NCBI RefSeq assembly: GCF_039904985.1
Contig: NZ_CP157006.1
Location: 62,001 to 126,000, forward strand
From: Methylomonas sp. AM2-LC
Lineage (GTDB): Bacteria; Pseudomonadota; Gammaproteobacteria; Methylococcales; Methylomonadaceae
DNA length: 64,000 nt
Reading direction: 5' to 3'
Part shown: one piece after another, positions 1 through 64,000 of the stretch
Numbering within the stretch: the stretch's first letter is position 1
How the letters are laid out: each line of letters begins with the position of its first letter
Program-made: the position numbers and the translations under genes
The notes under the pieces: generated by a model
What the model was told of the DNA's origin: nothing
Database searches by the model: none
The model's input: only the letters and a program-made list of their open reading frames with translations

Positions 1-38
1 TCCAAGCGTAAACACAAACCAAAACACTGAACAATTTG

Positions 39-1082
39 ATGAAAGTGAAAAAACTTCTGTTGACGAAGCTGCTTAAAACTGTTCAATGGGTGACGGTCAT
101 ACTTGTCGGCACAGTATTGTATTCAAGCCCCTCGCTATCCGAATCCTTCTTTGGGATTTCGGATAGCCGTGGTCGATTTTCTACTGATGATAGACCGTAT
201 TATGACGACAAGGAACGCGGCTGGTTTTTTTATGAGGAAGATCCTCCTCCGGAAATTGTTGAAGAAAGTCGTCCTCCTCGTATAGAACCAGTGATATCAA
301 AGCCATCCACGCCTGCAAAACCAAAGGCACAAAAGGAAAAACCTTTGTCATCGGAGTGGTTTAGGAAGCATATGGTTGAATACAGAGATGCTGCAGTCGA
401 CAATCCAACCAAGGAAAATGTAGCTAGATACATGTATCTACAGCGAGTAATGCTTGATAAGGCCGAGTTATTCACCGAGGCAACCAAACTAACTGTTATG
501 AATGACCCCGTTCTTGATGAGAATTCAAGAAGGCCAATTGCCACTTTTGGGGCGAATGCTATGGATGAAAATGCGAAAAAAGGGGTTGATTTCGCAGCAA
601 GAAAACTAGCGGATGTTGCTGGCCTTTGGTTTTTTTATTCTAGCACTTGTAATTTTTGTGACAAAGAAGCATCGGTTCTTAATGGTTTATCACATGCTTA
701 CGGATTCAAAGTAATGGCGATATCGCTAGATGGTGGACCTTTACCGAATGGATTATTTCCTGACTTTAGACTCGACCAAGGGCAGGGCGCAAAATTAGAT
801 GTACACGTTACGCCTACCATGTTTCTTGTAAATCCTAAACAAAAAGAGGGAATTATTAAGCTTGGGGAGGGATTAATTGCCGGTGATGAATTGATTAAAC
901 GCTCAATTGAGCTTGGCAATGAACGTGGATGGCTAGAAGTAAATGAATACAGAAATACGCTCAAAGCTAATCCTATCACTGTAAGCCAGGATGCAATTAA
1001 TAGTATCGATGAAAAAACCATCAACGATCCTAATAAACTCGTAAATTTAATACGCAATAATTTGAAAGGGCAGTTGAAATGA
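39..1082 (+). CDS. traF: Conjugal transfer protein TraF (thioredoxin-like)
   Basis: TraF is a periplasmic thioredoxin-fold protein needed for F-type pilus assembly. A hydrophobic N-terminal segment (about residues 15-30) looks like a signal peptide or anchor. A Pro/Lys-rich linker follows (about 70-105). The C-terminal half carries a CxxC active site, CNFC at about residue 205, in the context FYSSTCNFCDKE, and a cis-proline-type TPTMF stretch further on. Retention of both cysteines suggests a redox-active member, unlike F-plasmid TraF, which lacks the motif. The ATG at 39 is preferred over the TTG just before it. It heads the traF-EAL-traH-traG cluster, and its stop overlaps the next small ORF (ATGA). 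Family call is firm; redox activity is inferred. Confidence 0.9.
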   Translation: MKVKKLLLTKLLKTVQWVTVILVGTVLYSSPSLSESFFGISDSRGRFSTDDRPYYDDKERGWFFYEEDPPPEIVEESRPPRIEPVISKPSTPAKPKAQKEKPLSSEWFRKHMVEYRDAAVDNPTKENVARYMYLQRVMLDKAELFTEATKLTVMNDPVLDENSRRPIATFGANAMDENAKKGVDFAARKLADVAGLWFFYSSTCNFCDKEASVLNGLSHAYGFKVMAISLDGGPLPNGLFPDFRLDQGQGAKLDVHVTPTMFLVNPKQKEGIIKLGEGLIAGDELIKRSIELGNERGWLEVNEYRNTLKANPITVSQDAINSIDEKTINDPNKLVNLIRNNLKGQLK

Positions 1083-1213
1083 ATAGGGACCCTGAAGAAA
1101 AAGCTATAAAAACTGAAGAAATAAATAGTTTTATCAATTGTTTTAATAATCTATCGAAAGGACTATCTTTTTGGCGTTCTTTCGATAGTGCAATTTATTG
1201 CTTATTTCCGTAG
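1079..1213 (+). CDS. Small ORF translationally coupled to traF
   Basis: A 44-residue ORF (starts MNRDPEEKAIKTEE) whose ATG overlaps the traF stop as ATGA, the usual sign of translational coupling. I do not recognise it and it has no membrane segment. A perfect 10-bp inverted repeat, CTATCGAAAG (1151-1160) and CTTTCGATAG (1179-1188), lies inside its 3' half with no T-tract after it. The repeat might be an attenuator or mRNA-stability structure rather than part of a gene. Confidence 0.4.
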   Translation: MNRDPEEKAIKTEEINSFINCFNNLSKGLSFWRSFDSAIYCLFP

Positions 1214-1249
1214 GATTTCTAAACAGTAAAATTGAAGAAAATTATAAAT

Positions 1250-2008
1250 ATGGATAACAAACTTTTATTACCAAAATATACTCCCCGATTTGACTTATCA
1301 AGCATGAAAGTAATCGGATTACAAGTCAATATGATGCACGTGTCTCACAAGTTGACTGTTATGGAGGTAGCGGATTTTATGCTGTCTAAAAAAGGTGATG
1401 AATGGATTAGTGAACTAAAAAGAAATATTTTGAAGTGGTCGTCTTTAATACAAAAAGACATTAATGTTATTTTTGAAATAAGTGGGTTAATTAGATCTGA
1501 AAGGGCGATAAATCTAGCTGAAAAATTTAGATCATCATTTCCCAATGAAATTGAAATAATGATTAATTCTGATAATTTGAGTTACGAATCATTACTGGAG
1601 TTTATTAATGAATTTTCAAAAGAAATTCCCAGAAAAATAAAAATCGGTTTATCAACAAAAGATCCATTTCAATTTGATGCGAAAACCATTCCTTCACTTG
1701 TCAGTGTTTTTGAGTTTAAAAGCGGACAGATTGCCAAAGCAAAGGAAGATATTATGCTTTCCGCAAAAACTAGAGAATTTATTTCAGAATTAAAATTAAA
1801 AGAAGTATCAATAGTTGTAAACGACTTAAATTCAAGAGGTGATGTGTCTTGCGCAATTCTTGCAGGTGGTGATTATGGACAAGGGTATTTTCTTTCAAGA
1901 GAAAGTGTTAGCCGAACAAAATCGACCAACGAAATATTTGATCCTTTATTGTATTTTCAATTTAGAGATAAGCCCGATCGAAGCATCGGACAATTCATTA
2001 CAGTTTAG
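1250..2008 (+). CDS. Degenerate EAL-domain protein in the tra operon
   Basis: About 252 residues matching the EAL (c-di-GMP phosphodiesterase) fold in its C-terminal half. A strand-helix series ends in GGDYGQGYFLS, the family's terminal G-D-x-x-Q-G-Y signature. The catalytic features are missing: the EAL position reads about VIGLQVNMM, and the usual DD and ExxE motifs are not visible. I infer a catalytically dead EAL domain that may bind c-di-GMP or a protein. It lies between traF and traH with an abutting downstream gene, so it is probably co-transcribed. An upstream TTG (1232) would add six residues. The family call rests mainly on the terminal signature and layout. Confidence 0.6.
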   Translation: MDNKLLLPKYTPRFDLSSMKVIGLQVNMMHVSHKLTVMEVADFMLSKKGDEWISELKRNILKWSSLIQKDINVIFEISGLIRSERAINLAEKFRSSFPNEIEIMINSDNLSYESLLEFINEFSKEIPRKIKIGLSTKDPFQFDAKTIPSLVSVFEFKSGQIAKAKEDIMLSAKTREFISELKLKEVSIVVNDLNSRGDVSCAILAGGDYGQGYFLSRESVSRTKSTNEIFDPLLYFQFRDKPDRSIGQFITV

Positions 2009-2017
2009 CTACATTGG

Positions 2018-3412
2018 ATGATTACTGTGAAAAAAAAACAATTTCTTTTATTCATAACACTCATTGGCATCATTAACACGGTAAGTGCCAATCTAAATGA
2101 GGAAATGGCAGGCGTATTTGGGGACTTAATTAACGTAACTCCTGCGGGTTCATACAATACACAACGTCGCGGTGTGATTGCGGGCGGCAGTATATCCATG
2201 AGAACTCAAACAATGAACCCTAATTTGATTTCTTTTACGCCACCAAGTATCAACGCAGGATGTGGCGGTATCGATCTGTATGGGGGATCTTTCAGCTGGA
2301 TCAATGGCGCACAATTTACACAAATGTTACGTAATATTGCGCAAGCTTCTGGGGGTTATGCATTTCATTTGGCTATTGAAGGAATGTGCCCAACCTGTGC
2401 ACAGGTTATGGATAAACTGCAAGATGATGTTAATAAAATTAACGCCATGATGAAAAACTCATGCACCGCTGCAAAACAGATAGACGACATGATAGGTGTA
2501 TCAACCGCAGCAACGGGGATAGATACCTATGTTCAGAATAAAACTGCTTGGCTGCTTGGAAAGCAAGGTATTGTAAGTGACTGGCTAAAACCTCTAGACC
2601 CTTCCAACGCAACAACTGCGACACAAACAGCTGCTCAAAATGGAGTGACTAATCAAATTACAGGAAATGTAATATGGGCAGCTCTAACACAAAGTAATGT
2701 TCAAAACTGGTTCTCTAAAAACTCAACCAATCCAACGCAAATGAACCAAGCGCTTATGAGTCTAACTGGTGCCCCTATATTAGGAAATAATGGTGATGGT
2801 ACCGACGTTCTTCAGTACGTTGCTCCAAGTATTCTTAATGTAGCTGATTTTGTCGAAGGTGGAGATGTCAAAATTTACCAGTGTGAAAGCGCTGCTTGCT
2901 TGCTTCCCGGTGGAATTAAAAACACAAAAGTAATTACTTTAATAGGAATGCGCACAAGAGTAAAAGATATTTTGTATGGTGGAGGTACAAATCCAGGCGG
3001 CTCTGGATTATTGAATGCGTATTATCAAAGAAAAGCAAGTGGAATTGTATTTAGCGCATCAGAGAAAGCATTCATTGAAGCGGCAAATCCTGGCGCATTG
3101 GCTTTAATAAGGTCGGTGGGAACAGAAACTGGGACAGTGGGCGTAATAGGCGAACAATTGGCCGATGTATTATCCAGAACCATGGTTAAAAACTTGATCG
3201 AAGATATGTATACAGCGGTATCGAGAAGTGTTGCTTTGGCTGATTCACCCATGTTAGGCAAAGCAATGGACACAATGAAGGATGTTAGAGTTCAAATGGA
3301 TTCTGAAATGAAGATTGCTGCAGATTCAACTGAAGCCATCAATGTAATTATTAGTGTACATCACAACATTAAAGAATCACTCAAGAATAGATTACAAAAC
3401 CAAACTAAATAA
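2018..3412 (+). CDS. traH: Conjugal transfer protein TraH
   Basis: TraH is a periplasmic/outer-membrane-associated F-type pilus assembly protein that works with TraF, TraW, TrbC and TraG. The 464-residue length fits the family. A hydrophobic signal peptide (residues about 7-25) is followed by the family features GCGGIDLYGGSFSWING and later IEGMCPTCAQVMDKLQ with a Cys pair. A C-terminal amphipathic segment rich in KxxxD patterns suggests coiled coil. It starts 9 bp after the EAL-like gene and ends 5 bp before traG, so one operon. Confident call from length, motifs and neighbours. Confidence 0.93.
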   Translation: MITVKKKQFLLFITLIGIINTVSANLNEEMAGVFGDLINVTPAGSYNTQRRGVIAGGSISMRTQTMNPNLISFTPPSINAGCGGIDLYGGSFSWINGAQFTQMLRNIAQASGGYAFHLAIEGMCPTCAQVMDKLQDDVNKINAMMKNSCTAAKQIDDMIGVSTAATGIDTYVQNKTAWLLGKQGIVSDWLKPLDPSNATTATQTAAQNGVTNQITGNVIWAALTQSNVQNWFSKNSTNPTQMNQALMSLTGAPILGNNGDGTDVLQYVAPSILNVADFVEGGDVKIYQCESAACLLPGGIKNTKVITLIGMRTRVKDILYGGGTNPGGSGLLNAYYQRKASGIVFSASEKAFIEAANPGALALIRSVGTETGTVGVIGEQLADVLSRTMVKNLIEDMYTAVSRSVALADSPMLGKAMDTMKDVRVQMDSEMKIAADSTEAINVIISVHHNIKESLKNRLQNQTK

Positions 3413-3417
3413 AAATT

Positions 3418-6400
3418 ATGAGCTTCAATATAATCAGTATCGGCGATGCAGAGATGTTATACCGCGCTTTTAATGGTGTGGCAATGATATTTAATGGCAA
3501 TATCATGGACAAACTGATTGCATCAGGGTTTATTCTGGGGACAATAATTACGGCAACTTCGTATGTTACTACGTTTCAGTTGTCACTAAATAGTATGCTT
3601 GCAGGGATAGTCATGTATATGACTCTGTTTATACCGCACGATGCTGTAACGATAGAAGATGCTTATACTGGACAGGTATATGTAGTTTCAAACATACCCA
3701 TAGGGGTTGCTGCGCCACTTTCAATTGTATCGCAAATGGGCGTTACAATGACAACCTACTTTGAAACCGCATTCTCTTTGCCTGGACAGGCTCAATTATT
3801 AGCGAATGGATACCTAAATTCACTGAATGTTTTACTTCAGTTAAGAAAGATTGGTACCAATGGAACAGCAAGATCAGACCAAAGCGGGCTTGGTGATTTA
3901 GGCGCGACATTAAATGAATACGTTGACACATGTGTTGGTTTCGATCTTGAGCAAACAATTGCTCCGCCCGAAGTAACGCGCGAAAAGATAAACAAAGCGG
4001 ATGATCTTTGGGCCGCACTCGCGACAACGTTAATCAATATGGATATAAATGTAAATCTACCTGGCGCTACTTCGTCTTCACAGAAGAACTGTAATGATGC
4101 GTATGTAGCGATATCTGATTATTTTAAGACTGATGCAGGAGCCGCATTTTTGGATAATCAAGTTGCTGCAACCATGGGCATTGCTAATGGTGAAGATACG
4201 GCAGCAAATCAAATAGGAAACGCAGCCAGTGCTCTATCTTTGAATGGCATTAATGCCCAAACTTGGATGCAAAATGCATTACTAGCAAGTTATCTAAGAG
4301 ATGGCCCCGTTGCTTATATAAAAAGACCTGCTATTGAAAATATGAATTTGCAGTGGGCAAGTGAACAAAGCATGTTTAATCAAATAGAGCGTCCATTACT
4401 CGCTTTTATTGAAATGTTTACAGTTGCAATTTCACCTATTGTTGCATTTTTAGTGGTTTTAGGTGCTGCTGGAATTGGAATGATCACTCGATATATCCAG
4501 TTGATGTTATGGATTTCTTTATGGGGTCCATTGCTGGCAGTATGTAATTTATATATCACAGTAGTGGTTACTCGGTTAATGAAAGCATTAGCATCTCAAG
4601 CAGAAGCAAATGGTGGCACTATACAGGCCATGGCTATTCATGATGATTTTTATGTTAATTTGGAAACATGGCTATCTGCAGGTGGCATGCTGGCTTCAAG
4701 CGTCCCGGCTCTTTCATTAATGATCGTCTATGGTGGGGCTGTAGCAGCAACAAACCTTTCCTCTCGAATGACTTCTGCCGCGAGTAGTAGCGCAAATGTG
4801 GGTAGCATGGCCCCCCCTCCATTGACCGTTGATTCTCCTATGAAAGTTGATAGCAAAGGAAACTTTAATGCCAACACAGCCGGAACAAAAACCGGTATGG
4901 CATCAACCATGATCAGTACTGCTCAAGATATGTCCAGTGCAGTCTCAAGTAAACGTGAAGCAGCGAGTTCAGCAGGCAAAAACTTTACGCAAGCAACGGC
5001 AAATATGAATCAAATTTCATCTAAAACAGGTACAAGTACAGCCGTAGGAAAAAAGGTAGCAGAGAGCGTTGGGTCACAAGTAAGTGCTGCTAATAGTACG
5101 AGTGTCGGTTCTGGCGGATCAACCAGTACAATGTCAAGTTTAAGCGACAAGGAATCTGCATCAATACAGAACACAGCTGGTGCAGCGGCAAAGGCAGGTA
5201 CGCCTGCCAGAATGATTGGAGCGGCTGTATCATTGGGACTTCAAGCCAGTGCCGGTACATCTAAAGAAAGAGCGGATATACTTGGAAATATGGCCCAAGC
5301 AACATATGGATCACAATCTACCGCACAAGATGTGCAATCAGCATCATTCCAATCTGAACAGTCCGAACAAACAATGAGCACTAGCGAGAAGGCGAAGATG
5401 CAAGCTACTTCAGAAGCATTCAATAGTGCATTGACGACAGGCATAGCAGCAAGTGAAGCATACACCCAAGCAGCTTCTGAACAAACAAGTATGGGTGCAG
5501 GATACACAGGCTCATTCCAACAAGTGGCTAGTAAATTGGCCAGTTCACAATCAAGCATACGTGCATTAAATTTAGCAGATCAAGAAATGCTGTCAAGTAT
5601 GGGTAGTGCCGATTATGCTGATCTAAAGGGTCAATCTGCAAAAGCAATTAATGCTTCAAGTGCTATTTTAAGTGGTCAGCAATCTGATGCATTAAATAAA
5701 TTTTTAACGCTTAGAGCTCACGATCCTGCTGCAGCCGCACAGATACTTAATGACGCAGTTATGCCGCCAAATAGCAATGGTGGTGGAAGTGGCGTTAGTT
5801 TTGGTGCACATGAATTTCAAGGAGGAAAAGGGATTGGGGATATTGTTAGCCCCGAACAAACTGCCAACATGGAAGCTAGATCTCGATTTAACGGTTCAGG
5901 TGGTCATGGTATTGAACACGAAGTTGATGGAGATGGTTCACCTGGTTCACCTGGTTCACATGGTTCACATGGTTCATCTAAAAAGATTGGTAGTACGGGC
6001 AATCACAATTCTGGATACGAACACGGTGGTTCGTCAAAAGGTAATCACCCTTCAGGATCGAATTCTGGTGGTGCGACTAAATCATCAACTAATGTAAGTG
6101 GCGGTGGAACTGGAAATTTAACATTTGAATCTGTTCAAGCAAGTGCTAAAGCAATTAAAGATCAGAGTGAAAATGCTAAGGCCTATGCTTCTGCAAATCC
6201 ATTAAAAACAGGCGTAGATGGTTTGGATACAAGTAATACATATGAGCACGGAAAAATTGCTGCCGGAAACCTTGCAAAAGGAGGCGCCGATGTTGCAGTT
6301 GGTATTGGCAATGATGTCTTATCAGCGGGTCAAAAATTCACAGACGGAGCAAAACAAGTGCTGCACGCAGGAGCTGTCACCGGCAATACTGGTGTGGCAG

Positions 6401-6519
6401 TGGTTCAAGATGCGATAACCCATCTAGTGACTGGTGATAACCCCGCTCCTGCACATAGATCTGTCAGTAATACCGATGTACCAGTAATTGAAAAACCAGA
6501 TAGTAATTCAAATAAATAA
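3418..6519 (+). CDS. traG: Mating-pair stabilization protein TraG
   Basis: TraG is a large inner-membrane protein that acts in pilus assembly (N-terminal part) and mating-pair stabilization (C-terminal part). Here it has 1033 residues. Hydrophobic segments near residues 35-65 and three more around 330-460 (FTVAISPIVAFLVVLGAAG, LMLWISLWGPLLAVCNLYI) match the TraG_N layout. From about residue 480 it turns into a long Ser/Ala/Gln-rich, probably helical periplasmic region. A low-complexity Gly/Ser/His stretch near 835-900 contains GS[P/H] triplet repeats encoded by 9-bp units (about 5932-5977). It directly follows traH. The low-complexity tail is unlike F TraG and may evolve fast. Confidence 0.92.
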   Translation: MSFNIISIGDAEMLYRAFNGVAMIFNGNIMDKLIASGFILGTIITATSYVTTFQLSLNSMLAGIVMYMTLFIPHDAVTIEDAYTGQVYVVSNIPIGVAAPLSIVSQMGVTMTTYFETAFSLPGQAQLLANGYLNSLNVLLQLRKIGTNGTARSDQSGLGDLGATLNEYVDTCVGFDLEQTIAPPEVTREKINKADDLWAALATTLINMDINVNLPGATSSSQKNCNDAYVAISDYFKTDAGAAFLDNQVAATMGIANGEDTAANQIGNAASALSLNGINAQTWMQNALLASYLRDGPVAYIKRPAIENMNLQWASEQSMFNQIERPLLAFIEMFTVAISPIVAFLVVLGAAGIGMITRYIQLMLWISLWGPLLAVCNLYITVVVTRLMKALASQAEANGGTIQAMAIHDDFYVNLETWLSAGGMLASSVPALSLMIVYGGAVAATNLSSRMTSAASSSANVGSMAPPPLTVDSPMKVDSKGNFNANTAGTKTGMASTMISTAQDMSSAVSSKREAASSAGKNFTQATANMNQISSKTGTSTAVGKKVAESVGSQVSAANSTSVGSGGSTSTMSSLSDKESASIQNTAGAAAKAGTPARMIGAAVSLGLQASAGTSKERADILGNMAQATYGSQSTAQDVQSASFQSEQSEQTMSTSEKAKMQATSEAFNSALTTGIAASEAYTQAASEQTSMGAGYTGSFQQVASKLASSQSSIRALNLADQEMLSSMGSADYADLKGQSAKAINASSAILSGQQSDALNKFLTLRAHDPAAAAQILNDAVMPPNSNGGGSGVSFGAHEFQGGKGIGDIVSPEQTANMEARSRFNGSGGHGIEHEVDGDGSPGSPGSHGSHGSSKKIGSTGNHNSGYEHGGSSKGNHPSGSNSGGATKSSTNVSGGGTGNLTFESVQASAKAIKDQSENAKAYASANPLKTGVDGLDTSNTYEHGKIAAGNLAKGGADVAVGIGNDVLSAGQKFTDGAKQVLHAGAVTGNTGVAVVQDAITHLVTGDNPAPAHRSVSNTDVPVIEKPDSNSNK

Positions 6520-6562
6520 CCGGCAAATAGCCAGAATATCAACCTAAAAAGAGGAAATTAGT

Positions 6563-6937
6563 ATGAGTTTCGGAAAAAAGAAACCTAGCAGTGACATTAA
6601 ATTGAATAGAAAGGACTATGAAAAAAACCAAAAAAAAATTGGTAATGAATTTGAAAGGCTAATGGCAAGCTATAAACAAGATTTTGATAGCAGAGAATTT
6701 AAACAATCCATTGATTCTGATCGTATTTCTGTCGTACTGACTGGAAATAGACAAGTAAAATCAATTCATGTTGATCAAGAACTTTTGTCGACAAATTGGG
6801 AAAATGTTGAAGAAAATCTGGTTACAGCAATCAATCAATGTATTAGCGATATTCACATTGCTGATGTGGAGTTAATGAAATTAGTTCAGGATGAACTTGC
6901 TGACAACCTGGAAAATATTCTAAAAAAATCGGCCTAA
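6563..6937 (+). CDS. YbaB/EbfC-like small protein
   Basis: A 124-residue protein resembling the YbaB/EbfC nucleoid-associated fold. It has a charged N-terminal helix, then VVLTGNRQVKSIHVDQELL and ENVEENLVTAINQCISDI, which match the family pattern of a beta pair (G-x-x-x-V-x-x-V-x-I-D-P) followed by a helix with A-x-N. Good SD (GAGGAAAT) before ATG. It is the last gene of the traF-traG run, 43 bp after traG. DNA binding is a family expectation; a specific role in transfer is unknown. An odd member for this place, so a conjugation-specific variant is possible. Confidence 0.55.
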   Translation: MSFGKKKPSSDIKLNRKDYEKNQKKIGNEFERLMASYKQDFDSREFKQSIDSDRISVVLTGNRQVKSIHVDQELLSTNWENVEENLVTAINQCISDIHIADVELMKLVQDELADNLENILKKSA

Positions 6938-6998
6938 ATGAGAAATCTAGTTTACTAGTTTTAAATTCATACAAATAAAAACAGAAATTACTCAGGTG

Positions 6999-7077
6999 CT
7001 TGGTCGGCTAACTGAATGGTGGTCTCATTGGTCCGTTGCTGGGTATGCATTCATTGCATACTCTACGGGTGACCAGG
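6999..7077 (+). other. Candidate structured RNA or terminator region
   Basis: The 257-bp gap between the YbaB-like gene and the exported-protein gene holds nested inverted repeats. Outer arms are CTTGGTC (6999-7005) and GACCAGG (7071-7077), 7 bp with one G-U. Inner arms are GTATGCA (7043-7049) and TGCATAC (7055-7061) with a 5-nt loop. No T-tract follows. It could be an operon-end structure or a 5' regulatory RNA of the downstream gene. Confidence 0.3.
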
Positions 7078-7194
7078 CTAATTGTACTAGAGCATTACCC
7101 ATAAAAATTTATAGAACGTTTTAATTTATCTAGATAACTATTTAAGTTTTATCTATAAATTGAAATACAAACTGCTTTAAACAAGGAGTACGAA

Positions 7195-7884
7195 ATGGCA
7201 CAAAAAAACACTTTTACACATTATCTGTTGGCTCTAATCTGTAGTCAATTTATGTTAATGTCCGCACATGCCAACGATATATTATCATCTAGCAATAACC
7301 AGCCTGTGACACCAGCAAACGAAATTTTCACGACAATCTTTACCAAGCCTTTAAACGGAACAAATGCAGAATTAGTGTTTGATTTTAACGCTGGCAATGG
7401 ACACCTACCCAACTCGGTCACTATTACCAACTTTATGACTGACGGCATTCAGTCGCAGGTTAATTCCACTGTAATAGGTGATGTAACCGGGAATCTCTCT
7501 TCCACAGTTACCCTTAATAACACACAGCATCATAATGAGGTTATCCAACCTATTACCTTGGGTAACACCATAGGCTTTAGTTTCGAAACAACGAATAATA
7601 ATGACCCCACTGCGACTATAGCCGATGCATTTTCAGTTTATTTACTCGATGCTAATGGTCAAAGTCTGTTTACCACGACAGATAAAAGCGGGGCTAATTC
7701 GTTGCTAACCTATACTTTTGATGGCGGATTCACTATGAATCACGCCACAGCCGATATTAGTAATCCTGTCACTTGGGCAATAGCTATGTCTGGGCCAGTG
7801 CTTGCTACGCCGCTACCGGGTGCTTTGTGGTTATTTGCTACAGCATTCATCGGTTTTTGTTTAAGACAAAGTCGTCGTTGTTGA
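7195..7884 (+). CDS. Exported protein with PEP-CTERM-like tail
   Basis: A 229-residue secreted protein. A signal peptide covers about residues 1-26 (ends MSAHA|ND). The middle is a Thr/Asn-rich beta-strand domain, and the tail (TPLPGALWLFATAFIGFCLRQ then Arg-rich) has the tripartite form of PEP-CTERM sorting signals: P-L-P-G motif, hydrophobic helix, basic end. Such tails are processed by exosortase and are common in methanotrophs; no exosortase gene is in this window. SD AAGGAG is well placed. The function of the beta domain is unknown. Confidence 0.75.
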   Translation: MAQKNTFTHYLLALICSQFMLMSAHANDILSSSNNQPVTPANEIFTTIFTKPLNGTNAELVFDFNAGNGHLPNSVTITNFMTDGIQSQVNSTVIGDVTGNLSSTVTLNNTQHHNEVIQPITLGNTIGFSFETTNNNDPTATIADAFSVYLLDANGQSLFTTTDKSGANSLLTYTFDGGFTMNHATADISNPVTWAIAMSGPVLATPLPGALWLFATAFIGFCLRQSRRC

Positions 7885-7895
7885 GTTCCGGGCAT

Positions 7896-7935
7896 AGCCC
7901 ACACCTTCAGTCATCAGTGGCAGAAAGCGTGGGCT
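7896..7935. terminator. Hairpin between convergent genes
   Basis: AGCCCAC (7896-7902) and GTGGGCT (7929-7935) form a perfect 7-bp stem in the gap between the converging genes at 7195-7884 and 8000-8377. No clear T-tract on either side, so terminator function is only probable. Confidence 0.4.
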
Positions 7936-7999
7936 TCAACATTATCCATAGAAGTATCGTTGTTAAGACTCAACCAGCTCTCTTTCAAATAATTGTCAA

Positions 8000-8377
8000 T
8001 CATCGAGCATGGGGAACAACAGCCATATCGTCAGCAATAGCCTCTCCAACATGATGAATAGCACTACTCAATTGGGTAAACATTTGTTGTTCAGCTAATC
8101 GTGAATTGGCATCCGGCATAATGACAGCCTTAGTTCCGTAGCGCATAACCGAAGAAACCCTTGCTGATAATACGCCTGGTACACTGGCAGCAAAATTATC
8201 AAAGTCATTCGCAGCCAACTCCAAATTTGGATTGGTATTGTAGTGATCCAATGTATCAGGAATCGAATGATTGGGTGAAAAAGCAACAATGGGTTTAGTT
8301 TCGTCAACACCAGGAATATTGGCCGCGCCATAAATTAGTGCGCCTGAAACAAGAACGCTTTTTACAAGGGTTAACAT
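8000..8377 (-). CDS. Small exported protein under c-di-GMP riboswitch
   Basis: A 125-residue protein with a hydrophobic N-terminus (MLTLVKSVLVSGALIYGAA), probably a signal peptide or anchor, and a soluble remainder with no motif I recognise. Its 5' leader carries a c-di-GMP-I riboswitch and a hairpin that buries the SD, so expression should follow cellular c-di-GMP. It faces the PEP-CTERM-like gene tail to tail. A surface, adhesion or biofilm role is a guess from the riboswitch alone. Confidence 0.7.
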   Translation of the reverse strand: MLTLVKSVLVSGALIYGAANIPGVDETKPIVAFSPNHSIPDTLDHYNTNPNLELAANDFDNFAASVPGVLSARVSSVMRYGTKAVIMPDANSRLAEQQMFTQLSSAIHHVGEAIADDMAVVPHAR

Positions 8378-8380
8378 GAG

Positions 8381-8406
8381 CTGTCTCCTGATATTAGGTG
8401 AGACAG
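8381..8406 (-). promoter_or_regulatory. SD-sequestering hairpin
   Basis: On the minus strand CTGTCTC (8406-8400) pairs with GAGACAG (8387-8381). The 3' arm overlaps the AGGAG SD of the gene starting at 8377. This is the likely expression platform of the upstream c-di-GMP riboswitch, acting on translation. Confidence 0.6.
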
Positions 8407-8454
8407 GGAAGAGGGAGTTTATCGTGGAGGGCTGGAGGCTACTGCTTTCAGTCT

Positions 8455-8552
8455 CGCGACTCTGGTAATCCCGCTGCCCCTGACATTTTTTATCATGGGT
8501 CGGTAACTTTGCGTCCCAGCCTCACGACTGGTTTGCCATTTTCTGTCACACA
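8455..8552 (-). ncRNA. Cyclic di-GMP-I (GEMM-I) riboswitch
   Basis: Read on the minus strand, the leader has the GEMM-I landmarks in order. First comes GGCAAACC, then a stem CCAGTC-GTGA-GGCTGG closed by a GNRA loop. GGGACGCAAAG follows, then a second stem region (ACCGACCC ... GGGGCAGCGG), then GGGATTACC. GNRA loop plus GACGCAAAG and the GCAGCGGG segment are the ligand-pocket hallmarks of this class. It lies about 75 nt upstream of the start codon at 8377. Exact ends are approximate. Confidence 0.88.
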
Positions 8553-8620
8553 ACTTTTTAAGTTGATTACATTATAGTGAACAAAACTGTAATAACCATG
8601 ATGTGTTTCACAATTCTAAA

Positions 8621-9406
8621 CTATTGTTTTGGTGCTTTTAAATGTGAAATTTTGTTTTCAATATGCGGTTTAAACGTACGCAATTCATCGGGATCTTTGC
8701 AAAACATGGTTACAAGCACACGACAATTATTACGAATAGAGAACACATAATGCAAAGTATCATCTGGGTGTTTCCATATTTCAGGGGCTTTACCGTACTT
8801 ATTCAATTTATGACTCATTACGTTTGAAGGCATTGGGACGATCTGAATGCGATCTTTAAGTCGTCTGAGTATATTACGCCAGGCGTTTTGCGTATTAATA
8901 GTTCCGCAATATTCAGCATATCTTTCAAGAGCGTGCTTGGTAATAGCAACTTCACCCAATCCTTCAATTTGATATTTCTCAATACCACAATAATCGGTAC
9001 TATCAACAACAGGAATTGATTCAAGCTCACTATCGTCCGGAAACCATGATGTATCTTTGGAAACTTCAATGACCGCGTCGGCATATCTGGTTAGAATTGG
9101 ATATGCATATTCGATCAATTCATGCTTGTCGCAAGACTTTTTTGAAATTTTTTTTATGGCACCCTTTGACACAACAATTTTAAGATTAATGCCTGACCTA
9201 TTTTGGGAATAGACACGACCATTATCGTCACCCAGAAGGTAACGAATTGCGATCAATTCTGCAGAAGACCTCGCATCAGAACAAGAAATGGGCAATGTCA
9301 CATCAAGCCCCTTGCGACGATTTTTACCGGTTGACCAATAGACTCTAACAGTTACATGACTGGAAGAGTTTGATTCTGAAGCTGCAAATACAGTTAATAC
9401 ATCCAT
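8621..9406 (-). CDS. Uncharacterised 261-residue protein
   Basis: Not recognised. The N-terminal 80 residues alternate strands and a helix (VTVRVYWSTGKN ... ELIAIRYLLGDDNGRVYS), a pattern loosely reminiscent of an RNase H-like fold. The C-terminal part (EVAITKHALERYAEYCG, then LVTMFCKDP) resembles a small metal- or RNA-binding phage/plasmid domain. The iteron-like array lies immediately upstream, so it could bind those repeats; that is inference only. Confidence 0.6.
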   Translation of the reverse strand: MDVLTVFAASESNSSSHVTVRVYWSTGKNRRKGLDVTLPISCSDARSSAELIAIRYLLGDDNGRVYSQNRSGINLKIVVSKGAIKKISKKSCDKHELIEYAYPILTRYADAVIEVSKDTSWFPDDSELESIPVVDSTDYCGIEKYQIEGLGEVAITKHALERYAEYCGTINTQNAWRNILRRLKDRIQIVPMPSNVMSHKLNKYGKAPEIWKHPDDTLHYVFSIRNNCRVLVTMFCKDPDELRTFKPHIENKISHLKAPKQ

Positions 9407-9443
9407 CGAAAGCGAAAAATTTAAAAGGTGATTGTAGGAGAAT

Positions 9444-9713
9444 AATAAAGTTTCATACTGAAACAGCTCGGAAGCCGCATTCTATTGTTAAAAAAGCGGT
9501 AAGAAGGAAAAATAAAGTTGCATACTGACTTGCCTTGATACCTCCACTATCAATCCATAATCGAAAAATAAAGTGTCATACTAAAAGATGTAAAACTTGA
9601 GATCACAATTAAATTCAATAGATTAATATTTTGTCGTTGATAGCGGAACGACTTTCCAGTATGCAACTTTATTATTCAGTATGATACTTTTTTACTTGGT
9701 ATGAATTTTTATT
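9444..9713. repeat. Iteron-like array, consensus AATAAAGTTKCATACTG
   Basis: Six related ~17-bp units fill the gene-free stretch 9407-9746. Three are direct (9444-9460, 9511-9527, 9567-9582). Three are inverted and closely stacked (9657-9673, 9677-9692, 9698-9713) with starts 20-21 bp apart, close to two helical turns. The best pair, 9511-9527 and 9657-9673, are exact reverse complements. Such arrays are typical of plasmid iterons or operators for an autoregulated protein. No initiator-like gene is adjacent, so an origin is only one option. Confidence 0.75.
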
Positions 9714-9746
9714 ACTCTCCCACAGTGATGCATTTTGCCTACAAAA

Positions 9747-10301
9747 CTAAAAAAATGCCAACCAATTAATGGGAGGTAGAAAAATCTGAGTAAACAGAAT
9801 AATCACTAAAACAATCAGTATCTCTGATGAAGAACCTGATTTATAAACGTTAAATGTTACTCTTCTTCCAAATGGATTTAACAAAGGAATTCCGGCTGGA
9901 GTCAAAATATCTAAGGCCAAATGCAACCAGCATGCAATAACAAACCCAATCATAGACAAAATGATTGATCGAATAAGTAATCCGTCAAAGCTTAAGAAAA
10001 TTGTTATGACAAGTATTGAAATTGCAAACCAAAAAAAAGGCCAATGGGTTAATGTTCTGTGAGGGATCAGTGATCGACGTTCTTTAGTTTTTGGATTAAA
10101 GGAAGGTATTTCAAGTCGATCTGGACCTCTTGATCCAGCCACAATACCCAATGCAATCATTAGAAGGGCTCCAGAAGAATGAAGTTCCAAACTGTATCCT
10201 GAGAAGATTTCTGATATAGCCGTATTTAGTGACCATTCGTTTGATCTTAGAAGCGCGATAGAGACGGAGGATGCAGTTACATAATGACCAAAAGGAGACA
10301 T
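9747..10301 (-). CDS. YdjM-like inner-membrane protein (DUF457 family)
   Basis: A 184-residue membrane protein of the DUF457/YdjM 'membrane-bound metal-dependent hydrolase' family. It shows GSRGPDRLEIP, then PHRTLTHWPFFWF (the conserved H-R-x-x-x-H), and HLALDILTPAGIPLLNPFGRRV (family H-x-x-x-D and P-F pattern). Four to five membrane segments fit. Hydrolase activity is assumed in the family, not well shown. It is separated from the iteron-like array by about 30 bp. A cargo gene of unknown use here. Confidence 0.8.
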   Translation of the reverse strand: MSPFGHYVTASSVSIALLRSNEWSLNTAISEIFSGYSLELHSSGALLMIALGIVAGSRGPDRLEIPSFNPKTKERRSLIPHRTLTHWPFFWFAISILVITIFLSFDGLLIRSIILSMIGFVIACWLHLALDILTPAGIPLLNPFGRRVTFNVYKSGSSSEILIVLVIILFTQIFLPPINWLAFF

Positions 10302-10326
10302 ACCGATTCACTAGTTAGAAAGATAG

Positions 10327-10545
10327 TTATTTAGATGCGTTATGGCCACGATATCGAAGACAGTAAACATATGCATTTTTAAATCCATTGTTGTCTGAAA
10401 GAAAAAATTTCTCGACCAACACCCCAGCGGCTCCGGCTGCAGCACCAATGCTTGCACCAATTCCTGGATCTTGTAGAAAGCCACCTAAAACAGCTCCAAA
10501 GGTGGTACCGATAACTGTTCCATAAGCCGTATCACTTAACATCAA
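10327..10545 (-). CDS. Glycine-zipper fragment (3' part of split gene)
   Basis: 72 residues with a glycine-zipper membrane segment (GTVIGTTFGAVLGGFL, then GIGASIGAAAGAAGVL) and the family ending NAYVYCLRYRGHN. In intact relatives this half follows a lipoprotein N-terminus ending in a [D/E]-C-x-x-L-A-K motif, which here lies about 230 bp upstream at 10778-11011. I read the two as one gene split by the GC-rich segment between them. The reading frame stays open upstream into that segment. Whether either piece is still made is unknown. Confidence 0.5.
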   Translation of the reverse strand: MMLSDTAYGTVIGTTFGAVLGGFLQDPGIGASIGAAAGAAGVLVEKFFLSDNNGFKNAYVYCLRYRGHNASK

Positions 10546-10567
10546 GCGAGTCGCTATTTTTGCGAAA

Positions 10568-10815
10568 GCTTGTTTAGGGGCATCCCAGCCCCAACAAGCG
10601 GCAAAAACTACGCGACCATTTAATGCCTCCGGCGGCCCCGATTCGCCCTCGTCGCCTGCTCTTGCGCCTAAACGGCTTAAGAGCTAGGCTCCAAATGGCT
10701 TGACGGCGTTTCGCGATGCCTTGCAGGTTTTCTTCGCTTCGCTGCGATAACCCGCCCGGCGCTACGCCTATCGGGGACTAAAAATCTTCACTTCGCTTGC
10801 GCTCCGTTTCCACGA
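10568..10815 (-). repeat. GC-rich inserted repeat element
   Basis: A GC-rich block unlike its AT-rich surroundings. One end has a strong imperfect palindrome (about 10568-10596, arms GCTTGTTTAGGGGC and GCCCCAACAAGC). The rest is full of CTTCGCTTCGC-type short repeats. Minus-strand translation gives open stretches such as SGPPEALNGRVVFAACWGWD running into the glycine-zipper fragment, interrupted by one TAG. It looks like a small non-autonomous repeat of the kind scattered through genomes. It interrupts the lipoprotein/glycine-zipper gene. Confidence 0.5.
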
Positions 10816-11011
10816 TTTTCAGCGGGTTGGCGTTTTGATCTTTAACGGCTTGTTTAGCCAGAATTTTGCAATCATGCAAATCCCTGTCAATACTATAGAC
10901 ATTCAATTCCCTATCCATATTAATAGTCGGACTCCATTTTTCACTGGTTGTAGCGCAACCTGTACTGAAAATAATCAGGGTAATAACGATTCTACAAAAA
11001 ATTAGCTCCAC
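10778..11011 (-). pseudogene. Lipoprotein N-terminal fragment (5' part of split gene)
   Basis: From a GTG at 11011, about 77 residues: a hydrophobic signal with lipobox FSTGC, then a short region with YSIDRDLHDCKILAKQAV, typical of the N-terminal half of glycine-zipper lipoproteins. The last ~12 codons (ERKRSEDF) come from the GC-rich inserted block, so the protein is cut before its zipper. No good SD is visible, and the frame stays open to an ATG at 11194, so the start is uncertain. Confidence 0.45.
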
Positions 11012-11296
11012 AAAGGAGTTATTGGAAGAATGACGATCCGGCAGCGGTTTGCGAACCTGATTTTTTCCCTCCGTAATTAAGTAGGGGGAAATCAGTGGCA
11101 AAGCAGGAACACCAGCATATTTTATTTCTTGACAGGCGGTTTTTTTAGGATGCGTAAGCATAACCATCCTCTTTGTATCCTTGAATAGGTGCAAAAATGT
11201 AAAATTTAATTAATCGTATTAACGCACAAAATTCAAAAAAACGTCCCTGTGAAAGGTGGCGAAAATTACAGCTCTTTCAATTTGTTTTTAATGGCC

Positions 11297-11331
11297 AAAA
11301 AAAAACCGAACACTGGAAAATCCAGGTTCGG
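11297..11331 (-). terminator. Rho-independent terminator
   Basis: Minus-strand CCGAAC..GTTCGG stem (11306-11331) with inner CTGG/CCAG pairing, followed by a run of nine T. It ends the 12909-11364 transcript. Confidence 0.8.
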
Positions 11332-11363
11332 TTAATGGGGGTGCAAAAATCAAGCATAATGAT

Positions 11364-11624
11364 TCACACCTTTTTATTTATCGCATCTAAAATTTCAACA
11401 AGCACCTTTGTATAAGGCCCCTGAAATGTTTGATGACGACGCTGTTGATAATGTTTGGCTGCAATACCAAGACGTTGCCGAACAAAACAGTCCACACGAT
11501 ACCTGGAACGCAACCAATGAAGATAATCATCAAAATTCCCCGACCAATCAATAGGCGGGGAAAACGGAGATGAATTTCCTGGAGTAGTATCAACGATACT
11601 TATGTCAATAACATAGGAAGTCAT
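11364..11624 (-). CDS. Small protein downstream of primase
   Basis: 86 residues, not recognised. Its ATG overlaps the stop of the primase gene by 4 bp (ATGA), so it is translationally coupled. The C-terminal half is basic (RQRLGIAAKHYQQRRHQTF). Followed closely by a terminator, it closes the small primase operon. Confidence 0.6.
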   Translation of the reverse strand: MTSYVIDISIVDTTPGNSSPFSPPIDWSGNFDDYLHWLRSRYRVDCFVRQRLGIAAKHYQQRRHQTFQGPYTKVLVEILDAINKKV

Positions 11625-12688
11625 AGATTACCTCTTATATCAAATGCATTTTGACCATCACTTACCAACACGTCACACCAATCAATATTAGTAACTTGAT
11701 CAGTTAATGTGCCCGGCGGCATAAGTATTAAAGGTTCAACGTTTTGTTTTAGGGCATTTTCAGCAAGTTTCTCAGCAGCAATAAGACCTGCATTGTTTCT
11801 GTCTAGATCAGCCCAAATTAACAATTTTTCAACACCATCAGGTATTGAAAATCCAGGCATATAGCTTGTAGATAATAACGGCCAAACATACATCCCCGTT
11901 GCTTCGGTAACCGCTAAAGCATTTTCGATACCTTCAGCAACAGATAAAATGCGACACGGCGTACCAAGCTTAACAGCGCTCCCGATAATGTTTCTGTCAG
12001 TTGCAACTGGCATCATGCGCTTCGACGGTTTAAAAGGAAATTTCTGACCGTTTTCCATCAAATAAGTACGATGAATAGTTACTTTACGACCTTTTGCATC
12101 CTGAAGTAACGCAAGCATTGCTGGAAAATAACCTCTAAAAATTCCGTCTTCATCTTTATAGTGCACAGATGGATGAAAACGTAAATTATAAGTATTTGGC
12201 AGCTCATCATCCAATCCACGCGACCTTAAATAAAGACGTAACGGTTCAGCATCAGGATGGGTAATAGGTAACGATTTATCCCATGTATCACGAAGCAATT
12301 GTTTAATCCAAGGATCTTTTGATCGATCCACAACAGGTTCAATTGTCTTTTTAACAGCATTTGGCGGTTTATAACCTTTATCTTCGGAAATACCAAGAGT
12401 ACCTGCAACAGCAGATATGGCATCTGGAAAAGCCCAGCCTTTTAACCACATTAATAGATTAAATCCATCGTTTTTAGCGCCGCATGTATTACAAATGCCG
12501 CCACCAGAAATGTCAGCATCGCGAAACAAGCGAAAACCATCTTTACCGCCATGAATAGGGCATGGAATATGCTTTCTTCCTGGATTATTAATTGCACCAT
12601 CAATTTCCGGTGCAAGTGAGCCCAAAATATAAAGCCATGAACCTCTTGCTTCGGACTTAACTAGATCGGATTGGAAATAAGCAGTCAT
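11621..12688 (-). CDS. DNA primase, zinc-finger plus Toprim domain
   Basis: 355-residue primase of the phage/plasmid DUF7146-Toprim type. The N-terminal zinc-binding motif is C-P-I-H (about 43-46) with CNTC (about 66-69). The Toprim domain shows the catalytic Glu in ILSVAEGIENALAVTE and the D-x-D in LLIWADLDRNNAG (about 292-294). It would synthesise primers for plasmid or ICE DNA replication. It overlaps its upstream and downstream neighbours by 4 bp each, so all three form one operon. Confidence 0.85.
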   Translation of the reverse strand: MTAYFQSDLVKSEARGSWLYILGSLAPEIDGAINNPGRKHIPCPIHGGKDGFRLFRDADISGGGICNTCGAKNDGFNLLMWLKGWAFPDAISAVAGTLGISEDKGYKPPNAVKKTIEPVVDRSKDPWIKQLLRDTWDKSLPITHPDAEPLRLYLRSRGLDDELPNTYNLRFHPSVHYKDEDGIFRGYFPAMLALLQDAKGRKVTIHRTYLMENGQKFPFKPSKRMMPVATDRNIIGSAVKLGTPCRILSVAEGIENALAVTEATGMYVWPLLSTSYMPGFSIPDGVEKLLIWADLDRNNAGLIAAEKLAENALKQNVEPLILMPPGTLTDQVTNIDWCDVLVSDGQNAFDIRGNL

Positions 12689-12909
12689 AAAGACACCTCG
12701 TTAACCAACACAACGCACTTTTGAAAAAAAACTGCATTTAAGTAAGATACCACACCGTTATCCCAATGGATAGTGACATAAAAATCTACCATTGAACGCC
12801 CTGATTTTTTGAGTTGAACAACTTTACCCAAAGAATCATCGGTTATATTTTCAATAGCGTTTTTGACTGGACGTACTGTTTGCCCAATTTTTAATTGTGT
12901 ATTAAACAT
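12685..12909 (-). CDS. Small protein upstream of primase
   Basis: 74 residues, not recognised. A KOW/SH3-like beta pattern is possible (QTVRPVKNAIENITDDSLGKVVQL ending in VTIHWDNGVVSYL). Its stop overlaps the primase start. The long leader upstream carries the switch architecture repeated across this region. Confidence 0.6.
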   Translation of the reverse strand: MFNTQLKIGQTVRPVKNAIENITDDSLGKVVQLKKSGRSMVDFYVTIHWDNGVVSYLNAVFFQKCVVLVNEVSL

Positions 12910-13061
12910 AGTTTTACTCCTAGGAAATGTCCCAAAAACCGAGACTTCCTAGATAACCCTGTCATGGACGGGAATATCAAGGAAGTCCCGGTTGACAGGA
13001 TGAAAAACACCCGAAGAAAAACAAATCCCATTGGGAGATTTGTTTTCTCCCAGGTGGGTTA
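12910..13061 (-). promoter_or_regulatory. Switch leader of gene at 12909
   Basis: Minus-strand hairpin CCCA..TGGGAGA/TCTCCCA..TGGG. Decoy arm AAAACAAAT matches switch arm ATTTGTTTT over 9 bp. This longest version adds a stem CCTGTCA/TGACAGG. CTAGGAA pairs with TTTCCTAG, which abuts the SD AGGAG. Confidence 0.6.
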
Positions 13062-13068
13062 AATTATA

Positions 13069-13530
13069 TTAATCAACAAGCAACATAAAGCCGGCAGATG
13101 CCATTACAGTTTTAACTGATTCATCAATAGTATTATGAGTAGTTGCGTAATACTGGAGTATTAAATCCAATACACGACCTGTAGCAGTAACGCCAAATAG
13201 CGACTTAGATAAAGTCTTAGCGCGTTGCAAAGATTTTTGGTCTTCAATTGTATCTGCTAAAAGCTGATCGAAAAAAGAAGCAGCAGCATGAAGATCATCA
13301 TGTGATACATCACTGTTTTCCAAAGCGCTACTTTGATAATAAAGTTCGGCTTCTTGAAGTGCAGCTTCTGGAGAATTCTCGGTATTAACAACAAGACCAA
13401 CGGCACCAAAAAGTTGAATTGCTTGCCAGTTATTGTCAGCAGTTTTTCGAATAATGTACTTACCAAATTCTCCCGTCGCATCGCATTGCAATTGATTATT
13501 AGGATTAAGATAAGGTGCGGAAATTTGCAT
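13069..13530 (-). CDS. Uncharacterised 153-residue protein
   Basis: Not recognised. Soluble, with a beta-rich N-terminal third (YIIRKTADNNWQAIQLFGAVGLVVN) and a helical remainder. Its start, MQISAPYLNP, follows a GAGGA SD that its leader can hide. A single-gene unit in the minus-strand array, between two switch leaders. Confidence 0.6.
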   Translation of the reverse strand: MQISAPYLNPNNQLQCDATGEFGKYIIRKTADNNWQAIQLFGAVGLVVNTENSPEAALQEAELYYQSSALENSDVSHDDLHAAASFFDQLLADTIEDQKSLQRAKTLSKSLFGVTATGRVLDLILQYYATTHNTIDESVKTVMASAGFMLLVD

Positions 13531-13600
13531 TGGTATTCCTCATAGAAATAACCAGGAAACGCAAATCACCATGAATGGGAATAAGTATTTCCCAGTCGGA
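13531..13600 (-). promoter_or_regulatory. Switch leader of gene at 13530
   Basis: GGGAA/TTCCC hairpin. Decoy GAAATA pairs with TATTTC of the switch arm GGTTATTTC, which alternatively pairs with SD arm GAGGAATACC. Confidence 0.55.
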
Positions 13601-13620
13601 TTAGAAATTAAATAGATTAA

Positions 13621-15228
13621 TTATTTAACAGCAAGTTGTTCAATGACTTCTGATACATTGCCTTGATTGCCAATCTTTATAACAAATGACTTTCCAAAAA
13701 CAGATGGGCATCCAGAAAAAGATGGCATCAGTGCTTTCAATGCGTCCTGTGGATTATCAAATTTGTTAGCAGCAACAAATTGTCTAAAAGACTCGCAATC
13801 GTCATTGTAAGAAGACTCTTGGAATGTATAATTTGTCATATATGTCGAAAACTGACTTATTACTTGGCCAGATTTTTCACGGTTTGGAATAATGAATTCT
13901 GATCCTGTATACATGGCATTATCGTGAAATGTCGCAACATCACCAAGAATGGTAATTGAATATGAGTCGCAAAATCTGACTCTTTCAGATGCGTAATTGC
14001 CGTTGAAATAAACAGTGCTTTTTAAACCTTGAATTTCAATATCAGGCGATAAAGAGTCAAGATCAATTAGAAACTGATTGATCCAATGTTTCTTGCTAAC
14101 TTTGTTTTTATTGCAGCATAGGTATTCTTTGTTGAACAAAAACATTTTGAAAGCGTTTGAACCCTCGTCATGAAAATATTCGTCGAACGAAAAAATTTTT
14201 CTGCCAGACAAAAATTCTTCTTTGGAAATATGTGACCCAGGACATGATTCATATTGACCAAAATTATCAGGCTCAGAATTCGGATAATCATCATAAATTG
14301 TGACAGCCTGTTTAGGCAGCCATTCATAATCATCCAAAACCTCTAGAATATTCCAGCGGGACATAATCTCGTAGTAACTGAGAAACTGTTCCATAGGTAG
14401 CGAGAGCTTTTCTAGGTTGAGCGTGGTTAAGAATTGTTTCTTAACTGCAGCCATTACCTGTTCGATAACCTCTTTCTCATCAATCAATTTATCACGATCT
14501 GGAAGACGCGCAAAAAACATTGATGAATCAAGATGAATAATATTACCTTCATTCGAGTTTCTTGATTTATAAATAGGCAAGCCTTGTAAATAAAAAACAA
14601 AATTACGACAATAATAAGCGCTGTCCCCTTTATTTAAGCCATACAAGCAGATGCTTCCGATTTCCGTTTTAACAAAGTCACGAAGAGAATCAATTGCATG
14701 AGGCCTTAAAAGTTCGTTTCCATTTAACAATACCGGAATTGAAAAACCAATAGACAATCGTTCTAATTCCTTTTCTGAAAAATCAACACCAATCATTAGA
14801 ATAGATGTAATACCATCCCAATCATCAATAGGGTAAACGGTGACAGGTTGAAAATTGAGAACCTTATCCGTATCAACAGAAAAACGTCCGCCTTTACTAA
14901 CTAATGTCATATTTTTGCAAGCAAAAAGCGCAGACAGAAATCCAATACCAAATGGATGTTCGTTAGCAATCACATCTGCTTCCCAGCCAGATTCAGCAAC
15001 TGTGAGCAATGTTTCAATTGAATCGATACCACAGCCGTCATCAGTTACTTTAAGAATTTTGGTATCTGGAAAATAATTGAAAGAGACGTACGTTGATCCA
15101 GCACGACGTGAGTTCTGCATGATTTCACCGATAAAAGTATATTTATTGGTGAAGGATAACTTCAATGATTTAACCAGATTTGTTTGGTTAACTTTCATTG
15201 AAACTTGTTTAACATTAGCGGTAGTCAT
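13621..15228 (-). CDS. GHKL (Hsp90-like) ATPase-domain protein
   Basis: 535 residues with a GHKL ATP-binding domain at the N-terminus. Visible motifs are the N-box EIMQNSRRAGS (about 35-45), DDGCGIDS (about 68-75) and the lid HPFGIGFLSALF (about 94-105). The long C-terminal part is not recognised. The lack of kinase or gyrase domains argues for an Hsp90/Morc-like or phage-type ATPase. Its SD (GGAG) can pair with the leader over ten positions. The role in the element is unknown; chaperone, remodeller or defence component are all open. Confidence 0.75.
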   Translation of the reverse strand: MTTANVKQVSMKVNQTNLVKSLKLSFTNKYTFIGEIMQNSRRAGSTYVSFNYFPDTKILKVTDDGCGIDSIETLLTVAESGWEADVIANEHPFGIGFLSALFACKNMTLVSKGGRFSVDTDKVLNFQPVTVYPIDDWDGITSILMIGVDFSEKELERLSIGFSIPVLLNGNELLRPHAIDSLRDFVKTEIGSICLYGLNKGDSAYYCRNFVFYLQGLPIYKSRNSNEGNIIHLDSSMFFARLPDRDKLIDEKEVIEQVMAAVKKQFLTTLNLEKLSLPMEQFLSYYEIMSRWNILEVLDDYEWLPKQAVTIYDDYPNSEPDNFGQYESCPGSHISKEEFLSGRKIFSFDEYFHDEGSNAFKMFLFNKEYLCCNKNKVSKKHWINQFLIDLDSLSPDIEIQGLKSTVYFNGNYASERVRFCDSYSITILGDVATFHDNAMYTGSEFIIPNREKSGQVISQFSTYMTNYTFQESSYNDDCESFRQFVAANKFDNPQDALKALMPSFSGCPSVFGKSFVIKIGNQGNVSEVIEQLAVK

Positions 15229-15303
15229 ATTTTGTCTCCAACATAGTTTAAAAATACCGGAAACAAAACAATCCCAAAGGGAAAGATAATGTTCCCAGTG
15301 GGT
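15229..15303 (-). promoter_or_regulatory. Switch leader of GHKL gene
   Basis: CCCA..GGGAA/TTTCCC..TGGG hairpin. Switch arm TTTTGTTTCC pairs with SD arm GGAGACAAAA over 10 bp with one G-U. Decoy GGAACA pairs with TGTTTCC with one bulge. Confidence 0.65.
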
Positions 15304-15329
15304 AAAATTAAAAGTAAGCCTAAATAAGC

Positions 15330-15521
15330 TTAAGCAGATAAAGAGTTTCGAGCTTCTAATTCAAGCTTGATTTCTTTAATTAACCAGTTTGCATCCGCAA
15401 TAGCAGCTTCAGTTTTTAATACTGGTTGAGTAGTTATAAGCTTTATAAGCTTTATCTCAAGTTCTGAATCTGAAGCAGAATCGAAGTAACGAAGCATTGA
15501 TTTAATATCTTGTTTACACAT
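15330..15521 (-). CDS. Small helical protein, 63 residues
   Basis: Not recognised. Starts MCKQDIKSMLRY after a strong SD, GGAGGACACA; mostly helical and charged. Own switch leader, so an independent unit. Confidence 0.5.
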   Translation of the reverse strand: MCKQDIKSMLRYFDSASDSELEIKLIKLITTQPVLKTEAAIADANWLIKEIKLELEARNSLSA

Positions 15522-15592
15522 TGTGTCCTCCAAATGGAAAAGAGGAAAAACACAGTGCGCCCAGTTGGGGAAAGTGTTTTTCCCGTAGGGTT
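15522..15592 (-). promoter_or_regulatory. Switch leader of gene at 15521
   Basis: Decoy GGAAAAACAC and switch GTGTTTTTCC are perfectly complementary over 10 bp. The switch arm's TGTGT and TCCTC also match the SD arm GGAGGACACA. Confidence 0.65.
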
Positions 15593-15680
15593 CAAAAAAT
15601 TAAAAATCAGACCAGCTTAATCTTTGGTGTTAAAAACTCTGTGTTCTCAGAGATTAAAAATACCTTCGAAATGGTAATTT

Positions 15681-15815
15681 TTACGCAAACTCGTAATGGA
15701 TCATTTCCATTTCGAATTTTTCCTCAAGCTCACTCCCTGACGGAATAGCTCTTATCCGATAAGAACTATAACCATCAATCCTTAGTTTCGCATACGACTG
15801 TAACAGGCTCTCCAT
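15681..15815 (-). CDS. Possible overlapping small ORF
   Basis: 44 codons (starts MESLLQSYAKLRIDGYSSYR, ends MIHYEFA) overlapping the 3' end of the 15775-16122 gene by about 40 bp in another frame and filling the gap after it. Composition looks protein-like, but no convincing SD is seen. It may instead be the true C-terminus of the upstream gene after a frameshift. Confidence 0.3.
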   Translation of the reverse strand: MESLLQSYAKLRIDGYSSYRIRAIPSGSELEEKFEMEMIHYEFA

Positions 15816-16079
15816 TCATGAAAAAAGGAATTCCTTCCATTGAAGGAGCGAAAATCCATTCACCATGACTGGTTCCCAGTATGCAGTAGTAGGTGTCGCA
15901 ATAGCCATGCGAAAGTTCTTTTATGTTCCATTTGAGTGGAATCCATTGTTTACTTAAATCATCATTATTAATCTCAGGAAAGAAGCAAGTAAGTTCCTTA
16001 CCTTCCAAGGATCGTGCAAGGTATGCTTGTACTGATTTTTTGGAAAAGAAATTTCTTAAGAATTGAATTGGAAAATTGT
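15775..16079 (-). pseudogene. Uncharacterised gene with start frameshift
   Basis: The reading frame encodes about 100 residues (from DNFPIQFLRNFF to VTVVCETKD). The conserved leader ATG at 16082 is in a different frame: it reads MTIFQFNS and stops. A one-base insertion between codons 6 and 8 would join the two frames. So either the gene is frameshifted or a non-standard start is used. Protein not recognised; the C-terminal half is Trp/Tyr-rich. Confidence 0.45.
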
Positions 16080-16082
16080 CAT

Positions 16083-16350
16083 GGTGTACTCCTTGAAAAG
16101 TCAAGAGATACACCAATCCCACAGGGAATGATGTATTCCCTTGTGGGTTAATTGGCCGGTGGCCTAGAAAAGTAGTCGCATCAAAGATGCATTCATAAAA
16201 TTATTCGTTCTTTTAAGTGCTGAACTGGCACTGATTTTGAGCTCTCATAGAACTACAAAAAATTCCGTCTTTCCGGAGCACACTCTATCAAATGCGCTTT
16301 GGGAAGACGGTAGATGCAATTATGCATGATTACCGTCTGGGTGTTAAGTT
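16083..16350 (-). promoter_or_regulatory. Repeated attenuator-promoter-leader block, copy 1
   Basis: Reading the minus strand: antiterminator hairpin AGACGGTA/TACCGTCT (16338-16305), then a competing terminator stem CCGTCTT/AAGACGG (about 16310-16264) with six T. Next a conserved core with GAGCTC, AGTGC-CAGTTCA-GCACT and AAAAGAACGAATAATTTT. GGCC/GGCC follows, then the switch leader (16145-16083): decoy GAATACATC, switch GGTGTATCTCTTGA, SD arm TCAAGGAGTACACC. It terminates read-through from 16432-17004 and probably starts a new transcript. Confidence 0.75.
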
Positions 16351-16431
16351 TAAAAGAGTTAAAAAGCAGGAGACCTTTTAAACGAAAACAAGAAAGACAC
16401 CTAGAAAAAGCGTGCCTTTTTGTTGTACTTC

Positions 16432-17004
16432 TTAAGCTACTAAATCATAATAATTTAAACGATGCTGCCGGAGATCTTCCTGAACAAGCTTTAGATGGTT
16501 CTTTAAGTCGAGCTTTTGGGCCAATGTTAGCGTTGGGTTCTTTAAATTTTTTGAAATTTGCTTGATTTTTGATTGAAGCAATTTCTCCTTTTCGTTCCAT
16601 TTTCCTTCATTTGGACTTAGAGCTTTAGGTCGTAGAGCGAAACACTGGATGCAATGGTTTTCAAACAAAGAAGTAACCTTTGCAGAGCATGTAATGCATT
16701 CGTAGTAAGGTTTATCTTTAGTAAAATCGAGATAGTCCCAATGGAATTGAACGGAAAGTGAATTTGCCAATTCGCGAAGTTCTGATAATTTATCAAACGG
16801 AGCATCAGCGCAAACAATACATGTGTGATCATGCTCTCTGACATAGATAGAAAAAAACTCTGGCTTTACATCATCGATAAAGCAAGATTTTCCATCATCT
16901 ACAAATTTAACGCCATGCACTTCAAGAGCAATATAGATAGCACTATTTGCTTCGACAGAATCTGTATAGCGCTTAAGATTTTTAGGAAGTTGGTTTTTTA
17001 ACAT
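16432..17004 (-). CDS. Zinc-finger-like uncharacterised protein
   Basis: 190 residues from ATG at 17004. The middle has a CxxC..CxxC zinc-ribbon-like motif (CITCSAKVTSLFENHCIQC, about 115-133). The C-terminus is a charged coiled-coil segment (KEKLLQSKIKQISKNLKN). Not recognised. Preceded by a switch leader and followed by block copy 1. Confidence 0.6.
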   Translation of the reverse strand: MLKNQLPKNLKRYTDSVEANSAIYIALEVHGVKFVDDGKSCFIDDVKPEFFSIYVREHDHTCIVCADAPFDKLSELRELANSLSVQFHWDYLDFTKDKPYYECITCSAKVTSLFENHCIQCFALRPKALSPNEGKWNEKEKLLQSKIKQISKNLKNPTLTLAQKLDLKNHLKLVQEDLRQHRLNYYDLVA

Positions 17005-17073
17005 AGGTATTCTCAAAAAATGGGAATACTACTTTCCTTGTAAAAGGAAAAGTAAAGTATTCCCTATACAAGG
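17005..17073 (-). promoter_or_regulatory. Switch leader of gene at 17004
   Basis: The clearest bistable case. GGGAATACTTTACTTTTCC pairs with GGAAAGTAGTATTCCC, and the same GTATTC of the switch arm can instead pair with GAATAC of the SD arm GAGAATACC. Confidence 0.65.
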
Positions 17074-17116
17074 TAAACGCCAATAAAAAGTAATGGCGGA
17101 AAGTATTCAAATAGCC

Positions 17117-18310
17117 TTAATTATTAATCGATACCCAGATAGATGAAATAATATCTTCAGATTGATTAATGCAGTTGGCATCATCAAAAACTTGATGGAC
17201 TTTACGACATTTTTCAACAAGACATTTCATTAGTTCAGATGACTTATCAAGCAACGACTCATATTTATCAGCACGATTTTTAACACGTTGTAATTCGGCT
17301 TCCATCAATTGTAAACGCTCAGTTCCCTCAATTAATGAAGGATTATCAACTAAATTCAACAATGCTTTCGAGTTAATTTCAAGCAACACATCAAGACTTT
17401 CGGCATGAGATTTAAGTTTAAAGTATTCTGCTTCAATGCTCTGTAAACGCGCAATTTCCTCAATTAATGCAGGAAAAATGTTGTGAATTTTAGCTGAAAA
17501 CGCAAGATTTTCGACGCAATTTTCTTCGGAGATGCCTTCATTTACAGAAGCTACCCCTTCAAGAATAATTGGGCAATACTCATTTACGGTGCTTACAAGA
17601 GAGTACGGCGCATCTTGTAATGCCCATTGACCTTTTGTTGTAAATTCGTAAACTTTTTTAATGTCTTCTAATTCAGTAAGTACATTGTTAGAAGAGCATT
17701 TTTTACAAACAAATCCAGACTTGTAGTCTGTACATGAATTACAGACCCAGGAACCACACTTGATACAGGAATTGCCTTCAGGACTTGTTTCTAAGCCGGC
17801 GAAGTTGCCGCAATGATCACAAGTTTCATTAGGGACATCATCGCGATCATGAAAAGCAGTATCGACTACAGGCTTATAACCAATAAAAAACACACCCGAG
17901 TCAATTAGTTTGCTGGTTTCAAAGTAGTCAAACTCAAATTCTGGCAGATTGATATTGGTCATGTAAAGAGTAACAATCCCATTGTCATCAGTCACTGCTT
18001 TACCTTGTCTATACCGTCCGTTATTTAGACAATAAAAAGGTTTATAAGCATTAGTACCTGAATATGATTGGTATGTACTTTTGTACTCGCCTTTAATAAT
18101 AAAATGAGTCACAGTGAATGGATCTACTTCTGGTATGTCGCCATCTACGGATAGATTTATAGCGGATAGCCAAGCCAGTAACGCAGCTTTTGTTCTAAAG
18201 GCAGTATGCGCAGCTCCTTTATCTGTAACAATATACCAATATCCGCACGTTCTTAGGTGAACGATTTTGTTGATAGATGTTAAGACAAGGTTATTGTGAA
18301 TTTGAATCAT
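17117..18310 (-). CDS. Zinc-binding protein with coiled-coil tail
   Basis: 397 residues. N-terminal half unknown (includes GYWYIVTDKGAAHTAFRTKAA). Central cysteine cluster CDHCG, CIKCG, CNSC, CKKC (about 180-225) suggests two zinc ribbons. The C-terminal part holds AKIHNIFPALIEEIARLQSIEAE, shared with the proteins at 21184 and 26937, followed by coiled coil. The shared module resembles the phage Ead/Ea22-type pattern. Under block copy 2. Function unknown. Confidence 0.65.
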   Translation of the reverse strand: MIQIHNNLVLTSINKIVHLRTCGYWYIVTDKGAAHTAFRTKAALLAWLSAINLSVDGDIPEVDPFTVTHFIIKGEYKSTYQSYSGTNAYKPFYCLNNGRYRQGKAVTDDNGIVTLYMTNINLPEFEFDYFETSKLIDSGVFFIGYKPVVDTAFHDRDDVPNETCDHCGNFAGLETSPEGNSCIKCGSWVCNSCTDYKSGFVCKKCSSNNVLTELEDIKKVYEFTTKGQWALQDAPYSLVSTVNEYCPIILEGVASVNEGISEENCVENLAFSAKIHNIFPALIEEIARLQSIEAEYFKLKSHAESLDVLLEINSKALLNLVDNPSLIEGTERLQLMEAELQRVKNRADKYESLLDKSSELMKCLVEKCRKVHQVFDDANCINQSEDIISSIWVSINN

Positions 18311-18575
18311 GTGTACTCCTTAAAATACAAGAGATACACCAATCCCACAGGGAATGATGTATTCCCTTGTGGGTTAAATGGCCGGTGGCCTAGAAAAGTA
18401 GTCGCATCAAAGATGCATTCATAAAATTATTCGTTCTTTTAAGTGCTGAACTGGCACTGCTTCTGAGTTCTCGTAGAGAACAACAAAAATCCGTCTTTCC
18501 GGAGCACACTCTATCAAATGCGCTTTGGGAAGACGGTATAGGCATTATGCCTAATTACCGTCTAAATGTTAAGTC
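18311..18575 (-). promoter_or_regulatory. Repeated attenuator-promoter-leader block, copy 2
   Basis: Same order of parts as copy 1. The antiterminator stem is AGACGGTA/TACCGTCT with inner AGGCA/TGCCT instead of ATGCA/TGCAT, a compensatory change that supports the RNA structure. Terminator CCGTCTT/AAGACGG plus T-tract retained. Leader arms as in copy 1. Confidence 0.75.
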
Positions 18576-18615
18576 CAAAAAACGCAAAAATACCGCGTAG
18601 GAGCTGATTATAAAA

Positions 18616-19251
18616 TTAATCTGGCAGATTTTGTTTTTGCTGCCGGAATTCACGCATATCGTCATTATCGACGCGGTCATAAATTTCTTCAACCGCTAAC
18701 GATAGGCCAATAGACTCAAAGGTGACTGTGTCGCCCAAATAAAAATACTCGGACAGCCAGTTGTTGGTTTTACGTAGCACATGAACACAAACTGAGTCTT
18801 GCTCAATCAACACATATTCTTGTAAAGATTCCATGTTGATATAACGCATGAGTTTTATGGTTGTGTCATTCTTACGCGTGGATTTAGACAAAACCTCAAT
18901 AATTAATATCGGAGACGTAGTAAATTGACCGATGCGTTCCAAAGAAGCGCAATCCACCATGACATCTGGATAGAAGTAGTCATTACCTGAGCGGACTTTC
19001 ATATCAGCCATGTATGTTTCGCAAGGCATGCCTTTAAGATGACGCTGAAATTCACTCGAAATATTGACAGAAATTCTATTGTGATTAGGTCCCGCTCCTG
19101 CCATGGCATAAACACGACCGTCGATATACTCCCGCTTAACATGCGATAAAACTTCAGATTGAAGATATTCTTCATCAGTCATTGTTTTGGGGTGTTCATC
19201 AGCTAACATATCAACCTTATGCCTAATACAGCGTACATTAAATACGTTCAT
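18616..19251 (-). CDS. Uma2-family endonuclease-fold protein
   Basis: 211 residues of the Uma2 (DUF820) PD-(D/E)XK nuclease-like family. YPDVMVDC gives the active-site Asp and ILIIEVLSKSTRKND the E-x-[hydrophobic]-S-x-S-T pattern. MTDEEYLQSEVL...YIDGRVYAMAGA is the usual N-terminal pattern. Start ATG 19251 fits the AGAGG SD. Family members are abundant and rarely characterised, so the substrate is unknown. Unusually for the array it is a widespread chromosomal family. Confidence 0.85.
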   Translation of the reverse strand: MNVFNVRCIRHKVDMLADEHPKTMTDEEYLQSEVLSHVKREYIDGRVYAMAGAGPNHNRISVNISSEFQRHLKGMPCETYMADMKVRSGNDYFYPDVMVDCASLERIGQFTTSPILIIEVLSKSTRKNDTTIKLMRYINMESLQEYVLIEQDSVCVHVLRKTNNWLSEYFYLGDTVTFESIGLSLAVEEIYDRVDNDDMREFRQQKQNLPD

Positions 19252-19326
19252 TGTAACCTCTGGAAAATATAAAAGAAAACAGAGGGGAGACAAGTCCCAC
19301 AAGTGGGGAATTGATCCCCTGTGGGT
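19252..19326 (-). promoter_or_regulatory. Switch leader of Uma2 gene
   Basis: CCCACA.GGGGA/TCCCC..TGTGGG hairpin. Decoy GGGGA pairs with TCTCCCC. CCTCTG pairs with CAGAGG of the SD arm. Confidence 0.6.
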
Positions 19327-19348
19327 TAAAAGCAAAATACTTTGTGAA

Positions 19349-19498
19349 TTATTTAGATGAATGGGGGCCCATCAAAATAGCATGCGTGAAAATATAAAAA
19401 ATCAAGCAAGCAGTTCGATCACTTTTACAACAGGCAATAGAAAATCCTAGCGAAATAGTATTTGGCCACGATCTTCTGAAAGAAAAATATCTACGCAT
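19349..19498 (-). CDS. Possible 49-residue ORF
   Basis: ATG at 19498 follows GAAAGG 5-10 nt upstream, right after the stop of the 19511-19885 gene. Starts MRRYFSFRRSWPNTISLG; has a hydrophobic middle. Not recognised. It fills the gap before the Uma2 leader. Confidence 0.35.
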   Translation of the reverse strand: MRRYFSFRRSWPNTISLGFSIACCKSDRTACLIFYIFTHAILMGPHSSK

Positions 19499-19510
19499 AA
19501 AAATACCTTT

Positions 19511-19885
19511 CTAATAGCCATATTTAAGAAAAAGACGACGAGAAAATGATTCATCAATGTAATGATTAGCGTTTTTTAAAAAATCATCAACACAATTTGA
19601 TACTTCATTAGCAGTTGAGTTTTCTTTGATAAATACATTGCATGTACTTAATACGTTTGTAGCTTGACTTTGATATTCGCCATGGATAGCAACAATATTT
19701 TCTTTGAATAAATCAAGTAAATATACAGTTGCTAATTTTGTACCGGTAGCTGTTTCAAAAGATTTTTGAGCAATAGAAGCAAGAGGTGTCTCGCCAAGAT
19801 ATAAATCTTTTAAAATTCCCCAACCATGTTCAAAAAGTTTATCTTTAACAATAACTTTGGTGTCTTCATAAAATTTACTTGTCAT
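19511..19885 (-). CDS. Uncharacterised 124-residue protein
   Basis: Not recognised. Helical; starts MTSKFYEDTKVIVKDKLFEHG after an AAGGGG SD. Only 11 bp separate it from the gene at 19897, and it has no switch leader, so it is the second gene of that unit. Confidence 0.55.
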   Translation of the reverse strand: MTSKFYEDTKVIVKDKLFEHGWGILKDLYLGETPLASIAQKSFETATGTKLATVYLLDLFKENIVAIHGEYQSQATNVLSTCNVFIKENSTANEVSNCVDDFLKNANHYIDESFSRRLFLKYGY

Positions 19886-19896
19886 GTAAAAACCCC

Positions 19897-20319
19897 TTAA
19901 GAAAGTGATATGTCAATCAATTTAAGTAAATCATCACATCCACTATGATTTTCCCAAGCTTTAGGCAAAGCATTACGTGCTTCTATTAAAAGCGCCTTAA
20001 GTTGGGATCTTGATGTTTTTATTGATGCCAGAGCATTGTCGATTTCAACAATTAAACTTCTGTCAACACCGTTAGCTTCAGCAAAACTTTGATCTGGCAA
20101 AGCGGCTCTGGATTGCTCAAGTGCTTCAATAAATGACCATTTACCACGAACATACTTATCAAAGGCCATGGATTCAATTTTTGAATACATAACATCTTCA
20201 TTCGAATGTTTTTTATCAGCATGAGTGCTCAAATAAAGAACAAGAGCACCACTAGCATTGGTATAGCGTTTTCTTGCCAATGCCATAATTTTCAAATAGC
20301 GGTTTCTGTTAATACTCAT
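19897..20319 (-). CDS. Uncharacterised 140-residue protein
   Basis: Not recognised. Start chosen at the ATG after GAGGCAATT (MSINRNRYLKIMALARKR). Helical, basic at the N-terminus. First gene of a two- or three-gene unit under its own switch leader. Confidence 0.55.
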   Translation of the reverse strand: MSINRNRYLKIMALARKRYTNASGALVLYLSTHADKKHSNEDVMYSKIESMAFDKYVRGKWSFIEALEQSRAALPDQSFAEANGVDRSLIVEIDNALASIKTSRSQLKALLIEARNALPKAWENHSGCDDLLKLIDISLS

Positions 20320-20396
20320 AATTGCCTCGATCAGAAAATCTGAATAAAAGAGGAGCAAACAGAACCATAGGGAACTGAATTGCTCCCATGTGGGTT
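20320..20396 (-). promoter_or_regulatory. Switch leader of gene at 20319
   Basis: Decoy GGGAGCAA pairs with TTTGCTCC. The TTGC core of the switch arm also faces GCAA of the SD arm GAGGCAAT. Confidence 0.5.
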
Positions 20397-20408
20397 AAAA
20401 TTTCTCGC

Positions 20409-21182
20409 TTAGAATTGAGAGTAAACGAGAGTCAATATGCCTGTATCCATAATGGAATCTGGAAAAGCGAAAAAAGGTTCAAGTGATAAGATCACTTTAA
20501 CTCCTAGCTCCAAATCCGTATGAGAAGCGTGTGTGAAATTAATCGGTAAACCAATTAACGTCGTGTAATACGCATATCGAGGCTTCTGACTGTTAAGATC
20601 ATTATCGATAGACCGATAATCAACTCCATCAAAAACATCACCGAAGAATTCAAAAAGAAAAGGATTATCGCAACGCGATATCACATTCGTTAAGACTTCA
20701 GAGGTAACCGATACGTATTTTGAAATTTCAGTCAAACCGAATTGCTCGTAAAAGCGAGACAATTCGAAAAGATTGTTACGAACGACATCTGATGGAAAGT
20801 TATTATTTCCGTTTGAGAAATCTAATAAATGCATCCATCCTGAATCATCCAAGCCCCATTGAAGCGGATCAGAATATTCATAGCCGGTGGCAATCAAATA
20901 TGAAATGGCCAGATTAATTCTGGACAGATTAGATTCAATTACTTTGGAATAAACTTGTCGTTGGTCTTTGGGTACGGTATCAATACTGAGCACCGTCGGA
21001 TAAAACGGGGTCACAATCAAATCACGACTTGAATCATAAAAGCCGGGACAAATACCAGACTTACCTTGCAGTAAATCATAAATACTGATTTCCGACTTGG
21101 AAGCTTTTTTGCAAACGGTATCACCGATTCGCATGACTTGCCCCATTGAACCTTTGCCTATAATTTCTGCATGAGCATTCAT
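20409..21182 (-). CDS. Protein kinase-like fold protein
   Basis: 257 residues with kinase-like landmarks. A glycine-rich loop IGKGSMGQVMRIG (about 8-20) is followed by VCKKA (candidate Lys). Near residue 130, GLDDSGWMHLLDFSNGN resembles a catalytic-loop/metal Asp (DFG-like) region. The HRD motif is not clear. It directly follows the 21184 gene (SD inside that gene's end), so the two are coupled. Kinase activity is uncertain; a pseudokinase or phage-type kinase is possible. Confidence 0.5.
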   Translation of the reverse strand: MNAHAEIIGKGSMGQVMRIGDTVCKKASKSEISIYDLLQGKSGICPGFYDSSRDLIVTPFYPTVLSIDTVPKDQRQVYSKVIESNLSRINLAISYLIATGYEYSDPLQWGLDDSGWMHLLDFSNGNNNFPSDVVRNNLFELSRFYEQFGLTEISKYVSVTSEVLTNVISRCDNPFLFEFFGDVFDGVDYRSIDNDLNSQKPRYAYYTTLIGLPINFTHASHTDLELGVKVILSLEPFFAFPDSIMDTGILTLVYSQF

Positions 21183-21183
21183 T

Positions 21184-21594
21184 TTAGACTCCGTAATCGC
21201 TAGGGTTGAGAAGATCTTCCTTGGTCAATAAAGCTGAATTAGCATCAATAATTAACTGACTAGCCTCTTTGCAAATAAAGAAATCACCCTCATTATCCTC
21301 ATTAATTACAGAAAGCAAAGACTGAAGAGCGGACTCAACTTTTTCAAGACGATCCAATCGGTCTTTAATTTCCGGAAACAAGTTATGAGCCGTGCGGGCA
21401 AATCTTAAATTAGCAATGGCTTTGGCTTCCGGAACAGAATCAAATGATTGAAAAAGATCAAACAGGTGAGGACCGTCAATGGATACGATAGTGAAATGAG
21501 TTGAAAAGGCCCAGTTTTTCATTGATTCCATGTAAGAACTATAAAGTTCCTGCATCGCTTCAGTGAATTGTGGGTTAGTAATATTTGGTAACAT
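21184..21594 (-). CDS. Small protein with shared HN-x-FP module
   Basis: 136 residues from the ATG at 21594 (MLPNITNPQFTEAMQELY). Residues around 70-90 read FARTAHNLFPEIKDRLDRLEKVE, the same module as in the 17117 and 26937 proteins. Helical throughout. First gene of a pair with the kinase-like gene. Confidence 0.55.
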   Translation of the reverse strand: MLPNITNPQFTEAMQELYSSYMESMKNWAFSTHFTIVSIDGPHLFDLFQSFDSVPEAKAIANLRFARTAHNLFPEIKDRLDRLEKVESALQSLLSVINEDNEGDFFICKEASQLIIDANSALLTKEDLLNPSDYGV

Positions 21595-21668
21595 GTGTTT
21601 TCTCCTTAATAAACAAAAAAGGGAACACAAAAAACCCAAAGATGAGAAATGTAGTGTTCCCAGTGGGT
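21595..21668 (-). promoter_or_regulatory. Switch leader of gene at 21594
   Basis: Decoy GGGAACAC and switch GTGTTCCC pair perfectly over 8 bp. GTGTT also pairs with AACAC of the SD arm AAGGAGAAAACAC. Confidence 0.65.
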
Positions 21669-21670
21669 GA

Positions 21671-22066
21671 TTAAAATAAGAACGGAGTCTTAATTTGTTG
21701 CTTAGACAGTGCTTCAAATACAGATAAATCTGGATTCGAAAGCTGTTCGAAAGAAACGATCTCAAACTTGAACAGATAAGCCATGATTGATTCTAGCGAT
21801 ATGTAAAAGTTTTTACTCGCCTTAGCAACAGGATTGCCGTACTCGTTTCTTTCAACCCAAACTACAATGCCGTTAGGGACAAAACGTAAACCATTTACGA
21901 AATACGAACCTGGATATCTCAGGCTGGTTCGTATGGAAATTGGATTTTCGGAAGAAGATCTGTTTTTCTTGCCATGTATCTGGTCTGAAAAACTTCCTGA
22001 TGCGAAATCGGATACACTGAGTAATTTGCCTTTTTTAAAGGCAGAAAAAGCAGTACTTTGTGACAT
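21671..22066 (-). CDS. Uncharacterised 131-residue protein
   Basis: Not recognised. Starts MSQSTAFSAFKKGKLLSVSD. The middle, PGSYFVNGLRFVPNGIVVWVERNEYG, looks like a beta domain. Single-gene unit with its own switch leader. Confidence 0.55.
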   Translation of the reverse strand: MSQSTAFSAFKKGKLLSVSDFASGSFSDQIHGKKNRSSSENPISIRTSLRYPGSYFVNGLRFVPNGIVVWVERNEYGNPVAKASKNFYISLESIMAYLFKFEIVSFEQLSNPDLSVFEALSKQQIKTPFLF

Positions 22067-22131
22067 GGTGTTTACTCCTTAAAAAACAGGAACACCAAAA
22101 GCCCAAATGGGAAATGATGTTCCCAATGGGT
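22067..22131 (-). promoter_or_regulatory. Switch leader of gene at 22066
   Basis: Decoy GGAACATC pairs with GGTGTTCC (8 bp, one G-U). GGTGTT also pairs with AACACC before the ATG. Confidence 0.65.
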
Positions 22132-22148
22132 TAATAAATTAATTAAAC

Positions 22149-22478
22149 TTACAAAGTGTTACAGCTTGTTAATGCGCTAGTCACTTTAAGGATTTCTCCT
22201 GCAGAGACCGCTTGCAACATTTGAGATCGTCCGTGGTTAATGTAATCATTAACAGACATGCTTCGCCAATTAGGATGAGGTCTATCACTACACAAAATCC
22301 AATTATCTTGATGACTGTTACGTCGATGCACATAAACATCTATAGACCGCGCGAGACCAAGACCAAAGCACAATTGCGCAACGATTTTGACTTCTGAACC
22401 ATCTTCTCGCTGAATAATTTGCGAAAGTTTAGTAGGTTTAGAAGCAGATCGTGATCTATCTTTAAAAGGTTTAAGCAT
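22149..22478 (-). CDS. Uncharacterised 109-residue protein
   Basis: Not recognised. ATG at 22478 overlaps the end of the upstream gene, so it is coupled to it. Starts MLKPFKDRSRSASKPTK (basic), then a beta pattern (VKIVAQLCFGLGLARSIDVYVHRR). Confidence 0.55.
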   Translation of the reverse strand: MLKPFKDRSRSASKPTKLSQIIQREDGSEVKIVAQLCFGLGLARSIDVYVHRRNSHQDNWILCSDRPHPNWRSMSVNDYINHGRSQMLQAVSAGEILKVTSALTSCNTL

Positions 22479-22761
22479 TAATATCCCCAGAAGACAAGTT
22501 ATGTAAATTTTCAGACATATAACGAACCTGAAGGGCGTCAAGTGCGGGACCAATAATTTCATCCCATAATCCGTCTTGATTTTCAAGTAACCACTGAAAC
22601 ATTACTCGTGGATTATCAGGAAATTTTCGCTCATTAATCAGAACATCAGAAACATGTCCCATTAATGCATTGCCTTCACGACTAAAGGTGTCGACAAGTT
22701 CTTCAGTTGAAACAGTATTACTCGTAAGATTATCGAGGGTATCTATGATTTCATGTGTCAT
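22471..22761 (-). CDS. Uncharacterised 96-residue protein
   Basis: Not recognised; acidic and helical (MTHEIIDTLDNLTSNTVSTE). First gene of a coupled pair with the gene at 22149, behind a switch leader. Confidence 0.55.
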   Translation of the reverse strand: MTHEIIDTLDNLTSNTVSTEELVDTFSREGNALMGHVSDVLINERKFPDNPRVMFQWLLENQDGLWDEIIGPALDALQVRYMSENLHNLSSGDINA

Positions 22762-22828
22762 GGCTTAATTCCTTAATAAAATAAAAGGGAAACGCCTTGC
22801 CCAAATGGGAAGTTGTTTCCCAAAGGGC
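22762..22828 (-). promoter_or_regulatory. Switch leader of gene at 22761
   Basis: Decoy GGGAAAC pairs with GTTTCCC. GGC of the switch arm faces GCC next to the start codon. Confidence 0.55.
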
Positions 22829-22844
22829 TGTAGATAATTAGATC

Positions 22845-23258
22845 TTAATGATGAGATGCATTTGAGAAATTTACTTTAGATTGCTCATAAATTTCAGGCC
22901 AAAATTCTTCGGCAATTTGATATGCCTCAGATCTTTGTTGATTGGTAAATATTTCGTAGCCAGATTTGGTAACTTTTCCAGTAGCATCAAGCAGAGCCAT
23001 CGCGTAATGATCAGCATTTACGCCGATAAAACCGCCATCTTGAACATGTTCAATGACACGTTGAGCTGCAATTGCGCTCATTAAATGAAATCCACGATTT
23101 CGTGTAATTTTATTTAGTTGAGAAATTAAGCTGGGCTTATCGGAATGTCCGGGAATATTAGCCTTTTGATACTGAAAAGGCTCATTAGAAAGAACTTCGT
23201 TTACTTGACTAATTTGGTCAAAAAAACGAATTTCTTGAGAAAGACTTGATTTTGTCAT
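22845..23258 (-). CDS. Uncharacterised 137-residue protein
   Basis: Not recognised. Starts MTKSSLSQEIRFFDQISQVN. The middle, RGFHLMSAIAAQRVIEHVQDGGFIGVNADHYAMALLDATGK, suggests a compact alpha/beta fold. Under block copy 3. Confidence 0.55.
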   Translation of the reverse strand: MTKSSLSQEIRFFDQISQVNEVLSNEPFQYQKANIPGHSDKPSLISQLNKITRNRGFHLMSAIAAQRVIEHVQDGGFIGVNADHYAMALLDATGKVTKSGYEIFTNQQRSEAYQIAEEFWPEIYEQSKVNFSNASHH

Positions 23259-23520
23259 GGTGTACTCCTTGAAAAATCAAGAGATACACCAATCCCTCGG
23301 GGAATGATGTATTCCCTTGAGGGTTAAATGGCCTAGGGCCGAAAGATAGTCGCGTAAAACGCATTAAAAATTATTCGTTCTTTTAAGTGCTGAACTGGCA
23401 CTGATTTTGAGCTCTCATAGAACTACAAAAAATTCCGTCTTTCCGGAGCACACTTATTAAATGCACTTTGGGAAGACGGTAAATGCAATTATGCATGATT
23501 ACCGTCAGGTTGTTAAGTTT
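23259..23520 (-). promoter_or_regulatory. Repeated attenuator-promoter-leader block, copy 3
   Basis: Same parts as copy 1. The antiterminator begins TGACGGTA with TACCGTCT, inner ATGCA/TGCAT. The leader hairpin is CCC-TCAA-GGGAAT/ATTCCC-CGAGGG, with changed bases on both sides. The GGCC palindrome differs (GGCCCTAGGCC). Confidence 0.75.
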
Positions 23521-23565
23521 GAAAGACATGGATTTTAGAGCGCCTTTCAATCTGGATTAAACTTG

Positions 23566-23889
23566 TTAGTTTTTAATTGAATCTGTAAAGCAGATGTTTT
23601 TTATAACAAGTTTTTGACATGGTTCGGGAAGCGCATCAAAATCGATACAATTACCTAAATGTTTACCTGGTCTGGCTGTGCAATGTTGTCCATATCCTTG
23701 TGGATGACAAGGATTGGACGACATGGCTAATGCAACATAAAAACCATTCTTTTCTGGCTCAAGCATAAAAACAATCGTATAACGATCAAAAGTTTTACCG
23801 TTGTTATCAAAAATCCTTACTGTCCTCAAAAGGTGAAGCAGGTATGGATTAGATGATTTAACCTGAGTAATAATGGTTGATTTGTTCAT
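23566..23889 (-). CDS. Uncharacterised 107-residue protein
   Basis: Not recognised. Starts MNKSTIITQVKSSNPYLLH, with a His/Cys-containing segment (SSNPCHPQGYGQHCTARPGKH). Its leader (23890-23918) keeps only the switch and SD arms; the IS3 element begins inside it. The decoy hairpin and promoter are gone, so expression now depends on read-through or an IS promoter. Confidence 0.55.
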   Translation of the reverse strand: MNKSTIITQVKSSNPYLLHLLRTVRIFDNNGKTFDRYTIVFMLEPEKNGFYVALAMSSNPCHPQGYGQHCTARPGKHLGNCIDFDALPEPCQKLVIKNICFTDSIKN

Positions 23890-23918
23890 GGTGTACTCCT
23901 TGGAATAACAAGAGATAC
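23890..23918 (-). promoter_or_regulatory. Leader truncated by IS3 element
   Basis: Minus strand GTATCTCTTGTTATTCCAAG then GAGTACACC before the ATG: the SD-sequestering half of the block-type leader. The decoy hairpin and everything upstream are replaced by the IS end. Confidence 0.6.
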
Positions 23919-23981
23919 TGATCTTGCCCCGATCTAGCGGACACTCGGCTAAGAGAGTAATCTCTAACTACGAGGAAAACA

Positions 23982-24284
23982 ATGAAAACCAAAAAAGATT
24001 TGAATACTGCTGTAGTCCGCAACAAATATACAGCTCAGTTTAAAGAGCAAGTATTGGAGCGTGCGGATAAGGATGGCATAGCCAAGGTCGCCAAAGATTT
24101 AGGGCTTGCCGAGTCGATGCTGTACAACTGGCGAGCCAAACGAAGCCAAACGGGACAGCCCTTTGAAGATCAAAAGCTGCAACAAGCTGAAATGGCGCGG
24201 CTTAAACGAGAAAACGCCCGCCTTGAAGAGGAAGTAGCCTTTTTAAAAAAGGCGGCGGTGAACTTTGCCAAACAGCCCAAGTGA
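23982..24284 (+). CDS. IS3-family transposase OrfA
   Basis: 100 residues: helix-turn-helix (KYTAQFKEQVLERADKDGIA then KDLGLAESMLYNWRAK) and a leucine-zipper-like tail (EMARLKRENARLEEEVAFLK). It binds the IS ends and dimerises with OrfB. Overlaps orfB by 4 bp. Confidence 0.92.
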   Translation: MKTKKDLNTAVVRNKYTAQFKEQVLERADKDGIAKVAKDLGLAESMLYNWRAKRSQTGQPFEDQKLQQAEMARLKRENARLEEEVAFLKKAAVNFAKQPK

Positions 24285-25141
24285 AGTACGCCATGATTAA
24301 AGCCAATGCCAATCAATTCGCTGTGGGCATGATGACTCGAATAATGGGTGTTTCACGCAGTGGCTATTACAGCTGGAAACATAGGCCACTTTCCGATAGA
24401 ACCCAAGCCAATCAATTGCTCGCCTGTGAAATTAAGCGTATTTTTGATGATGAAAAAGGTCGGCCTGGTTCGCCCAGGATTACTCAGCGACTGCATGATG
24501 AAGGGAAGTCCGCTGGTCGGCACCGGGTAGCCAAAATCATGCGTAGCCATGGTTTGAGAGCAAAAGCGGCCAAGAAATACAAAGCCACTACTAACAGCAA
24601 TCACTCTTTGCCTGTCGCGCCTAATCTGTTGGAGCAAAATTTCACAGCAGATGCACCCGATCAAAAATGGGTGTCCGATATAACGTATATTTGGACTGAG
24701 GAAGGCTGGCTGTACTTAGCTGTTGTGCTTGAGCTTTATTCGCGCAGAGTGATCGGTTGGGCCATTAACGAACGAATGACGGCAACATTGGTCTGTGATG
24801 CGCTGATTATGGCTTTATGGCGTCACCGTATGCCTAAAGGTGTCATTGTTCATTCGGATCGTGGCAGCCAGTATTGCTCTGCCGCCTACCAGAAGCTTTT
24901 CACTAAACACCAATTGATTTGTAGTATGAGCAAGAAAGGCGACTGCTACGATAACGCTGCTATGGAAAGCTGGAACCACAGCTTTAAAGTCGAAGCGATT
25001 CATGGTGAACGCTTTTTAACCCGATCTGTAGCCAAGTATCAAGTGTTCGAATATATCGAAGTATATTACAATCGCAAACGGCTTCATTCCAAATTAGGCT
25101 ATGTTAGTCCGGAAACTTTTGAAGCTAAAAAAGTCGCTTAG
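24281..25141 (+). CDS. IS3-family transposase OrfB (DDE)
   Basis: 286 residues with an HTH_21 segment (GRPGSPRITQRLHDEGKSAG) and an rve integrase core. The DDE residues are in WVSDITYI, VHSDRGSQY and AMESWNHS. Starts at GTG 24281, overlapping orfA. Complete and apparently intact. IS51/IS3-group-like by layout. Confidence 0.92.
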   Translation: MKYAMIKANANQFAVGMMTRIMGVSRSGYYSWKHRPLSDRTQANQLLACEIKRIFDDEKGRPGSPRITQRLHDEGKSAGRHRVAKIMRSHGLRAKAAKKYKATTNSNHSLPVAPNLLEQNFTADAPDQKWVSDITYIWTEEGWLYLAVVLELYSRRVIGWAINERMTATLVCDALIMALWRHRMPKGVIVHSDRGSQYCSAAYQKLFTKHQLICSMSKKGDCYDNAAMESWNHSFKVEAIHGERFLTRSVAKYQVFEYIEVYYNRKRLHSKLGYVSPETFEAKKVA

Positions 25142-25171
25142 TGGAGTGTCCGTGAAATCCGGGCAAGATCA

Positions 25172-25253
25172 CATAACCTGATGTAGCGTGAAAGAGAAAA
25201 TAGCCGTGTGATGAAGAAACACGCACTTTATTTTGTAACAATTCAGTAGACAT
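25172..25253 (-). pseudogene. 5' stub of a gene cut by the IS3 element
   Basis: ATG at 25253 with SD AAGGAG and its own switch leader opens a frame (MSTELLQNKVRVSSSHGYFL) that reads into the IS right end after 27 codons. The rest of the gene is not on the other side of the IS, so it was deleted. Confidence 0.6.
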
Positions 25254-25329
25254 AAAAATTCTCCTTGAGAATAAAAAAAGGGAGTTAACTGGCTTTCAAA
25301 AGGAAAGTAGTTAATTCCCCGCGTGGATT
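25254..25329 (-). promoter_or_regulatory. Switch leader of the truncated gene
   Basis: Decoy GGGAATTAACT and switch AGTTAACTCCC pair at 10 of 11 positions. ATTCTC pairs with GAGAAT of the SD arm. Confidence 0.6.
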
Positions 25330-25337
25330 AAAGAAAA

Positions 25338-25886
25338 TTAGGAAGTAACAGGGTGTGACAGCAATCGAATGTTTTCAATTAAATAATCACGGACCTTGTC
25401 AATGTTTTCATTTTCTGTGTGAGAAATGTCGTCATGGTGATAAGCGTCAACAGGCGAAATCTCAGCTAGCTTGTCATTAAGTTGCCGCAATAATGCAATA
25501 CGGCCACTACGATAACAAAGTAACTTTTGCTCAGCTGCAGAAGCCACAAACCGTGGGTTAGTATAAAAACCTAAATTTGGCCTTTCTGGTAGTCTGACAA
25601 TAGGTGTCGATGTATGAATAACAGGATTCAAAATAACAGCATCCTTAAGAAGAAGAACAGAAACGTCGTAAGTATCTCTGGCGTTGATTCGAACTGGAAA
25701 ATCATCGCTTTTAAACTTAACTTCCAGAGCACCACCACCATTCTTTACCGAATGCAGAATAGCGATACCTTCACGAACTAGGCCAGAAACAGCATGTTTC
25801 GCAATCTTGGCAGTCAAACATATTTCTGTACCAAACCAACGAGCTTCGTCATTAACATTAGCGTTATTCCAAGGTAAAGCATTCAT
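25338..25886 (-). CDS. Uncharacterised 182-residue protein
   Basis: Not recognised. Starts MNALPWNNANVNDEARWFG after GGAGG. Beta-rich middle (AILHSVKNGGGALEVKFKSDDFPVRI). Its ATG overlaps the stop of the upstream gene (25883), so it is coupled. Confidence 0.55.
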   Translation of the reverse strand: MNALPWNNANVNDEARWFGTEICLTAKIAKHAVSGLVREGIAILHSVKNGGGALEVKFKSDDFPVRINARDTYDVSVLLLKDAVILNPVIHTSTPIVRLPERPNLGFYTNPRFVASAAEQKLLCYRSGRIALLRQLNDKLAEISPVDAYHHDDISHTENENIDKVRDYLIENIRLLSHPVTS

Positions 25887-26203
25887 TGAATACCTCCAAC
25901 AGAAGCATCGATATAAAATACCTGCATACTGTCTTCTTCATACATCGTCCCGCGTTTTGTCATTGCGAAAAACTCTAAAGGTTGATAAAGCTTTTTGAAT
26001 TCTCGAATAGCAGATTCAGGACTACAACGCTTAGTTGATACCCAAACTGACTTTATGCCAGTTTGATTGCAAAAAGCATTAATACTGTTCTGAATTTCAA
26101 TTTTCTTTGGAAAACCTGCCCCATTATTGTTCCAAAAAACAACAGCGTCTTTTGGTTTTGGAATGGATTTTAGGTTATGAAACATGATTGTTTTTATTGA
26201 CAT
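25883..26203 (-). CDS. Uncharacterised 106-residue protein
   Basis: Not recognised. Starts MSIKTIMFHNLKSIPKPKDA. Alternating strands and helices; possibly a small nuclease- or Rossmann-like fold, but no motif is decisive. First gene of a pair. Confidence 0.55.
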   Translation of the reverse strand: MSIKTIMFHNLKSIPKPKDAVVFWNNNGAGFPKKIEIQNSINAFCNQTGIKSVWVSTKRCSPESAIREFKKLYQPLEFFAMTKRGTMYEEDSMQVFYIDASVGGIQ

Positions 26204-26280
26204 AGGATTCCTCCATTAACAGAATAATAACGAGGAAATACAAAGTCCCTGTAGAGAAAATGTATTCCTCGTAAAGGGAT
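26204..26280 (-). promoter_or_regulatory. Switch leader of gene at 26203
   Basis: TCCCT/AGGGA outer stem. Decoy GAGGAATACA pairs with TGTATTTCCTC with one bulge. TTTCCTC also matches the SD arm GGAGGAA. Confidence 0.6.
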
Positions 26281-26286
26281 AAATGA

Positions 26287-26838
26287 TTAAGACCAGTCAG
26301 AGTATTCGATATTATTCTCTTTGAGAATGTTTTCGATAACTTCTACAAACGACCGGCAGTTAATTTGGTAAAGATCGTGCAATAGCAGACCTATTTCATT
26401 GGGGCCAATTTCATTGGGTAAAACAGTCTCTAACTTAAGGTTTTTGTCAGAAGCAATTTCAATTAACCAATCAATATTATCGTGTTCGGAGTTATAAGCC
26501 TGGCTGTAAGCAGACAAATAATCCAGACCGAGTTTTGAAAAGATATGGATACCAATAAGATGAATATTGGCGTCAGTTGTCCCGTCACACCCAAAACCTT
26601 GAACGTAAGGCCTAACAGAATACTGAATTACTCCTAGAGAACATTCAGGATATCGCTTTGCGTCATCCCACAGAATTTTCTTGATATACCCATTGGCCAA
26701 AGCTGAGGCTTTTTTAGCACAATCAAAAAAGTGGTGAATAAACTCCAGATCGACAGAAGAAACCATTGAATCGATATTGGCTAATTCAAACAAAAAATCA
26801 GAAGCGTCTGGGTTAGGACTAATAATAAAGTCTGACAT
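26287..26838 (-). CDS. Uncharacterised 183-residue protein
   Basis: Not recognised. ATG at 26838 follows GAGGAAATTACT (MSDFIISPNPDASDFLFEL). All-helical look. Contains a short duplication, NEIGPNEIG. Single-gene unit. Confidence 0.55.
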   Translation of the reverse strand: MSDFIISPNPDASDFLFELANIDSMVSSVDLEFIHHFFDCAKKASALANGYIKKILWDDAKRYPECSLGVIQYSVRPYVQGFGCDGTTDANIHLIGIHIFSKLGLDYLSAYSQAYNSEHDNIDWLIEIASDKNLKLETVLPNEIGPNEIGLLLHDLYQINCRSFVEVIENILKENNIEYSDWS

Positions 26839-26912
26839 AGTAATTTCCTCGCTTAATGAAAAACCAGGAAAATACAAAACTCCAAGGGAGAAATGAATTT
26901 CCCTGGATGGGT
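26839..26912 (-). promoter_or_regulatory. Switch leader of gene at 26838
   Basis: CCA..GGGAAA/TCTCCC..TGG hairpin. Switch arm TATTTTCCT pairs with SD arm AGGAAATTA at 8 of 9 positions and with decoy CCAGGGAAA through a bulge. Confidence 0.5.
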
Positions 26913-26936
26913 TGAAAAGTAAACAGATTAAATCGA

Positions 26937-27731
26937 TTACGTTAAATTAAATCTATCAATATATTTTTGAAACGTAGTAGAAAATAAATCATGTTGACTA
27001 CAAGCATTACTAACGATATCGTTATCAGGATAAATATCGAGCAAACAATTCGTATGCATACGCAATTCAGTCATGACAGATAAAGCTTCAAGTAGATAGG
27101 AATTTAATTCCTTATGAAAACCCTCAATTGATTTAAGTCGCTTAATTTCATCCGATAGCGCAGGAAATGCATTATGAGAAGCTGCGACAAAATGCAAAAC
27201 CGCATCTCCTTCATTTGTTGTAAATGCAGATCCCTTATTCATAATTTGAACAACTTCGTTCAAATTAACATCGGACTGATCGATAACAAAATGACCATGA
27301 GGTTCTACAGTCCAAGTCCCTTGAGGGGTATCTTGGAAAGCAGTTGTCAAGTCTTGAATAACAACGTCAATTGGTGACGGTTCTTTTATATCATCAACTG
27401 GTTTTTTATCTAGGTCATGACCTTTTTGATCTTGAATAAGATAGGCAATTGATCGCAACCATGGCTGATTAGAATTAATATTAACGCCTTTGTCACCGTA
27501 ATATCCATTTTCTGTCCAGTCATATCCAACATTCATGTCTTTTATTATGGACGGATATTTTTCAAGAGATGATTGGTCCAAATGAATCAAAACATCAACT
27601 GCATTCTTCATTACGTCATCAAGAATTATATAATCCGAATCCAATCTTGCCAAAAGCATATTTTTCAGACAAGCAACCAAAACTTGGCAATTATGAGTAA
27701 GGTTTTCAATTTGTGCGTTTTGTGAGTCCAT
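26937..27731 (-). CDS. Uncharacterised protein with HN-x-FP module
   Basis: 264 residues. N-terminal helical region unknown, then GTWTVEPHGHFVIDQ (similar to GPWTFQEQDGLFYLVA in the 32416 protein), then AASHNAFPALSDEIKRLKSI, the module shared with the 17117 and 21184 proteins. Function unknown. Its leader is an atypical variant. Confidence 0.6.
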   Translation of the reverse strand: MDSQNAQIENLTHNCQVLVACLKNMLLARLDSDYIILDDVMKNAVDVLIHLDQSSLEKYPSIIKDMNVGYDWTENGYYGDKGVNINSNQPWLRSIAYLIQDQKGHDLDKKPVDDIKEPSPIDVVIQDLTTAFQDTPQGTWTVEPHGHFVIDQSDVNLNEVVQIMNKGSAFTTNEGDAVLHFVAASHNAFPALSDEIKRLKSIEGFHKELNSYLLEALSVMTELRMHTNCLLDIYPDNDIVSNACSQHDLFSTTFQKYIDRFNLT

Positions 27732-27795
27732 AGAATCTCCTAAATAATAAAAATGCCAAACAAAGAGAAGTACCTTAATAAAAAGGTGACAATCT
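27732..27795 (-). promoter_or_regulatory. Variant leader lacking the GGG hairpin
   Basis: Hairpin ACCTT/AAGGT in place of the GGGA/TCCC stem. GAGATT upstream repeats the SD segment GGAGATTCT, as a decoy would, but no clear switch arm lies between them. Confidence 0.35.
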
Positions 27796-27815
27796 CAATG
27801 TTCAGACTTTGAAAG

Positions 27816-29606
27816 TTAAGCTGCGACTAATAAATCACGGCCAATTTTGAATAGTTCTGCACAAAGATCATTAACATCATTGATCATAAAGCTCGTCTTA
27901 AATAAATGACTCACATCATGACAAATACCAATGCCAACAAACTCAATACCGGAACTTTCACACCGTTGAATAACAGAACTCGCTAAGAATTTATCATCGG
28001 GCTCACCATCTGTTAAAACGATAATAACCTTACGCTCTTCATGAGTTGAGTAAACACTTGATGCGGCATACCAGATAGCAGAATGCAAAGGTGTGCCTCC
28101 TGAAGCTAAGGGTATAAAAGCACCCATATTCGAACGAACTTTCTGACCATGAGGCAATAATTCAACAACATCGTCAGTATTTTCATGTGGGAAGCGAGTT
28201 ATCGCCGGATTAACACCAGAAACTCCTTCAAGTGCCATAGCTAAAGCTATAGATGCTTCAGTAGCAATATGAATGAATTCTCGATTTATACTTCCGGGTA
28301 TTTTATAACCCATAGATGTTGAACCATCTAATAGTATATGAAGAGCTGTATTCGGTGCCTTACGACTTATTCTACGATCAAAAACACGAGAATCACCTTG
28401 AGCAATTCTAAACAACTTCTTGCCATTAATTCGATTTCCGATACGTTTAGTTGAAGTGCGATCGAATTTGCTAGACTGAATTAAACCTTGCAGTGAAGCG
28501 CGGATTTTTACAGACCAAGATGCAACGTTATCCACTGATGTAGAACCAACCAATTCATTCAGAACTGGCTTATGTACGGCAGGAATGTAAACAGTTGAAT
28601 CATAGGTAGTCATTGTTTGATTGGAAAGTAGTTGACGCGCCATATCGTTGATATTTTGCGGCATATCATTATCAGAAGCATTTAGTGCATCCAACAGCGA
28701 TTGAGCAAAAAGCTCACTATCATTTTCATCAGAACCATGATTGTTACCACTATTTTCCTGTCCTTTTCCTGGATCTTCGTTAGTTTCATCATCTGAACTT
28801 TGATCCAAAGAATCATTGCTCAAACCTGAATCGTCAGTTGAACCAGCATCGTCAGTTGAACCAGCATCGGTACCCGAGTCATCTTCGGATGATCCAGATT
28901 GATTACCTTGTTCACTCTGATTACTCTGTTGAGAACCATGTGATTGCGCAAGTTGTCGCTGACGTTCCTGCTCATTCACATATTCTTCATTGATCATTGT
29001 AATAATTTGATCAGATAACTTAATCACATCATGAGTTGAAATTAGCCCATGAATGGTAGAAAGAAGAGCAAACAGTCGTGTCACTGCGCCACATGGAAAT
29101 ACTTCTTCAAGAACCTTTTCAACTTTTTCTGCAACAGATATTAAGGATTTAAAGCCTAAAATATCCACTGCACAATGAAGAAATATAAACTGATTCAAAA
29201 TGGCGGCAGGATGACTATCTTTATCAGAGATATAAAATTCAGGTAAATTTACAATGTAAAGATCCATTGCTTCTATTGAATCTTTAGCACCAGGGTACTC
29301 ATCCATAATGCCACGTTCGATACGAACGTCCTCTAGTAAATTTATCAACTCACGACGTAAAGGCGAAGTTGCTGAAGATGTAAAAGCTGTAAAATCAGTA
29401 TAACGTATGTGAGACGCCTCGTGAATAAGATAGCCCCAAGCAACCTCAATTAACTCAGCATTCACATCAATATTCAGCGCCGGTAATTGAATACGATCAC
29501 CATTGGTATAAGCCTTATCACCTCCAATAGAAATCTTAACACCGAATTTGGCACCAAGTTGAGAAGCTACAATTGGAAATGCTCTGTTTAAATGGCCTTG
29601 TTTCAT
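27816..29606 (-). CDS. CobT-like VWA-domain protein
   Basis: 596 residues. The N-terminal part has a metallopeptidase-like helix (VAWGYLIHEASHIRYTDF, H-E-x-x-H-like). An acidic Ser/Asp/Glu linker (about 215-300) follows. The C-terminal VWA domain has an intact MIDAS: LDGSTSMGYK (D-x-S-x-S), SGGTPLHSAIW and VLTDGEPDD. This is the layout of cobalt-chelatase CobT-like and MoxR-partner proteins. Its natural partner is the CobS-like ATPase at 34890. No cobalamin genes are here, so a remodelling role is likelier. ATG 29606 has SD GGAGG. Confidence 0.85.
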   Translation of the reverse strand: MKQGHLNRAFPIVASQLGAKFGVKISIGGDKAYTNGDRIQLPALNIDVNAELIEVAWGYLIHEASHIRYTDFTAFTSSATSPLRRELINLLEDVRIERGIMDEYPGAKDSIEAMDLYIVNLPEFYISDKDSHPAAILNQFIFLHCAVDILGFKSLISVAEKVEKVLEEVFPCGAVTRLFALLSTIHGLISTHDVIKLSDQIITMINEEYVNEQERQRQLAQSHGSQQSNQSEQGNQSGSSEDDSGTDAGSTDDAGSTDDSGLSNDSLDQSSDDETNEDPGKGQENSGNNHGSDENDSELFAQSLLDALNASDNDMPQNINDMARQLLSNQTMTTYDSTVYIPAVHKPVLNELVGSTSVDNVASWSVKIRASLQGLIQSSKFDRTSTKRIGNRINGKKLFRIAQGDSRVFDRRISRKAPNTALHILLDGSTSMGYKIPGSINREFIHIATEASIALAMALEGVSGVNPAITRFPHENTDDVVELLPHGQKVRSNMGAFIPLASGGTPLHSAIWYAASSVYSTHEERKVIIVLTDGEPDDKFLASSVIQRCESSGIEFVGIGICHDVSHLFKTSFMINDVNDLCAELFKIGRDLLVAA

Positions 29607-29676
29607 GTTTACCTCCAAAAAAATAACTAGGGCAAACAATGAGCCCATAGGGATCAAAAGTTTGCCCCCGTGGGTT
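29607..29676 (-). promoter_or_regulatory. Switch leader of CobT-like gene
   Basis: Decoy GGGCAAAC and switch GTTTGCCC pair perfectly (8 bp). GTTTGCC also pairs with GGTAAAC directly before the ATG (7 bp, one G-U). Confidence 0.7.
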
Positions 29677-30200
29677 TAAATAGGCATTACGCGGTATATA
29701 AGCAGTTGAAAAAACTGCCATATAGTCAAACGCATACCAGGTAGTTGAACTTTAGAAGTTCGTTTTTGAATTTGATCAATTCGCCAAACATTTCCCAATG
29801 AAGCTGGAAATGATTTAAGGAACTTGCCTTGATCAATTTCATGATTGCCAGTTGTACTGGTAAAAAGCATGGTTGAGCCTTCGATGAAAGCTAATTTCAT
29901 GCCCTTAAGAAAAGTCTTGTTAACTGACAAAGACATTTCAACATTAAATTCCTCAACAAGATCGATTAGCTGCATAGAATTAATGCAGTAAGTATCGGGG
30001 TCCTGTTGAAAATATGGCAATGCTTCACGAGCAAAAACAGTGGCTTCATAAACTTTACCGGAAAGCAATAGCTCGCAAGATTTCATAGCCGCTGCAGCAT
30101 AACCTTCGTTATCGTTATTAGCTTCGACAGGTGTTTTTCGTGAGCTAGTAGAATCGGGGTACTGTTCTGATGATTGAGAAGAGTTTTCTTGGTTTTGCAT
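29676..30200 (-). CDS. Uncharacterised 174-residue protein
   Basis: Not recognised. Polar N-terminus (MQNQENSSQSSEQYPDSTSS), then helical region with AAAAMKSCELLLSGKVYEAT. Upstream of the CobT-like gene and heading that unit under block copy 4; possibly an accessory of it. Confidence 0.55.
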   Translation of the reverse strand: MQNQENSSQSSEQYPDSTSSRKTPVEANNDNEGYAAAAMKSCELLLSGKVYEATVFAREALPYFQQDPDTYCINSMQLIDLVEEFNVEMSLSVNKTFLKGMKLAFIEGSTMLFTSTTGNHEIDQGKFLKSFPASLGNVWRIDQIQKRTSKVQLPGMRLTIWQFFQLLIYRVMPI

Positions 30201-30470
30201 GGTGTACTCCTTGAAAAGTCAAGAGATACACCCATCCCAAAGAGAATGATGTATTCCCTTGTGGGTTAAATGGCCGGTGGCCTAGAAAAGTAGTCGCATC
30301 AAAGATGCATTCATAAAATTATTCGTTCTTTTAAGTGCTGAACTGGCACTGCTTCTGAGTTCTCGTAGAGAACAACAAAAATCCGTCTTTCCGGAGCGCA
30401 CTCTATCAAATGTGCTTTGGGAATACGGTAGATGCAATTATGCATGATTACCGTCAATTTGTTAAGTGCC
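30201..30470 (-). promoter_or_regulatory. Repeated attenuator-promoter-leader block, copy 4
   Basis: Same parts as copy 1 with few differences. The terminator stem reads CCGTATT/AAGACGG (one weakened pair). Core GCACTTAAAAGAACGAATAA retained. The leader hairpin has ATTCTCTTTGGG on the 3' side. Confidence 0.7.
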
Positions 30471-30534
30471 AAAAAACATAATAATTTGTGCGTTTTGGAT
30501 TAGTAATTTCAAAATTGAATTAATTTTGATTTAA

Positions 30535-30597
30535 CTAGACAGGTTGTTCTTGATGAACAAAAAGTCTAATATAAGGCTCTTTAAATGTATAGCTCAT
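30535..30597 (-). CDS. 20-codon ORF with good SD
   Basis: MSYTFKEPYIRLFVHQEQPV follows TTTGAGGTAAATC directly after the 30623 gene's stop. It could be a microprotein or the remnant of a longer gene. Otherwise 30471-30622 holds nothing recognisable. Confidence 0.3.
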   Translation of the reverse strand: MSYTFKEPYIRLFVHQEQPV

Positions 30598-30622
30598 GAT
30601 TTACCTCAAAGGTTAAAATTAA

Positions 30623-31360
30623 TTAGCGAATCGACTGGTGATTTACAATATAGTCATGAATCAAATTAAGCGCATTGCGTTGCCGAATGCAGTCTTGAAC
30701 CAAAACATCATCTAAATTAGGATCTTCAGGATCAAGTTCATTATCAGCACAATTAGCAGAAGCCAATTGATAAAGAATATCAAGAGCATCTAAAAAAGCA
30801 GACTCTTGTCGCATTTCCGAAAACATGCGCTGAGTTCCACTTGATTGAATTAATTCCGGAGTTATACGCGCAACCCATCCACCGAACTCGCCTGGTCGCA
30901 TCTTGTCAGAATAATACGCGCCTTCAATAACGATTTCCGCTTGCCCTGATTTAGCCATAATGCCTTGAAACAAGGTTGGCCAAGAATAGTTAATTTGAAT
31001 AACGTGGAAAAGAGCATCATGAACATTATCAATTTCAATGTTACGTCCATCACCAAAACATTTCTCGGTGATCGGGTAAATCGTGTCGTCAAAATATTTT
31101 TTAAGATGCAAGGCAATTGGAGAAGTATTATCTGATTCAACCAACAATTTGACTTCATCAAAATCAAAAACATTTTCCCAAACAACATCAATTTCATCAT
31201 TGACGCCCGAATGCGAAAAAAAGTAGATCTTATTAATACCATTCTCTTCAATGTTTTGATGCTCAAATCCGTAGAAGGATAAAAACAATTTCTCTAATTT
31301 CGTGACTGAGTCAGATGGAAAGTTTGGTTGAACGGTTGATTTATCATAATTTTTAGACAT
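30623..31360 (-). CDS. Uncharacterised 245-residue protein
   Basis: Not recognised. Starts MSKNYDKSTVQPNFPSDSV. Mixed alpha/beta, acidic. Single-gene unit with a variant leader in which GGCGGGT pairs with ACCTGCC. Confidence 0.55.
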   Translation of the reverse strand: MSKNYDKSTVQPNFPSDSVTKLEKLFLSFYGFEHQNIEENGINKIYFFSHSGVNDEIDVVWENVFDFDEVKLLVESDNTSPIALHLKKYFDDTIYPITEKCFGDGRNIEIDNVHDALFHVIQINYSWPTLFQGIMAKSGQAEIVIEGAYYSDKMRPGEFGGWVARITPELIQSSGTQRMFSEMRQESAFLDALDILYQLASANCADNELDPEDPNLDDVLVQDCIRQRNALNLIHDYIVNHQSIR

Positions 31361-31441
31361 GTGAACTCCAAAATATTCATATTTTTATAAAAAGTAGGCA
31401 GGTCATAAAATCCAAAATCGGATTTATATGAAACCCGCCCG
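31361..31441 (-). promoter_or_regulatory. Variant leader of gene at 31360
   Basis: Long imperfect hairpin between GGCGGGTTTCATATAAATCC and GGATTTTATGACCTGCC. It lacks the CCCA/TGGG outer stem of the standard leaders. Confidence 0.4.
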
Positions 31442-31444
31442 GAT

Positions 31445-31476
31445 TAAAAAAGCGCTTAATAAACTATTAAAGCGCT
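31445..31476 (-). terminator. Rho-independent terminator
   Basis: Minus-strand AGCGCTTTAATA/TTAAGCGCT stem followed by TTTTTT; ends the 31490-31855 transcript. Confidence 0.75.
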
Positions 31477-31489
31477 AATAATGAGACAA

Positions 31490-31855
31490 TTATTTTGATT
31501 GAGCTAAACGCCAAATCTCTTCTTTGTCATAGAGCCTATCTAAATGATCTATACCTTCTGCAGCCAATCGCATTGAACGTTCTAGTTTTGAGATAAAAAC
31601 GTGCATACAATTTCCTGGATAAGGCAAAAGAGTTATCTGTCGAGGATATTGTTGAGAAGAATGAGGTAACCATGAAAAGAAAGCAGGATAAACATTGTTT
31701 TCTTTGTCATAGTAAAAATAAAGACGTCTGTCGCCATTTTCGCAACTGATGCCTAAATAACTACCGTGCTCGTACATCTCAAAATTATTTTTTGCGCACC
31801 AATCGGATAACAATTGACGGCTTTGATCGAAATTGATGGGGGTTACTTGTGACAT
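31490..31855 (-). CDS. Uncharacterised 121-residue protein
   Basis: Not recognised. ATG 31855 (MSQVTPINFDQSRQLLSDWC) after GGAG. Aromatic beta segment (LYFYYDKENNVYPAFFSWLP). Single-gene unit with its own leader and terminator. Confidence 0.55.
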   Translation of the reverse strand: MSQVTPINFDQSRQLLSDWCAKNNFEMYEHGSYLGISCENGDRRLYFYYDKENNVYPAFFSWLPHSSQQYPRQITLLPYPGNCMHVFISKLERSMRLAAEGIDHLDRLYDKEEIWRLAQSK

Positions 31856-31918
31856 GATTTTCTCCAAAAAAATGAGGAAACCACAAACCCAAAAGGTAAG
31901 TGGTTACCTCTGGGGTTA
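31856..31918 (-). promoter_or_regulatory. Switch leader of gene at 31855
   Basis: AACCC/GGGTT outer stem. Decoy GAGGTAACCAC and switch GTGGTTTCCTC pair at 10 of 11 positions. Confidence 0.6.
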
Positions 31919-31967
31919 ATAAAAATAATTAAATATTACGCAACTTGTAAGCGGTTAAATACGCTAT

Positions 31968-32343
31968 TCAAATACTCAGTAAAAGACTTTCCAAAAATGC
32001 CTGGACGAGCTTTATTTGAGATACGTGTAATGCGTATTGAGCTTTTTCAAGTTTTCGACTATAAATAAACTTAGATCGCTTGGATCGAAATCGACGCAAA
32101 AGTCTTGAGTAGAAAAATAACGATGAAGATTTATTTATTTGAATCAATTCCAAAATAACTGAAATTTGATCTTCAGTAAGTTCTGGTCCGTCAATATAAA
32201 TAACCGGCATAGAAACACCATCCAAGCCAAGGTTTATATAGTTTGGCGAAATAATTGAATAATGCTTAGAACTCAGTGAGATTTCACCAAGAAACTAGTG
32301 AGCAATAAGCAATAGCTTGTTCAGCAATTAAATTTTTATGCAT
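31968..32343 (-). pseudogene. Uncharacterised gene with internal frameshift
   Basis: ATG at 32343, placed correctly behind a switch leader, starts MHKNLIAEQAIAYCSLVSW and stops at 32284. The next frame is open from just before that point (FLGEISLSSKHYSIISPN) through VIYIDGPELTEDQISVILEL to the stop at 31968. Joining them gives one ~124-residue protein, so a one-base indel near 32285-32300 is likely. The C-terminal part is basic. Not recognised. Confidence 0.5.
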
Positions 32344-32407
32344 GATTAATCTCAAAAAAAGAGGCAAACACATGCACCAAAAAAGTGAAATGTTCACCTT
32401 AAGGGTT
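32344..32407 (-). promoter_or_regulatory. Switch leader of gene at 32343
   Basis: GTGAA/TTCAC hairpin. Decoy GGTGAACAT pairs with ATGTGTTTGCC with mismatches. Weaker than most. Confidence 0.45.
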
Positions 32408-32415
32408 AAAAGTAT

Positions 32416-32730
32416 TTACAAGGTAGCGACAGCGACTTGATACATTTCATCAAAGAAATTGCGTTCTTCAAATTCAGCAACTTTTTGATACCCGAACGGA
32501 GTCGGAGCCACCAAATAAAATAGCCCATCTTGCTCTTGAAATGTCCAGGGGCCAGGCGTATTGGCCTTGGTTAAAGAAACGTCGTCATGGTTCAAAATGC
32601 CAAGCATAAAATTGCCGTTGTTCTTGGCAGCATCAGCTTTTCTAATTCTAGACCAAACGTTACTGAAGATGTTGGCAACAACATTGCCGTTATCATTAAC
32701 TAATTGGGTGTTATCAATTATATCGTACAT
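32416..32730 (-). CDS. Uncharacterised 104-residue protein
   Basis: Not recognised. ATG 32730 (MYDIIDNTQLVNDNGNVVAN) after GAGGAATTTT. Contains GPWTFQEQDGLFYLVAPTPF, like a segment of the 26937 protein. A strong hairpin (about 32797-32838, GCGAG..CTCGC) separates it from the upstream DUF3150 gene. Confidence 0.55.
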   Translation of the reverse strand: MYDIIDNTQLVNDNGNVVANIFSNVWSRIRKADAAKNNGNFMLGILNHDDVSLTKANTPGPWTFQEQDGLFYLVAPTPFGYQKVAEFEERNFFDEMYQVAVATL

Positions 32731-32795
32731 AAAATTCCTCAAAATTAATAAGAGAAATTCAAAACCCCTAAGGAAATTGAATTTCCCAAGTGGGT
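32731..32795 (-). promoter_or_regulatory. Switch leader of gene at 32730
   Basis: Decoy GAAATTCAA and switch TTGAATTTC are perfectly complementary. AATTTCTC also pairs with SD arm GAGGAATT (8 bp, one G-U). Confidence 0.7.
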
Positions 32796-32796
32796 A

Positions 32797-32838
32797 AAGT
32801 AGCGAGGCAAATAAATCCAAAAGGATTTAATTTGCACT
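32797..32838 (-). terminator. Strong hairpin after DUF3150 gene
   Basis: Minus-strand GCGAG-GCAAAT-AAATCC / GGATTT-ATTTGC-CTCGC stem just past the stop at 32852. Only a short T-run follows, so terminator or mRNA 3'-end stabiliser. Confidence 0.5.
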
Positions 32839-32851
32839 CGCAAAGCATTAA

Positions 32852-34051
32852 TTAGAACCAGGAACTATCGTTAGATAGTTCAAAAAGTTCAACGGGCATA
32901 GGAACAATTATTTCAGAGACAGGTACTTCATCCGCAGCGGAAACAGTAGGATTAATAACGACTGGAGCCGGTACAAAAAGATCAGATTCCAATGTTTCTA
33001 CAGCAGCAGTGTTAATAACGACTGGAGCAGCTTCTTCAGTAAAACCAGACATGTATTCCTCATATCCAATAGTTTCATCATATTCCAAAAGTTCATCTGT
33101 GGATTGAGTATCAACGGGTGACGGCGCAGAGGTAACAACGATCGATTGAGATTCATCTTCAATTTCTTCATCCGTATCCGTAAATGATCCAGACAAATGT
33201 CCTTCACCATAACGTTTGACTTTATCGGCATCTGACAATAAATGGGCCAGATTACATAAAGTTTGATATGCAATACCATTGTAAGGCGGGCTAGAAGGTA
33301 ACGCATCAAGTACTGCGTCGATTCTATTAACCACAGGCATAACTCTGTGATCAAGAAATCCGAGACTATCCAGCTTGTCACGCATTTTGCGAAATGCGTT
33401 CAATGTTCTTGCAGTGACATACTCTCTCTTGTCATAGAAAGAGTTTTCCAGAACCCGAGAAGCTTCCACAGATATTTCATGGAATAATTGCTCAGACAAT
33501 GAAATTGTCCGTCTAACTAATGATTGATCAACAATAACATTCGCTGGATCGTTATTAGGTACTGAACTTGGCATCGATACACGATAAACCACATAATCAA
33601 AGCGAAGTTTTGCTTTAACTGATGAAGCGGGCTCAACAGCATTTCGAATTGCGATTGCAAACTCAGGATGCTTTTTTACCCAATCATCAATATACGAATC
33701 ATAATTCGCAATAAATTCATCACGAGCAACAGCAAAATCTTTTGCAAGATCATCAAGTTTTTTGGTTATATCAGGAATTTGAACTATTGGATTAGCAAAA
33801 CCACCCAAAAACCTTGTGCCTGTTTCCAAACAAATGCTTTCTGCCTTTTTCTTAATAGTGGAAAAAATTTTCACTACCTCACGATCACAGGTACGTTTTG
33901 TACCTAAATAAGCCAATTCGTCAGGTGGTAACTTTGATCCATCTCCAAGCACAAGATCATTCTCTCTAAGTTTTTTTGCTCCTGTCCATAACACAATGTC
34001 AAGTTTAACGACATGGACTTGATTTAAAATAATTTCAGCTTCATGTGACAT
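32852..34051 (-). CDS. DUF3150-family protein
   Basis: 399 residues from ATG 34051 (MSHEAEIILNQVHVVKLDIV). The N-terminal VHVVKLDIVLWTGAKKLRENDL and GTKRTCDREVVKIFSTIKKKAESICLETGTRFLGGFA match the DUF3150 pattern found next to MoxR/CobS-like ATPases on phages and mobile elements. The C-terminal ~120 residues are acidic and low in complexity (TDEEIEDESQSIVV). Its position next to WGR and CobS-like genes supports a shared machine. Molecular role unknown. Confidence 0.75.
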   Translation of the reverse strand: MSHEAEIILNQVHVVKLDIVLWTGAKKLRENDLVLGDGSKLPPDELAYLGTKRTCDREVVKIFSTIKKKAESICLETGTRFLGGFANPIVQIPDITKKLDDLAKDFAVARDEFIANYDSYIDDWVKKHPEFAIAIRNAVEPASSVKAKLRFDYVVYRVSMPSSVPNNDPANVIVDQSLVRRTISLSEQLFHEISVEASRVLENSFYDKREYVTARTLNAFRKMRDKLDSLGFLDHRVMPVVNRIDAVLDALPSSPPYNGIAYQTLCNLAHLLSDADKVKRYGEGHLSGSFTDTDEEIEDESQSIVVTSAPSPVDTQSTDELLEYDETIGYEEYMSGFTEEAAPVVINTAAVETLESDLFVPAPVVINPTVSAADEVPVSEIIVPMPVELFELSNDSSWF

Positions 34052-34120
34052 AAACACCTCCAAAAGGAAAAAAATAGAGGCATAAAATCACCCCAGAGGC
34101 GAAATTGATGCCCCTATGGG
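34052..34120 (-). promoter_or_regulatory. Switch leader of DUF3150 gene
   Basis: Decoy GGGGCAT pairs with ATGCCTC (7 bp, one G-U). CCTC also pairs with GAGG of the SD. Confidence 0.55.
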
Positions 34121-34131
34121 AAAGTTAAAAG

Positions 34132-34893
34132 TTAAAAGTAGCAGTCTTCAATAACTGAGGATTGAAAAGAAGAAATATCAATCCGTTTATTAACAAGACC
34201 AACAGATTCAGCAAGTAAGCGTACAGATTCAAAATCAGTACCAAACATTTCTAGCGCCTTAAATTCAATCTTAATTTGATCCGAGATATCAGTTCCATCA
34301 TCATGAGCAATTGAAACGCGGATATTATTAGGTGCGAATTTTTTCATCACCATGAACAATATCAAACTAATGACACCATCATAACAATGAAGAAAACCAG
34401 ATTCAGATTGAATAAACGCAATATCAGAATAACGACTATAAATAGCGTTAACTGGTGCATTTTCAGGATATAAAGACAACAACGTCGAACAATAACCTCG
34501 TGTCAGCCCTTGAAAAAAAACAAGCTCAGTATTCGTTGCCGAAGATTGAACTTTAACTCTCCAAGAGATTTTGTTTAGCAATTGCTGAGGCTCTGCAACA
34601 GCGGAAGCTGCAGCAGTGGACGAAAGTTGGATGGTGCTAGCATCAATCAGTTTTCCATTATCATCAATATTAAACAATCCAATATAACGGTAACCTTTTG
34701 AAGTCTTACCAGAAATATCTTTTGAATATTGATTATTAGTATCTTGAAATACACGGGATTGAAGTTTCGTACCAGTTTTCCCCCAGCGTTTAGTATAAGT
34801 TGTACCATCAGGATTTCGAGAAATTGCCCAATCTTTCGTTGATCCATCACTATTCCTATAACGATACAATTCAAAAGCATTTGAATTACTCAT
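34132..34893 (-). CDS. WGR-domain protein
   Basis: 253 residues. The N-terminal WGR domain is clear: FELYRYRNSDGSTKDWAISR then YTKRWGKTGTKLQSRVF (about residues 8-50). The remainder is not recognised. WGR domains bind DNA ends or nucleic acids in PARPs and MolR-like proteins. Its ATG overlaps the stop of the CobS-like gene (ATGA), so the two are co-translated. Confidence 0.8.
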   Translation of the reverse strand: MSNSNAFELYRYRNSDGSTKDWAISRNPDGTTYTKRWGKTGTKLQSRVFQDTNNQYSKDISGKTSKGYRYIGLFNIDDNGKLIDASTIQLSSTAAASAVAEPQQLLNKISWRVKVQSSATNTELVFFQGLTRGYCSTLLSLYPENAPVNAIYSRYSDIAFIQSESGFLHCYDGVISLILFMVMKKFAPNNIRVSIAHDDGTDISDQIKIEFKALEMFGTDFESVRLLAESVGLVNKRIDISSFQSSVIEDCYF

Positions 34894-35876
34894 GGTTTTT
34901 TAACTTCCCAATCGTCACCAAATACAAGTTTAGCTATCTTTTCAATAGCGGCTCGCTGTCCAGCGTCAACACGAAAAGACAAAGTACGCTCAAATGAATA
35001 TTTAATAACATTTTGACCGCCTTTAAAAGCAATCATCAGGCTGATCCAACGCAAAAGAGTCCTAGTTGACATCGTCACAGAGAGAGTCCCTGTGCTATCT
35101 GAGTTACCAGAAAACTGTTTACGAATGTTATTAGCTACTTCAATCATCTTATCAGTGATTTGTTTTTGAGGAGCATCAAAGACAGTACCGATTGATGCAT
35201 AGTACGACTTGACAATAGCTTCCTCTTCTTCAACAGTTGGATATTCAATTTCGCAAAGACGAAATCTATCCATAAAAGCTATGTTTTGCTGCAATACACC
35301 TTGGTAAAGACCTGATTGATCTCCTTGTCCAGCGGAGTTACCTGTAGCAACCAATCTGAAAAATGGATGAGGCATAATAACTTCCCCAGAATTTTGAGGT
35401 ATCACCAAAGGTTGCCCTTCAATAATATCGTTTAATCCGGACAGTTCAGATGGGTCAATAAGATCAATTTCGTTTAAAACCAAAATATGGCCATCGCGAA
35501 CAGCTTGTGCCAAAGGACCGTGCATAAATTGCATAGATCCATTAGATAACATGAATTGACCAATCAAATCATTTATCTCCATGCGACCATGACAAGTAAC
35601 CTGATGAACGGGCCAATTGAGTCGGGCAGCGACTTGAGATATCAAAGACGTTTTTCCAGAACCTGTCGGTCCTTTCAAATACAGTCCGTCGCCAAGTGGA
35701 TTATTCAGAAACGCATTGACATCACGCAAAGATTCTCTACGGAATCTATACTCTTTTTTACGAGGAATTAATGGATGATTATTATCCTCAAAACCTACGA
35801 CCTGAACGGTAAGAGGAACCCCAGTAAAACCAAAAGTTGGGCCAATAGGGAATTTTTTAGGTATTAAATTAGACAT
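34890..35876 (-). CDS. CobS/MoxR-like AAA+ ATPase
   Basis: 328-residue AAA+ protein. Walker A is LKGPTGSGKTSLISQ (about 65-80), Walker B HILVLNEIDLIDPSE (about 130-145), sensor RLVATGNSAGQ, with an arginine-finger region MDRFRLCEIEYP. This is the CobS/MoxR layout seen in SXT-type ICEs and phages, working with a VWA partner. The CobT-like gene at 27816 is that candidate. Heads a unit with the WGR gene under block copy 5. Confidence 0.85.
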   Translation of the reverse strand: MSNLIPKKFPIGPTFGFTGVPLTVQVVGFEDNNHPLIPRKKEYRFRRESLRDVNAFLNNPLGDGLYLKGPTGSGKTSLISQVAARLNWPVHQVTCHGRMEINDLIGQFMLSNGSMQFMHGPLAQAVRDGHILVLNEIDLIDPSELSGLNDIIEGQPLVIPQNSGEVIMPHPFFRLVATGNSAGQGDQSGLYQGVLQQNIAFMDRFRLCEIEYPTVEEEEAIVKSYYASIGTVFDAPQKQITDKMIEVANNIRKQFSGNSDSTGTLSVTMSTRTLLRWISLMIAFKGGQNVIKYSFERTLSFRVDAGQRAAIEKIAKLVFGDDWEVKKP

Positions 35877-36140
35877 AGTGTACTCCTTGAAAAATCAAGA
35901 GATACACCAATCCCTCGGGGAATGATGTATTCCCTTGAGGGTTAAATGGCCTGGGCCTAGAAAAATGATAGCGTAAAACGCATTAAAAATTATTCGTTCT
36001 TTTAAGTGCTGAACTGGCACTGCTTCTGAGTTCTCGTAGAGAACAACAAAAATCCGTCTTTCCAGAGCACACTCAGTGAATGCGCTTTGGGAAGACGGTA
36101 GGTGTAATAATACACACTATCCGTCTAAATGTTAAGTTTG
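35877..36140 (-). promoter_or_regulatory. Repeated attenuator-promoter-leader block, copy 5
   Basis: Same parts. The antiterminator inner stem is GTGT/ACAC, a third version that keeps pairing. Terminator CCGTCTT/AAGACGG plus T-tract. Core GCACTTAAAAGAACGAATAA retained. GGCC palindrome GGCCCAGGCC. Leader hairpin CCC-TCAA-GGGAAT as in copy 3. Confidence 0.75.
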
Positions 36141-36221
36141 AAAGAATCGAAAAATAGGATGCCTTTCAGAAAACTAAAGTCTTGAGATCACCTATTATCC
36201 AAAAAAAACCATGGTTTAAAA

Positions 36222-36602
36222 TTAATATTCTGAGGGCAACATCAGTACATTATTGGTTAGATAAAAATTCCAAACGCCTTTTGGTAAAAGCTTCTGAAAA
36301 TTTATAACTTGAAATGCAATGATTTGTCCATTACCATCCGTTAGTTGAATCCTGCTAATTTCACCATCATCAGAAGACGATCCGTAAATATTGAATAACA
36401 AAAAATTATAAGACGAAAGCAATTGAAAATACTCTTCCGCAATTAAATTAAACAACCAAAAACTATCTGTTTGTTCAAAAAAGAATTTTACGCCATCAGT
36501 AATTAATAAATCGGTTTTAACAGGATGCTTGTAATAATGTTCTGTTCCAATAAAGTCTTTAAGAAGAAATAAAAGCATTTCCGAACTCAGATTTGTCAAC
36601 AT
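36222..36602 (-). CDS. Uncharacterised 126-residue protein
   Basis: Not recognised. ATG 36602 (MLTNLSSEMLLFLLKDFIGT) follows AAGGAGTCATATTTT, whose SD lies just past the stop of the upstream gene. Coupled second gene of the pair. Beta-strand-rich C-terminus. Confidence 0.55.
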   Translation of the reverse strand: MLTNLSSEMLLFLLKDFIGTEHYYKHPVKTDLLITDGVKFFFEQTDSFWLFNLIAEEYFQLLSSYNFLLFNIYGSSSDDGEISRIQLTDGNGQIIAFQVINFQKLLPKGVWNFYLTNNVLMLPSEY

Positions 36603-36618
36603 AAAATATGACTCCTTA

Positions 36619-37281
36619 TTAAGCAGATTTCTTGCTACTACAAACAAAAAAATCGTGGGCGTAGCTTGCATCAAAAGGACCATCAACAACAATTAAGCGA
36701 CCACTTTTTTGAAGCTTGTTTTGAATACTTGACTCAAAGAATAGGAAAGCATCCTGAATAGATATTAAAGGTCTTAGAACAGTGTATTGCTCATCTTGAT
36801 TGTCAATTGATGACCATGAGTAACGACTCAAAAAGTCAGCAGAAATAACATTATCACCACGAAACACCTTAACAAATTCAGACTTAAAAATTTGAACTTG
36901 AAATGACAGATACTTGGCAACATCATCAGTTGAGTATGGAGTTTCAGCCAGATTACGAACTCGACGAATATACGACTCAGGCAATGTATCTTTCTGACCA
37001 TATAACCTTAGCATACCCCCTTCACAGTCTGCAGAAACACTAACAACATGAGACATCATTTGCCATTTTTGACCTCCGGCTAACACATACCAACTGCGTT
37101 TAACCACTTCTCGGCCGTGACGGGGGTGAGTCGTAGTTAAATTGTTATCGCCAGCCTGATAAAACAGCAAATATTGGTCGTTGTGAAAACCCAAAAAAAG
37201 GTTAGCTTCAGGTAACACGCTGTTCAATTCTAAGCGATTAAATTTAACAACAGTTTGATTAAAAATGATAGTGTGAGACAT
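36619..37281 (-). CDS. Uncharacterised 220-residue protein
   Basis: Not recognised. Starts MSHTIIFNQTVVKFNRLELN; mostly beta in the first half (LFLGFHNDQYLLFYQAGDNN). First gene of a pair; its leader is a variant. Confidence 0.55.
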   Translation of the reverse strand: MSHTIIFNQTVVKFNRLELNSVLPEANLFLGFHNDQYLLFYQAGDNNLTTTHPRHGREVVKRSWYVLAGGQKWQMMSHVVSVSADCEGGMLRLYGQKDTLPESYIRRVRNLAETPYSTDDVAKYLSFQVQIFKSEFVKVFRGDNVISADFLSRYSWSSIDNQDEQYTVLRPLISIQDAFLFFESSIQNKLQKSGRLIVVDGPFDASYAHDFFVCSSKKSA

Positions 37282-37392
37282 ATTGAAAACTCCTATTAGG
37301 AATATAAGAAAAACCTTTATATTTTAAAATTCAACGATTTTCCTAAGATGTAATTAAAAGGCACAGAAATCCTAAAAGGAAAACGTGCCTAA
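37282..37392 (-). promoter_or_regulatory. Variant leader of gene at 37281
   Basis: Hairpin AGGCAC..GTGCCT with inner TTCCT/AGGA, then GTTTTCCT facing AGGAAAATC. The usual CCCA/TGGG stem is absent. Confidence 0.4.
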
Positions 37393-37407
37393 TCAAAATT
37401 TAAAATA

Positions 37408-37427
37408 GGGTATGAAAATTCACACCC
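37408..37427 (-). terminator. Terminator-like hairpin
   Basis: Minus-strand GGGTGTGAA/TTTCATACCC then TATTTTAAATTTT, just after the 37452 gene's stop. Confidence 0.5.
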
Positions 37428-37451
37428 TTAATTGATATATTTAATGTAGTG

Positions 37452-37706
37452 TTACTCATCTAACAAAGAAATTAGACGATAAATTGAATCATTTTGAACG
37501 GATATACGATTAAGAACGGTATCCCCTGTATTGGCGTCCAAAATTAAAGCTATTTTATAGCGAGAACCTTGATATTCAATTCCGCCATCATCAGATTTAA
37601 GTTGTATCACAATATCGGTTTTCCCAATTCTGTCAGAAAACAGACTTGGAGTTCTTTGGACACGGTAAGGGTCGTCAAAAACAATTTTTAGATTTAAAAA
37701 GGACAT
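37452..37706 (-). CDS. Uncharacterised 84-residue protein
   Basis: Not recognised. Starts MSFLNLKIVFDDPYRVQRTP; beta-rich. Single-gene unit with its own leader and terminator-like hairpin. Confidence 0.5.
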   Translation of the reverse strand: MSFLNLKIVFDDPYRVQRTPSLFSDRIGKTDIVIQLKSDDGGIEYQGSRYKIALILDANTGDTVLNRISVQNDSIYRLISLLDE

Positions 37707-37768
37707 AGAATTTCTCCTGAAAATGGAAAATTCTTACCCACAAAGGAAAAGAATTTTCCCGGTGGGTT
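37707..37768 (-). promoter_or_regulatory. Switch leader of gene at 37706
   Basis: Decoy GGAAAATTCTT and switch AAGAATTTTCC are perfectly complementary over 11 bp. AGAATTT also pairs with AAATTCT next to the ATG. Confidence 0.7.
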
Positions 37769-37781
37769 GTAAAAAATGAAT

Positions 37782-38159
37782 CTAATCGGTTTTAGAATCG
37801 TTATTGGGAAATAGACTACCAGCTAAAAGGACCGCTAAATCCAGTTCACCTTCCGCTAATGCTTTGCAAGCATCAAACGCTGTTTTTCGACGACTAATTT
37901 CAATCGCTGAAGGTTCAGGATCAGGAAACGACTCTACAAGATGAGCAGAAAATCTCAACTTTGATTTATCTGTTTTCTCGTAATCATCAAACAACAAAGG
38001 CATTTCTGGCGTATTGCCCCGAAGAGTACCCTCTTCAAAGGCTTTTAGCGCCAATTCAATTGCTAGGCCTCCATTTGGGGCAGAAATACCAACCATTACT
38101 CGGTGCTTGCAATCCAACTTGCATTCAATGGCATAGTTATTTAAGACGGGGTTACTCAT
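37782..38159 (-). CDS. Uncharacterised 125-residue protein
   Basis: Not recognised. Starts MSNPVLNNYAIECKLDCKHR; a small alpha/beta region then a helical C-terminus. Single-gene unit. Confidence 0.5.
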   Translation of the reverse strand: MSNPVLNNYAIECKLDCKHRVMVGISAPNGGLAIELALKAFEEGTLRGNTPEMPLLFDDYEKTDKSKLRFSAHLVESFPDPEPSAIEISRRKTAFDACKALAEGELDLAVLLAGSLFPNNDSKTD

Positions 38160-38240
38160 GGTGGTGCTCTCCTAAAAAATTAAAGGGGAAACACCACACA
38201 CGAAAATTTCGGGTGTAAATATTTCCCCGAATATCGGATT
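38160..38240 (-). promoter_or_regulatory. Switch leader of gene at 38159
   Basis: Decoy GGGGAAA...CACC pairs with GGTGTTTCCCC (11 bp around a bulge). GGTG also pairs with CACC of the SD arm GGAGAGCACC. Confidence 0.65.
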
Positions 38241-38252
38241 TAATGTTAAAAG

Positions 38253-38627
38253 TTAATGAACAATTTTTATAATCGAAAGTGTACGTTCTCGAACTTCTTC
38301 AAAATCATACTCTAATAATCCACAACAGTTTCTAAAGCTAAACGGATGTGTATCATCGTCTGAAATCAGCCAATTATAGGAAGATCGACGACTTTCAAGA
38401 CCGCAACGTGCATCATTAAGAGTACGCAAGGTATCCTGTAAAATAACTTCTGCAGCCGCGTAAATATCTTCATCCGTCCATTCGTCTTCTTCGTTATTAC
38501 AAATGCCAGAAAGAAGATTCTTATCGAGATGTGAAAAATCATCGAAAACCCAGTCAAAATTCCGTGGGAAATCTTTACAACGAACAACAATGCGTACGCG
38601 ATTAATGCCAATAGTGTAAGAATTCAT
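38253..38627 (-). CDS. Uncharacterised 124-residue protein
   Basis: Not recognised. Starts MNSYTIGINRVRIVVRCKDF; acidic, helical remainder. Single-gene unit just downstream of the exonuclease gene. Confidence 0.5.
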   Translation of the reverse strand: MNSYTIGINRVRIVVRCKDFPRNFDWVFDDFSHLDKNLLSGICNNEEDEWTDEDIYAAAEVILQDTLRTLNDARCGLESRRSSYNWLISDDDTHPFSFRNCCGLLEYDFEEVRERTLSIIKIVH

Positions 38628-38695
38628 GCATCCTCCAAAAGAATAAAATATGGGGAATACAATAACCCGCAGGGTATGTATATTCCCCTAGGGTT
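38628..38695 (-). promoter_or_regulatory. Switch leader of gene at 38627
   Basis: AACCC/GGGTT outer stem. Decoy GGGGAATA pairs with TATTCCCC. GTATTC pairs with GGATGC before the ATG using two G-U. Confidence 0.6.
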
Positions 38696-38715
38696 GAAAA
38701 TCAAACGATTAATGG

Positions 38716-39777
38716 TTAAAACCAAGCATCGTTGTTAGTGGGTGTAGATTCAATAATTTCGTCCATGGAATAAGGTACAGAAGCCGAATTTTCATCCTTA
38801 ACAGTTACTCTCGTATGCTCAGTAGATGGAGTTCTATATCGGTTCAAATCTTCTGGAGAAACGCTTGGAGCAAATTCGTGTAAAACACCTTTGTAATCAA
38901 CGCGTCCTAAACGTAAATAACGACTAATTTTAAGGCCAGCACATTCTGCATGCATAAAATCACCCATTAATTCAATCAAGCCTTCTTCAACTTGAGCCTG
39001 CTCTTTTTCAAGGTCAGCAATTTGAGCCTTGAGGTTAACAATCAAACGTTCAGATTGGTGATAGCGCAGCGCAAATTGTTTCCACTTTTCCTGTTCATTG
39101 CCTTCTTCTGGAATAAAAATATCCCTTTGAAGATCACGTTCAGGAGGTGAATTGTTAATTAGACAGTTATAGAATCGTTGAGATTCCAAAATCAACTCGT
39201 TAATTAACGCATCATCTCTTGGAACTGGAATATCGATATATTCATTATCATTTAAGTATAGAAAAAGCCAACCCATATTGGAGCCGGCGATAAAAATCTG
39301 TTGTTGAATCTGCGGATAATATCGCTGATACAACTTAGATCTATTTCTATTCTGGATAACATCAAAATAATCATCTGGTGTTAAATAATATTCTTCACCA
39401 AAAATATTTTCAGCATCACGGAAATTAACAACTGAAGGCGCTTTGATTTCAACAGGAATACCATTGTCATCTATGCCATCAAACGATGCTCGCATAAATG
39501 GATATTGATCCGATTGAGCACAAACGGGCAAAAGTAGGGTGTTTTGACGATCCTCAAAATTAGAACGTGCTTTGGGCTCTAGACGAATTCCGCGTCGAAC
39601 ATGTGGATTGGAATCCAAATTATCCGGCAGAATTAAGCCTTTTTTCTCAGCCCAAAGACGATAACGCGTTTTGTAAGGACTACGACCTAAAACAATATCT
39701 GCTTCAGACGCCGTAACACCAGCATTTCTCCAGTCGAACCAATCTTGGGATCGTTGAGAAATGTCGATAATTTTCAT
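38716..39777 (-). CDS. exo: YqaJ/lambda-type alkaline exonuclease
   Basis: 353 residues of the YqaJ viral recombinase (PD-(D/E)XK) family. RGIRLEPKARSNFE is the conserved R-G-x-x-L-E-P-x-A-R. FMRASFDGIDDNGIPVEIKAPSV supplies the active-site Asp and E-x-K. It would degrade 5' strands of duplex DNA to give tails for the annealing protein encoded upstream (bet). A coiled-coil segment and a C-terminal tail ending in AWF follow. The last two residues and position, with bet and ssb, mirror the SXT/IncA/C ssb-bet-exo set. Its ATG overlaps the 39774 gene's end. Confidence 0.85.
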   Translation of the reverse strand: MKIIDISQRSQDWFDWRNAGVTASEADIVLGRSPYKTRYRLWAEKKGLILPDNLDSNPHVRRGIRLEPKARSNFEDRQNTLLLPVCAQSDQYPFMRASFDGIDDNGIPVEIKAPSVVNFRDAENIFGEEYYLTPDDYFDVIQNRNRSKLYQRYYPQIQQQIFIAGSNMGWLFLYLNDNEYIDIPVPRDDALINELILESQRFYNCLINNSPPERDLQRDIFIPEEGNEQEKWKQFALRYHQSERLIVNLKAQIADLEKEQAQVEEGLIELMGDFMHAECAGLKISRYLRLGRVDYKGVLHEFAPSVSPEDLNRYRTPSTEHTRVTVKDENSASVPYSMDEIIESTPTNNDAWF

Positions 39778-40067
39778 GCTACATTCCGATCCTTATCTCC
39801 TGAATCAGAACGAAGATAATTACGATTGCCTGTCATGGATTTCCATAAGTTGCTCAAAAATTTATCACCATGCTTTCTGACACAGGCAGGTGAATCACTA
39901 AAACGTAGATTCACAAGAAAACCTGTACGAGAATTAGTGTGCGATGGATTTTCGGTCATGGATACACGAATGCTTTCTAAAAAAACCGCGCCATGTTTAC
40001 GTACGCATGCAGGAGTGTTTAATTCACTGTGGATTGTAGTTTGTAAATCACTTAATTTTCTTCTCAT
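39774..40067 (-). CDS. Protein with duplicated PACVRKHG motif
   Basis: 97 residues with two copies of a ~30-residue unit: TPACVRKHGAVFLESIRVSM and SPACVRKHGDKFLSNLWKSM. Basic, one Cys and one His per unit. Not recognised; a small nucleic-acid-binding or recombination accessory protein is a guess. Coupled to exo by a 4-bp overlap. Confidence 0.6.
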   Translation of the reverse strand: MRRKLSDLQTTIHSELNTPACVRKHGAVFLESIRVSMTENPSHTNSRTGFLVNLRFSDSPACVRKHGDKFLSNLWKSMTGNRNYLRSDSGDKDRNVA

Positions 40068-40134
40068 AACGTCCTCCTAAAATAAAAAAAGGGCGTAACA
40101 AGATCCCAAAGGGCATCAAGTACGCCCAAAGGGT
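40068..40134 (-). promoter_or_regulatory. Switch leader of 39774-40067/exo unit
   Basis: CCC/GGG outer stem. Decoy GGGCGTA pairs with TACGCCC. ACG also faces CGT of the SD arm AGGAGGACGT. Confidence 0.6.
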
Positions 40135-40135
40135 G

Positions 40136-41161
40136 TTAATTTAGACGTTTTCTCGCTTCATCTAAATTAGTTTTTCGAACAGAATCAGTACCTTTGTCCT
40201 TTTCGTCACCAGACGTTTGGTTTGATACTAGTGTTGATTGAGATTGAGATTGAGTTTGTGTTGCATTAGGAGCAATCAATTTTCCTTTTTCAAAATCATT
40301 TTTATTTTTGTTTAAAGCGTCGACCATAACATTTGCAAGCTCAGGATTGCGATTTGAGTTAATCCAGTCAATTGCACCTTGCCAAGAATTTTCGGTTATG
40401 CATCGTGTAGTTAATCTATCTAAAGTTTTGATATCTGTATTAGATAATTTAACAGGCTCTGAATTAATCACTTCCGCTTGAACATCGATAACAGAATTAT
40501 CATTATCTTCCAATATTCGAAGTGCCTCATCTTCATCATATAAACCCGCAAATCCAAAAGCATATCTAGCGCATTGGATCAGTGACTTATGACGCATTAT
40601 TCGCTTGGTATGAGTTTGCCATGGGCCATTTACTAGATAAGTCTGACCATTATTTTGATTTTTCTTTTCAAACGGTGCTCTATAAACCTCGTCCAAATAC
40701 TCTTTAATACGGACGGGGTGATTCCTATCCTTTCTATAAAGAATACATTCCATCCATTCCGGAGAAGTTTTTCCGTTATCTGGTGTTAGCCAATTATTTG
40801 AATTTTCAAAATTCATACCATCCATCATTGGATGCTGATTAATAATCCGCAACCAACCGTCGATTGACACAACGGGAACAATACCATTGTTCTTATCAGG
40901 ATAAGCAAAAATTTCCTTTGTAAATGGATTCAAACCATATTGGTCAGAAACAATGAGTAATGCTTGCATTTGCTCATCAGTCACCTCACCATCTTTGACT
41001 TTGAAAGCCGTGGATTTTAGAATTGAAAGCAATTTTTCTTCGCTTTCAATAGAAAATCGACTGCAAAACTTCGCAGCTAAAGTTTCTTTTAATTTTTCAG
41101 ACTTTTTACCCGCAGCAGTTTCTGATGAATCTGCAGAAGGTTTTGTGGTGTTGGTTGTCAT
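40136..41161 (-). CDS. bet: Bet/RecT-family annealing protein
   Basis: 341 residues. Red-beta/RecT core: QMQALLIVSDQYGLNPFTKE, then IVPVVSIDGWLRIINQHPMM, then MRHKSLIQCARYAFGFAGLYDEDEA. It anneals single strands during Red-type recombination with the exonuclease and Ssb. The C-terminus is low-complexity Gln/Ser/Thr. ATG 41161 has SD AAGGAG. Between ssb and exo, each with its own leader rather than one operon, which is unusual. Confidence 0.88.
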   Translation of the reverse strand: MTTNTTKPSADSSETAAGKKSEKLKETLAAKFCSRFSIESEEKLLSILKSTAFKVKDGEVTDEQMQALLIVSDQYGLNPFTKEIFAYPDKNNGIVPVVSIDGWLRIINQHPMMDGMNFENSNNWLTPDNGKTSPEWMECILYRKDRNHPVRIKEYLDEVYRAPFEKKNQNNGQTYLVNGPWQTHTKRIMRHKSLIQCARYAFGFAGLYDEDEALRILEDNDNSVIDVQAEVINSEPVKLSNTDIKTLDRLTTRCITENSWQGAIDWINSNRNPELANVMVDALNKNKNDFEKGKLIAPNATQTQSQSQSTLVSNQTSGDEKDKGTDSVRKTNLDEARKRLN

Positions 41162-41238
41162 AAATTTTCTCCTTGAAGAAATATAATCAAGGAACATCAT
41201 ATGCCACAAGGGACAAAATAATGCCCTTGAAAAGGTGG
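41162..41238 (-). promoter_or_regulatory. Switch leader of bet
   Basis: CCAC..GTGG outer stem. Decoy CAAGGGCAT pairs with ATGTTCCTTG with one bulge. CTTGA pairs with TCAAG of the SD arm. Confidence 0.6.
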
Positions 41239-41269
41239 ATTAAATTAAATATAGAAAACGTTATCCTGT

Positions 41270-41695
41270 TTAGAAATCTTCATCTGGATTGAAATCATCG
41301 TAACTTGATGTAGCAGTCGTAGATGAGTTTGAATTCGATGGATTTTCAGCAGGTGAACTGTTATCTCTTTTGTGGAGTCTAACAATTTCAGCATGAATTT
41401 CAGTAGTATATCGATCACCACCATCATTATGCGTCCATTTTCGTGTGCGGGAAGGACCTTCGCAAAGAACCAGTTGGCCCTTTTTGACATAATCACGAAC
41501 ATAGTCGGCCGTTTTCCCAAATACAACAACATTGTGCCATTCGGTACGTTCGGTCCACTCGCCTGTATGTTTATCTTTATAGTGGTCAGTAGTTGCAACA
41601 CTAAAATTTGCTACAGTCTTGCCACTAACAGGCAATACGCGAATATCAGGTTCTCTACCGATACGTCCAACAATTAGATGTTTGTTAAAGTACAT
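41270..41695 (-). CDS. ssb: Single-stranded DNA-binding protein
   Basis: 141 residues from ATG 41695 (MYFNKHLIVGRIGREPDIRV). OB-fold SSB with VANFSVATTDHYKD, TEWHNVVVFGKTADYVRDYV and KGQLVLCEGPSRTRKW, then a Ser/Thr-rich linker. The acidic tip is DDFNPDEDF, close to the usual D-D-x-P-F tail. It coats ssDNA in replication, transfer and Red recombination. First gene after block copy 6, so it probably begins the recombination transcript. Confidence 0.92.
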   Translation of the reverse strand: MYFNKHLIVGRIGREPDIRVLPVSGKTVANFSVATTDHYKDKHTGEWTERTEWHNVVVFGKTADYVRDYVKKGQLVLCEGPSRTRKWTHNDGGDRYTTEIHAEIVRLHKRDNSSPAENPSNSNSSTTATSSYDDFNPDEDF

Positions 41696-41764
41696 ATATC
41701 TCCAAACTAAAAGTAAAATCAGGAGATCATGATTTCCCAAGGGAAAAAGATCTCCCTTATGGGT
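41696..41764 (-). promoter_or_regulatory. Switch leader of ssb
   Basis: Decoy GGAGATC and SD arm GGAGAT are nearly identical, and the switch arm GATCTCC pairs with either. The simplest demonstration of the decoy principle. Confidence 0.7.
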
Positions 41765-41867
41765 AAAATGAAGCCTAAGCTTCGGTTAAATTGAATAATG
41801 TAGAAACTAAATTATTCAAATTCTAAGCGCAAAAAAGCATCAGAAAACTGAAACATTTTTGCAATAA

Positions 41868-42030
41868 GCTATCGCATCAAAAATGCATTCAAAAATTATT
41901 CGTTCTTTTAAGTGCTGAACTGGCACTGATTTTGAGCTCTCATAGAGAACCACAAAAAACTGGAATCGAAAAAATGTCTCAATCGCATTGATTGATATTA
42001 TGCACATAGTTTAAACACAATGTTAAGATC
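41868..42030 (-). promoter_or_regulatory. Repeated promoter block, copy 6 (upstream of ssb)
   Basis: Keeps the conserved core (GAGCTC, AGTGC-CAGTTCA-GCACT, AAAAGAACGAATAATTTT, TGCAT..ATGCG) but not the AGACGG antiterminator/terminator pair. What the six copies share beyond doubt is therefore the core, the best candidate for promoter plus activator site. The rest of the 41741-42143 gap shows no gene. Confidence 0.6.
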
Positions 42031-42143
42031 GAAAGCATCTGTTTTCAGGATGCCTTTCATCTGGAATAAAAATATTTCCGCTCTTTAAAAAAGATGGGTT
42101 TAGTGTACTAACACACTTTCTAACATCAACTTCCGGATTTCGA

Positions 42144-43043
42144 CTACCAGGAATAGCATTGTGTTTTTGGTGATGGAGGCATAATATCTAATTTATTTTC
42201 CCGAGAATATTCAGGAATTGATGGAAAAGGATCAATGCCAAATTTTTCTGATGCATCCTTAACGCTTATGACGGAATATATCTGGTCGCTAGTGTTAGGC
42301 GTCATGTAAACGGACGCCTTGTGAGTTGACGCATCAAAAATAGCTTTAAATAAACCAGATGGCACGATGACACGATTATTTATTTGTTGAATCTGATTAC
42401 CATCAAAAAATGGTCCACTGACAACAAAAACATCATGGCCCAATAGCGCAAGATTTCGAGCTGCATTCCCCAATTTCAACCATACACCGATATTATTGGC
42501 ATGATCCTGCGGCACCACATTAACCAATGAAGATACATCGGCCTGATCTTCAATTGAAGCCGCGTCTAGTGACGAAACTAAATGACCAAAATCGAATCCG
42601 GATTTCAAATAATCCGCAACTTCACTTCGTGCTTCAGGGGCTAGATTAGGATCAGGATGGGGATCGTCACGTTGTTTTAATTGACACGCGATGGATATAC
42701 GATCCTTGGTCAAATGATTTGCCGACCATAAAGGAGTCCTTGTTAAGCCTGAAAAATATGACGCGTAATTTGGATAACAAACGTGCTGGGATAATTCTTT
42801 TAATCGTGGAGTTAAAATCTTAGGCATGCTGCCTTCAAAATAGTTTTGATTACAAAATTCGTCACCTGCTCTATTCTGTATGACGTCTTGAATCACTACA
42901 TCTTGATCAGTTAAGGAATGACTGCTTGCTCCATCTAGCGCGTTCTGTCTAATACGATCAGTGAATTTTTCTGCAGATGCAGAGATTGCCAATGAATAGA
43001 CAAAAAACCATAATGCCAAAATTAAAAATAATTTTTTACTCAT
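42144..43043 (-). CDS. DNA/RNA non-specific endonuclease (NUC family)
   Basis: 299 residues. Signal peptide about 1-24 (FFVYSLAISASA). The beta-beta-alpha-metal nuclease domain shows SGFDFGHLVSS (D-R-G-H motif with Arg replaced by Phe), then LVNVVPQDHANNIGVWLKLG with the conserved N..Q..N..W, then the C-terminal VPSGLFKAIFD. Expected to be periplasmic. The DFGH variant keeps the catalytic His but may alter activity. Such nucleases occur on transfer regions of IncA/C-like elements. Confidence 0.8.
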   Translation of the reverse strand: MSKKLFLILALWFFVYSLAISASAEKFTDRIRQNALDGASSHSLTDQDVVIQDVIQNRAGDEFCNQNYFEGSMPKILTPRLKELSQHVCYPNYASYFSGLTRTPLWSANHLTKDRISIACQLKQRDDPHPDPNLAPEARSEVADYLKSGFDFGHLVSSLDAASIEDQADVSSLVNVVPQDHANNIGVWLKLGNAARNLALLGHDVFVVSGPFFDGNQIQQINNRVIVPSGLFKAIFDASTHKASVYMTPNTSDQIYSVISVKDASEKFGIDPFPSIPEYSRENKLDIMPPSPKTQCYSW

Positions 43044-43119
43044 AAAAGTTAAATGAATCCCGTTAAAAAATTTACAAACAAAACTTACATCATCAATAAT
43101 CGAAATTAGATTAATAGAT

Positions 43120-43458
43120 TCATTTTTTCTTTATATTTTGCATAGTTTTTAATTGAATTATTTGGGCAACTACCCACATAAATACAGTAATCAACAAAAC
43201 CCAAGAGGACATATCATATAAAAAAATAGATGAATCAATCGTTCCTTTTATTCTCAAAATCATTCCTAATCCAAGAAATACCAAAAAAAATCGGTAAAAC
43301 TTTTTTTGCGGCCCATATATCGATCTTTTTATTGACAATATAATGAAAATCAAAAAAGAGAATACAGCTAAAAAACCCATTAAATTCCCCGAAAAATGAC
43401 TAAAGAACTGGAATCGATCAACGATTAGGCCGCAATTAATCGTGAAAAAAACGAACAC
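43120..43458 (-). CDS. Small multi-pass membrane protein
   Basis: 112 residues with three to four hydrophobic segments (LMGFLAVFSFLIFIILSIK, FFLVFLGLGMILRI, WVLLITVFMWVVAQII). Not recognised. Overlaps the 3' end of the helicase gene by 34 bp, so probably co-transcribed with it. Confidence 0.5.
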   Translation of the reverse strand: MFVFFTINCGLIVDRFQFFSHFSGNLMGFLAVFSFLIFIILSIKRSIYGPQKKFYRFFLVFLGLGMILRIKGTIDSSIFLYDMSSWVLLITVFMWVVAQIIQLKTMQNIKKK

Positions 43459-46400
43459 TTCTCCATTTGTTCGAGACTTGTTACATTACATTTTTCAAGA
43501 CCGGGGTTAGCCACAATAATGGCCAATGCTTTTGCCCTTGATATAGCAACATTTAATCGATTTATATCAAACAAGAAACTAAGTCCTCTACTTGATTCTT
43601 CTACATCTGAAACAGCCATTGAAATTATAACAACGGCACTTTCTTGGCCCTGAAATTTGTCAATAGTTCCAATTGAGAATCCTGGTAAATGTTCTTTTAA
43701 CAGGTTAACTTGCATATTGAATGGCGAAATAATTAAAATATTATCATTGGTTATGGCATGTGACGCGCCATGCTTATCAACATACATACCAGTTTTTAGC
43801 TCATCTATCAGCAATTTAATTACCAATACTTCTTCTTGACTAGACTGACGATTTCCAATGTGCTCAGCATCCACTACTAAAATGCCGTTGCTAATGGATA
43901 TCTTGTTTGGATTGGGAATGGCGATAATTTGTTTTTCATTGCCTTCCGCAGCCCGAAGTTTTCCTTCGTAAACTACTTCAGATAATGGTTCGCATACAGA
44001 AGGATTCATTCTGTATGTTTTATCCAAGAATATACCCTTGTCTTCTGGTATAACTGAGTGACCTGCCAGCATGTGCTCCAATGCAGACAATCCTGAATTA
44101 CCAGGATGTGTGCCTTGAGTAGGACTCCCAAGTTGCATCTGATCACCCATTAATACAATTGATTTAGCCGCACCTGCCACAGCCAGTATATGTGCCAAAG
44201 CCGTTTGGCTAGATTCATCAACAAAAAGCACGTCTAATGGATGATCAAAAGCAATATCTGAAGCAAAAGTAAAGGCTGTGCCGCCTACCAAAGCAAATGA
44301 ATGATAAGGATCTCTCTTGGTGAACATCATAGAAGATCGATAGATAAAATTAGGATAGTTTTCTTCTGGATACTTCTTGCGAAAATCATCCTGTTTACTT
44401 CCAAACCCACCAACCTTAGCAATAGATAGGTTGGGGCGTATTTTCAGAACAGAATCTAATAGATTCATGATTGCAGCATGACTATTGGACATTACACCTA
44501 CACGCTTTCCAGACTCAACAAGGGCAGTAATAACATGGCTGGAAAAAAATGTTTTACCAGCGCCAGGGGGGCCTTGTATACACATTACGCTTTGATTTAG
44601 CGATTGTATAGATCGAATAACTGCGCTTAAATACTCATTATCCGTAATAAATCGCTCGTGATTGATAGGTAATATTGGAGATTGATCATTATTGTCCAGC
44701 ACATTAAATGTAGGTTTATCTTGATTAAGAATCGTACTCACAACATCCGATTCATACATATCCAAAACCGCCTCCGCAACTTCGCACAAACGTGTTTCCA
44801 TTTTTTCTGTATTGAGAAAGGGTTCGTCGGCGAACGCATGTAATTTACCACCAGGTACAGACTTCAATGCATCAACAGACTCCACAGAAAACTCAATCAT
44901 ATTGTTTTCAGAACATGGCAAAAAAACCGCAGCCTTAAATTTAACATCAGTGCCTTTAATTGTTCCTGTTGAGAATTTATCTTTTCGAATGGGTTGTCTA
45001 GGATCAAATTCGCACGTAACAGAAAACGTGGAATCAACCACTTGCTGAATATTTTTGATTACCAAACCGTTAATACATGTGTCATCATCAAATAAAGCTT
45101 CATCGGTTTTTTCTTGCCGCTCAAAAAATGCCCATATTTTAGGTTTATTTTCACGATTAAAATATCCAAGGACATCCATTGCCAATTGCACATGAGCTTG
45201 TGATTGCAAATACTCATCAGAAGAAAAACGTTTAAACAATTGCTCGTGCCATTCTTTTATATTTTTCTTTTTTTCTGCAGATTGAATTTGACGGACAGTT
45301 TTTTCCGTATCGGATTCTAGCTTATTTAATGGAGCGTAAGAAATACCCTCTTTTGTCTGTATATCACGCAACCAAGCACAGCAATCCAAGGTACTTTCAC
45401 AGTCATCTATATTGTATTCTCGGATATCGTTTAATTCAGGCCACTTTTTCCAGTCAAAATTTTCTTGTAATTTTTCCCATTCAGCATATCCCTCGCTGCA
45501 CCAACGATCAACACCACCCGATTGCCTCCACATTTCGTAAAAAACCACGGAATCGCCTCCATTGGCAACTTGAGTAGTACGCTTATCCCGATAAATATGC
45601 TCAAGGTTCTTTATAGAGTACTTGGGCTCACCTACAATTAAACTATTTGAAACGATTCTAAAAAGATCAACAAAAACACCGTTAGCTAAAAGCTCTGCGG
45701 TTTCTCTAATCCGTGTTTCATACTTAGTCGATAATCGACGCATAACCGATACTTCATAAGCCGCATAATGATAAATGTGCATTGTTTGATTACGCTGCCA
45801 ACGGCTATAAGCCCAATCAACAAATTTCTCAAATGCAGCTTTTTCTTGGTCTGGCGTGTGGGCCCAGAAATCTTTAAATGCATACTTTTTACCTTTTTTT
45901 GTAACAGGACATTTGAATGTCACGCCCCATAAATATTCAAGGCCACGGTCATACAAAGGATGTCCTTCAACATCGAAATAGAGGTCGTGCGCAGATTCAG
46001 GGGGTAGGGTAGACAATCCTTTACCATTATCTATCGACAATACTTTAAATAATGGCTTTTTTAAACCTCGTGATGCAAACTGTATTTCAGCTTGCGCCTT
46101 CAGTTTTGACAATGACGCTGTCTGAAACCCTTTGATAGTAAAAGTATCTTCCAAGTTCGCTAGTTCAGTCAGGGTATTTACAGAAGCATCTCGCAATTTT
46201 TTAATTTGGCTTTTCCGAATTCCCGCCACCAAACCAAGGCTATCTGTTCGTTCCATCCATTCATTTGCAAATCCAGTCCAAGTCCCATTTTCACTGAAAA
46301 ATGCAGGATCAGGCATTTGAGAAAAGTCAGGTATAAAGGTGATTTGCGCACCCAAAAATTCAGTTTTTAGGTTATTGAAAAAATTATAATATCTGGCAAC

Positions 46401-47012
46401 TGAAAAGCGATCTTCCGTAAAATCACCCAGCATGATCACCGCATCCATAGGTCGCTTTTGCTGTATTTCTTCAAGCATCCAGCTATAACAGCAAAGCTGA
46501 ATCAGGAAATAGGCTTGTGTAGTCTGAGATAGCTTACAATCCCAGGGTTCATATTGATAATCACCGAAACAAGAAGACCCCTGTTTTTTTACCAAAAAAT
46601 CGGCACTACCTGAAAAACAATCACGAGCAAGCGCCGCTTGATAAATAAACGGAAAACCAGATTCCATAAACGCAATTGTTTGACGAATGCGTTCGGATTG
46701 ATCATCCGCTTTAACAATAGCTACTGAGTCTACACCGTGGGTATCAACCAAGTGCCTCAAAAAATTATTTTCATGCAGATTACCTTTGTTTGCTAACAGG
46801 TTCATTAGTGGATCAACAGTTCTTTCAATTCCCGCAATCATTTCAGGGTGTTCAATGGAAAGTCGATCCATCCATGAAGCAAAGTTTGACCTCATAAATA
46901 CAACAAGGTCTGATGGTGAGTAAATAATATTATTGGTTCTTTTGTACATGTCGTAAGAAATTTTCGCTTGATTGATGGGACCCATTAAAACATATTTACT
47001 TGAAAGCGTCAA
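43425..47012 (-). CDS. TM0106-like RecB nuclease fused to DNA2-type helicase
   Basis: About 1195 residues. The N-terminal RecB-like nuclease region begins near IYSPSDLVVFMRSNFASWMD and includes FDVEGHPLYDRGLEYLWGV, the RNase H-like D-x-E of the TM0106 family. The C-terminal superfamily 1 helicase has Walker A IQGPPGAGKTFFSSH, Walker B VLFVDESSQTALAH, YRMNPSVCEPLSE, IDKFQGQESAVVI and NVAISRAKAL. Fusions of this kind process DNA ends. The start could be 47012 (TTG), 46985 (ATG) or a later ATG before YKRTNN. A repair or anti-host-defence role is open. Confidence 0.85.
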   Translation of the reverse strand: MTLSSKYVLMGPINQAKISYDMYKRTNNIIYSPSDLVVFMRSNFASWMDRLSIEHPEMIAGIERTVDPLMNLLANKGNLHENNFLRHLVDTHGVDSVAIVKADDQSERIRQTIAFMESGFPFIYQAALARDCFSGSADFLVKKQGSSCFGDYQYEPWDCKLSQTTQAYFLIQLCCYSWMLEEIQQKRPMDAVIMLGDFTEDRFSVARYYNFFNNLKTEFLGAQITFIPDFSQMPDPAFFSENGTWTGFANEWMERTDSLGLVAGIRKSQIKKLRDASVNTLTELANLEDTFTIKGFQTASLSKLKAQAEIQFASRGLKKPLFKVLSIDNGKGLSTLPPESAHDLYFDVEGHPLYDRGLEYLWGVTFKCPVTKKGKKYAFKDFWAHTPDQEKAAFEKFVDWAYSRWQRNQTMHIYHYAAYEVSVMRRLSTKYETRIRETAELLANGVFVDLFRIVSNSLIVGEPKYSIKNLEHIYRDKRTTQVANGGDSVVFYEMWRQSGGVDRWCSEGYAEWEKLQENFDWKKWPELNDIREYNIDDCESTLDCCAWLRDIQTKEGISYAPLNKLESDTEKTVRQIQSAEKKKNIKEWHEQLFKRFSSDEYLQSQAHVQLAMDVLGYFNRENKPKIWAFFERQEKTDEALFDDDTCINGLVIKNIQQVVDSTFSVTCEFDPRQPIRKDKFSTGTIKGTDVKFKAAVFLPCSENNMIEFSVESVDALKSVPGGKLHAFADEPFLNTEKMETRLCEVAEAVLDMYESDVVSTILNQDKPTFNVLDNNDQSPILPINHERFITDNEYLSAVIRSIQSLNQSVMCIQGPPGAGKTFFSSHVITALVESGKRVGVMSNSHAAIMNLLDSVLKIRPNLSIAKVGGFGSKQDDFRKKYPEENYPNFIYRSSMMFTKRDPYHSFALVGGTAFTFASDIAFDHPLDVLFVDESSQTALAHILAVAGAAKSIVLMGDQMQLGSPTQGTHPGNSGLSALEHMLAGHSVIPEDKGIFLDKTYRMNPSVCEPLSEVVYEGKLRAAEGNEKQIIAIPNPNKISISNGILVVDAEHIGNRQSSQEEVLVIKLLIDELKTGMYVDKHGASHAITNDNILIISPFNMQVNLLKEHLPGFSIGTIDKFQGQESAVVIISMAVSDVEESSRGLSFLFDINRLNVAISRAKALAIIVANPGLEKCNVTSLEQMEKCSFFSRLIAA

Positions 47013-47181
47013 ACTATGATTGACTTACTGCAAAAACATCTTCGATTTTCAGTCAATCGCTGTTTGTCTATGAAAACTACGTAGGGGAGAATACGAGAGT
47101 GAGAAGTTCCATCCATGGATGGCTGACAGGCGTTCAATCTGCTAAGACATATAACAGGCACTCTTAGCCATTATTTTTAAC

Positions 47182-47210
47182 AAAAAAAACCGCGCACTAA
47201 GGCGCGGCTT
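47182..47210 (-). terminator. Terminator of pilin gene copy 1
   Basis: Minus-strand CCGCGC-CTTAGT-GCGCGG then eight T, preceded by a second hairpin CATCCCGCT..AGTGGGATG. The same pair occurs after copy 2. Confidence 0.9.
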
Positions 47211-47253
47211 CTCTTTTGCATCCCACTAGGTGAGTAGCGGGATGTTGGCAATA

Positions 47254-47541
47254 TTAAGCCAAACCGGTAACGATGCCGCCGATAATAGTAGGCGCATAAT
47301 TCAAAGCTAACGCTATTGAAATGCCGATTACCACTGCTATGATAGATTGATTGACAACACCAGCGCCTAAACCGACCAAGAAAGCCGCTAAAGAAATTAC
47401 TTGACCTAAAGTGCCTTGAGTCCAGTGTGTCAGTTTGGTATAGATGCTTGAAAAAGTCGTGTCGGTTCCGGCCATAGCATCTGTTGCCAGTGCCAGAGAC
47501 AGTAGAGATGCGGCAATAACAGCTTTTTTGTTAAATTTCAT
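47254..47541 (-). CDS. traA: TraA-like conjugative pilin, copy 1
   Basis: 95-residue propilin. Signal peptide to about residue 24 (LATDAMA|GTD), then two membrane helices (LGQVISLAAFLVGLGAGVV and SIIAVVIGISIALALNYAP) and the ending TIIGGIVTGLA. This matches TraA pilins of F-type and IncA/C-type systems. It is far from traF-traH-traG and on the other strand. The second copy at 49459 differs at only three residues. Strong terminator follows. Confidence 0.85.
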   Translation of the reverse strand: MKFNKKAVIAASLLSLALATDAMAGTDTTFSSIYTKLTHWTQGTLGQVISLAAFLVGLGAGVVNQSIIAVVIGISIALALNYAPTIIGGIVTGLA

Positions 47542-47859
47542 ATTGAATGCTCCAAAAGGATTTGCTTGATTTAATGTTGTTTGTTGCCCAATAAGGACAT
47601 TTCTATTCTGAACAGGTAAATCGCTTTTGTTAATCTAGAAAGAATCGGTTTTCGTGGTGCCTTTTACTCGGAGAAGTGAATTGATGCATTTTTAGGCCAC
47701 CTTTCGTTTTGATGAGTAAGTAAGTTTTAGATCAGTTATTTCAAAAATTATTAGTAGTGACATCCAAACCAAATTCTAAGCTAATAATTTTTAAAAAACG
47801 TCTGACTCTTTCAAGTATTAATGTTATACTGCATGTAAATTCAATTTGTGGAATTGTTT
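47542..47859 (-). promoter_or_regulatory. Upstream region of pilin copy 1
   Basis: No gene. Its first ~160 bp are nearly identical to the region upstream of pilin copy 2 (AGATTAACAAAAGCGATT, AAAGGC-CACC motifs), so the promoter and leader were duplicated with the gene. The plus-strand 48-residue ORF begins beyond it. Confidence 0.55.
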
Positions 47860-48006
47860 GTGAATCTAGTAAAAATAATTAGCGATGAATTCAAAGGGCC
47901 AAAAGCCTATAAAGCTGTTTATGCAGACGGATCAATTTCAATGAGCAAGTTTGAAGCGGAACATCTGGGTATAAAAATTGTTGCTCAATTTAATCAAAAT
48001 ACTTAA
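47860..48006 (+). CDS. 48-residue ORF
   Basis: GTG-initiated frame (VNLVKIISDEFKGPKAYKAV, then YADGSISMSKFEAEHLGIK). Composition looks coding and it ends 11 bp before the next start. SD weak. Not recognised. Probably first gene of the plus-strand cassette between the pilin copies. Confidence 0.45.
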   Translation: MNLVKIISDEFKGPKAYKAVYADGSISMSKFEAEHLGIKIVAQFNQNT

Positions 48007-48016
48007 AGGTATGCTT

Positions 48017-48544
48017 ATGCCAATTACTCAAGAATCAGTTGTTATTAACCATGATGAAATTAAAAGTTTTAAAGGTAGAGATGCAAAAATTAAGAGAGAA
48101 GCAGCGAGATTAGAAGCTGATCAGCGTTCGGTTGCAAAACGTTTACTGAAAATTCTTTATGATTTTGTAAAAGAAAATCCTGAACTTTATGAAATTTTTA
48201 AAGTTGAAACACATCCTGATGAAAAAGTTAAAGTTTCATATTCAAATGCAAAACAAGCTTATCGTGTTCAATTTGTAAAATGGTTTGGTGGCGATGCTAG
48301 CGAATATGTTTACATGATTCCAAAACTGTTATTGGATGACAAAGAGGCTTATAAGGTCTACAGAGAACAATATCTGAAAGAAGTTAGAGTAAAAGAAAAA
48401 GAGAAGCATGATAACTATTTAGCTTTGCGTTCAGCTAAAGAACTTTTTAATCTGTATGGCAGTAATGAAGCGCTTATAGCAAATGGATTTCAGGGTGTTG
48501 TAGATATTTTTGAGAAAAACAAGTCTGTAACATTAAATTTCTAA
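48017..48544 (+). CDS. Uncharacterised 175-residue protein
   Basis: Not recognised. Start chosen at the ATG giving MPITQESVVINHDEIKSFKG, 8 bp after AAAGG. Strongly charged helices (RDAKIKREAARLEADQRSVA) and a conserved-looking middle (AYRVQFVKWFGGDASEYVYM). A cassette gene between the pilins. Confidence 0.6.
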   Translation: MPITQESVVINHDEIKSFKGRDAKIKREAARLEADQRSVAKRLLKILYDFVKENPELYEIFKVETHPDEKVKVSYSNAKQAYRVQFVKWFGGDASEYVYMIPKLLLDDKEAYKVYREQYLKEVRVKEKEKHDNYLALRSAKELFNLYGSNEALIANGFQGVVDIFEKNKSVTLNF

Positions 48545-48584
48545 CAAAGAAATCTTTGATAATTATCAAAAAGTAGACTTCTCC

Positions 48585-48896
48585 ATGTCAAAACCTTTAT
48601 TTATACCGCTTAGAAGCGAATATTATGAACAGTTTGCATCTGGAACGAAACGTGAAGAATTGCGGCGTTATGGGCCTCGCTGGAATGAAAAGACATGTGC
48701 AGTAGGAAGAGCGGTTGTTCTAAGCAAAGGCTATGGCAAGCAAAGCAGAATGTCTGGAAAAATATGGCAATTTAAAAAGCAGCGCGGTGACTTGTTTGGA
48801 AGCACTTATCGTAAAGCTATTTTAAATGTATTTGGGACATTGAACATCGAAATTGCCTGCATTTCTATAAATATACTAGACGAGGCACCGTCTTGA
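48585..48896 (+). CDS. ASCH-domain-like protein
   Basis: 103 residues. SEYYEQFASGTKREELRRYG followed by RAVVLSKGYGKQSRMSGKIW is the ASCH pattern (G-x-K-x-x-E, then a strand with G-Y-G-x-x-x-R). ASCH domains are PUA-related and thought to bind RNA or modified nucleotides. Common in phages and mobile elements. Specific role unknown. Confidence 0.65.
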   Translation: MSKPLFIPLRSEYYEQFASGTKREELRRYGPRWNEKTCAVGRAVVLSKGYGKQSRMSGKIWQFKKQRGDLFGSTYRKAILNVFGTLNIEIACISINILDEAPS

Positions 48897-48954
48897 TGAT
48901 TAAGAAAATTCCTAGTCGATCTCCAAACAAAAAACTTTTTTCAGCAAAGAATTA

Positions 48955-49257
48955 TTGAATCTTATGAAAAATTATTGTTGGCAGGAAAATATAAAGGAAT
49001 TAAACATGTTAACCAAACAAGCAATCGATCTTGATTTGGACGGAGAGATTCAATCTGAATTTCTACCAATATCAATTAAAAGTATAAGCCTTGGTACTTC
49101 TTTAGAAAATAATAGCAATTCGTGCATTGATTTGCTGAATGTTGAATGTAACCTTTTTAGTCAAGCATTAATACTAGCAAAAGGAAATCGAGCGCGCGCA
49201 GCCCGAATGCTAGGAGTTTCAAGGAATAGAATGTCCGAATTTCAAAAACACATTTAA
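48955..49257 (+). CDS. Fis-type HTH regulator-like protein
   Basis: About 100 residues. The last 40 form a Fis/NtrC C-terminal helix-turn-helix: FSQALILAKGNRARAARMLG then VSRNRMSEFQKHI. The N-terminal part is unknown. Start uncertain; MLTKQAIDLDLDGE further in has SD AAAGGAAT. A DNA-binding protein next to pilin copy 2, which it might regulate. Confidence 0.6.
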   Translation: MNLMKNYCWQENIKELNMLTKQAIDLDLDGEIQSEFLPISIKSISLGTSLENNSNSCIDLLNVECNLFSQALILAKGNRARAARMLGVSRNRMSEFQKHI

Positions 49258-49388
49258 CATTCTCAACAAGGAATGACTCCTAATTCGCTCAGATGCCAAG
49301 CGGGTTTTCTCGGAAATCTGAAAGGCCTCACGATAGGGCGTCGCCTACATGGATGTATGCGCTTGACCAGTAAACATTATTTTTTAAC

Positions 49389-49413
49389 AAAAAACCGCGC
49401 ACTAAGGCGCGGC
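49389..49413 (-). terminator. Terminator of pilin gene copy 2
   Basis: CCGCGC-CTTAGT-GCGCGG followed by T-run on the minus strand, same as copy 1. Confidence 0.9.
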
Positions 49414-49458
49414 TTCTCTTTTGCATCCCACTAGGTGAGTGGCGGGATGTTGGCAATA

Positions 49459-49746
49459 TTAAGCCAAACCGGTAACGATGCCGCCGATAATAGTAGGCGC
49501 ATAATTCAAAGCTAACGCTATTGAAATGCCGATTACCACTGCTACGATAGATTGATTGACAACACCAGCGCCTAAACCGACCAAGAAAGCCGCTAAAGAA
49601 ATTACTTGACCTAAAGTGCCTTGAGTCCAGAGTGTCAGTTTGGTATAGATGCTTGAAAAAGTCGTGTCGGTTCCGGCCATAGCATCTGTTGCCAGTGCCA
49701 GAGACAGTAGAGATGCAGCAATAACAGCTTTTTTGTTAACTTTCAT
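49459..49746 (-). CDS. traA: TraA-like conjugative pilin, copy 2
   Basis: 95 residues, identical to copy 1 except Val for Phe at 3, Leu for His at about 39 (TKLTLWTQ) and Val for Ile at about 67. The mature-region changes include one surface-type position. Duplicated upstream region (to about 49915) and terminator included. Having two pilin genes is unusual for F-type elements. Either recent duplication or a pilin-variation cassette. Confidence 0.85.
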   Translation of the reverse strand: MKVNKKAVIAASLLSLALATDAMAGTDTTFSSIYTKLTLWTQGTLGQVISLAAFLVGLGAGVVNQSIVAVVIGISIALALNYAPTIIGGIVTGLA

Positions 49747-49992
49747 ATTGAATACTCCAAAAGGATTTGCTTGATTTAATGTTGTTTGTTGTCCAAAAAG
49801 GACAAATCTATTCTGAAGAAATCAATCGCTTTTGTTAATCTAGAAAGAATCGGTTTTCGGAGTGCCTTTTACTCGCAGAAGCGAATTGATGCACTTTTAG
49901 GCCACCTTTCATTTGGAAGGTGAAAATAATTCAGGAATTTCTGGGGAATCTATCGAAGTTTGGCACTCGCTGAAGATATAGCTTGCTTTTAA

Positions 49993-50241
49993 TCAAATTA
50001 AGGCTATTTGCATTCTAGGATTGGAAACTTTATCGTTAAAAGTGGGGTTAAACAGGTAAAGCCCATCCTTTCTTAGATCATTAAAGATCGCAATTATTTC
50101 AAACGAGGCATTTTTTTGGCACCTTTCGGTCGTTACTATTTCAAAAAATTGACATAGGATATTGCAATTACTTAGATCGAACTCACAATATGCATATTTC
50201 CAATCATTTATCACGGCGTCCTGGCGGACAATCAGACTCAT
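49993..50241 (-). CDS. Possible 82-residue ORF
   Basis: MSLIVRQDAVINDWKYAYCE to the stop at 49993, overlapping the 5' end of the Rep-like gene on the other strand. Plausible composition but no SD. If the Rep start is the later ATG at 50283, the two would not overlap. Confidence 0.3.
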   Translation of the reverse strand: MSLIVRQDAVINDWKYAYCEFDLSNCNILCQFFEIVTTERCQKNASFEIIAIFNDLRKDGLYLFNPTFNDKVSNPRMQIALI

Positions 50242-51278
50242 ATTGCGATAATTCTGTTTACGGGCACGGGCAGCAAATTGACATGTTCCAAAAATTTCTT
50301 GTGAATACAAGAGATCAGGAAATACCTCTTTCAAACACAATTGAATTATGGGATGTTCTGCCTATTTACTCTGTAACACTTCTAGAACAGAACAAAAGAA
50401 GAACTAAAGAAGGTCTTCTACCACTATTAGAACTAAACATATCGTTCTTAGGCAGCGAATATATTGTTAGTATAAAACCTGCACAAATTTCCATGGAAAA
50501 TGGAAAGGCTTATTATCCTTCCGCAAACGAAGAGCTTATCGAGTCTGCATTGAGGAAAATAGCTGCTATGCAGAACTGCGGCTTCTATAATGCAGAAAAT
50601 GCAAATTGCGGTGTGCACTTTACGCTCTACCAACTAAAGCGAGAACTTAGGAATCAAGGTCATACTCGGTCCAGCACGCAAATCATTAAATCCCTTCACA
50701 TCCTTGGCGGGGCTGGCATTGAGATTCGCTCAAAGAATCGACAAGCAATTAGCATTGGTTCATACATGACGATAAGTGGCTTCTCTAAGGACTCTCGATT
50801 AGATAATCCTAATTCGAGATGGGTAGCTATTTTTCATCCGCTTGTTTACAAAGCAATGTCAAATTTGGCCTATCGTCAATTTAATTATCAAATTATGATG
50901 GGGCTGAAGCCTCAGTTAGCGCGATGGTTATTTAAGAGGGCTGCACATTATTACACTAACGCAAGTCTTTTAAATCCACTGTGTATCAATTTATCTACCA
51001 TTATCGCTGAATCCGGCTTGCTCAACAGAGAGCGTGCTGGAAATAGCTTGATTGAGCTTGAAGGATGTTTTAATGCTCTTGTTGAAGCAAATGTATTTAG
51101 CCGATTCGAAAGGGCAGAAGATATTCGTGTTGGTCGAAACCGTATACATGACATAAGGTATAAGCTGATTCCTCACGCTGACTTCATCAAGTCTGTTAAA
51201 GCTGCAAACAAGAGACAATCTGATGACAGGGAAAGTTTACCCAAACCGTCAAAACGGGCATCCACTAAAATCAATTAG
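50190..51278 (+). CDS. Plasmid replication initiator-like protein
   Basis: 362 residues resembling RPA/RepA-type plasmid initiators. IELWDVLPIYSVTLLEQNKR is the typical opening. Then ELIESALRKIAAMQNCGFYN, VHFTLYQLKRELRNQGHTRS and winged-helix-like repeats; LARWLFKRAAHYYTNA follows. An alternative ATG at 50283 lacks 31 weak residues. No iterons are obvious beside it; the iteron-like array lies 40 kb away. Supports a plasmid rather than a purely integrated element, with moderate confidence. Confidence 0.65.
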   Translation: MHISNHLSRRPGGQSDSYCDNSVYGHGQQIDMFQKFLVNTRDQEIPLSNTIELWDVLPIYSVTLLEQNKRRTKEGLLPLLELNISFLGSEYIVSIKPAQISMENGKAYYPSANEELIESALRKIAAMQNCGFYNAENANCGVHFTLYQLKRELRNQGHTRSSTQIIKSLHILGGAGIEIRSKNRQAISIGSYMTISGFSKDSRLDNPNSRWVAIFHPLVYKAMSNLAYRQFNYQIMMGLKPQLARWLFKRAAHYYTNASLLNPLCINLSTIIAESGLLNRERAGNSLIELEGCFNALVEANVFSRFERAEDIRVGRNRIHDIRYKLIPHADFIKSVKAANKRQSDDRESLPKPSKRASTKIN

Positions 51279-51358
51279 AACTAGGCTTTTGGGCACATTT
51301 CGCTAGCATTAAATTTGTACAAATTGGATATCATAAATATCACAGGTGAAGATTTATT

Positions 51359-51973
51359 TTGGAAATAAAACCTTATAAACCAACAGAGTTGGGACGTCTT
51401 TTTTGGTTGGCCGCAAAACACAGAGCGTGTGCTAATACAGAGTTTACCTATGAGCAAAACGCTCACTTTGTTTTAGCGCTGTATTCCGGTAGCCATGTCT
51501 CCAATATTCGATCGCATGAAGTACTGGATATGTTAGCCAAAACAATATACCACTACATTAAAAATGCTGGATGCTCAGAGTTTGAATTTATGGAGCTGTT
51601 CAGACCGCTTAGAACAGATCACGCATTTCTCACACGACAAGAATGGAATCATAGTACCGCGACTAGCATAATAATTTCATCGTTCATGAGCCGATTGGCT
51701 ATCACTCAAGTATTTGATGAGGATAAAGAGGTAATTGATTTGAGTGGTCCAGAAATATCCTACCATGAGGTGTTTGAAAGACTTAGTCGTGATCGAACCT
51801 ATTCTGAAGAATGCGACATTCAGAAAGGGCATATCCAATGCGCTAAAAGTTATGATACGTGTGTATTTCGGTTTTACAAAGAATGGCTTTTTGATGTCCC
51901 AGAAGAAGAGAAGCACAAAAAATGCAAGGGAATATGCTTGTGTTCTCAAATAATAAAAGGCTCAAATACTTAG
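51359..51973 (+). CDS. Uncharacterised 204-residue protein
   Basis: Not recognised. TTG start after AGGTGAAG (MEIKPYKPTELGRLFWLAAK). Helical, with His/Cys scattered near the end (CDIQKGHIQCAKSYDTC, CKGICLC), possibly metal-binding. Follows the Rep-like gene. Confidence 0.5.
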   Translation: MEIKPYKPTELGRLFWLAAKHRACANTEFTYEQNAHFVLALYSGSHVSNIRSHEVLDMLAKTIYHYIKNAGCSEFEFMELFRPLRTDHAFLTRQEWNHSTATSIIISSFMSRLAITQVFDEDKEVIDLSGPEISYHEVFERLSRDRTYSEECDIQKGHIQCAKSYDTCVFRFYKEWLFDVPEEEKHKKCKGICLCSQIIKGSNT

Positions 51974-52139
51974 ATTAAAGGCGAATTAAGTTGGATTCAG
52001 ATCATAAAGATTTAAGCAATCCTTGGCCTAAAATCGATCTACATCGGCATCAAGGAAATGAACAATAATTCGAACCTTTTGTTACTTATGTTTATGCAAA
52101 ATTACTAACCCTGTTTTAACTATCCTATTTAATGAAAAT

Positions 52140-52457
52140 ATGATTAATTTAAATGACAAATCTGACAAAGAACTAGCGGAAATACTTAATTCCGCAAAAA
52201 ATCAATTAGAAGAAAATCGTCGAGCAAAAACGAAGAATGTTGTAGCTAAAATTGAAACGCTCGCAATTTCGATTGGTGTCACCGTAAAAATTTATTCGCC
52301 AGGCGATGTTAATGAATCACCGTCAAAAAAAGTGGCAGCCCGCTTTCGGAATCCTAGTACAAATCAAACGTGGACTGGTCGTGGATTAGCCCCAAAATGG
52401 CTAAGAGCCCTTGAAGAATCAGGGCGAAATCGAGAAGAATTTATTATCAAAAAATAA
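52140..52457 (+). CDS. H-NS-family nucleoid protein
   Basis: 105 residues. N-terminal oligomerisation helix (DKELAEILNSAKNQLEENRR) and C-terminal H-NS DNA-binding motif RFRNPSTNQTWTGRGLAPKW. Plasmid H-NS proteins silence AT-rich foreign genes and reduce the fitness cost of large elements; fits this AT-rich element. Confidence 0.88.
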   Translation: MINLNDKSDKELAEILNSAKNQLEENRRAKTKNVVAKIETLAISIGVTVKIYSPGDVNESPSKKVAARFRNPSTNQTWTGRGLAPKWLRALEESGRNREEFIIKK

Positions 52458-52488
52458 ATACCCAATAATTTGTTAAAAAGGATAATTC

Positions 52489-53403
52489 ATGTTCAAAAAC
52501 GCTACAGTCTACACATTAGAAAAAACATTAGATTTACTGGAAAATCCGGACACTCTTGTATCCAAAGTATTTGTTCCATGCCCCGACCAAGCAGCTTATT
52601 CTGCAGGATGGGTTAAGCCTACTGATTTTTTGCCGGACAGTCAACTTGTTCATCGCATTGGTCGCTATGATGTTATCGGTTATAAAATAGAATCGAAAAT
52701 ACTGCCAAGCGCAGCCATTAATAAAGTCCTTAATCAACGAATATCAGAAATCGAAGAAAGAGAAAGCCGTCGAGTACGTGCAAAGGAACGAGCTAGTATC
52801 AAAGATGAAGTTATTTTTGAGTTGATTCCAAGAGCGTTAAGCAGAGAATCGACTGTTTTGGCTTACATTGATCGCATAAGTAATTTGATTGTAGTTAATA
52901 CAGCTTCTGCATCAGTTGCAGAAAATGTACTGAGCTTATTACGCAAGACACTTGGCTCACTGTGGGCGACACCGATCAAAACCAATCTAGAAACAACAAA
53001 TCAGCTAACGCAATGGTTGATAAATCAAGTCCCAAAAAGGCTAGAGCTCGGGCGTTCAGCATTAATTCACAAGGAAGATGAGGGTGTCGTTCGTATTAAA
53101 AATATTGAATTATTATCTAGTGAAGTACGTGGTCACTTGGATCAAGGTGGTCTAATTAATCAGCTATCTCTCACATGGGATTCCAAAATCTCATTTGATA
53201 TAGATAAAAATTTTGCACTAAAAAAAATACGATTATTGGACTTGCTAATGACAAGCAATAACATAGACAATGATTCGCCATCTGCCTTATTTGAAGCGGA
53301 TATCTTGTTATTTGCTGACTCATTTTCGGAGTTATTCGACTATCTAATTGAAATATTTGGCGGATTACCAGTTGAAAATTTGTCCGAGCATTCACCTTCT
53401 TAG
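52489..53403 (+). CDS. rdgC: Recombination-associated protein RdgC
   Basis: 304 residues, the usual RdgC length. FKNATVYTLEKTLDLLENPD at the start, then HRIGRYDVIGYKIESKILPSA (the R..G.....K.E...LP pattern), and EDEGVVRIKNIELLSSEVRG later. RdgC forms a DNA-encircling ring and limits RecA-driven exchange. SD AAAAGGA. With exo/bet/ssb it completes a recombination-control set as in IncA/C-like plasmids. A T-rich terminator-like stretch (GGGGCTTTTTTG) follows at about 53460. Confidence 0.85.
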   Translation: MFKNATVYTLEKTLDLLENPDTLVSKVFVPCPDQAAYSAGWVKPTDFLPDSQLVHRIGRYDVIGYKIESKILPSAAINKVLNQRISEIEERESRRVRAKERASIKDEVIFELIPRALSRESTVLAYIDRISNLIVVNTASASVAENVLSLLRKTLGSLWATPIKTNLETTNQLTQWLINQVPKRLELGRSALIHKEDEGVVRIKNIELLSSEVRGHLDQGGLINQLSLTWDSKISFDIDKNFALKKIRLLDLLMTSNNIDNDSPSALFEADILLFADSFSELFDYLIEIFGGLPVENLSEHSPS

Positions 53404-53513
53404 GCGAGTTACTTAGCTTCTTTTTGGCAAGATGGGGTCAAGCGGATTGACAGAGGCTAGGGGCTTTTTTGCATCTACTGGACAACAAAAACTTATAAAA
53501 AAAGGGTGGAAAA

Positions 53514-53972
53514 ATGAAAACAGAAACTCAATATGTAGCTATCAGCCCTAAAGGTTACCTTTATGGTGCTGGAGAAACAGCGGCAGAGGCTCTTGAAATA
53601 GTATCTTGGCAACGTAAATGGGATGACGCTATTCCGACTTTTACCGCAAAAGAAATTTCAATAGGCGAAATAATCCCAATTGAGGATTATAGACAACAGT
53701 CTAGAAGTTATACATACCTATGCGCAAATACAGCAAATATAAAAACAAGTTTTTACCGGTGTAAAGATACGGCATTACAAAACGGATATGATAAATGTGT
53801 TCCAGTGGTTTTTGTGATCTCCAGTTATAAACCTGACACTAGTTATTCTGGTTCTTGCTATGGATTTTGGATATTTGAAAATGGGGAGCCAGTATCGCCA
53901 TGTGAATTACCTATTAATGAAAAGATATTTAGGCCGATGCGAAATACCATTAGCGATAGAAGATCATGTTAA
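53514..53972 (+). CDS. Uncharacterised 152-residue protein
   Basis: Not recognised. Starts MKTETQYVAISPKGYLYGAG after AAAGGGTGG. Aromatic and Cys-containing middle (FYRCKDTALQNGYDKCVPVV). Cytoplasmic look. Confidence 0.5.
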   Translation: MKTETQYVAISPKGYLYGAGETAAEALEIVSWQRKWDDAIPTFTAKEISIGEIIPIEDYRQQSRSYTYLCANTANIKTSFYRCKDTALQNGYDKCVPVVFVISSYKPDTSYSGSCYGFWIFENGEPVSPCELPINEKIFRPMRNTISDRRSC

Positions 53973-54032
53973 ATTTATCAAATTGCCACGAAAAACCTCT
54001 TTATTTATAGATGGTGAGGATATCAATTAACA

Positions 54033-54284
54033 ATGGATAGCATTTCAATGTTTAAAACATTGCTAGGGTATATTTGGGCTTGTATTGTGTTTATATTAGA
54101 AATGCCTTGGAAATTCAGGGCGGTCTATCACGTATGCAAGGCCTCCGTGGGTTTTAGTAAAAAACTTTTTAAAATTGTACTGGAAGCCATTTTTAGAGAC
54201 CCAATCATGCTTATGATATTAACGGCTTTGGCTATCTATACTTATCTAAGTGAGTATCTGGAAAGCATTAAACCACCGGTATGA
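54033..54284 (+). CDS. Small membrane protein
   Basis: 83 residues with two hydrophobic segments (LGYIWACIVFILEMPWKF and PIMLMILTALAIYTYLSEYL). Not recognised. Its stop overlaps the TnpB-like fragment by 4 bp. Confidence 0.45.
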   Translation: MDSISMFKTLLGYIWACIVFILEMPWKFRAVYHVCKASVGFSKKLFKIVLEAIFRDPIMLMILTALAIYTYLSEYLESIKPPV

Positions 54285-54469
54285 CGGCTTTTTCGCATGA
54301 CAAGCGTTTGCCGGTTAAGAAAAAGCTTGGCAAAAACGAGGCAGGCATTCGGTTTCCGCAAGGCTGTAAACTGGACACGCGTAACCGGGTTATCTCTCTA
54401 CCCAAAATCGGTTCTGTAAAATACAGACACTGTCAGAATCCAGAGTGTGTGGTTGATGTATACCTATAA
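54281..54469 (+). pseudogene. Fragment of IS200/IS605-type TnpB (OrfB)
   Basis: 62 residues that look like an internal part of TnpB. KKKLGKNEAGIRFPQGCKLD followed by VISLPKIGSVKYRH matches the family segment 'F.FP.G.KLD..N....LPKIGWV.YR'. The RuvC catalytic parts and zinc finger are absent, and no IS ends are obvious nearby, so a decayed remnant. Confidence 0.6.
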
Positions 54470-54551
54470 AGTAATCATTTGAATTAAGTTTTTAAGAAAA
54501 ATCGATATTACTGTTTGAAAATTAGATTTTTAATTTTAAAAAGGCATTAAG

Positions 54552-55007
54552 ATGGAAAAAAATTATAAGCAAAAAACAGCAACTATTGAAGAATGTGTTG
54601 ATAATACAAACCAGCAGCCAATGCATGAACCGTTTGACAACCGGAAGGTCGTAACTACAAATGACGGAAACTTCTATCGTTTTATACTTAATCCTTTAGA
54701 TGAGACGTACTTAGTTCGTCCTGGACCATATGTTCCACCAGGCATGCTCCCACCTGAAGAATATGAAATACGAACCACAATTAGCAAAATTAATGGATGC
54801 AGAAAAGCAATTAAAAGCATCCCTTTTTTTAATAGACTTTTAGGTTCTGATGACTTTAAAGCTATTAGAGGTTTGCTCAATAAACATCAAGCCGAGCTTA
54901 ATGCTTTGGTTAAGAAAAGTCGTGAACATAAGGCAGCGTTAAGGCGTTTTATGTCTGGGTTCCCCAAGGATTCGCCTGCGTGGAATTACCTAAAATTATT
55001 TTCCTGA
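54552..55007 (+). CDS. Uncharacterised 151-residue protein
   Basis: Not recognised. MEKNYKQKTATIEECVDNTN, then a short motif TYLVRPGPYVPPGMLPPEEY, then basic helices. SD AAAAAGG. Single gene. Confidence 0.5.
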   Translation: MEKNYKQKTATIEECVDNTNQQPMHEPFDNRKVVTTNDGNFYRFILNPLDETYLVRPGPYVPPGMLPPEEYEIRTTISKINGCRKAIKSIPFFNRLLGSDDFKAIRGLLNKHQAELNALVKKSREHKAALRRFMSGFPKDSPAWNYLKLFS

Positions 55008-55042
55008 ACAGTGGTATGAATCTGCTTACCATCCAGCACACC

Positions 55043-55077
55043 ACCCTCCTATTAACTTTAAGGCCACCAGGGAGGGT
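55043..55077. terminator. Inverted repeat in 274-bp gap
   Basis: ACCCTCC (55043-55049) and GGAGGGT (55071-55077) form a 7-bp stem after the 54552 gene. Possible terminator; the rest of the 55008-55281 gap shows nothing clear. Confidence 0.4.
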
Positions 55078-55281
55078 ATTCAGCAAGGCTAAGCAGATAA
55101 GACACTTCACGTAAATATCATCTAAAATTATTCTAGTTATTATCAGCGTTTCCAAATGTCAGATGTGTTAATTGTCGTAGATTCCAGCCTTGTTTTTACC
55201 AGTAAATAAACACTAGGTCAGCCTAAAAAGTATCGGTTAAAATAACTAACCAATTTAGGATAAAGTAAAAGGAATACGCAC

Positions 55282-56076
55282 ATGAAACGTAGGACAACGC
55301 TACTGACAACCGCTTTACTGTTTAGCTTAACCACCATAAATGCCCAAGCTACGCTAATCAACGAAACTGTAAACGGTGTCAATTTAGTCTACGACTCAGT
55401 CACTAACACAACTTGGACTCAGGATGCTAATCTGTTATCAACGATGTTAACCAATGCTATCAATCAATACGGAAGTGATAACAAACTAGTCTCAGATATA
55501 GTTAATGCTACCAGTGGTGGAGTGATTTATGATGTTCCGAATGCTTATGATAATGGCACTTATACACTAAATACTGGTATGTTCGATAGTGAAGGATTTA
55601 CGACTTGGTGGGGTGCTAGAGCATTCGTGAATTATTTAGATTCAATAAATTACGGAGGCTCTAGTCAATGGGCTTTGCCTACCGAAGTAAATGGCATTGG
55701 CTACAGTATTACTGATACGCAGATGGGTGAACTCTTTTACAATGAACTAGGGGGCACTCAAGGTAATCCGGTGTCCTCAGGCCAATTCATCAATTTACAA
55801 ACCTATCTCTATTGGTCTGGCACAGAGCTCCCGACCTCTTCTAATCCTTACAGCAGTGGTATGGCATTGGCTTTTAATTTCGGCACTGGCCAAGAGGGTA
55901 TTAGCAAGGGAGCCCCATTTTTAGCATGGGCTGTTAGCCAAGGCAATGTTGCAACATCTACTGTAGCGTTACCTAATGCTATTTGGATGTTTGGAACTGG
56001 CTTGCTTGGCTTAAGGTTAGTACGAAGAAATACAAGTAAGAATGAGATCAAACAACACTATAAATCTGCTGACTGA
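55282..56076 (+). CDS. Exported DUF1566-like protein, PEP-CTERM-like tail
   Basis: 264 residues. Signal peptide to about residue 26 (TTINAQA|TL). The body has the DUF1566 pattern: LVYDSVTNTTWTQDANLLST, then GFTTWWGARAFVNYLDSINY and QWALPTEVNGIG, then YLYWSGTELP. The tail VALPNAIWMFGTGLLGLRLV then RRN fits a PEP-CTERM-like sorting signal. DUF1566 domains are lectin-like and extracellular. SD AAAGGAAT. Confidence 0.8.
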   Translation: MKRRTTLLTTALLFSLTTINAQATLINETVNGVNLVYDSVTNTTWTQDANLLSTMLTNAINQYGSDNKLVSDIVNATSGGVIYDVPNAYDNGTYTLNTGMFDSEGFTTWWGARAFVNYLDSINYGGSSQWALPTEVNGIGYSITDTQMGELFYNELGGTQGNPVSSGQFINLQTYLYWSGTELPTSSNPYSSGMALAFNFGTGQEGISKGAPFLAWAVSQGNVATSTVALPNAIWMFGTGLLGLRLVRRNTSKNEIKQHYKSAD

Positions 56077-56161
56077 ATATTAATTACTCTAACAAGTATT
56101 CAGTCGGTTACATCAATATGATGAATATTTCAACAAATTGATTTTTCTGAGGAATGGAAAA

Positions 56162-57445
56162 ATGATTGAATTATTAAAACTTGCAACAGATCCAGGGCAA
56201 GCGCTAATTAACATTAAGCAAAAACGCGGCCAACAGGCAAGTTATAAGTTTTTCGGCAAAGATTTATTCTTTATTTCTAATTGGAAAACTTCTCAAAAGA
56301 TATTAGAACTTGAAGGCGCCGGTAAGGTGGGTAGAAATTTTTTGTATAACGCAAAAAAACCAACGTTTGGTGACGGACTTTTTAATAGCCATGGTGAAAC
56401 ATGGGCAAATCAGCGGCGAATGGTACAGCCTTTTTTTTCTAAAAATGGTATTGAGCAATGGGAGGGAGTTTTTGTCAGTGAGTCGATGAAAACGGTACAA
56501 AGTCTCACAGGGCTTGATCAAGGCTCAAATGTCGACATGAGTTTAGAATTAAAGTCCTTAATACAACGGATACTGATAGGCGTTATGTTTGGTAGCGATG
56601 ACTATGAATATTCTGTTGATCAAGAGCTTATAAGTTCAATTGATATAATTGTTGAAGGGTTGTTTCCTTCGCTTTTAGCAGAAACACTTGGCAAAGGATA
56701 TTTGAAACATTTTTTCTTTTTGCAAAACAAACGAACAGACAATGCAATTAGGTATTTCCATAGCTACGTAATGGAAAGAATAAGTACGGACAATGACGGA
56801 AGCCTTGCGACTTTATTGGCAAAAACAAAGGATAGATCAGGCTGCCCGATGTCTCAGAAACTTCTGCTCGATGAAGCGATTACCATTTTTTTAGCCGGCC
56901 AGGATAGTACTGTTAATACATTGATTTGGTTTTTTTATCTGATAGGTCAAGAAGAAACCATTTATGAAAAAATTGAATCAGAAATCAATGAAATTGATGG
57001 AACAATAGGATTTGATGCTATCAATAAGCTAAATTACACAAAAGCCGCTCTTTATGAAACAATGCGACTTTATCCCCAGGCTCTAGCCCTCGCGCGCGAT
57101 ACAGATCAAGGTATAGATATCGACGGAAGATATATAAACCCCGGTAGTTCGCTAATAATAAGTATTTATGCAATGCATAGAGACCCTGCAGTTTGGGCTA
57201 ATCCGTTTAGTTTTGTACCAGAAAGATTTTTAGAGGAACAATCTGAAGCTCAGAAAGGTAGCTTTATGCCTTTTGGTGCCGGTATGCATAATTGTGTTGG
57301 TAAATACTTCGCGGAAGCCGAAATGCTGATTATAATAGCGTCAATAATCAAGCATGTTAGACTTGATATATCAAGAAAGCTGATTCTTCCAAAGATCAGC
57401 ATTACATTAAAACCAGGAAATTTATTAACCGCCATAAAACGATGA
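56162..57445 (+). CDS. Cytochrome P450
   Basis: 427 residues with all core P450 motifs. I-helix LAGQDSTVNTLIW (A-G-x-D-S/T), K-helix ETMR (E-x-x-R), FVPERF, and heme loop FMPFGAGMHNCVGKYFA (F-x-x-G-x-H-x-C-x-G). The axial Cys is about residue 378. Soluble, no membrane anchor. Substrate unknown; redox partners are not in the window. ATG 56162 has SD GAGG. Overlaps the receiver-domain gene by ATGA, so the two are coupled. Confidence 0.93.
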   Translation: MIELLKLATDPGQALINIKQKRGQQASYKFFGKDLFFISNWKTSQKILELEGAGKVGRNFLYNAKKPTFGDGLFNSHGETWANQRRMVQPFFSKNGIEQWEGVFVSESMKTVQSLTGLDQGSNVDMSLELKSLIQRILIGVMFGSDDYEYSVDQELISSIDIIVEGLFPSLLAETLGKGYLKHFFFLQNKRTDNAIRYFHSYVMERISTDNDGSLATLLAKTKDRSGCPMSQKLLLDEAITIFLAGQDSTVNTLIWFFYLIGQEETIYEKIESEINEIDGTIGFDAINKLNYTKAALYETMRLYPQALALARDTDQGIDIDGRYINPGSSLIISIYAMHRDPAVWANPFSFVPERFLEEQSEAQKGSFMPFGAGMHNCVGKYFAEAEMLIIIASIIKHVRLDISRKLILPKISITLKPGNLLTAIKR

Positions 57446-58377
57446 ATAACTCATGCTCTTACAAGATCGCCATACTATCTTCAAATATTAATTTTATTTC
57501 TCTTGTTAGAAGCGTTATAGATAAATTTCCATTTTACGAAGCGATAGTTGTTGAGTCGATTGACGAGTATGTAGAGTCAATAAAAAACAAGAGTTTCGCA
57601 ATCGCTATCTCTGATTATATTTTTGATGGTTACGAAATCTTTAGAGTGGCAGCACTTGCTAAGACAAAGAAGCTCGAAAAAAACTGGGTACCGATTTACG
57701 TTATCACTGAAAAACAAGAACCTACTTTACCAGCTTGTTTGGCTCGCGAATATGGAATTAAAGAGATACCTTTATCGATATTTGAACAGATTATTTCCTC
57801 AAAAGAGAGTTTAGATAGTGATATAAAGGGAATGAGTCTTCATTCCGTGCTTATTATTGAAGATGATTACGATGCGTCAGAAATTGCTAAATTATCGCTC
57901 AAAATTGATTTTGATATTGATATCGCATCTGATGGTGTTCAAGGACTAAATCTATGGAAAGAGAAACGTCACGACATAATATTGCTGGACTACATGTTGC
58001 CAGGAATGAATGGTGACGCTATTTTGTCTGAGGTAATGACTATTGACAGTGACCAGGCAGTCATAATATTAACGGCATTTGATAAGCCTGAATTCAACAA
58101 AGATTTTATTTTGAATGGTGCGAGTCAATATCTACCAAAGCCATATCAAATTAACGACCTAAGATCAGCATGTTATGGGTGCTTAGTAAAGTCAAAATTA
58201 AATAAAATTAACCGATATTCTGAGATACAAAATAGAGATATTTCTTTATCACTTGCGGATCTGGAGGCTGCCTTATTATCAGGAAACGTAGAGCATTGTT
58301 TTGTCATAATCAATAATATCAAGAATTTCGTGCCAAATTACATTTCGGATGATATTTTGTCTACCCTGTATGGTTAG
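57442..58377 (+). CDS. Double receiver-domain response regulator
   Basis: 311 residues. A first, degenerate receiver (about 7-115; AISDYIFDG) and a second canonical one (about 132-245): VLIIEDDYDAS, IILLDYMLPGMNG (phospho-Asp), ILTAF, LPKPYQ. A short C-terminal domain (about 265-311) could be an Hpt-like helix pair but has no clear His motif. No DNA-binding output. Coupled to the P450 gene upstream; overlaps the histidine-kinase gene tail to tail. Confidence 0.85.
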   Translation: MNNSCSYKIAILSSNINFISLVRSVIDKFPFYEAIVVESIDEYVESIKNKSFAIAISDYIFDGYEIFRVAALAKTKKLEKNWVPIYVITEKQEPTLPACLAREYGIKEIPLSIFEQIISSKESLDSDIKGMSLHSVLIIEDDYDASEIAKLSLKIDFDIDIASDGVQGLNLWKEKRHDIILLDYMLPGMNGDAILSEVMTIDSDQAVIILTAFDKPEFNKDFILNGASQYLPKPYQINDLRSACYGCLVKSKLNKINRYSEIQNRDISLSLADLEAALLSGNVEHCFVIINNIKNFVPNYISDDILSTLYG

Positions 58378-59842
58378 GAATACGAACAGTGAAAACACTG
58401 CCAATAGGCTCATTAGCCTCGACTGATATATCTCCCCCTAGTATCGATAGCATTTGACGGGTAATAGACAGGCCTAATCCGTGCCCTCCATGACGACGAC
58501 CTAAAGTCATATCTACCTGCCACCACGGGTCGAATATCTTTTCATAATTATCTTCATGTACACCAACTCCTGAATCTGAAACGTAAATCGTAAGGAAATC
58601 ATCAGATATATTCCATGAAACCAATATTTTTCCATCAGAAGTAAATTTGCAGGCATTACTCAACAGATTTTTTACGATATGTCCAAAGTAGATCTGATCG
58701 GTACAAATTGTATATTTTGGCCCGTCAAAAGATATCACGTTATTAGACTTTCTTGCGAAATCCTTAAGCTGTTCACAATAGGACTCTATTTCGTCAAATA
58801 CTAAAAATCTTGAATAGTTTATATTAAATTGGTTGGCGGCGATTTGAGCTTGAATTAAAATATTATCTATCAAATGGGTTAAGTCATTTACCCTATTCAG
58901 GGATTTTTGAAGCAAAAATATTGACTCAGTATTTGAGCAATCGATGTTGTCAGTTAAATTTTCGATACATAATTGAGTATATCCATCGATAGCGTGTAAT
59001 GGCGTTTTCATCTCGTGTGACACAATAGACATAAGCTGGTCTTTGTAAACGTTTGCGCTATTGCTATTGTCGAGAGCCAGCTTTAGGGCATAAGTTCTTT
59101 CATCAACCAATTGCTCTAAATTATGTGTAGAATTTTGGACATCTGATAAAACTGAATTTAATATATCTCTGATTCCTATAATTTCTGGAGCGCCAGTAAA
59201 GTTAGCCCTTACATCATGATCACCCTTATTAAATAGGTTTAGTACATTTGCCATATCAATAAGCGTTTTTGTAAAAGGCTTCGAAAACTTACTAATTAAT
59301 ACACTATATAGTATAGATGAGACCAGACTTATAACAAAAAGCACAAAAATCAACTTATTTATAATTTCTTTGTATTCTTTTTTTGAAACAATCATCTCCA
59401 CATAACCAATATATTTATCTTGTACTATTGGGGAATAGAAACACCAGTAATCATTGGTTTCTAATCTAATAATATCTATTATTGTCTTATCAATAATCAT
59501 ACCGCAGTTAACATCGCTTCCAGCCGTAGCTACAACATCGTTTTTTTGGTTGACTATTGAAGTTCTAACGACATTATTAGCGGACAAGAAGCTTTTAGCT
59601 ACATCATTAGAATGAGATATAGACCCAACTATTAATGGAAATGATGCGCTATCTGAAAATACTTTCACATACTCTTTCCAAATTGAATTAGCGTATTCGT
59701 TTACATATTTATTGACAAAAACAACTGATAGCACTGTTAGTATTATTAGTGTTATGCATATAGACGAAATAAGAGCTGCATTAAATCTTTGCTCTAGATT
59801 CAATTTAAGAATAAAGTTCATCATTATGCGCGAGAAACCCAT
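58361..59842 (-). CDS. Sensor histidine kinase
   Basis: 493 residues. TM1 about 22-44, periplasmic sensor about 45-170, TM2 about 172-192 (LIFVLFVISLVSSILYSVLI), HAMP-like and coiled-coil linker. HisKA with MSIVSHEMKTPLHAIDGYTQ (His about 275), then HATPase motifs LLSNACKFTSDG (N-box), DSGVGVHEDN (G1), GGHGLGLSIT (G2). Partner is most likely the double receiver encoded on the facing strand, whose stop it overlaps by 17 bp. Signal unknown; the neighbouring binding protein may feed it. Confidence 0.9.
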   Translation of the reverse strand: MGFSRIMMNFILKLNLEQRFNAALISSICITLIILTVLSVVFVNKYVNEYANSIWKEYVKVFSDSASFPLIVGSISHSNDVAKSFLSANNVVRTSIVNQKNDVVATAGSDVNCGMIIDKTIIDIIRLETNDYWCFYSPIVQDKYIGYVEMIVSKKEYKEIINKLIFVLFVISLVSSILYSVLISKFSKPFTKTLIDMANVLNLFNKGDHDVRANFTGAPEIIGIRDILNSVLSDVQNSTHNLEQLVDERTYALKLALDNSNSANVYKDQLMSIVSHEMKTPLHAIDGYTQLCIENLTDNIDCSNTESIFLLQKSLNRVNDLTHLIDNILIQAQIAANQFNINYSRFLVFDEIESYCEQLKDFARKSNNVISFDGPKYTICTDQIYFGHIVKNLLSNACKFTSDGKILVSWNISDDFLTIYVSDSGVGVHEDNYEKIFDPWWQVDMTLGRRHGGHGLGLSITRQMLSILGGDISVEANEPIGSVFTVRIPNHTG

Positions 59843-60067
59843 TTCTTTAGCCTGGGAGGGATAGCGTCCGCTGTTAAACGGCCAGTCTCGCTTCTCCGTG
59901 TTTTGCTATCATGTTTAAAGAATACTCAAAGACGTCTCAGCGTTGAATAAGTGAAAAAGTATTTGTAACCGATTCCATGAATAACACCAGAGTGTCTGGA
60001 TGTTAAGAAGACCTGACGCTCTTATCGCCACACACATTTATAATTCCCCACTTTCTTAAACTATTAC

Positions 60068-60092
60068 ACCCTGCCACTTCAAGTGGCAGGGT
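60068..60092. terminator. Strong hairpin after the binding-protein gene
   Basis: ACCCTGCCACTTCAAGTGGCAGGGT is a near-perfect palindrome with a 5-nt loop, 15 bp past the stop at 60107. No T-tract. The rest of the gap 59843-60106 shows nothing clear. Confidence 0.55.
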
Positions 60093-60106
60093 AGATGACT
60101 AATCAG

Positions 60107-60943
60107 TTATTCCAATACTAATGTAGCGTCTACCTGGATATCTAAATGCTGAGAAACGCGTTTATTAAGTGCAATATCAAAGTTTTCTACAGATTCATAC
60201 TTAATTTTATCTTGCTGAATGAATTTAGTTATCTGTTCTGAAAGAGAATTCACATTAGGATATATTGCTATCAGCACACCTGATTCGAGTTGGTTAATAC
60301 TGGTAGAAATTAATACAATCCTATTTTTCCAAGCTGCTTTCGTAATTTCATAGAGCATGTTCGAAGGTAAATTCGCTGGAATAATGATAGCATCATTCTG
60401 ATTGGCTGAATCAATGATATTATAAATAATTCGAATTGTTTCGACCATGTCGCTACCGGATTTCCATTCCACTCTATCGTTTAAATAATTTGATTTATTT
60501 ATTACGTTGAAATCATTTTGTTCAACTACATATATTTTTTTAATACCACGAATACTTTTAAATAATTTTTCAATCAAAAATTTTCCTTCAAATTTGAGAC
60601 TTACTCCATTGTACTTATCAGAGTTAAAGTAAAATCCAGTTGCAAACAATTGTGTTTTATTGTTTATTGATTTCAATTCATCAATTAAAGACCTACTCGA
60701 AACTAATATTTTTTCAGGATTAACACTAGATATTAAATTCAATATAGACTGATCTATAGATTTCGTCTCAATGACTAGTGCCCCTTGTACATTTGACTCA
60801 AAACTTGAAACGATATTAGAAAAACTAGAGTTTTTTATATGGTCTGGATTGTAAATTAAAACATATCTACCATCCTTTGCTTGCGAGCAAAAGGATGTAA
60901 GTAGTAAAAGGATGCTAATTTTTTTACAGATCTCTTTCAGCAT
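60107..60943 (-). CDS. ABC-type substrate-binding protein
   Basis: 278 residues. Signal peptide about 1-22 (ISILLLLTSFCSQA). The body resembles the PF04392 ABC substrate-binding family: ILVSSRSLIDELKSINNKTQ, IKKIYVVEQNDFNVINKSNY, DAIIIPANLPSNMLYEITKA, VLIAIYPNVNSLSEQITKFI. No permease or ATPase gene is nearby. Such orphan binding proteins often act as sensors for a kinase, here the one at 58361. Overlaps the upstream gene by 20 bp. Confidence 0.7.
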   Translation of the reverse strand: MLKEICKKISILLLLTSFCSQAKDGRYVLIYNPDHIKNSSFSNIVSSFESNVQGALVIETKSIDQSILNLISSVNPEKILVSSRSLIDELKSINNKTQLFATGFYFNSDKYNGVSLKFEGKFLIEKLFKSIRGIKKIYVVEQNDFNVINKSNYLNDRVEWKSGSDMVETIRIIYNIIDSANQNDAIIIPANLPSNMLYEITKAAWKNRIVLISTSINQLESGVLIAIYPNVNSLSEQITKFIQQDKIKYESVENFDIALNKRVSQHLDIQVDATLVLE

Positions 60944-61802
60944 TAATTTTCTTCATTTTTCTTACATCTAATACATACGAATGCAAGTCAACTCCATTCA
61001 AATCTCGAATTCTCCAGTACTTTGTAGAATCACTTCCCTCAAGCCAATTCGAAATTGCTTGAACAGTTTTCCTGCACAACTCTATGGTCTCTCTAGGCTG
61101 CAACGCTTTAGTGCTTAACTTATGTCTAACGGTTATCCTAGTTAAGGCCATAATCGGGTCAAACTGATTTTCAATGCTTACTCCCTCCCCATTATTTAAT
61201 AAATTAAGAAACCGGATGGATTCGGGAAATAAAACAAGCATTATTATTGCTCCAGCCAAAACGCCTGACGAAAAAATCTCTGTTTTTGGGTTCAGTTGAT
61301 CAATTATTAGCAGCTCGTCCTTAAAAACATTAATTGCTTTAAACATGTCAATCTCTTCACGTTCATGTGCTGTTCTTCTATTTTGTAAGCTTCGTTGTTT
61401 TCCTCTTAATACTATGTGAATAGCTTCAGTAATAAATCCGTTTCGAATGCGCTCAGAGTTAAATTCCAGTGATAATACTTTAAATGCCTCTCTAACTAAC
61501 TCATGTGGAGGTAGGTTATTGAGCCATGTGTTTTTGCATGAAGTACAGAGACTATCAAATTCTTCTTCGCTAAGAGTGACTATATATGGAATAACTTTGC
61601 TTGGCGCATTACTTTTCAGCCATTCAGCTTTGCGTCGAAACCCGTTTAGCTTATACAGATTTCCGTTTACAGACAAAATATGGACAGTTCTTGCGATATC
61701 CAAAATAGCTGGGCATTGGACTCCCTGAATCGCGGCAGATGGCTCGCAACCTATATCAAGAAAATCAAGTTCGGTAACTGCGACCCATTCGTCAAAATCC
61801 AT
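60924..61802 (-). CDS. Uncharacterised 292-residue protein
   Basis: Not recognised. Start at ATG 61802 after AAGGAACAGGT (MDFDEWVAVTELDFLDIGCE). A Cys pair LCTSCKN at about residue 95. One hydrophobic stretch (SSGVLAGAIIMLVLFP). Otherwise soluble. Its end overlaps the binding-protein start. Confidence 0.55.
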   Translation of the reverse strand: MDFDEWVAVTELDFLDIGCEPSAAIQGVQCPAILDIARTVHILSVNGNLYKLNGFRRKAEWLKSNAPSKVIPYIVTLSEEEFDSLCTSCKNTWLNNLPPHELVREAFKVLSLEFNSERIRNGFITEAIHIVLRGKQRSLQNRRTAHEREEIDMFKAINVFKDELLIIDQLNPKTEIFSSGVLAGAIIMLVLFPESIRFLNLLNNGEGVSIENQFDPIMALTRITVRHKLSTKALQPRETIELCRKTVQAISNWLEGSDSTKYWRIRDLNGVDLHSYVLDVRKMKKINAERDL

Positions 61803-61838
61803 ACCTGTTCCTTTTTCGACTACTCTAAAGTTCATCAA

Positions 61839-62439
61839 ACCCTTCTATGCCACCTGTATTTTATAGATATAAATATAAATCGTGCTGGTGATACCAGCAA
61901 AATCACTCAGAAATTCTACGTAAAAAAATAGCTTATTGTTCATGACAGCATAATAAACTTTACATGATTGCATTAAGCAATTTTTAACCACATAAGCGAG
62001 TGACGGAGTGCTAACGTAAAAACATTAGGCAATCCATGATCAAAAATCGGCCGCGCCGGCACAGTTAATATCTTTGAATCATTGAATAACAACATCGCTT
62101 GAAGATGTGGTTTTTCGCTCTCGTGTGACTCAACATGCTATTTGGATACCCTTCAAGTTCAAGCAAACCCTCTCGGACATTTGCACATCCATCGACTATT
62201 TGGTCAATATTGTAAAGCTAAAAATATTGTCATTTATTGAAACAATGGTTAGTATTAATACAATCGCAACGAATTGATACTATGTAATTTTTTAAATAAA
62301 ATTGCTTGCATCCTTTAATCTTGCTGCGTATCATATCATAAAATGTAAAAATATGTTCTCAAGGCGTTACACTCACTTTTTTCATGAGTTAATCGCAAAT
62401 ATGTGTTTTTTTATAAACTTAGTTTAGTAAGGATCAACA
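61839..62439. other. 600-bp gap between divergent genes
   Basis: No convincing ORF. AT-rich with one GC palindrome-like spot (CGGCCGCGCCGGC near 62049). It must hold the promoters of the 61802 (minus) and 62440 (plus) genes; AAGGATCAACA is the SD of the latter. Confidence 0.5.
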
Positions 62440-63060
62440 GTGATTATCAATATGCAAAAATTTTTGTCTTCGCAAAAAAGAAGCGAGGATCTAAGCAAGG
62501 AAATTTTGAAATGTTTTTTGATAAAATCTGAGAGCTGCATAATAGATTTCAAGGGTGTTGACTCTTTATCAACTGAATACATACGCGATTTTGTGTTACA
62601 GCTGGTAATTCAACTTGGGACAAATGCAATCAAGAAAAGTCTTTCTTTTGAAAACCTAACAAATGAACTTTCGTCTATTTACGAGAAAGCGGTATACGAT
62701 AATCCTATTTACCTGGATAGACGAACTCAGTTTTCAATTGAGAAGAACTCTTTTGGAGACACCACTAGTTTAAATAGAGAACTCCTTTTTAAGTGTCGGG
62801 AGTTATCAAGAAGAGATCCAGTTTCCGCTAAGCAACTTTACGGGCTTGACGATACAATGATTGCTCTTTTCAAAGTCATTGAGCTGAAAAAAATTGATGA
62901 ATTGGCTTGTACTGGACTTCTATGTTTTAAACCAAGATTCACTGAACAGAACCTGAAGCCGGACATTAAAAGCGTTGACACTAACAAATTAAGTCTATTA
63001 TTAAACATAGCGGGATCGACAGATGCTTCAGAAGAAATCTTCAACAGAACCTTCGCATAA
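62440..63060 (+). CDS. STAS-like (DUF4325)-FlhD-like fusion regulator
   Basis: 206 residues, GTG start with SD AAGGA. N-terminal ~75 residues fit the DUF4325 STAS-like domain (CIIDFKGVDSLSTEYIRDFV ... LGTNAIKKSLSFENLT). C-terminal part aligns with FlhD: LNRELLFKCRELSRRDPVSA, then IELKKIDELACTGLLCFKPR with the L-A-x-T..L-x-F-x-x-R-F pattern. FlhD-like partners of SXT (SetC/SetD) and IncA/C (AcaC/AcaD) activate conjugation genes. The STAS-like fusion is unusual. Overlaps the FlhC-like gene by 38 bp. Confidence 0.7.
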   Translation: MIINMQKFLSSQKRSEDLSKEILKCFLIKSESCIIDFKGVDSLSTEYIRDFVLQLVIQLGTNAIKKSLSFENLTNELSSIYEKAVYDNPIYLDRRTQFSIEKNSFGDTTSLNRELLFKCRELSRRDPVSAKQLYGLDDTMIALFKVIELKKIDELACTGLLCFKPRFTEQNLKPDIKSVDTNKLSLLLNIAGSTDASEEIFNRTFA

Positions 63061-63508
63061 CAATTGGTCAATAGCATTAGAATTGAGTGGCTTTAATGCT
63101 CGGACAGAACTGATATCTACCATCACTGGATTGCCTGCGAATAAACTTAAAATTATTTTATTTAATAAAAATACCGCGCGAGGTCCACTGCCGTATTCGC
63201 CTAAAACTCTATTTAAAAAAATTCCAAAAACATTAGAAGCAACGTTTTTTTTATTTTTCTTTCGAACTGAGAAGGCGTGGTCGAACGATGATTCAGTAAA
63301 GGTATGCATTAATGCATATCGAAAATACTCCAGTCATTCAGAAAAGCTTACGAATAACGTTTCACAGATCAGCTTTACTGAGGCATGGATGATCGCAAAA
63401 TGGTCTGACAGTGGCAGCATTCGTCTAGAGCAATGCTCCCATTGTCACAGTGCGCGAATAATGCTGGAAAGTGAGGATTTTCCTTGCGCTGTTTGTCGCT
63501 CATACTAA
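63023..63508 (+). CDS. FlhC-like transcriptional activator
   Basis: 161 residues matching FlhC. ALELSGFNARTELISTITGL, then KIILFNKNTARGPLPYSPKT (cf. FlhC L-x-G-x-x-P-x-G-x-L-P-x-S), AYRKYSS, TEAWMIAKWSDSGSIRLEQC. Zinc site is C-S-H-C and C-A-V-C near the C-terminus. Expected to form a complex with the FlhD-like fusion, as SetDC or AcaDC do, and to activate the element's transfer genes. No flagellar genes are present, which favours that role. Confidence 0.82.
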   Translation: MLQKKSSTEPSHNNWSIALELSGFNARTELISTITGLPANKLKIILFNKNTARGPLPYSPKTLFKKIPKTLEATFFLFFFRTEKAWSNDDSVKVCINAYRKYSSHSEKLTNNVSQISFTEAWMIAKWSDSGSIRLEQCSHCHSARIMLESEDFPCAVCRSY

Positions 63509-63616
63509 ATGCCATCAATTCTCGCATCATGAAATCGGTTTTGTATTCACAGACCAACATCATAATCACAACTAGCTTGTCCAAATAAGATAAAGCTTAT
63601 ACGCATTGGGACTTAC

Positions 63617-64000
63617 ATGTATTTTTCTATTTTCAGCATTTCTAATTGCATAAGCAAAAAACTGGTGTCTTTTTGTGTATTTGTTTTTTTATTATCAGTC
63701 TTTGGAACTGCATACGCAGAAGAAAAAGATCTGTCTACAGAAGAAGATTTATCAATGGCTTTTGGTAATGAAAATATGCAATCAATTGCATCTGGCAGAC
63801 CTCTTCCGCAAAATTTAAGTCCCAGTGTTACTTCAGTAATTACTAGTAAAGAAATAGAAGAAATCGGAGCACGCCGAATTACTGATGTTCTTGAATATCT
63901 ACCAGGCGTACATGTTAATTATGCAAGGAACGGTACTAACACGATAGGATTTCGCGGCATATCGAGCGAAAGCAATGCCCAAGTACTTACGCTAGTGAAT
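63617..64000 (+). CDS. TonB-dependent receptor, 5' part
   Basis: Frame open from ATG 63617 to the window end (128 codons). Signal peptide about 12-34 (FVFLLSVFGTAYA). Then a TonB-plug domain: LSPSVTSVITSKEIEEIGAR, RRITDVLEYLPGVHVNYARN, TIGFRGISSES. The rest, including the barrel, lies beyond the window. Outer-membrane uptake receptor or signal transducer; plausibly linked to the binding protein and kinase at 58-61 kb. Confidence 0.85.
   Translation, partial: MYFSIFSISNCISKKLVSFCVFVFLLSVFGTAYAEEKDLSTEEDLSMAFGNENMQSIASGRPLPQNLSPSVTSVITSKEIEEIGARRITDVLEYLPGVHVNYARNGTNTIGFRGISSESNAQVLTLVN

What the first reader, a model, noticed from the sequence alone, without database searches (positions are those of the whole stretch)
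12910..41766. Array of ~29 gene-specific bistable RNA leaders sharing one architecture
Nearly every transcription unit on the minus strand between 12.9 and 41.8 kb starts with a 60-80 nt leader of one plan. It has a CCCA..GGGA/TCCC..TGGG hairpin holding a 'decoy', a 'switch' arm just after it, then an SD arm before the ATG. The switch arm is complementary to the decoy and to the SD arm. Sequences differ from gene to gene but pairing is kept: GGAGATC/GATCTCC with SD GGAGAT (ssb); GGGCAAAC/GTTTGCCC with SD GGTAAAC (27816 gene); GAAATTCAA/TTGAATTTC with SD GAGGAATT (32416); GGAAAATTCTT/AAGAATTTTCC with SD AAATTCT (37452). Decoy:switch pairing would free the SD, switch:SD pairing would hide it. 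One trans factor acting on the common hairpin could set translation of the whole region. I know of no described family like this; STAXI-type and other plasmid RNAs are the obvious comparisons.
Basis: partly seen in the sequence, partly recalled or inferred. Interest (0 to 1): 0.92.

Follow-up and report, generated by a model that had tools for sequence, protein, structure and literature searches.

The report
Element-wide array of translation-switch leaders
On a family of conjugative elements that includes the medically important IncC plasmids and SXT/R391 elements, most genes of one block are preceded by their own small RNA switch whose predicted resting state hides the ribosome-binding site, and in the literature searched only one of these switches was found to be reported before.

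Summary
I inspected 33 minus-strand starts with room for a leader; 28 carry the described plan, five of them near-identical. The pairings are gene-specific: hairpin:switch z -11.3 and switch:SD z -6.9, with 0 of 20,000 permutations as good. An automated re-test on five elements agrees.

The leaders are not peculiar to this plasmid. They occur at the matching block (ssb, bet/recT, exo, AAA, DUF3150, VWA) on IncC, Vibrio, SXT/R391, Pseudomonas, Rhodanobacter and Methylococcales elements. The VWA start scores positive in 72 of 80 genome loci, against 93 of 390 shuffles. Folding gives an SD-masked ground state and an SD-free decoy:switch alternative. No Rfam family matches.

'No described family' needs correcting. 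A review reports that bet in SXT is held down by a "strong translational attenuator", and the bet leader of an SXT/R391 ICE has this plan. I found no description of the element-wide family. The trigger is unknown; a shared trans factor is neither shown nor required. A second structured RNA, a covarying pseudoknot, precedes the first leader of transcription units.

The parts
41693..41763 (-). leader of ssb (P1 41736-41763, then switch, RBS and start codon)
   Evidence: Pfam SSB
41159..41238 (-). leader of recT/bet-like gene (P1 41204-41238)
   Evidence: Pfam RecT
40065..40133 (-). leader of the 39774-40067 gene
38625..38693 (-). leader of the 38253-38627 gene
   Evidence: here the unconstrained optimum contains the decoy:switch hairpin
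38157..38231 (-). leader of the 37782-38159 gene
   Evidence: best detector score of the window, -13.8
37704..37766 (-). leader of the 37452-37706 gene
35874..35941 (-). leader of AAA (AAA_5/CbbQ_C) gene; family A copy
34049..34120 (-). leader of DUF3150 gene
32728..32794 (-). leader of the 32416 gene
32341..32405 (-). degenerate leader before a short ORF
   Evidence: weak switch:SD (-5.0)
31853..31915 (-). leader of the 31490 gene
30198..30265 (-). leader of the 29676-30200 gene; family A copy
29604..29674 (-). leader of VWA gene; used for the ortholog analysis
26836..26907 (-). leader of the 26287 gene
26201..26278 (-). leader of the 25883-26203 gene
25251..25326 (-). leader before a gene cut by an IS-like insertion (25141-23982)
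   Evidence: weak switch:SD (-5.8)
23256..23323 (-). leader of the 22845-23258 gene; family A copy
22759..22827 (-). leader of the 22471-22761 gene
22064..22130 (-). leader of the 21671-22066 gene
21592..21667 (-). leader of the 21184 gene
20317..20394 (-). leader of the 19897 gene
19249..19325 (-). leader of Uma2-family gene
18308..18373 (-). leader of the 17117-18310 gene; family A copy
17002..17073 (-). leader of the 16432 gene
16080..16147 (-). family A leader; its ATG opens only 8 codons
15519..15590 (-). leader of the 15330 gene
15226..15302 (-). leader of HATPase-domain gene
13528..13599 (-). leader of the 13069-13530 gene
13027..13058 (-). P1 of the leader of the 12685-12909 gene; a switch follows, but about 90 nt separate it from the SD
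41892..41924 (-). core of unit-start pseudoknot module, copy 1 of 6
35986..36018 (-). unit-start module, copy 2
30315..30347 (-). unit-start module, copy 3
23367..23399 (-). unit-start module, copy 4
18423..18455 (-). unit-start module, copy 5
16197..16229 (-). unit-start module, copy 6

Best explanation
Each leader is a cis-acting, bistable translational attenuator. Strand 1 (CCC, spacer, GGG plus decoy) pairs with strand 2 to form hairpin P1; strand 3 (switch) then pairs with strand 4 (SD, in some leaders up to the AUG), so translation is off in the predicted resting state. If P1 is prevented or invaded, the decoy, which resembles the ribosome-binding site, captures the switch; strand 2 folds into its own CCCnnnGGG mini-hairpin and the SD is released. 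The plan recurs because every segment is dictated by the SD it must control; the gene-specific part follows each gene's own RBS. Together the leaders hold a whole block (recombination and accessory genes) at low translation even when it is strongly transcribed. Shown by computation: gene-specific pairings, covariation, wide conservation, predicted OFF ground state and SD-free alternative. Reported by others for bet in SXT: strong translational attenuation. Inferred: that the alternative is used in cells, and that all leaders act like the one before bet. Unknown: what triggers it.
For: Own-versus-cross pairing tests in five elements with P1 set by a blind rule: P1:switch z -8.8, -9.7, -8.3, -3.5, -9.8; switch:RBS z -7.7, -7.2, -6.9, -4.3, -6.7 (L051 IncC, L049 Vibrio, L050 Methylobacter, L101 SXT/R391, window); control P1:RBS z -1.7 to 0.6. 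The 8 starts of L101 had been chosen from detector hits, the other sets not. P1 was found in 86 of 132 starts, against 73 of 396 shuffles. Covariation on a sequence-only alignment of 29 VWA leaders: switch:SD score 0.288 vs 0.188 shuffled, 0/500; decoy:switch 82.1% of cells paired vs 76.6%, 0/500, score 0.250 vs 0.206, 10/500. SD-core pairing probability 0.74-0.90 on average over four chosen sets. With the RBS forced open, the optimum lies 7.7-9.1 kcal/mol below that of shuffles in all five sets. Independent report for SXT bet. L101 is a scaffold of the SXT/R391 ICE ICEMprChn1, and its RecT-family (bet) gene has this leader.
Against: No measurement on any leader was made or seen by me, and the 2013 SXT paper was not readable here. 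Mean P(SD paired) is not far above shuffles in the window (0.84 vs 0.78) or IncC (0.74 vs 0.68); the clearer contrast is pairing by the switch region (0.71 vs 0.44; 0.69 vs 0.31). The cost of opening the RBS equals that of shuffles in the window (5.3 vs 5.5 kcal/mol) and is little above in L050 (6.7 vs 5.7), though above in L051, L049 and L101 (8.5 vs 5.7, 8.3 vs 4.8, 10.7 vs 6.4). OFF plus ON shapes together occur in 89 of 124 starts not chosen by the detector, but also in 24-30% of shuffles. In some searches the number of pairs with two-sided change is no better than shuffled (273/500, 118/500), and for decoy:switch a slide by one column has more two-sided changes (10 vs 8). Gene-specific decoy-to-RBS similarity is significant in three of four sets, not in L049 (z -0.7). 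Direct nested paths from P1 to the alternative have high barriers (medians 10-19 kcal/mol among two-state leaders), so spontaneous switching may be slow. Some starts of each block have no leader, and two syntenic plasmids have none.
Confidence: 0.75

Rival explanations
1. Plain SD masking: only P1 and switch:SD matter, and the decoy:switch complementarity is a by-product (for example the switch arose by inverted duplication of the hairpin arm), never used as an ON state.
For: The predicted ground state is OFF, and nested direct-path barriers to the alternative are high. No inducer is known.
Against: P1:switch is at least as gene-specific as switch:SD in four of five sets (not L101) and covaries across orthologs. 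With the RBS forced open, the optimum is 7.7-9.1 kcal/mol deeper than in shuffles.
Confidence: 0.15
2. A single trans-acting factor (protein or RNA) recognises the common P1 hairpin and sets translation of the whole block. (It concerns the trigger and does not exclude the best explanation.)
For: P1 letters are strongly conserved (CCC/GGG), without covariation.
Against: SD mimicry alone can explain the conserved letters (inference). No ProQ/FinO domain was found in the window's genome, and the only CsrA found lies on the large contig C1; other elements were not searched for these. P1 spacers and loops vary.
Confidence: 0.25
3. Ribosomes ending translation of the upstream gene next to P1 change its folding, so translation is coupled down the operon. 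(Also a trigger, not exclusive.)
For: In IncC, 16 of 24 leader genes with a preceding gene start 60-94 nt after its stop, barely more than the leader; stop codons often abut P1 (read by eye).
Against: First genes of units have no upstream gene close by; the stop-to-P1 distance in the window varies from about 2 to about 40 nt (by eye); a ribosome over strand 1 would favour OFF.
Confidence: 0.15
4. Transcription attenuators: decoy:switch is an intrinsic terminator (hairpin plus U run) and P1 the antiterminator.
For: In the AT-rich window, 18 of 22 leaders have TTTT within 9 nt of the hairpin.
Against: Only 2 of 23 IncC, 3 of 19 Vibrio and 1 of 8 SXT/R391 leaders do (8 of 14 in L050); switch:SD covariation has no role in this model.
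Confidence: 0.06
5. DNA-level elements: recombination sites that fold as single strands (attC-like) or protein operators.
For: Repeated inverted repeats before each gene of a tandem array; near-identical leaders before different genes.
Against: Pairing follows each gene's RBS, in some leaders up to the AUG, which a DNA site does not need.
Confidence: 0.03

Closest known systems
[quoted passage not shown] 2013, known here only through passages of the review PMC4542580)
   Same: Same gene, same position; reported to hold down translation of a highly transcribed gene; in the SXT/R391 ICE read here the bet leader has P1, switch and SD mask.
   Different: In the passages seen it is described as one attenuator before bet. 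Here it is one of many gene-specific leaders across several lineages of elements, with an explicit decoy:switch alternative.
erm/cat-type translational attenuators (recalled)
   Same: Four segments, 1:2 and 3:4 paired at rest with the SD in segment 4.
   Different: Induction there needs ribosome stalling on a leader peptide and uses 2:3; here the alternative is 1:3. No leader peptide was obvious by eye, but none was scanned for systematically.
STAXI RNA (Weinberg et al. 2010, PMC2864571, passages seen)
   Same: Found near ssb and other DNA-handling genes.
   Different: A pseudoknot repeated two or three times by description; no Rfam match in the loci scanned.
Metastable plasmid and phage leader RNAs such as hok mRNA and the MS2 maturation leader (recalled)
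   Same: Translation set by a choice between alternative foldings.
   Different: Single genes; time-dependent folding. Whether kinetics matter here is untested; direct-path barriers speak against easy nascent switching.

Membership tests
SXT bet translational attenuator | Located directly upstream of bet in SXT/R391 and IncC elements | tested here: met
   L101 4309 and L051 14388, both RecT family
SXT bet translational attenuator | Structure masks the SD | tested here: met
   Predicted only: SD core paired 0.82 (L101 bet) and 0.69 (L051 bet)
SXT bet translational attenuator | Reduces translation in cells | not testable with these tools
   Stated for SXT bet in the review; original paper not held
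SXT bet translational attenuator | The segments published in 2013 are those described here | not tested
   Garriss 2013 could not be read
STAXI (RF01728) | Covariance-model match | tested here: not met
   No gathering-score match in the window, L049-L051, L101, L118, L213 or at E<=1 in L051
STAXI (RF01728) | Pseudoknot repeated at least twice | tested here: not met
   One P1 and one switch per gene by reading; description
erm/cat-type attenuator | 1:2 and 3:4 pairing with the SD in 4 | tested here: met
   Predicted
erm/cat-type attenuator | Leader peptide that stalls the ribosome | tested here: inconclusive
   None obvious by eye; upstream gene stops often abut P1; not scanned systematically
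Intrinsic-terminator attenuator | Hairpin followed by a U run | tested here: not met
   18/22 in the window but 2/23, 3/19, 1/8 and 8/14 elsewhere
CsrA- or ProQ-bound leader | Factor encoded on the element | tested here: not met
   In the window's genome: one CsrA on contig C1, no ProQ. Other elements not searched; host CsrA not excluded

The most novel reading that the evidence does not exclude
The elements carry a two-layer RNA regulon. The pseudoknot RNA upstream of the first leader of a unit loads a factor (onto RNA polymerase or the nascent RNA) that keeps P1 from forming in every downstream leader, flipping the block from OFF to ON at once, for example during or just after conjugative transfer. 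Each gene keeps its own RBS because its decoy and switch co-evolve with it.
Probability: 0.2. Interest if true: 0.95.

Novelty: new variant of a known kind. Interest (0 to 1): 0.86.

Why it matters
IncC plasmids and SXT/R391 ICEs are intensively studied, yet in the literature I could search a regulatory layer of some twenty or more switch leaders per element was found noticed at one gene only. If it works as proposed, transcript levels mispredict protein levels for the block, including ssb, bet and exo. It would also be a natural library of many independently diverged solutions of one bistable RNA design, each fitted to its own RBS, useful for learning what makes such switches work. It makes a concrete question testable: what turns the block on.

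Tried and rejected
Rejected or left without support: transcription terminator reading (U run not conserved outside AT-rich elements); DNA recombination-site reading; CsrA, ProQ or a NusG paralog encoded on the window's own element (the one CsrA and the one NusG-domain match lie on contig C1; no ProQ); the decoy as a built-in timer on nascent RNA, because direct-path barriers from P1 to the alternative are mostly high (pseudoknotted toehold paths were not modelled). Shape counts alone are weak evidence. The fixed-window test mixes P1 with decoy:switch in IncC and Vibrio, so one search replaces it. Viral contigs with a VWA homolog show little excess (735 of 3,699 vs 593.5 expected at -9; 342 vs 271 at -11). 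Two syntenic plasmids (L214, L216) lack the leaders. In GC-rich loci the detector has little power (for example L039, L088). MAFFT misaligned some VWA rows. The reverse strands (612 of 2,417 at -9) had no shuffle control. Rows dropped before counts: for the VWA alignment L075, L083, L118 and L122 (no leader-like start; two of them score 0), then near-identical rows (78 to 36), then seven close relatives of kept rows (36 to 29); a few overlapping genes from the annotated start lists; L051 16650 as a near-copy of 11815.
Full report
What is in the window. The window is positions 62,001-126,000 of a 288,757-base contig in a 5.39-Mb, three-contig genome. A same-genus genome (G026) has a contig of exactly the length of the Methylomonas sp. 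LW13 chromosome, so the host is probably a Methylomonas and the contig probably a plasmid (inference). On the minus strand, 12.9 to 41.7 kb holds a tandem block of genes: ssb, recT, a YqaJ exonuclease, an AAA ATPase, DUF3150, a VWA protein, an Uma2 gene, a HATPase-domain gene and many small genes; of the 20 proteins scanned have no Pfam match. A Toprim gene lies just downstream.

The observation. I read the stretch and took 33 gene starts with room for a leader; at least seven genes that overlap or nearly abut the gene before were not taken. In 28 of the 33 a hairpin of the described plan could be marked: CCC, spacer, GGG plus decoy, loop, CCC, spacer, GGG, followed by the switch and the SD. 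Five leaders are near-identical and were counted once. For the 24 remaining, pairing energies within a gene were compared with those between genes: hairpin:switch -14.84 versus -8.55 kcal/mol (z -11.3), switch:SD -10.52 versus -7.27 (z -6.9), both with 0 of 20,000 permutations; the control hairpin:SD was -7.40 versus -6.66 (z -2.1, 432 of 20,000). Because P1 had been marked by eye, I repeated the test with P1 found by a rule that looks neither at switch nor at SD: z -9.8 and -6.7, control -1.7. A scan of every SD-preceded ORF start gave 20 of 93 on the minus strand at -9 or better against 1 of 186 shuffles, and chance levels on the plus strand (2 of 59; 1 of 118). The rest of the contig is at chance: 27 of 523 against 25.6 expected (my sums).

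It is not confined to this plasmid. The VWA protein has a match in 45 of 151 genomes searched, the window's own included, some of them weak; by eye the leader is visible upstream of it in the 11 fetched relatives. The tests gave: IncC plasmid pSH111_166 (L051; 21 of 31 starts with P1) z -8.8 and -7.7; Vibrio alfacsensis plasmid (L049; 23 of 36) z -9.7 and -7.2; Methylobacter plasmid (L050; 15 of 28) z -8.3 and -6.9; SXT/R391 ICE scaffold (L101; 7 of 8, these 8 chosen from detector hits) z -3.5 and -4.3; controls between -1.1 and 0.6. In IncC, 25 of 32 annotated starts score -9 or better against 67 of 320 shuffles (two overlapping genes of the stretch were not listed); over all candidates on that strand, tra genes included, 45 of 97 against 16.1 expected. 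Over 80 loci from the genome collection (the best 80 of 121, many of them near-identical) the forward strand has 1,295 of 3,164 candidates at -9 or better against 611 expected, and 768 against 209 at -11. The VWA start scores -9 or better in 72 of the 80 loci (start found in 78), against 93 of 390 shuffles of those starts. Those loci come from Methylomonas, Methylobacter, Thiorhodococcus, Vibrio, Shewanella, Marinomonas, Alteromonas, Providencia, Edwardsiella and others. A Pseudomonas aeruginosa plasmid (L213, 11 starts) and a Rhodanobacter plasmid (L215, 20 starts) also have the pairing by the cruder fixed-window test (z -3.4/-2.3 and -3.4/-3.9). Two syntenic plasmids, L214 and L216, do not (z -1.7/-1.4 and -1.5/-1.5) and carry an AT-rich motif before many of the same genes instead. 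Viral contigs with a VWA homolog show little excess: 735 of 3,699 against 593.5.

Covariation. On a sequence-only alignment of 29 VWA leaders (four leaderless or partial loci dropped first, then near-identical and close rows, see Tried and rejected), switch:SD has 65.5% of cells paired against 56.2% in shuffles (0 of 500), 21 two-sided changes against 12.8 (2 of 500), score 0.288 against 0.188 (0 of 500), but 6 pairs with two-sided change against 5.5 (273 of 500). Decoy:switch has 82.1% paired against 76.6% (0 of 500) and score 0.250 against 0.206 (10 of 500), with 4 pairs of two-sided change against 2.8 (118 of 500). Sliding the partners lowers the percentage paired and the score of both helices; for decoy:switch a slide of -1 has more two-sided changes (10 against 8). 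I set the structures from one of the rows (L057), which favours the unslid version. P1 shows no covariation beyond shuffles, because its letters hardly change.

Two states. Over 22, 25, 19 and 8 chosen leaders (window, L051, L049, L101) the SD core is paired with mean probability 0.84, 0.74, 0.90 and 0.90 (shuffles 0.78, 0.68, 0.68, 0.70), mostly by the switch region (0.71, 0.69, 0.87, 0.90, against 0.44, 0.31, 0.35, 0.32). Forcing the RBS open gives, in 83 of 86 chosen leaders, the long-range 5'-arm:switch hairpin capped by a mini-hairpin of strand 2; the energy is 7.7-9.1 kcal/mol below that of shuffles. The cost of opening exceeds that of shuffles in L051, L049 and L101, little in L050, and not in the window. 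These sets had been chosen with the detector or by eye. Without such choice, both shapes occur in 89 of 124 starts against 24-30% of shuffles, and in 0 of 16 of L214. Direct-path barriers from P1 to the alternative in the nascent RNA have medians of 10 to 19 kcal/mol among the leaders with both states (21 of 22, 21 of 23, 13 of 19, 5 of 8), with single values near zero, so most leaders probably fold straight to OFF unless something hinders P1; paths through a loop:switch pseudoknot were not modelled.

Why the plan is shared. If the SD is GGAG, the switch must carry CUCC, the decoy GGGG or GGAG, strand 2 CCCC, and the outer arms CCC and GGG so that strand 2 can close either P1 or its own mini-hairpin. 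This chain follows from the SD and needs no common binding factor (inference). In several leaders the pairing runs into the start codon: the switch reads CATGGTG and can pair with CACCATG. Decoy-to-RBS similarity is gene-specific in three of four sets (L051 z 2.9, L050 4.6, window 2.7; not in L049, z -0.7).

What is already known. [quoted passage not shown] The original paper is not held. L101 is a scaffold of the SXT/R391 ICE ICEMprChn1 (PMC5122569, passages); its RecT-family gene has the leader described here. In the main text of PMC4207636 and PMC3915882 the words translational, attenuator and leader do not occur, nor translation, attenuat or leader in PMC4344509 (only those word searches were made). 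In the listings of the full-text searches (listings only, several capped) I saw no paper on an element-wide family; the library lacks most subscription journals. Rfam has no match to the leaders in the loci scanned.

A second RNA. Upstream of the first leader of transcription units lies another structure: a hairpin, then a short stem with a 7-nt loop (UAGCUGG in IncC and Vibrio, UAGCUAG in the SXT/R391 ICE, CAGUUCA in the window) whose inner bases can pair with a downstream CAGC, UAGC or GAAC. On 15 distinct segments chosen by me, 99.1% of cells pair, with 22 two-sided changes against 5.7 and a covariation score of 0.501 against 0.144 (0 of 500 for each; further pair types 11 against 9.4, 67 of 500). 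In that alignment the window's row has gaps at two of the four pseudoknot pairs and would need a shift of four columns for GUUC:GAAC. The window has six copies, five of them before family A leaders and one upstream of ssb. Its role is unknown; a link with the leaders is a hypothesis.

Verdict.

Noticed in passing
window 16197-16229, 18423-18455, 23367-23399, 30315-30347, 35986-36018, 41892-41924 (minus); L051 10663-34827 (8 places); L049 7748-31106 (9 places); L101 upstream of 3468: Unit-start module: hairpin plus a covarying H-type pseudoknot, no Rfam match.
   Followed up: partly
window, roughly 30 to 130 nt upstream of the modules at 16229, 18455, 23399, 30347 and 36018 (minus): Promoter-like letters and a terminator-like hairpin (CCGTCTTCC..GGAAAGACGG then a T run) whose left arm can by eye also pair further upstream; a possible second switch.
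   Followed up: no
L214 and L216, upstream of many of the same genes: Syntenic plasmids carry a repeated AT-rich 5' motif (like TTTAAATATATAAATTTAT before AGGT) instead of the leaders; perhaps another control element.
   Followed up: no
L027/L028 (G000 contig C1, around 4720473): The same genome holds a second VWA relative on contig C1; L028 minus strand has 9 leader-like starts against 2.7 expected, so a second element may be present.
   Followed up: no
window 8460-8546 (minus): c-di-GMP-I-GGC riboswitch by Rfam (59.9 bits, cut-off 59), upstream of the ORF at 8000-8377.
   Followed up: no
window 23982-25141 (plus): Two plus-strand ORFs that look like an IS3-type insertion (recalled, not searched) lie between the leader at 25251 and the gene at 23889 and seem to cut the latter's leader.
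   Followed up: no
window 16082 (minus): A full family A leader whose ATG opens only 8 codons: the gene behind it looks broken.
   Followed up: no
window 12909-13058 (minus): Leader with about 90 nt, including another large inverted repeat, between switch and SD.
   Followed up: no
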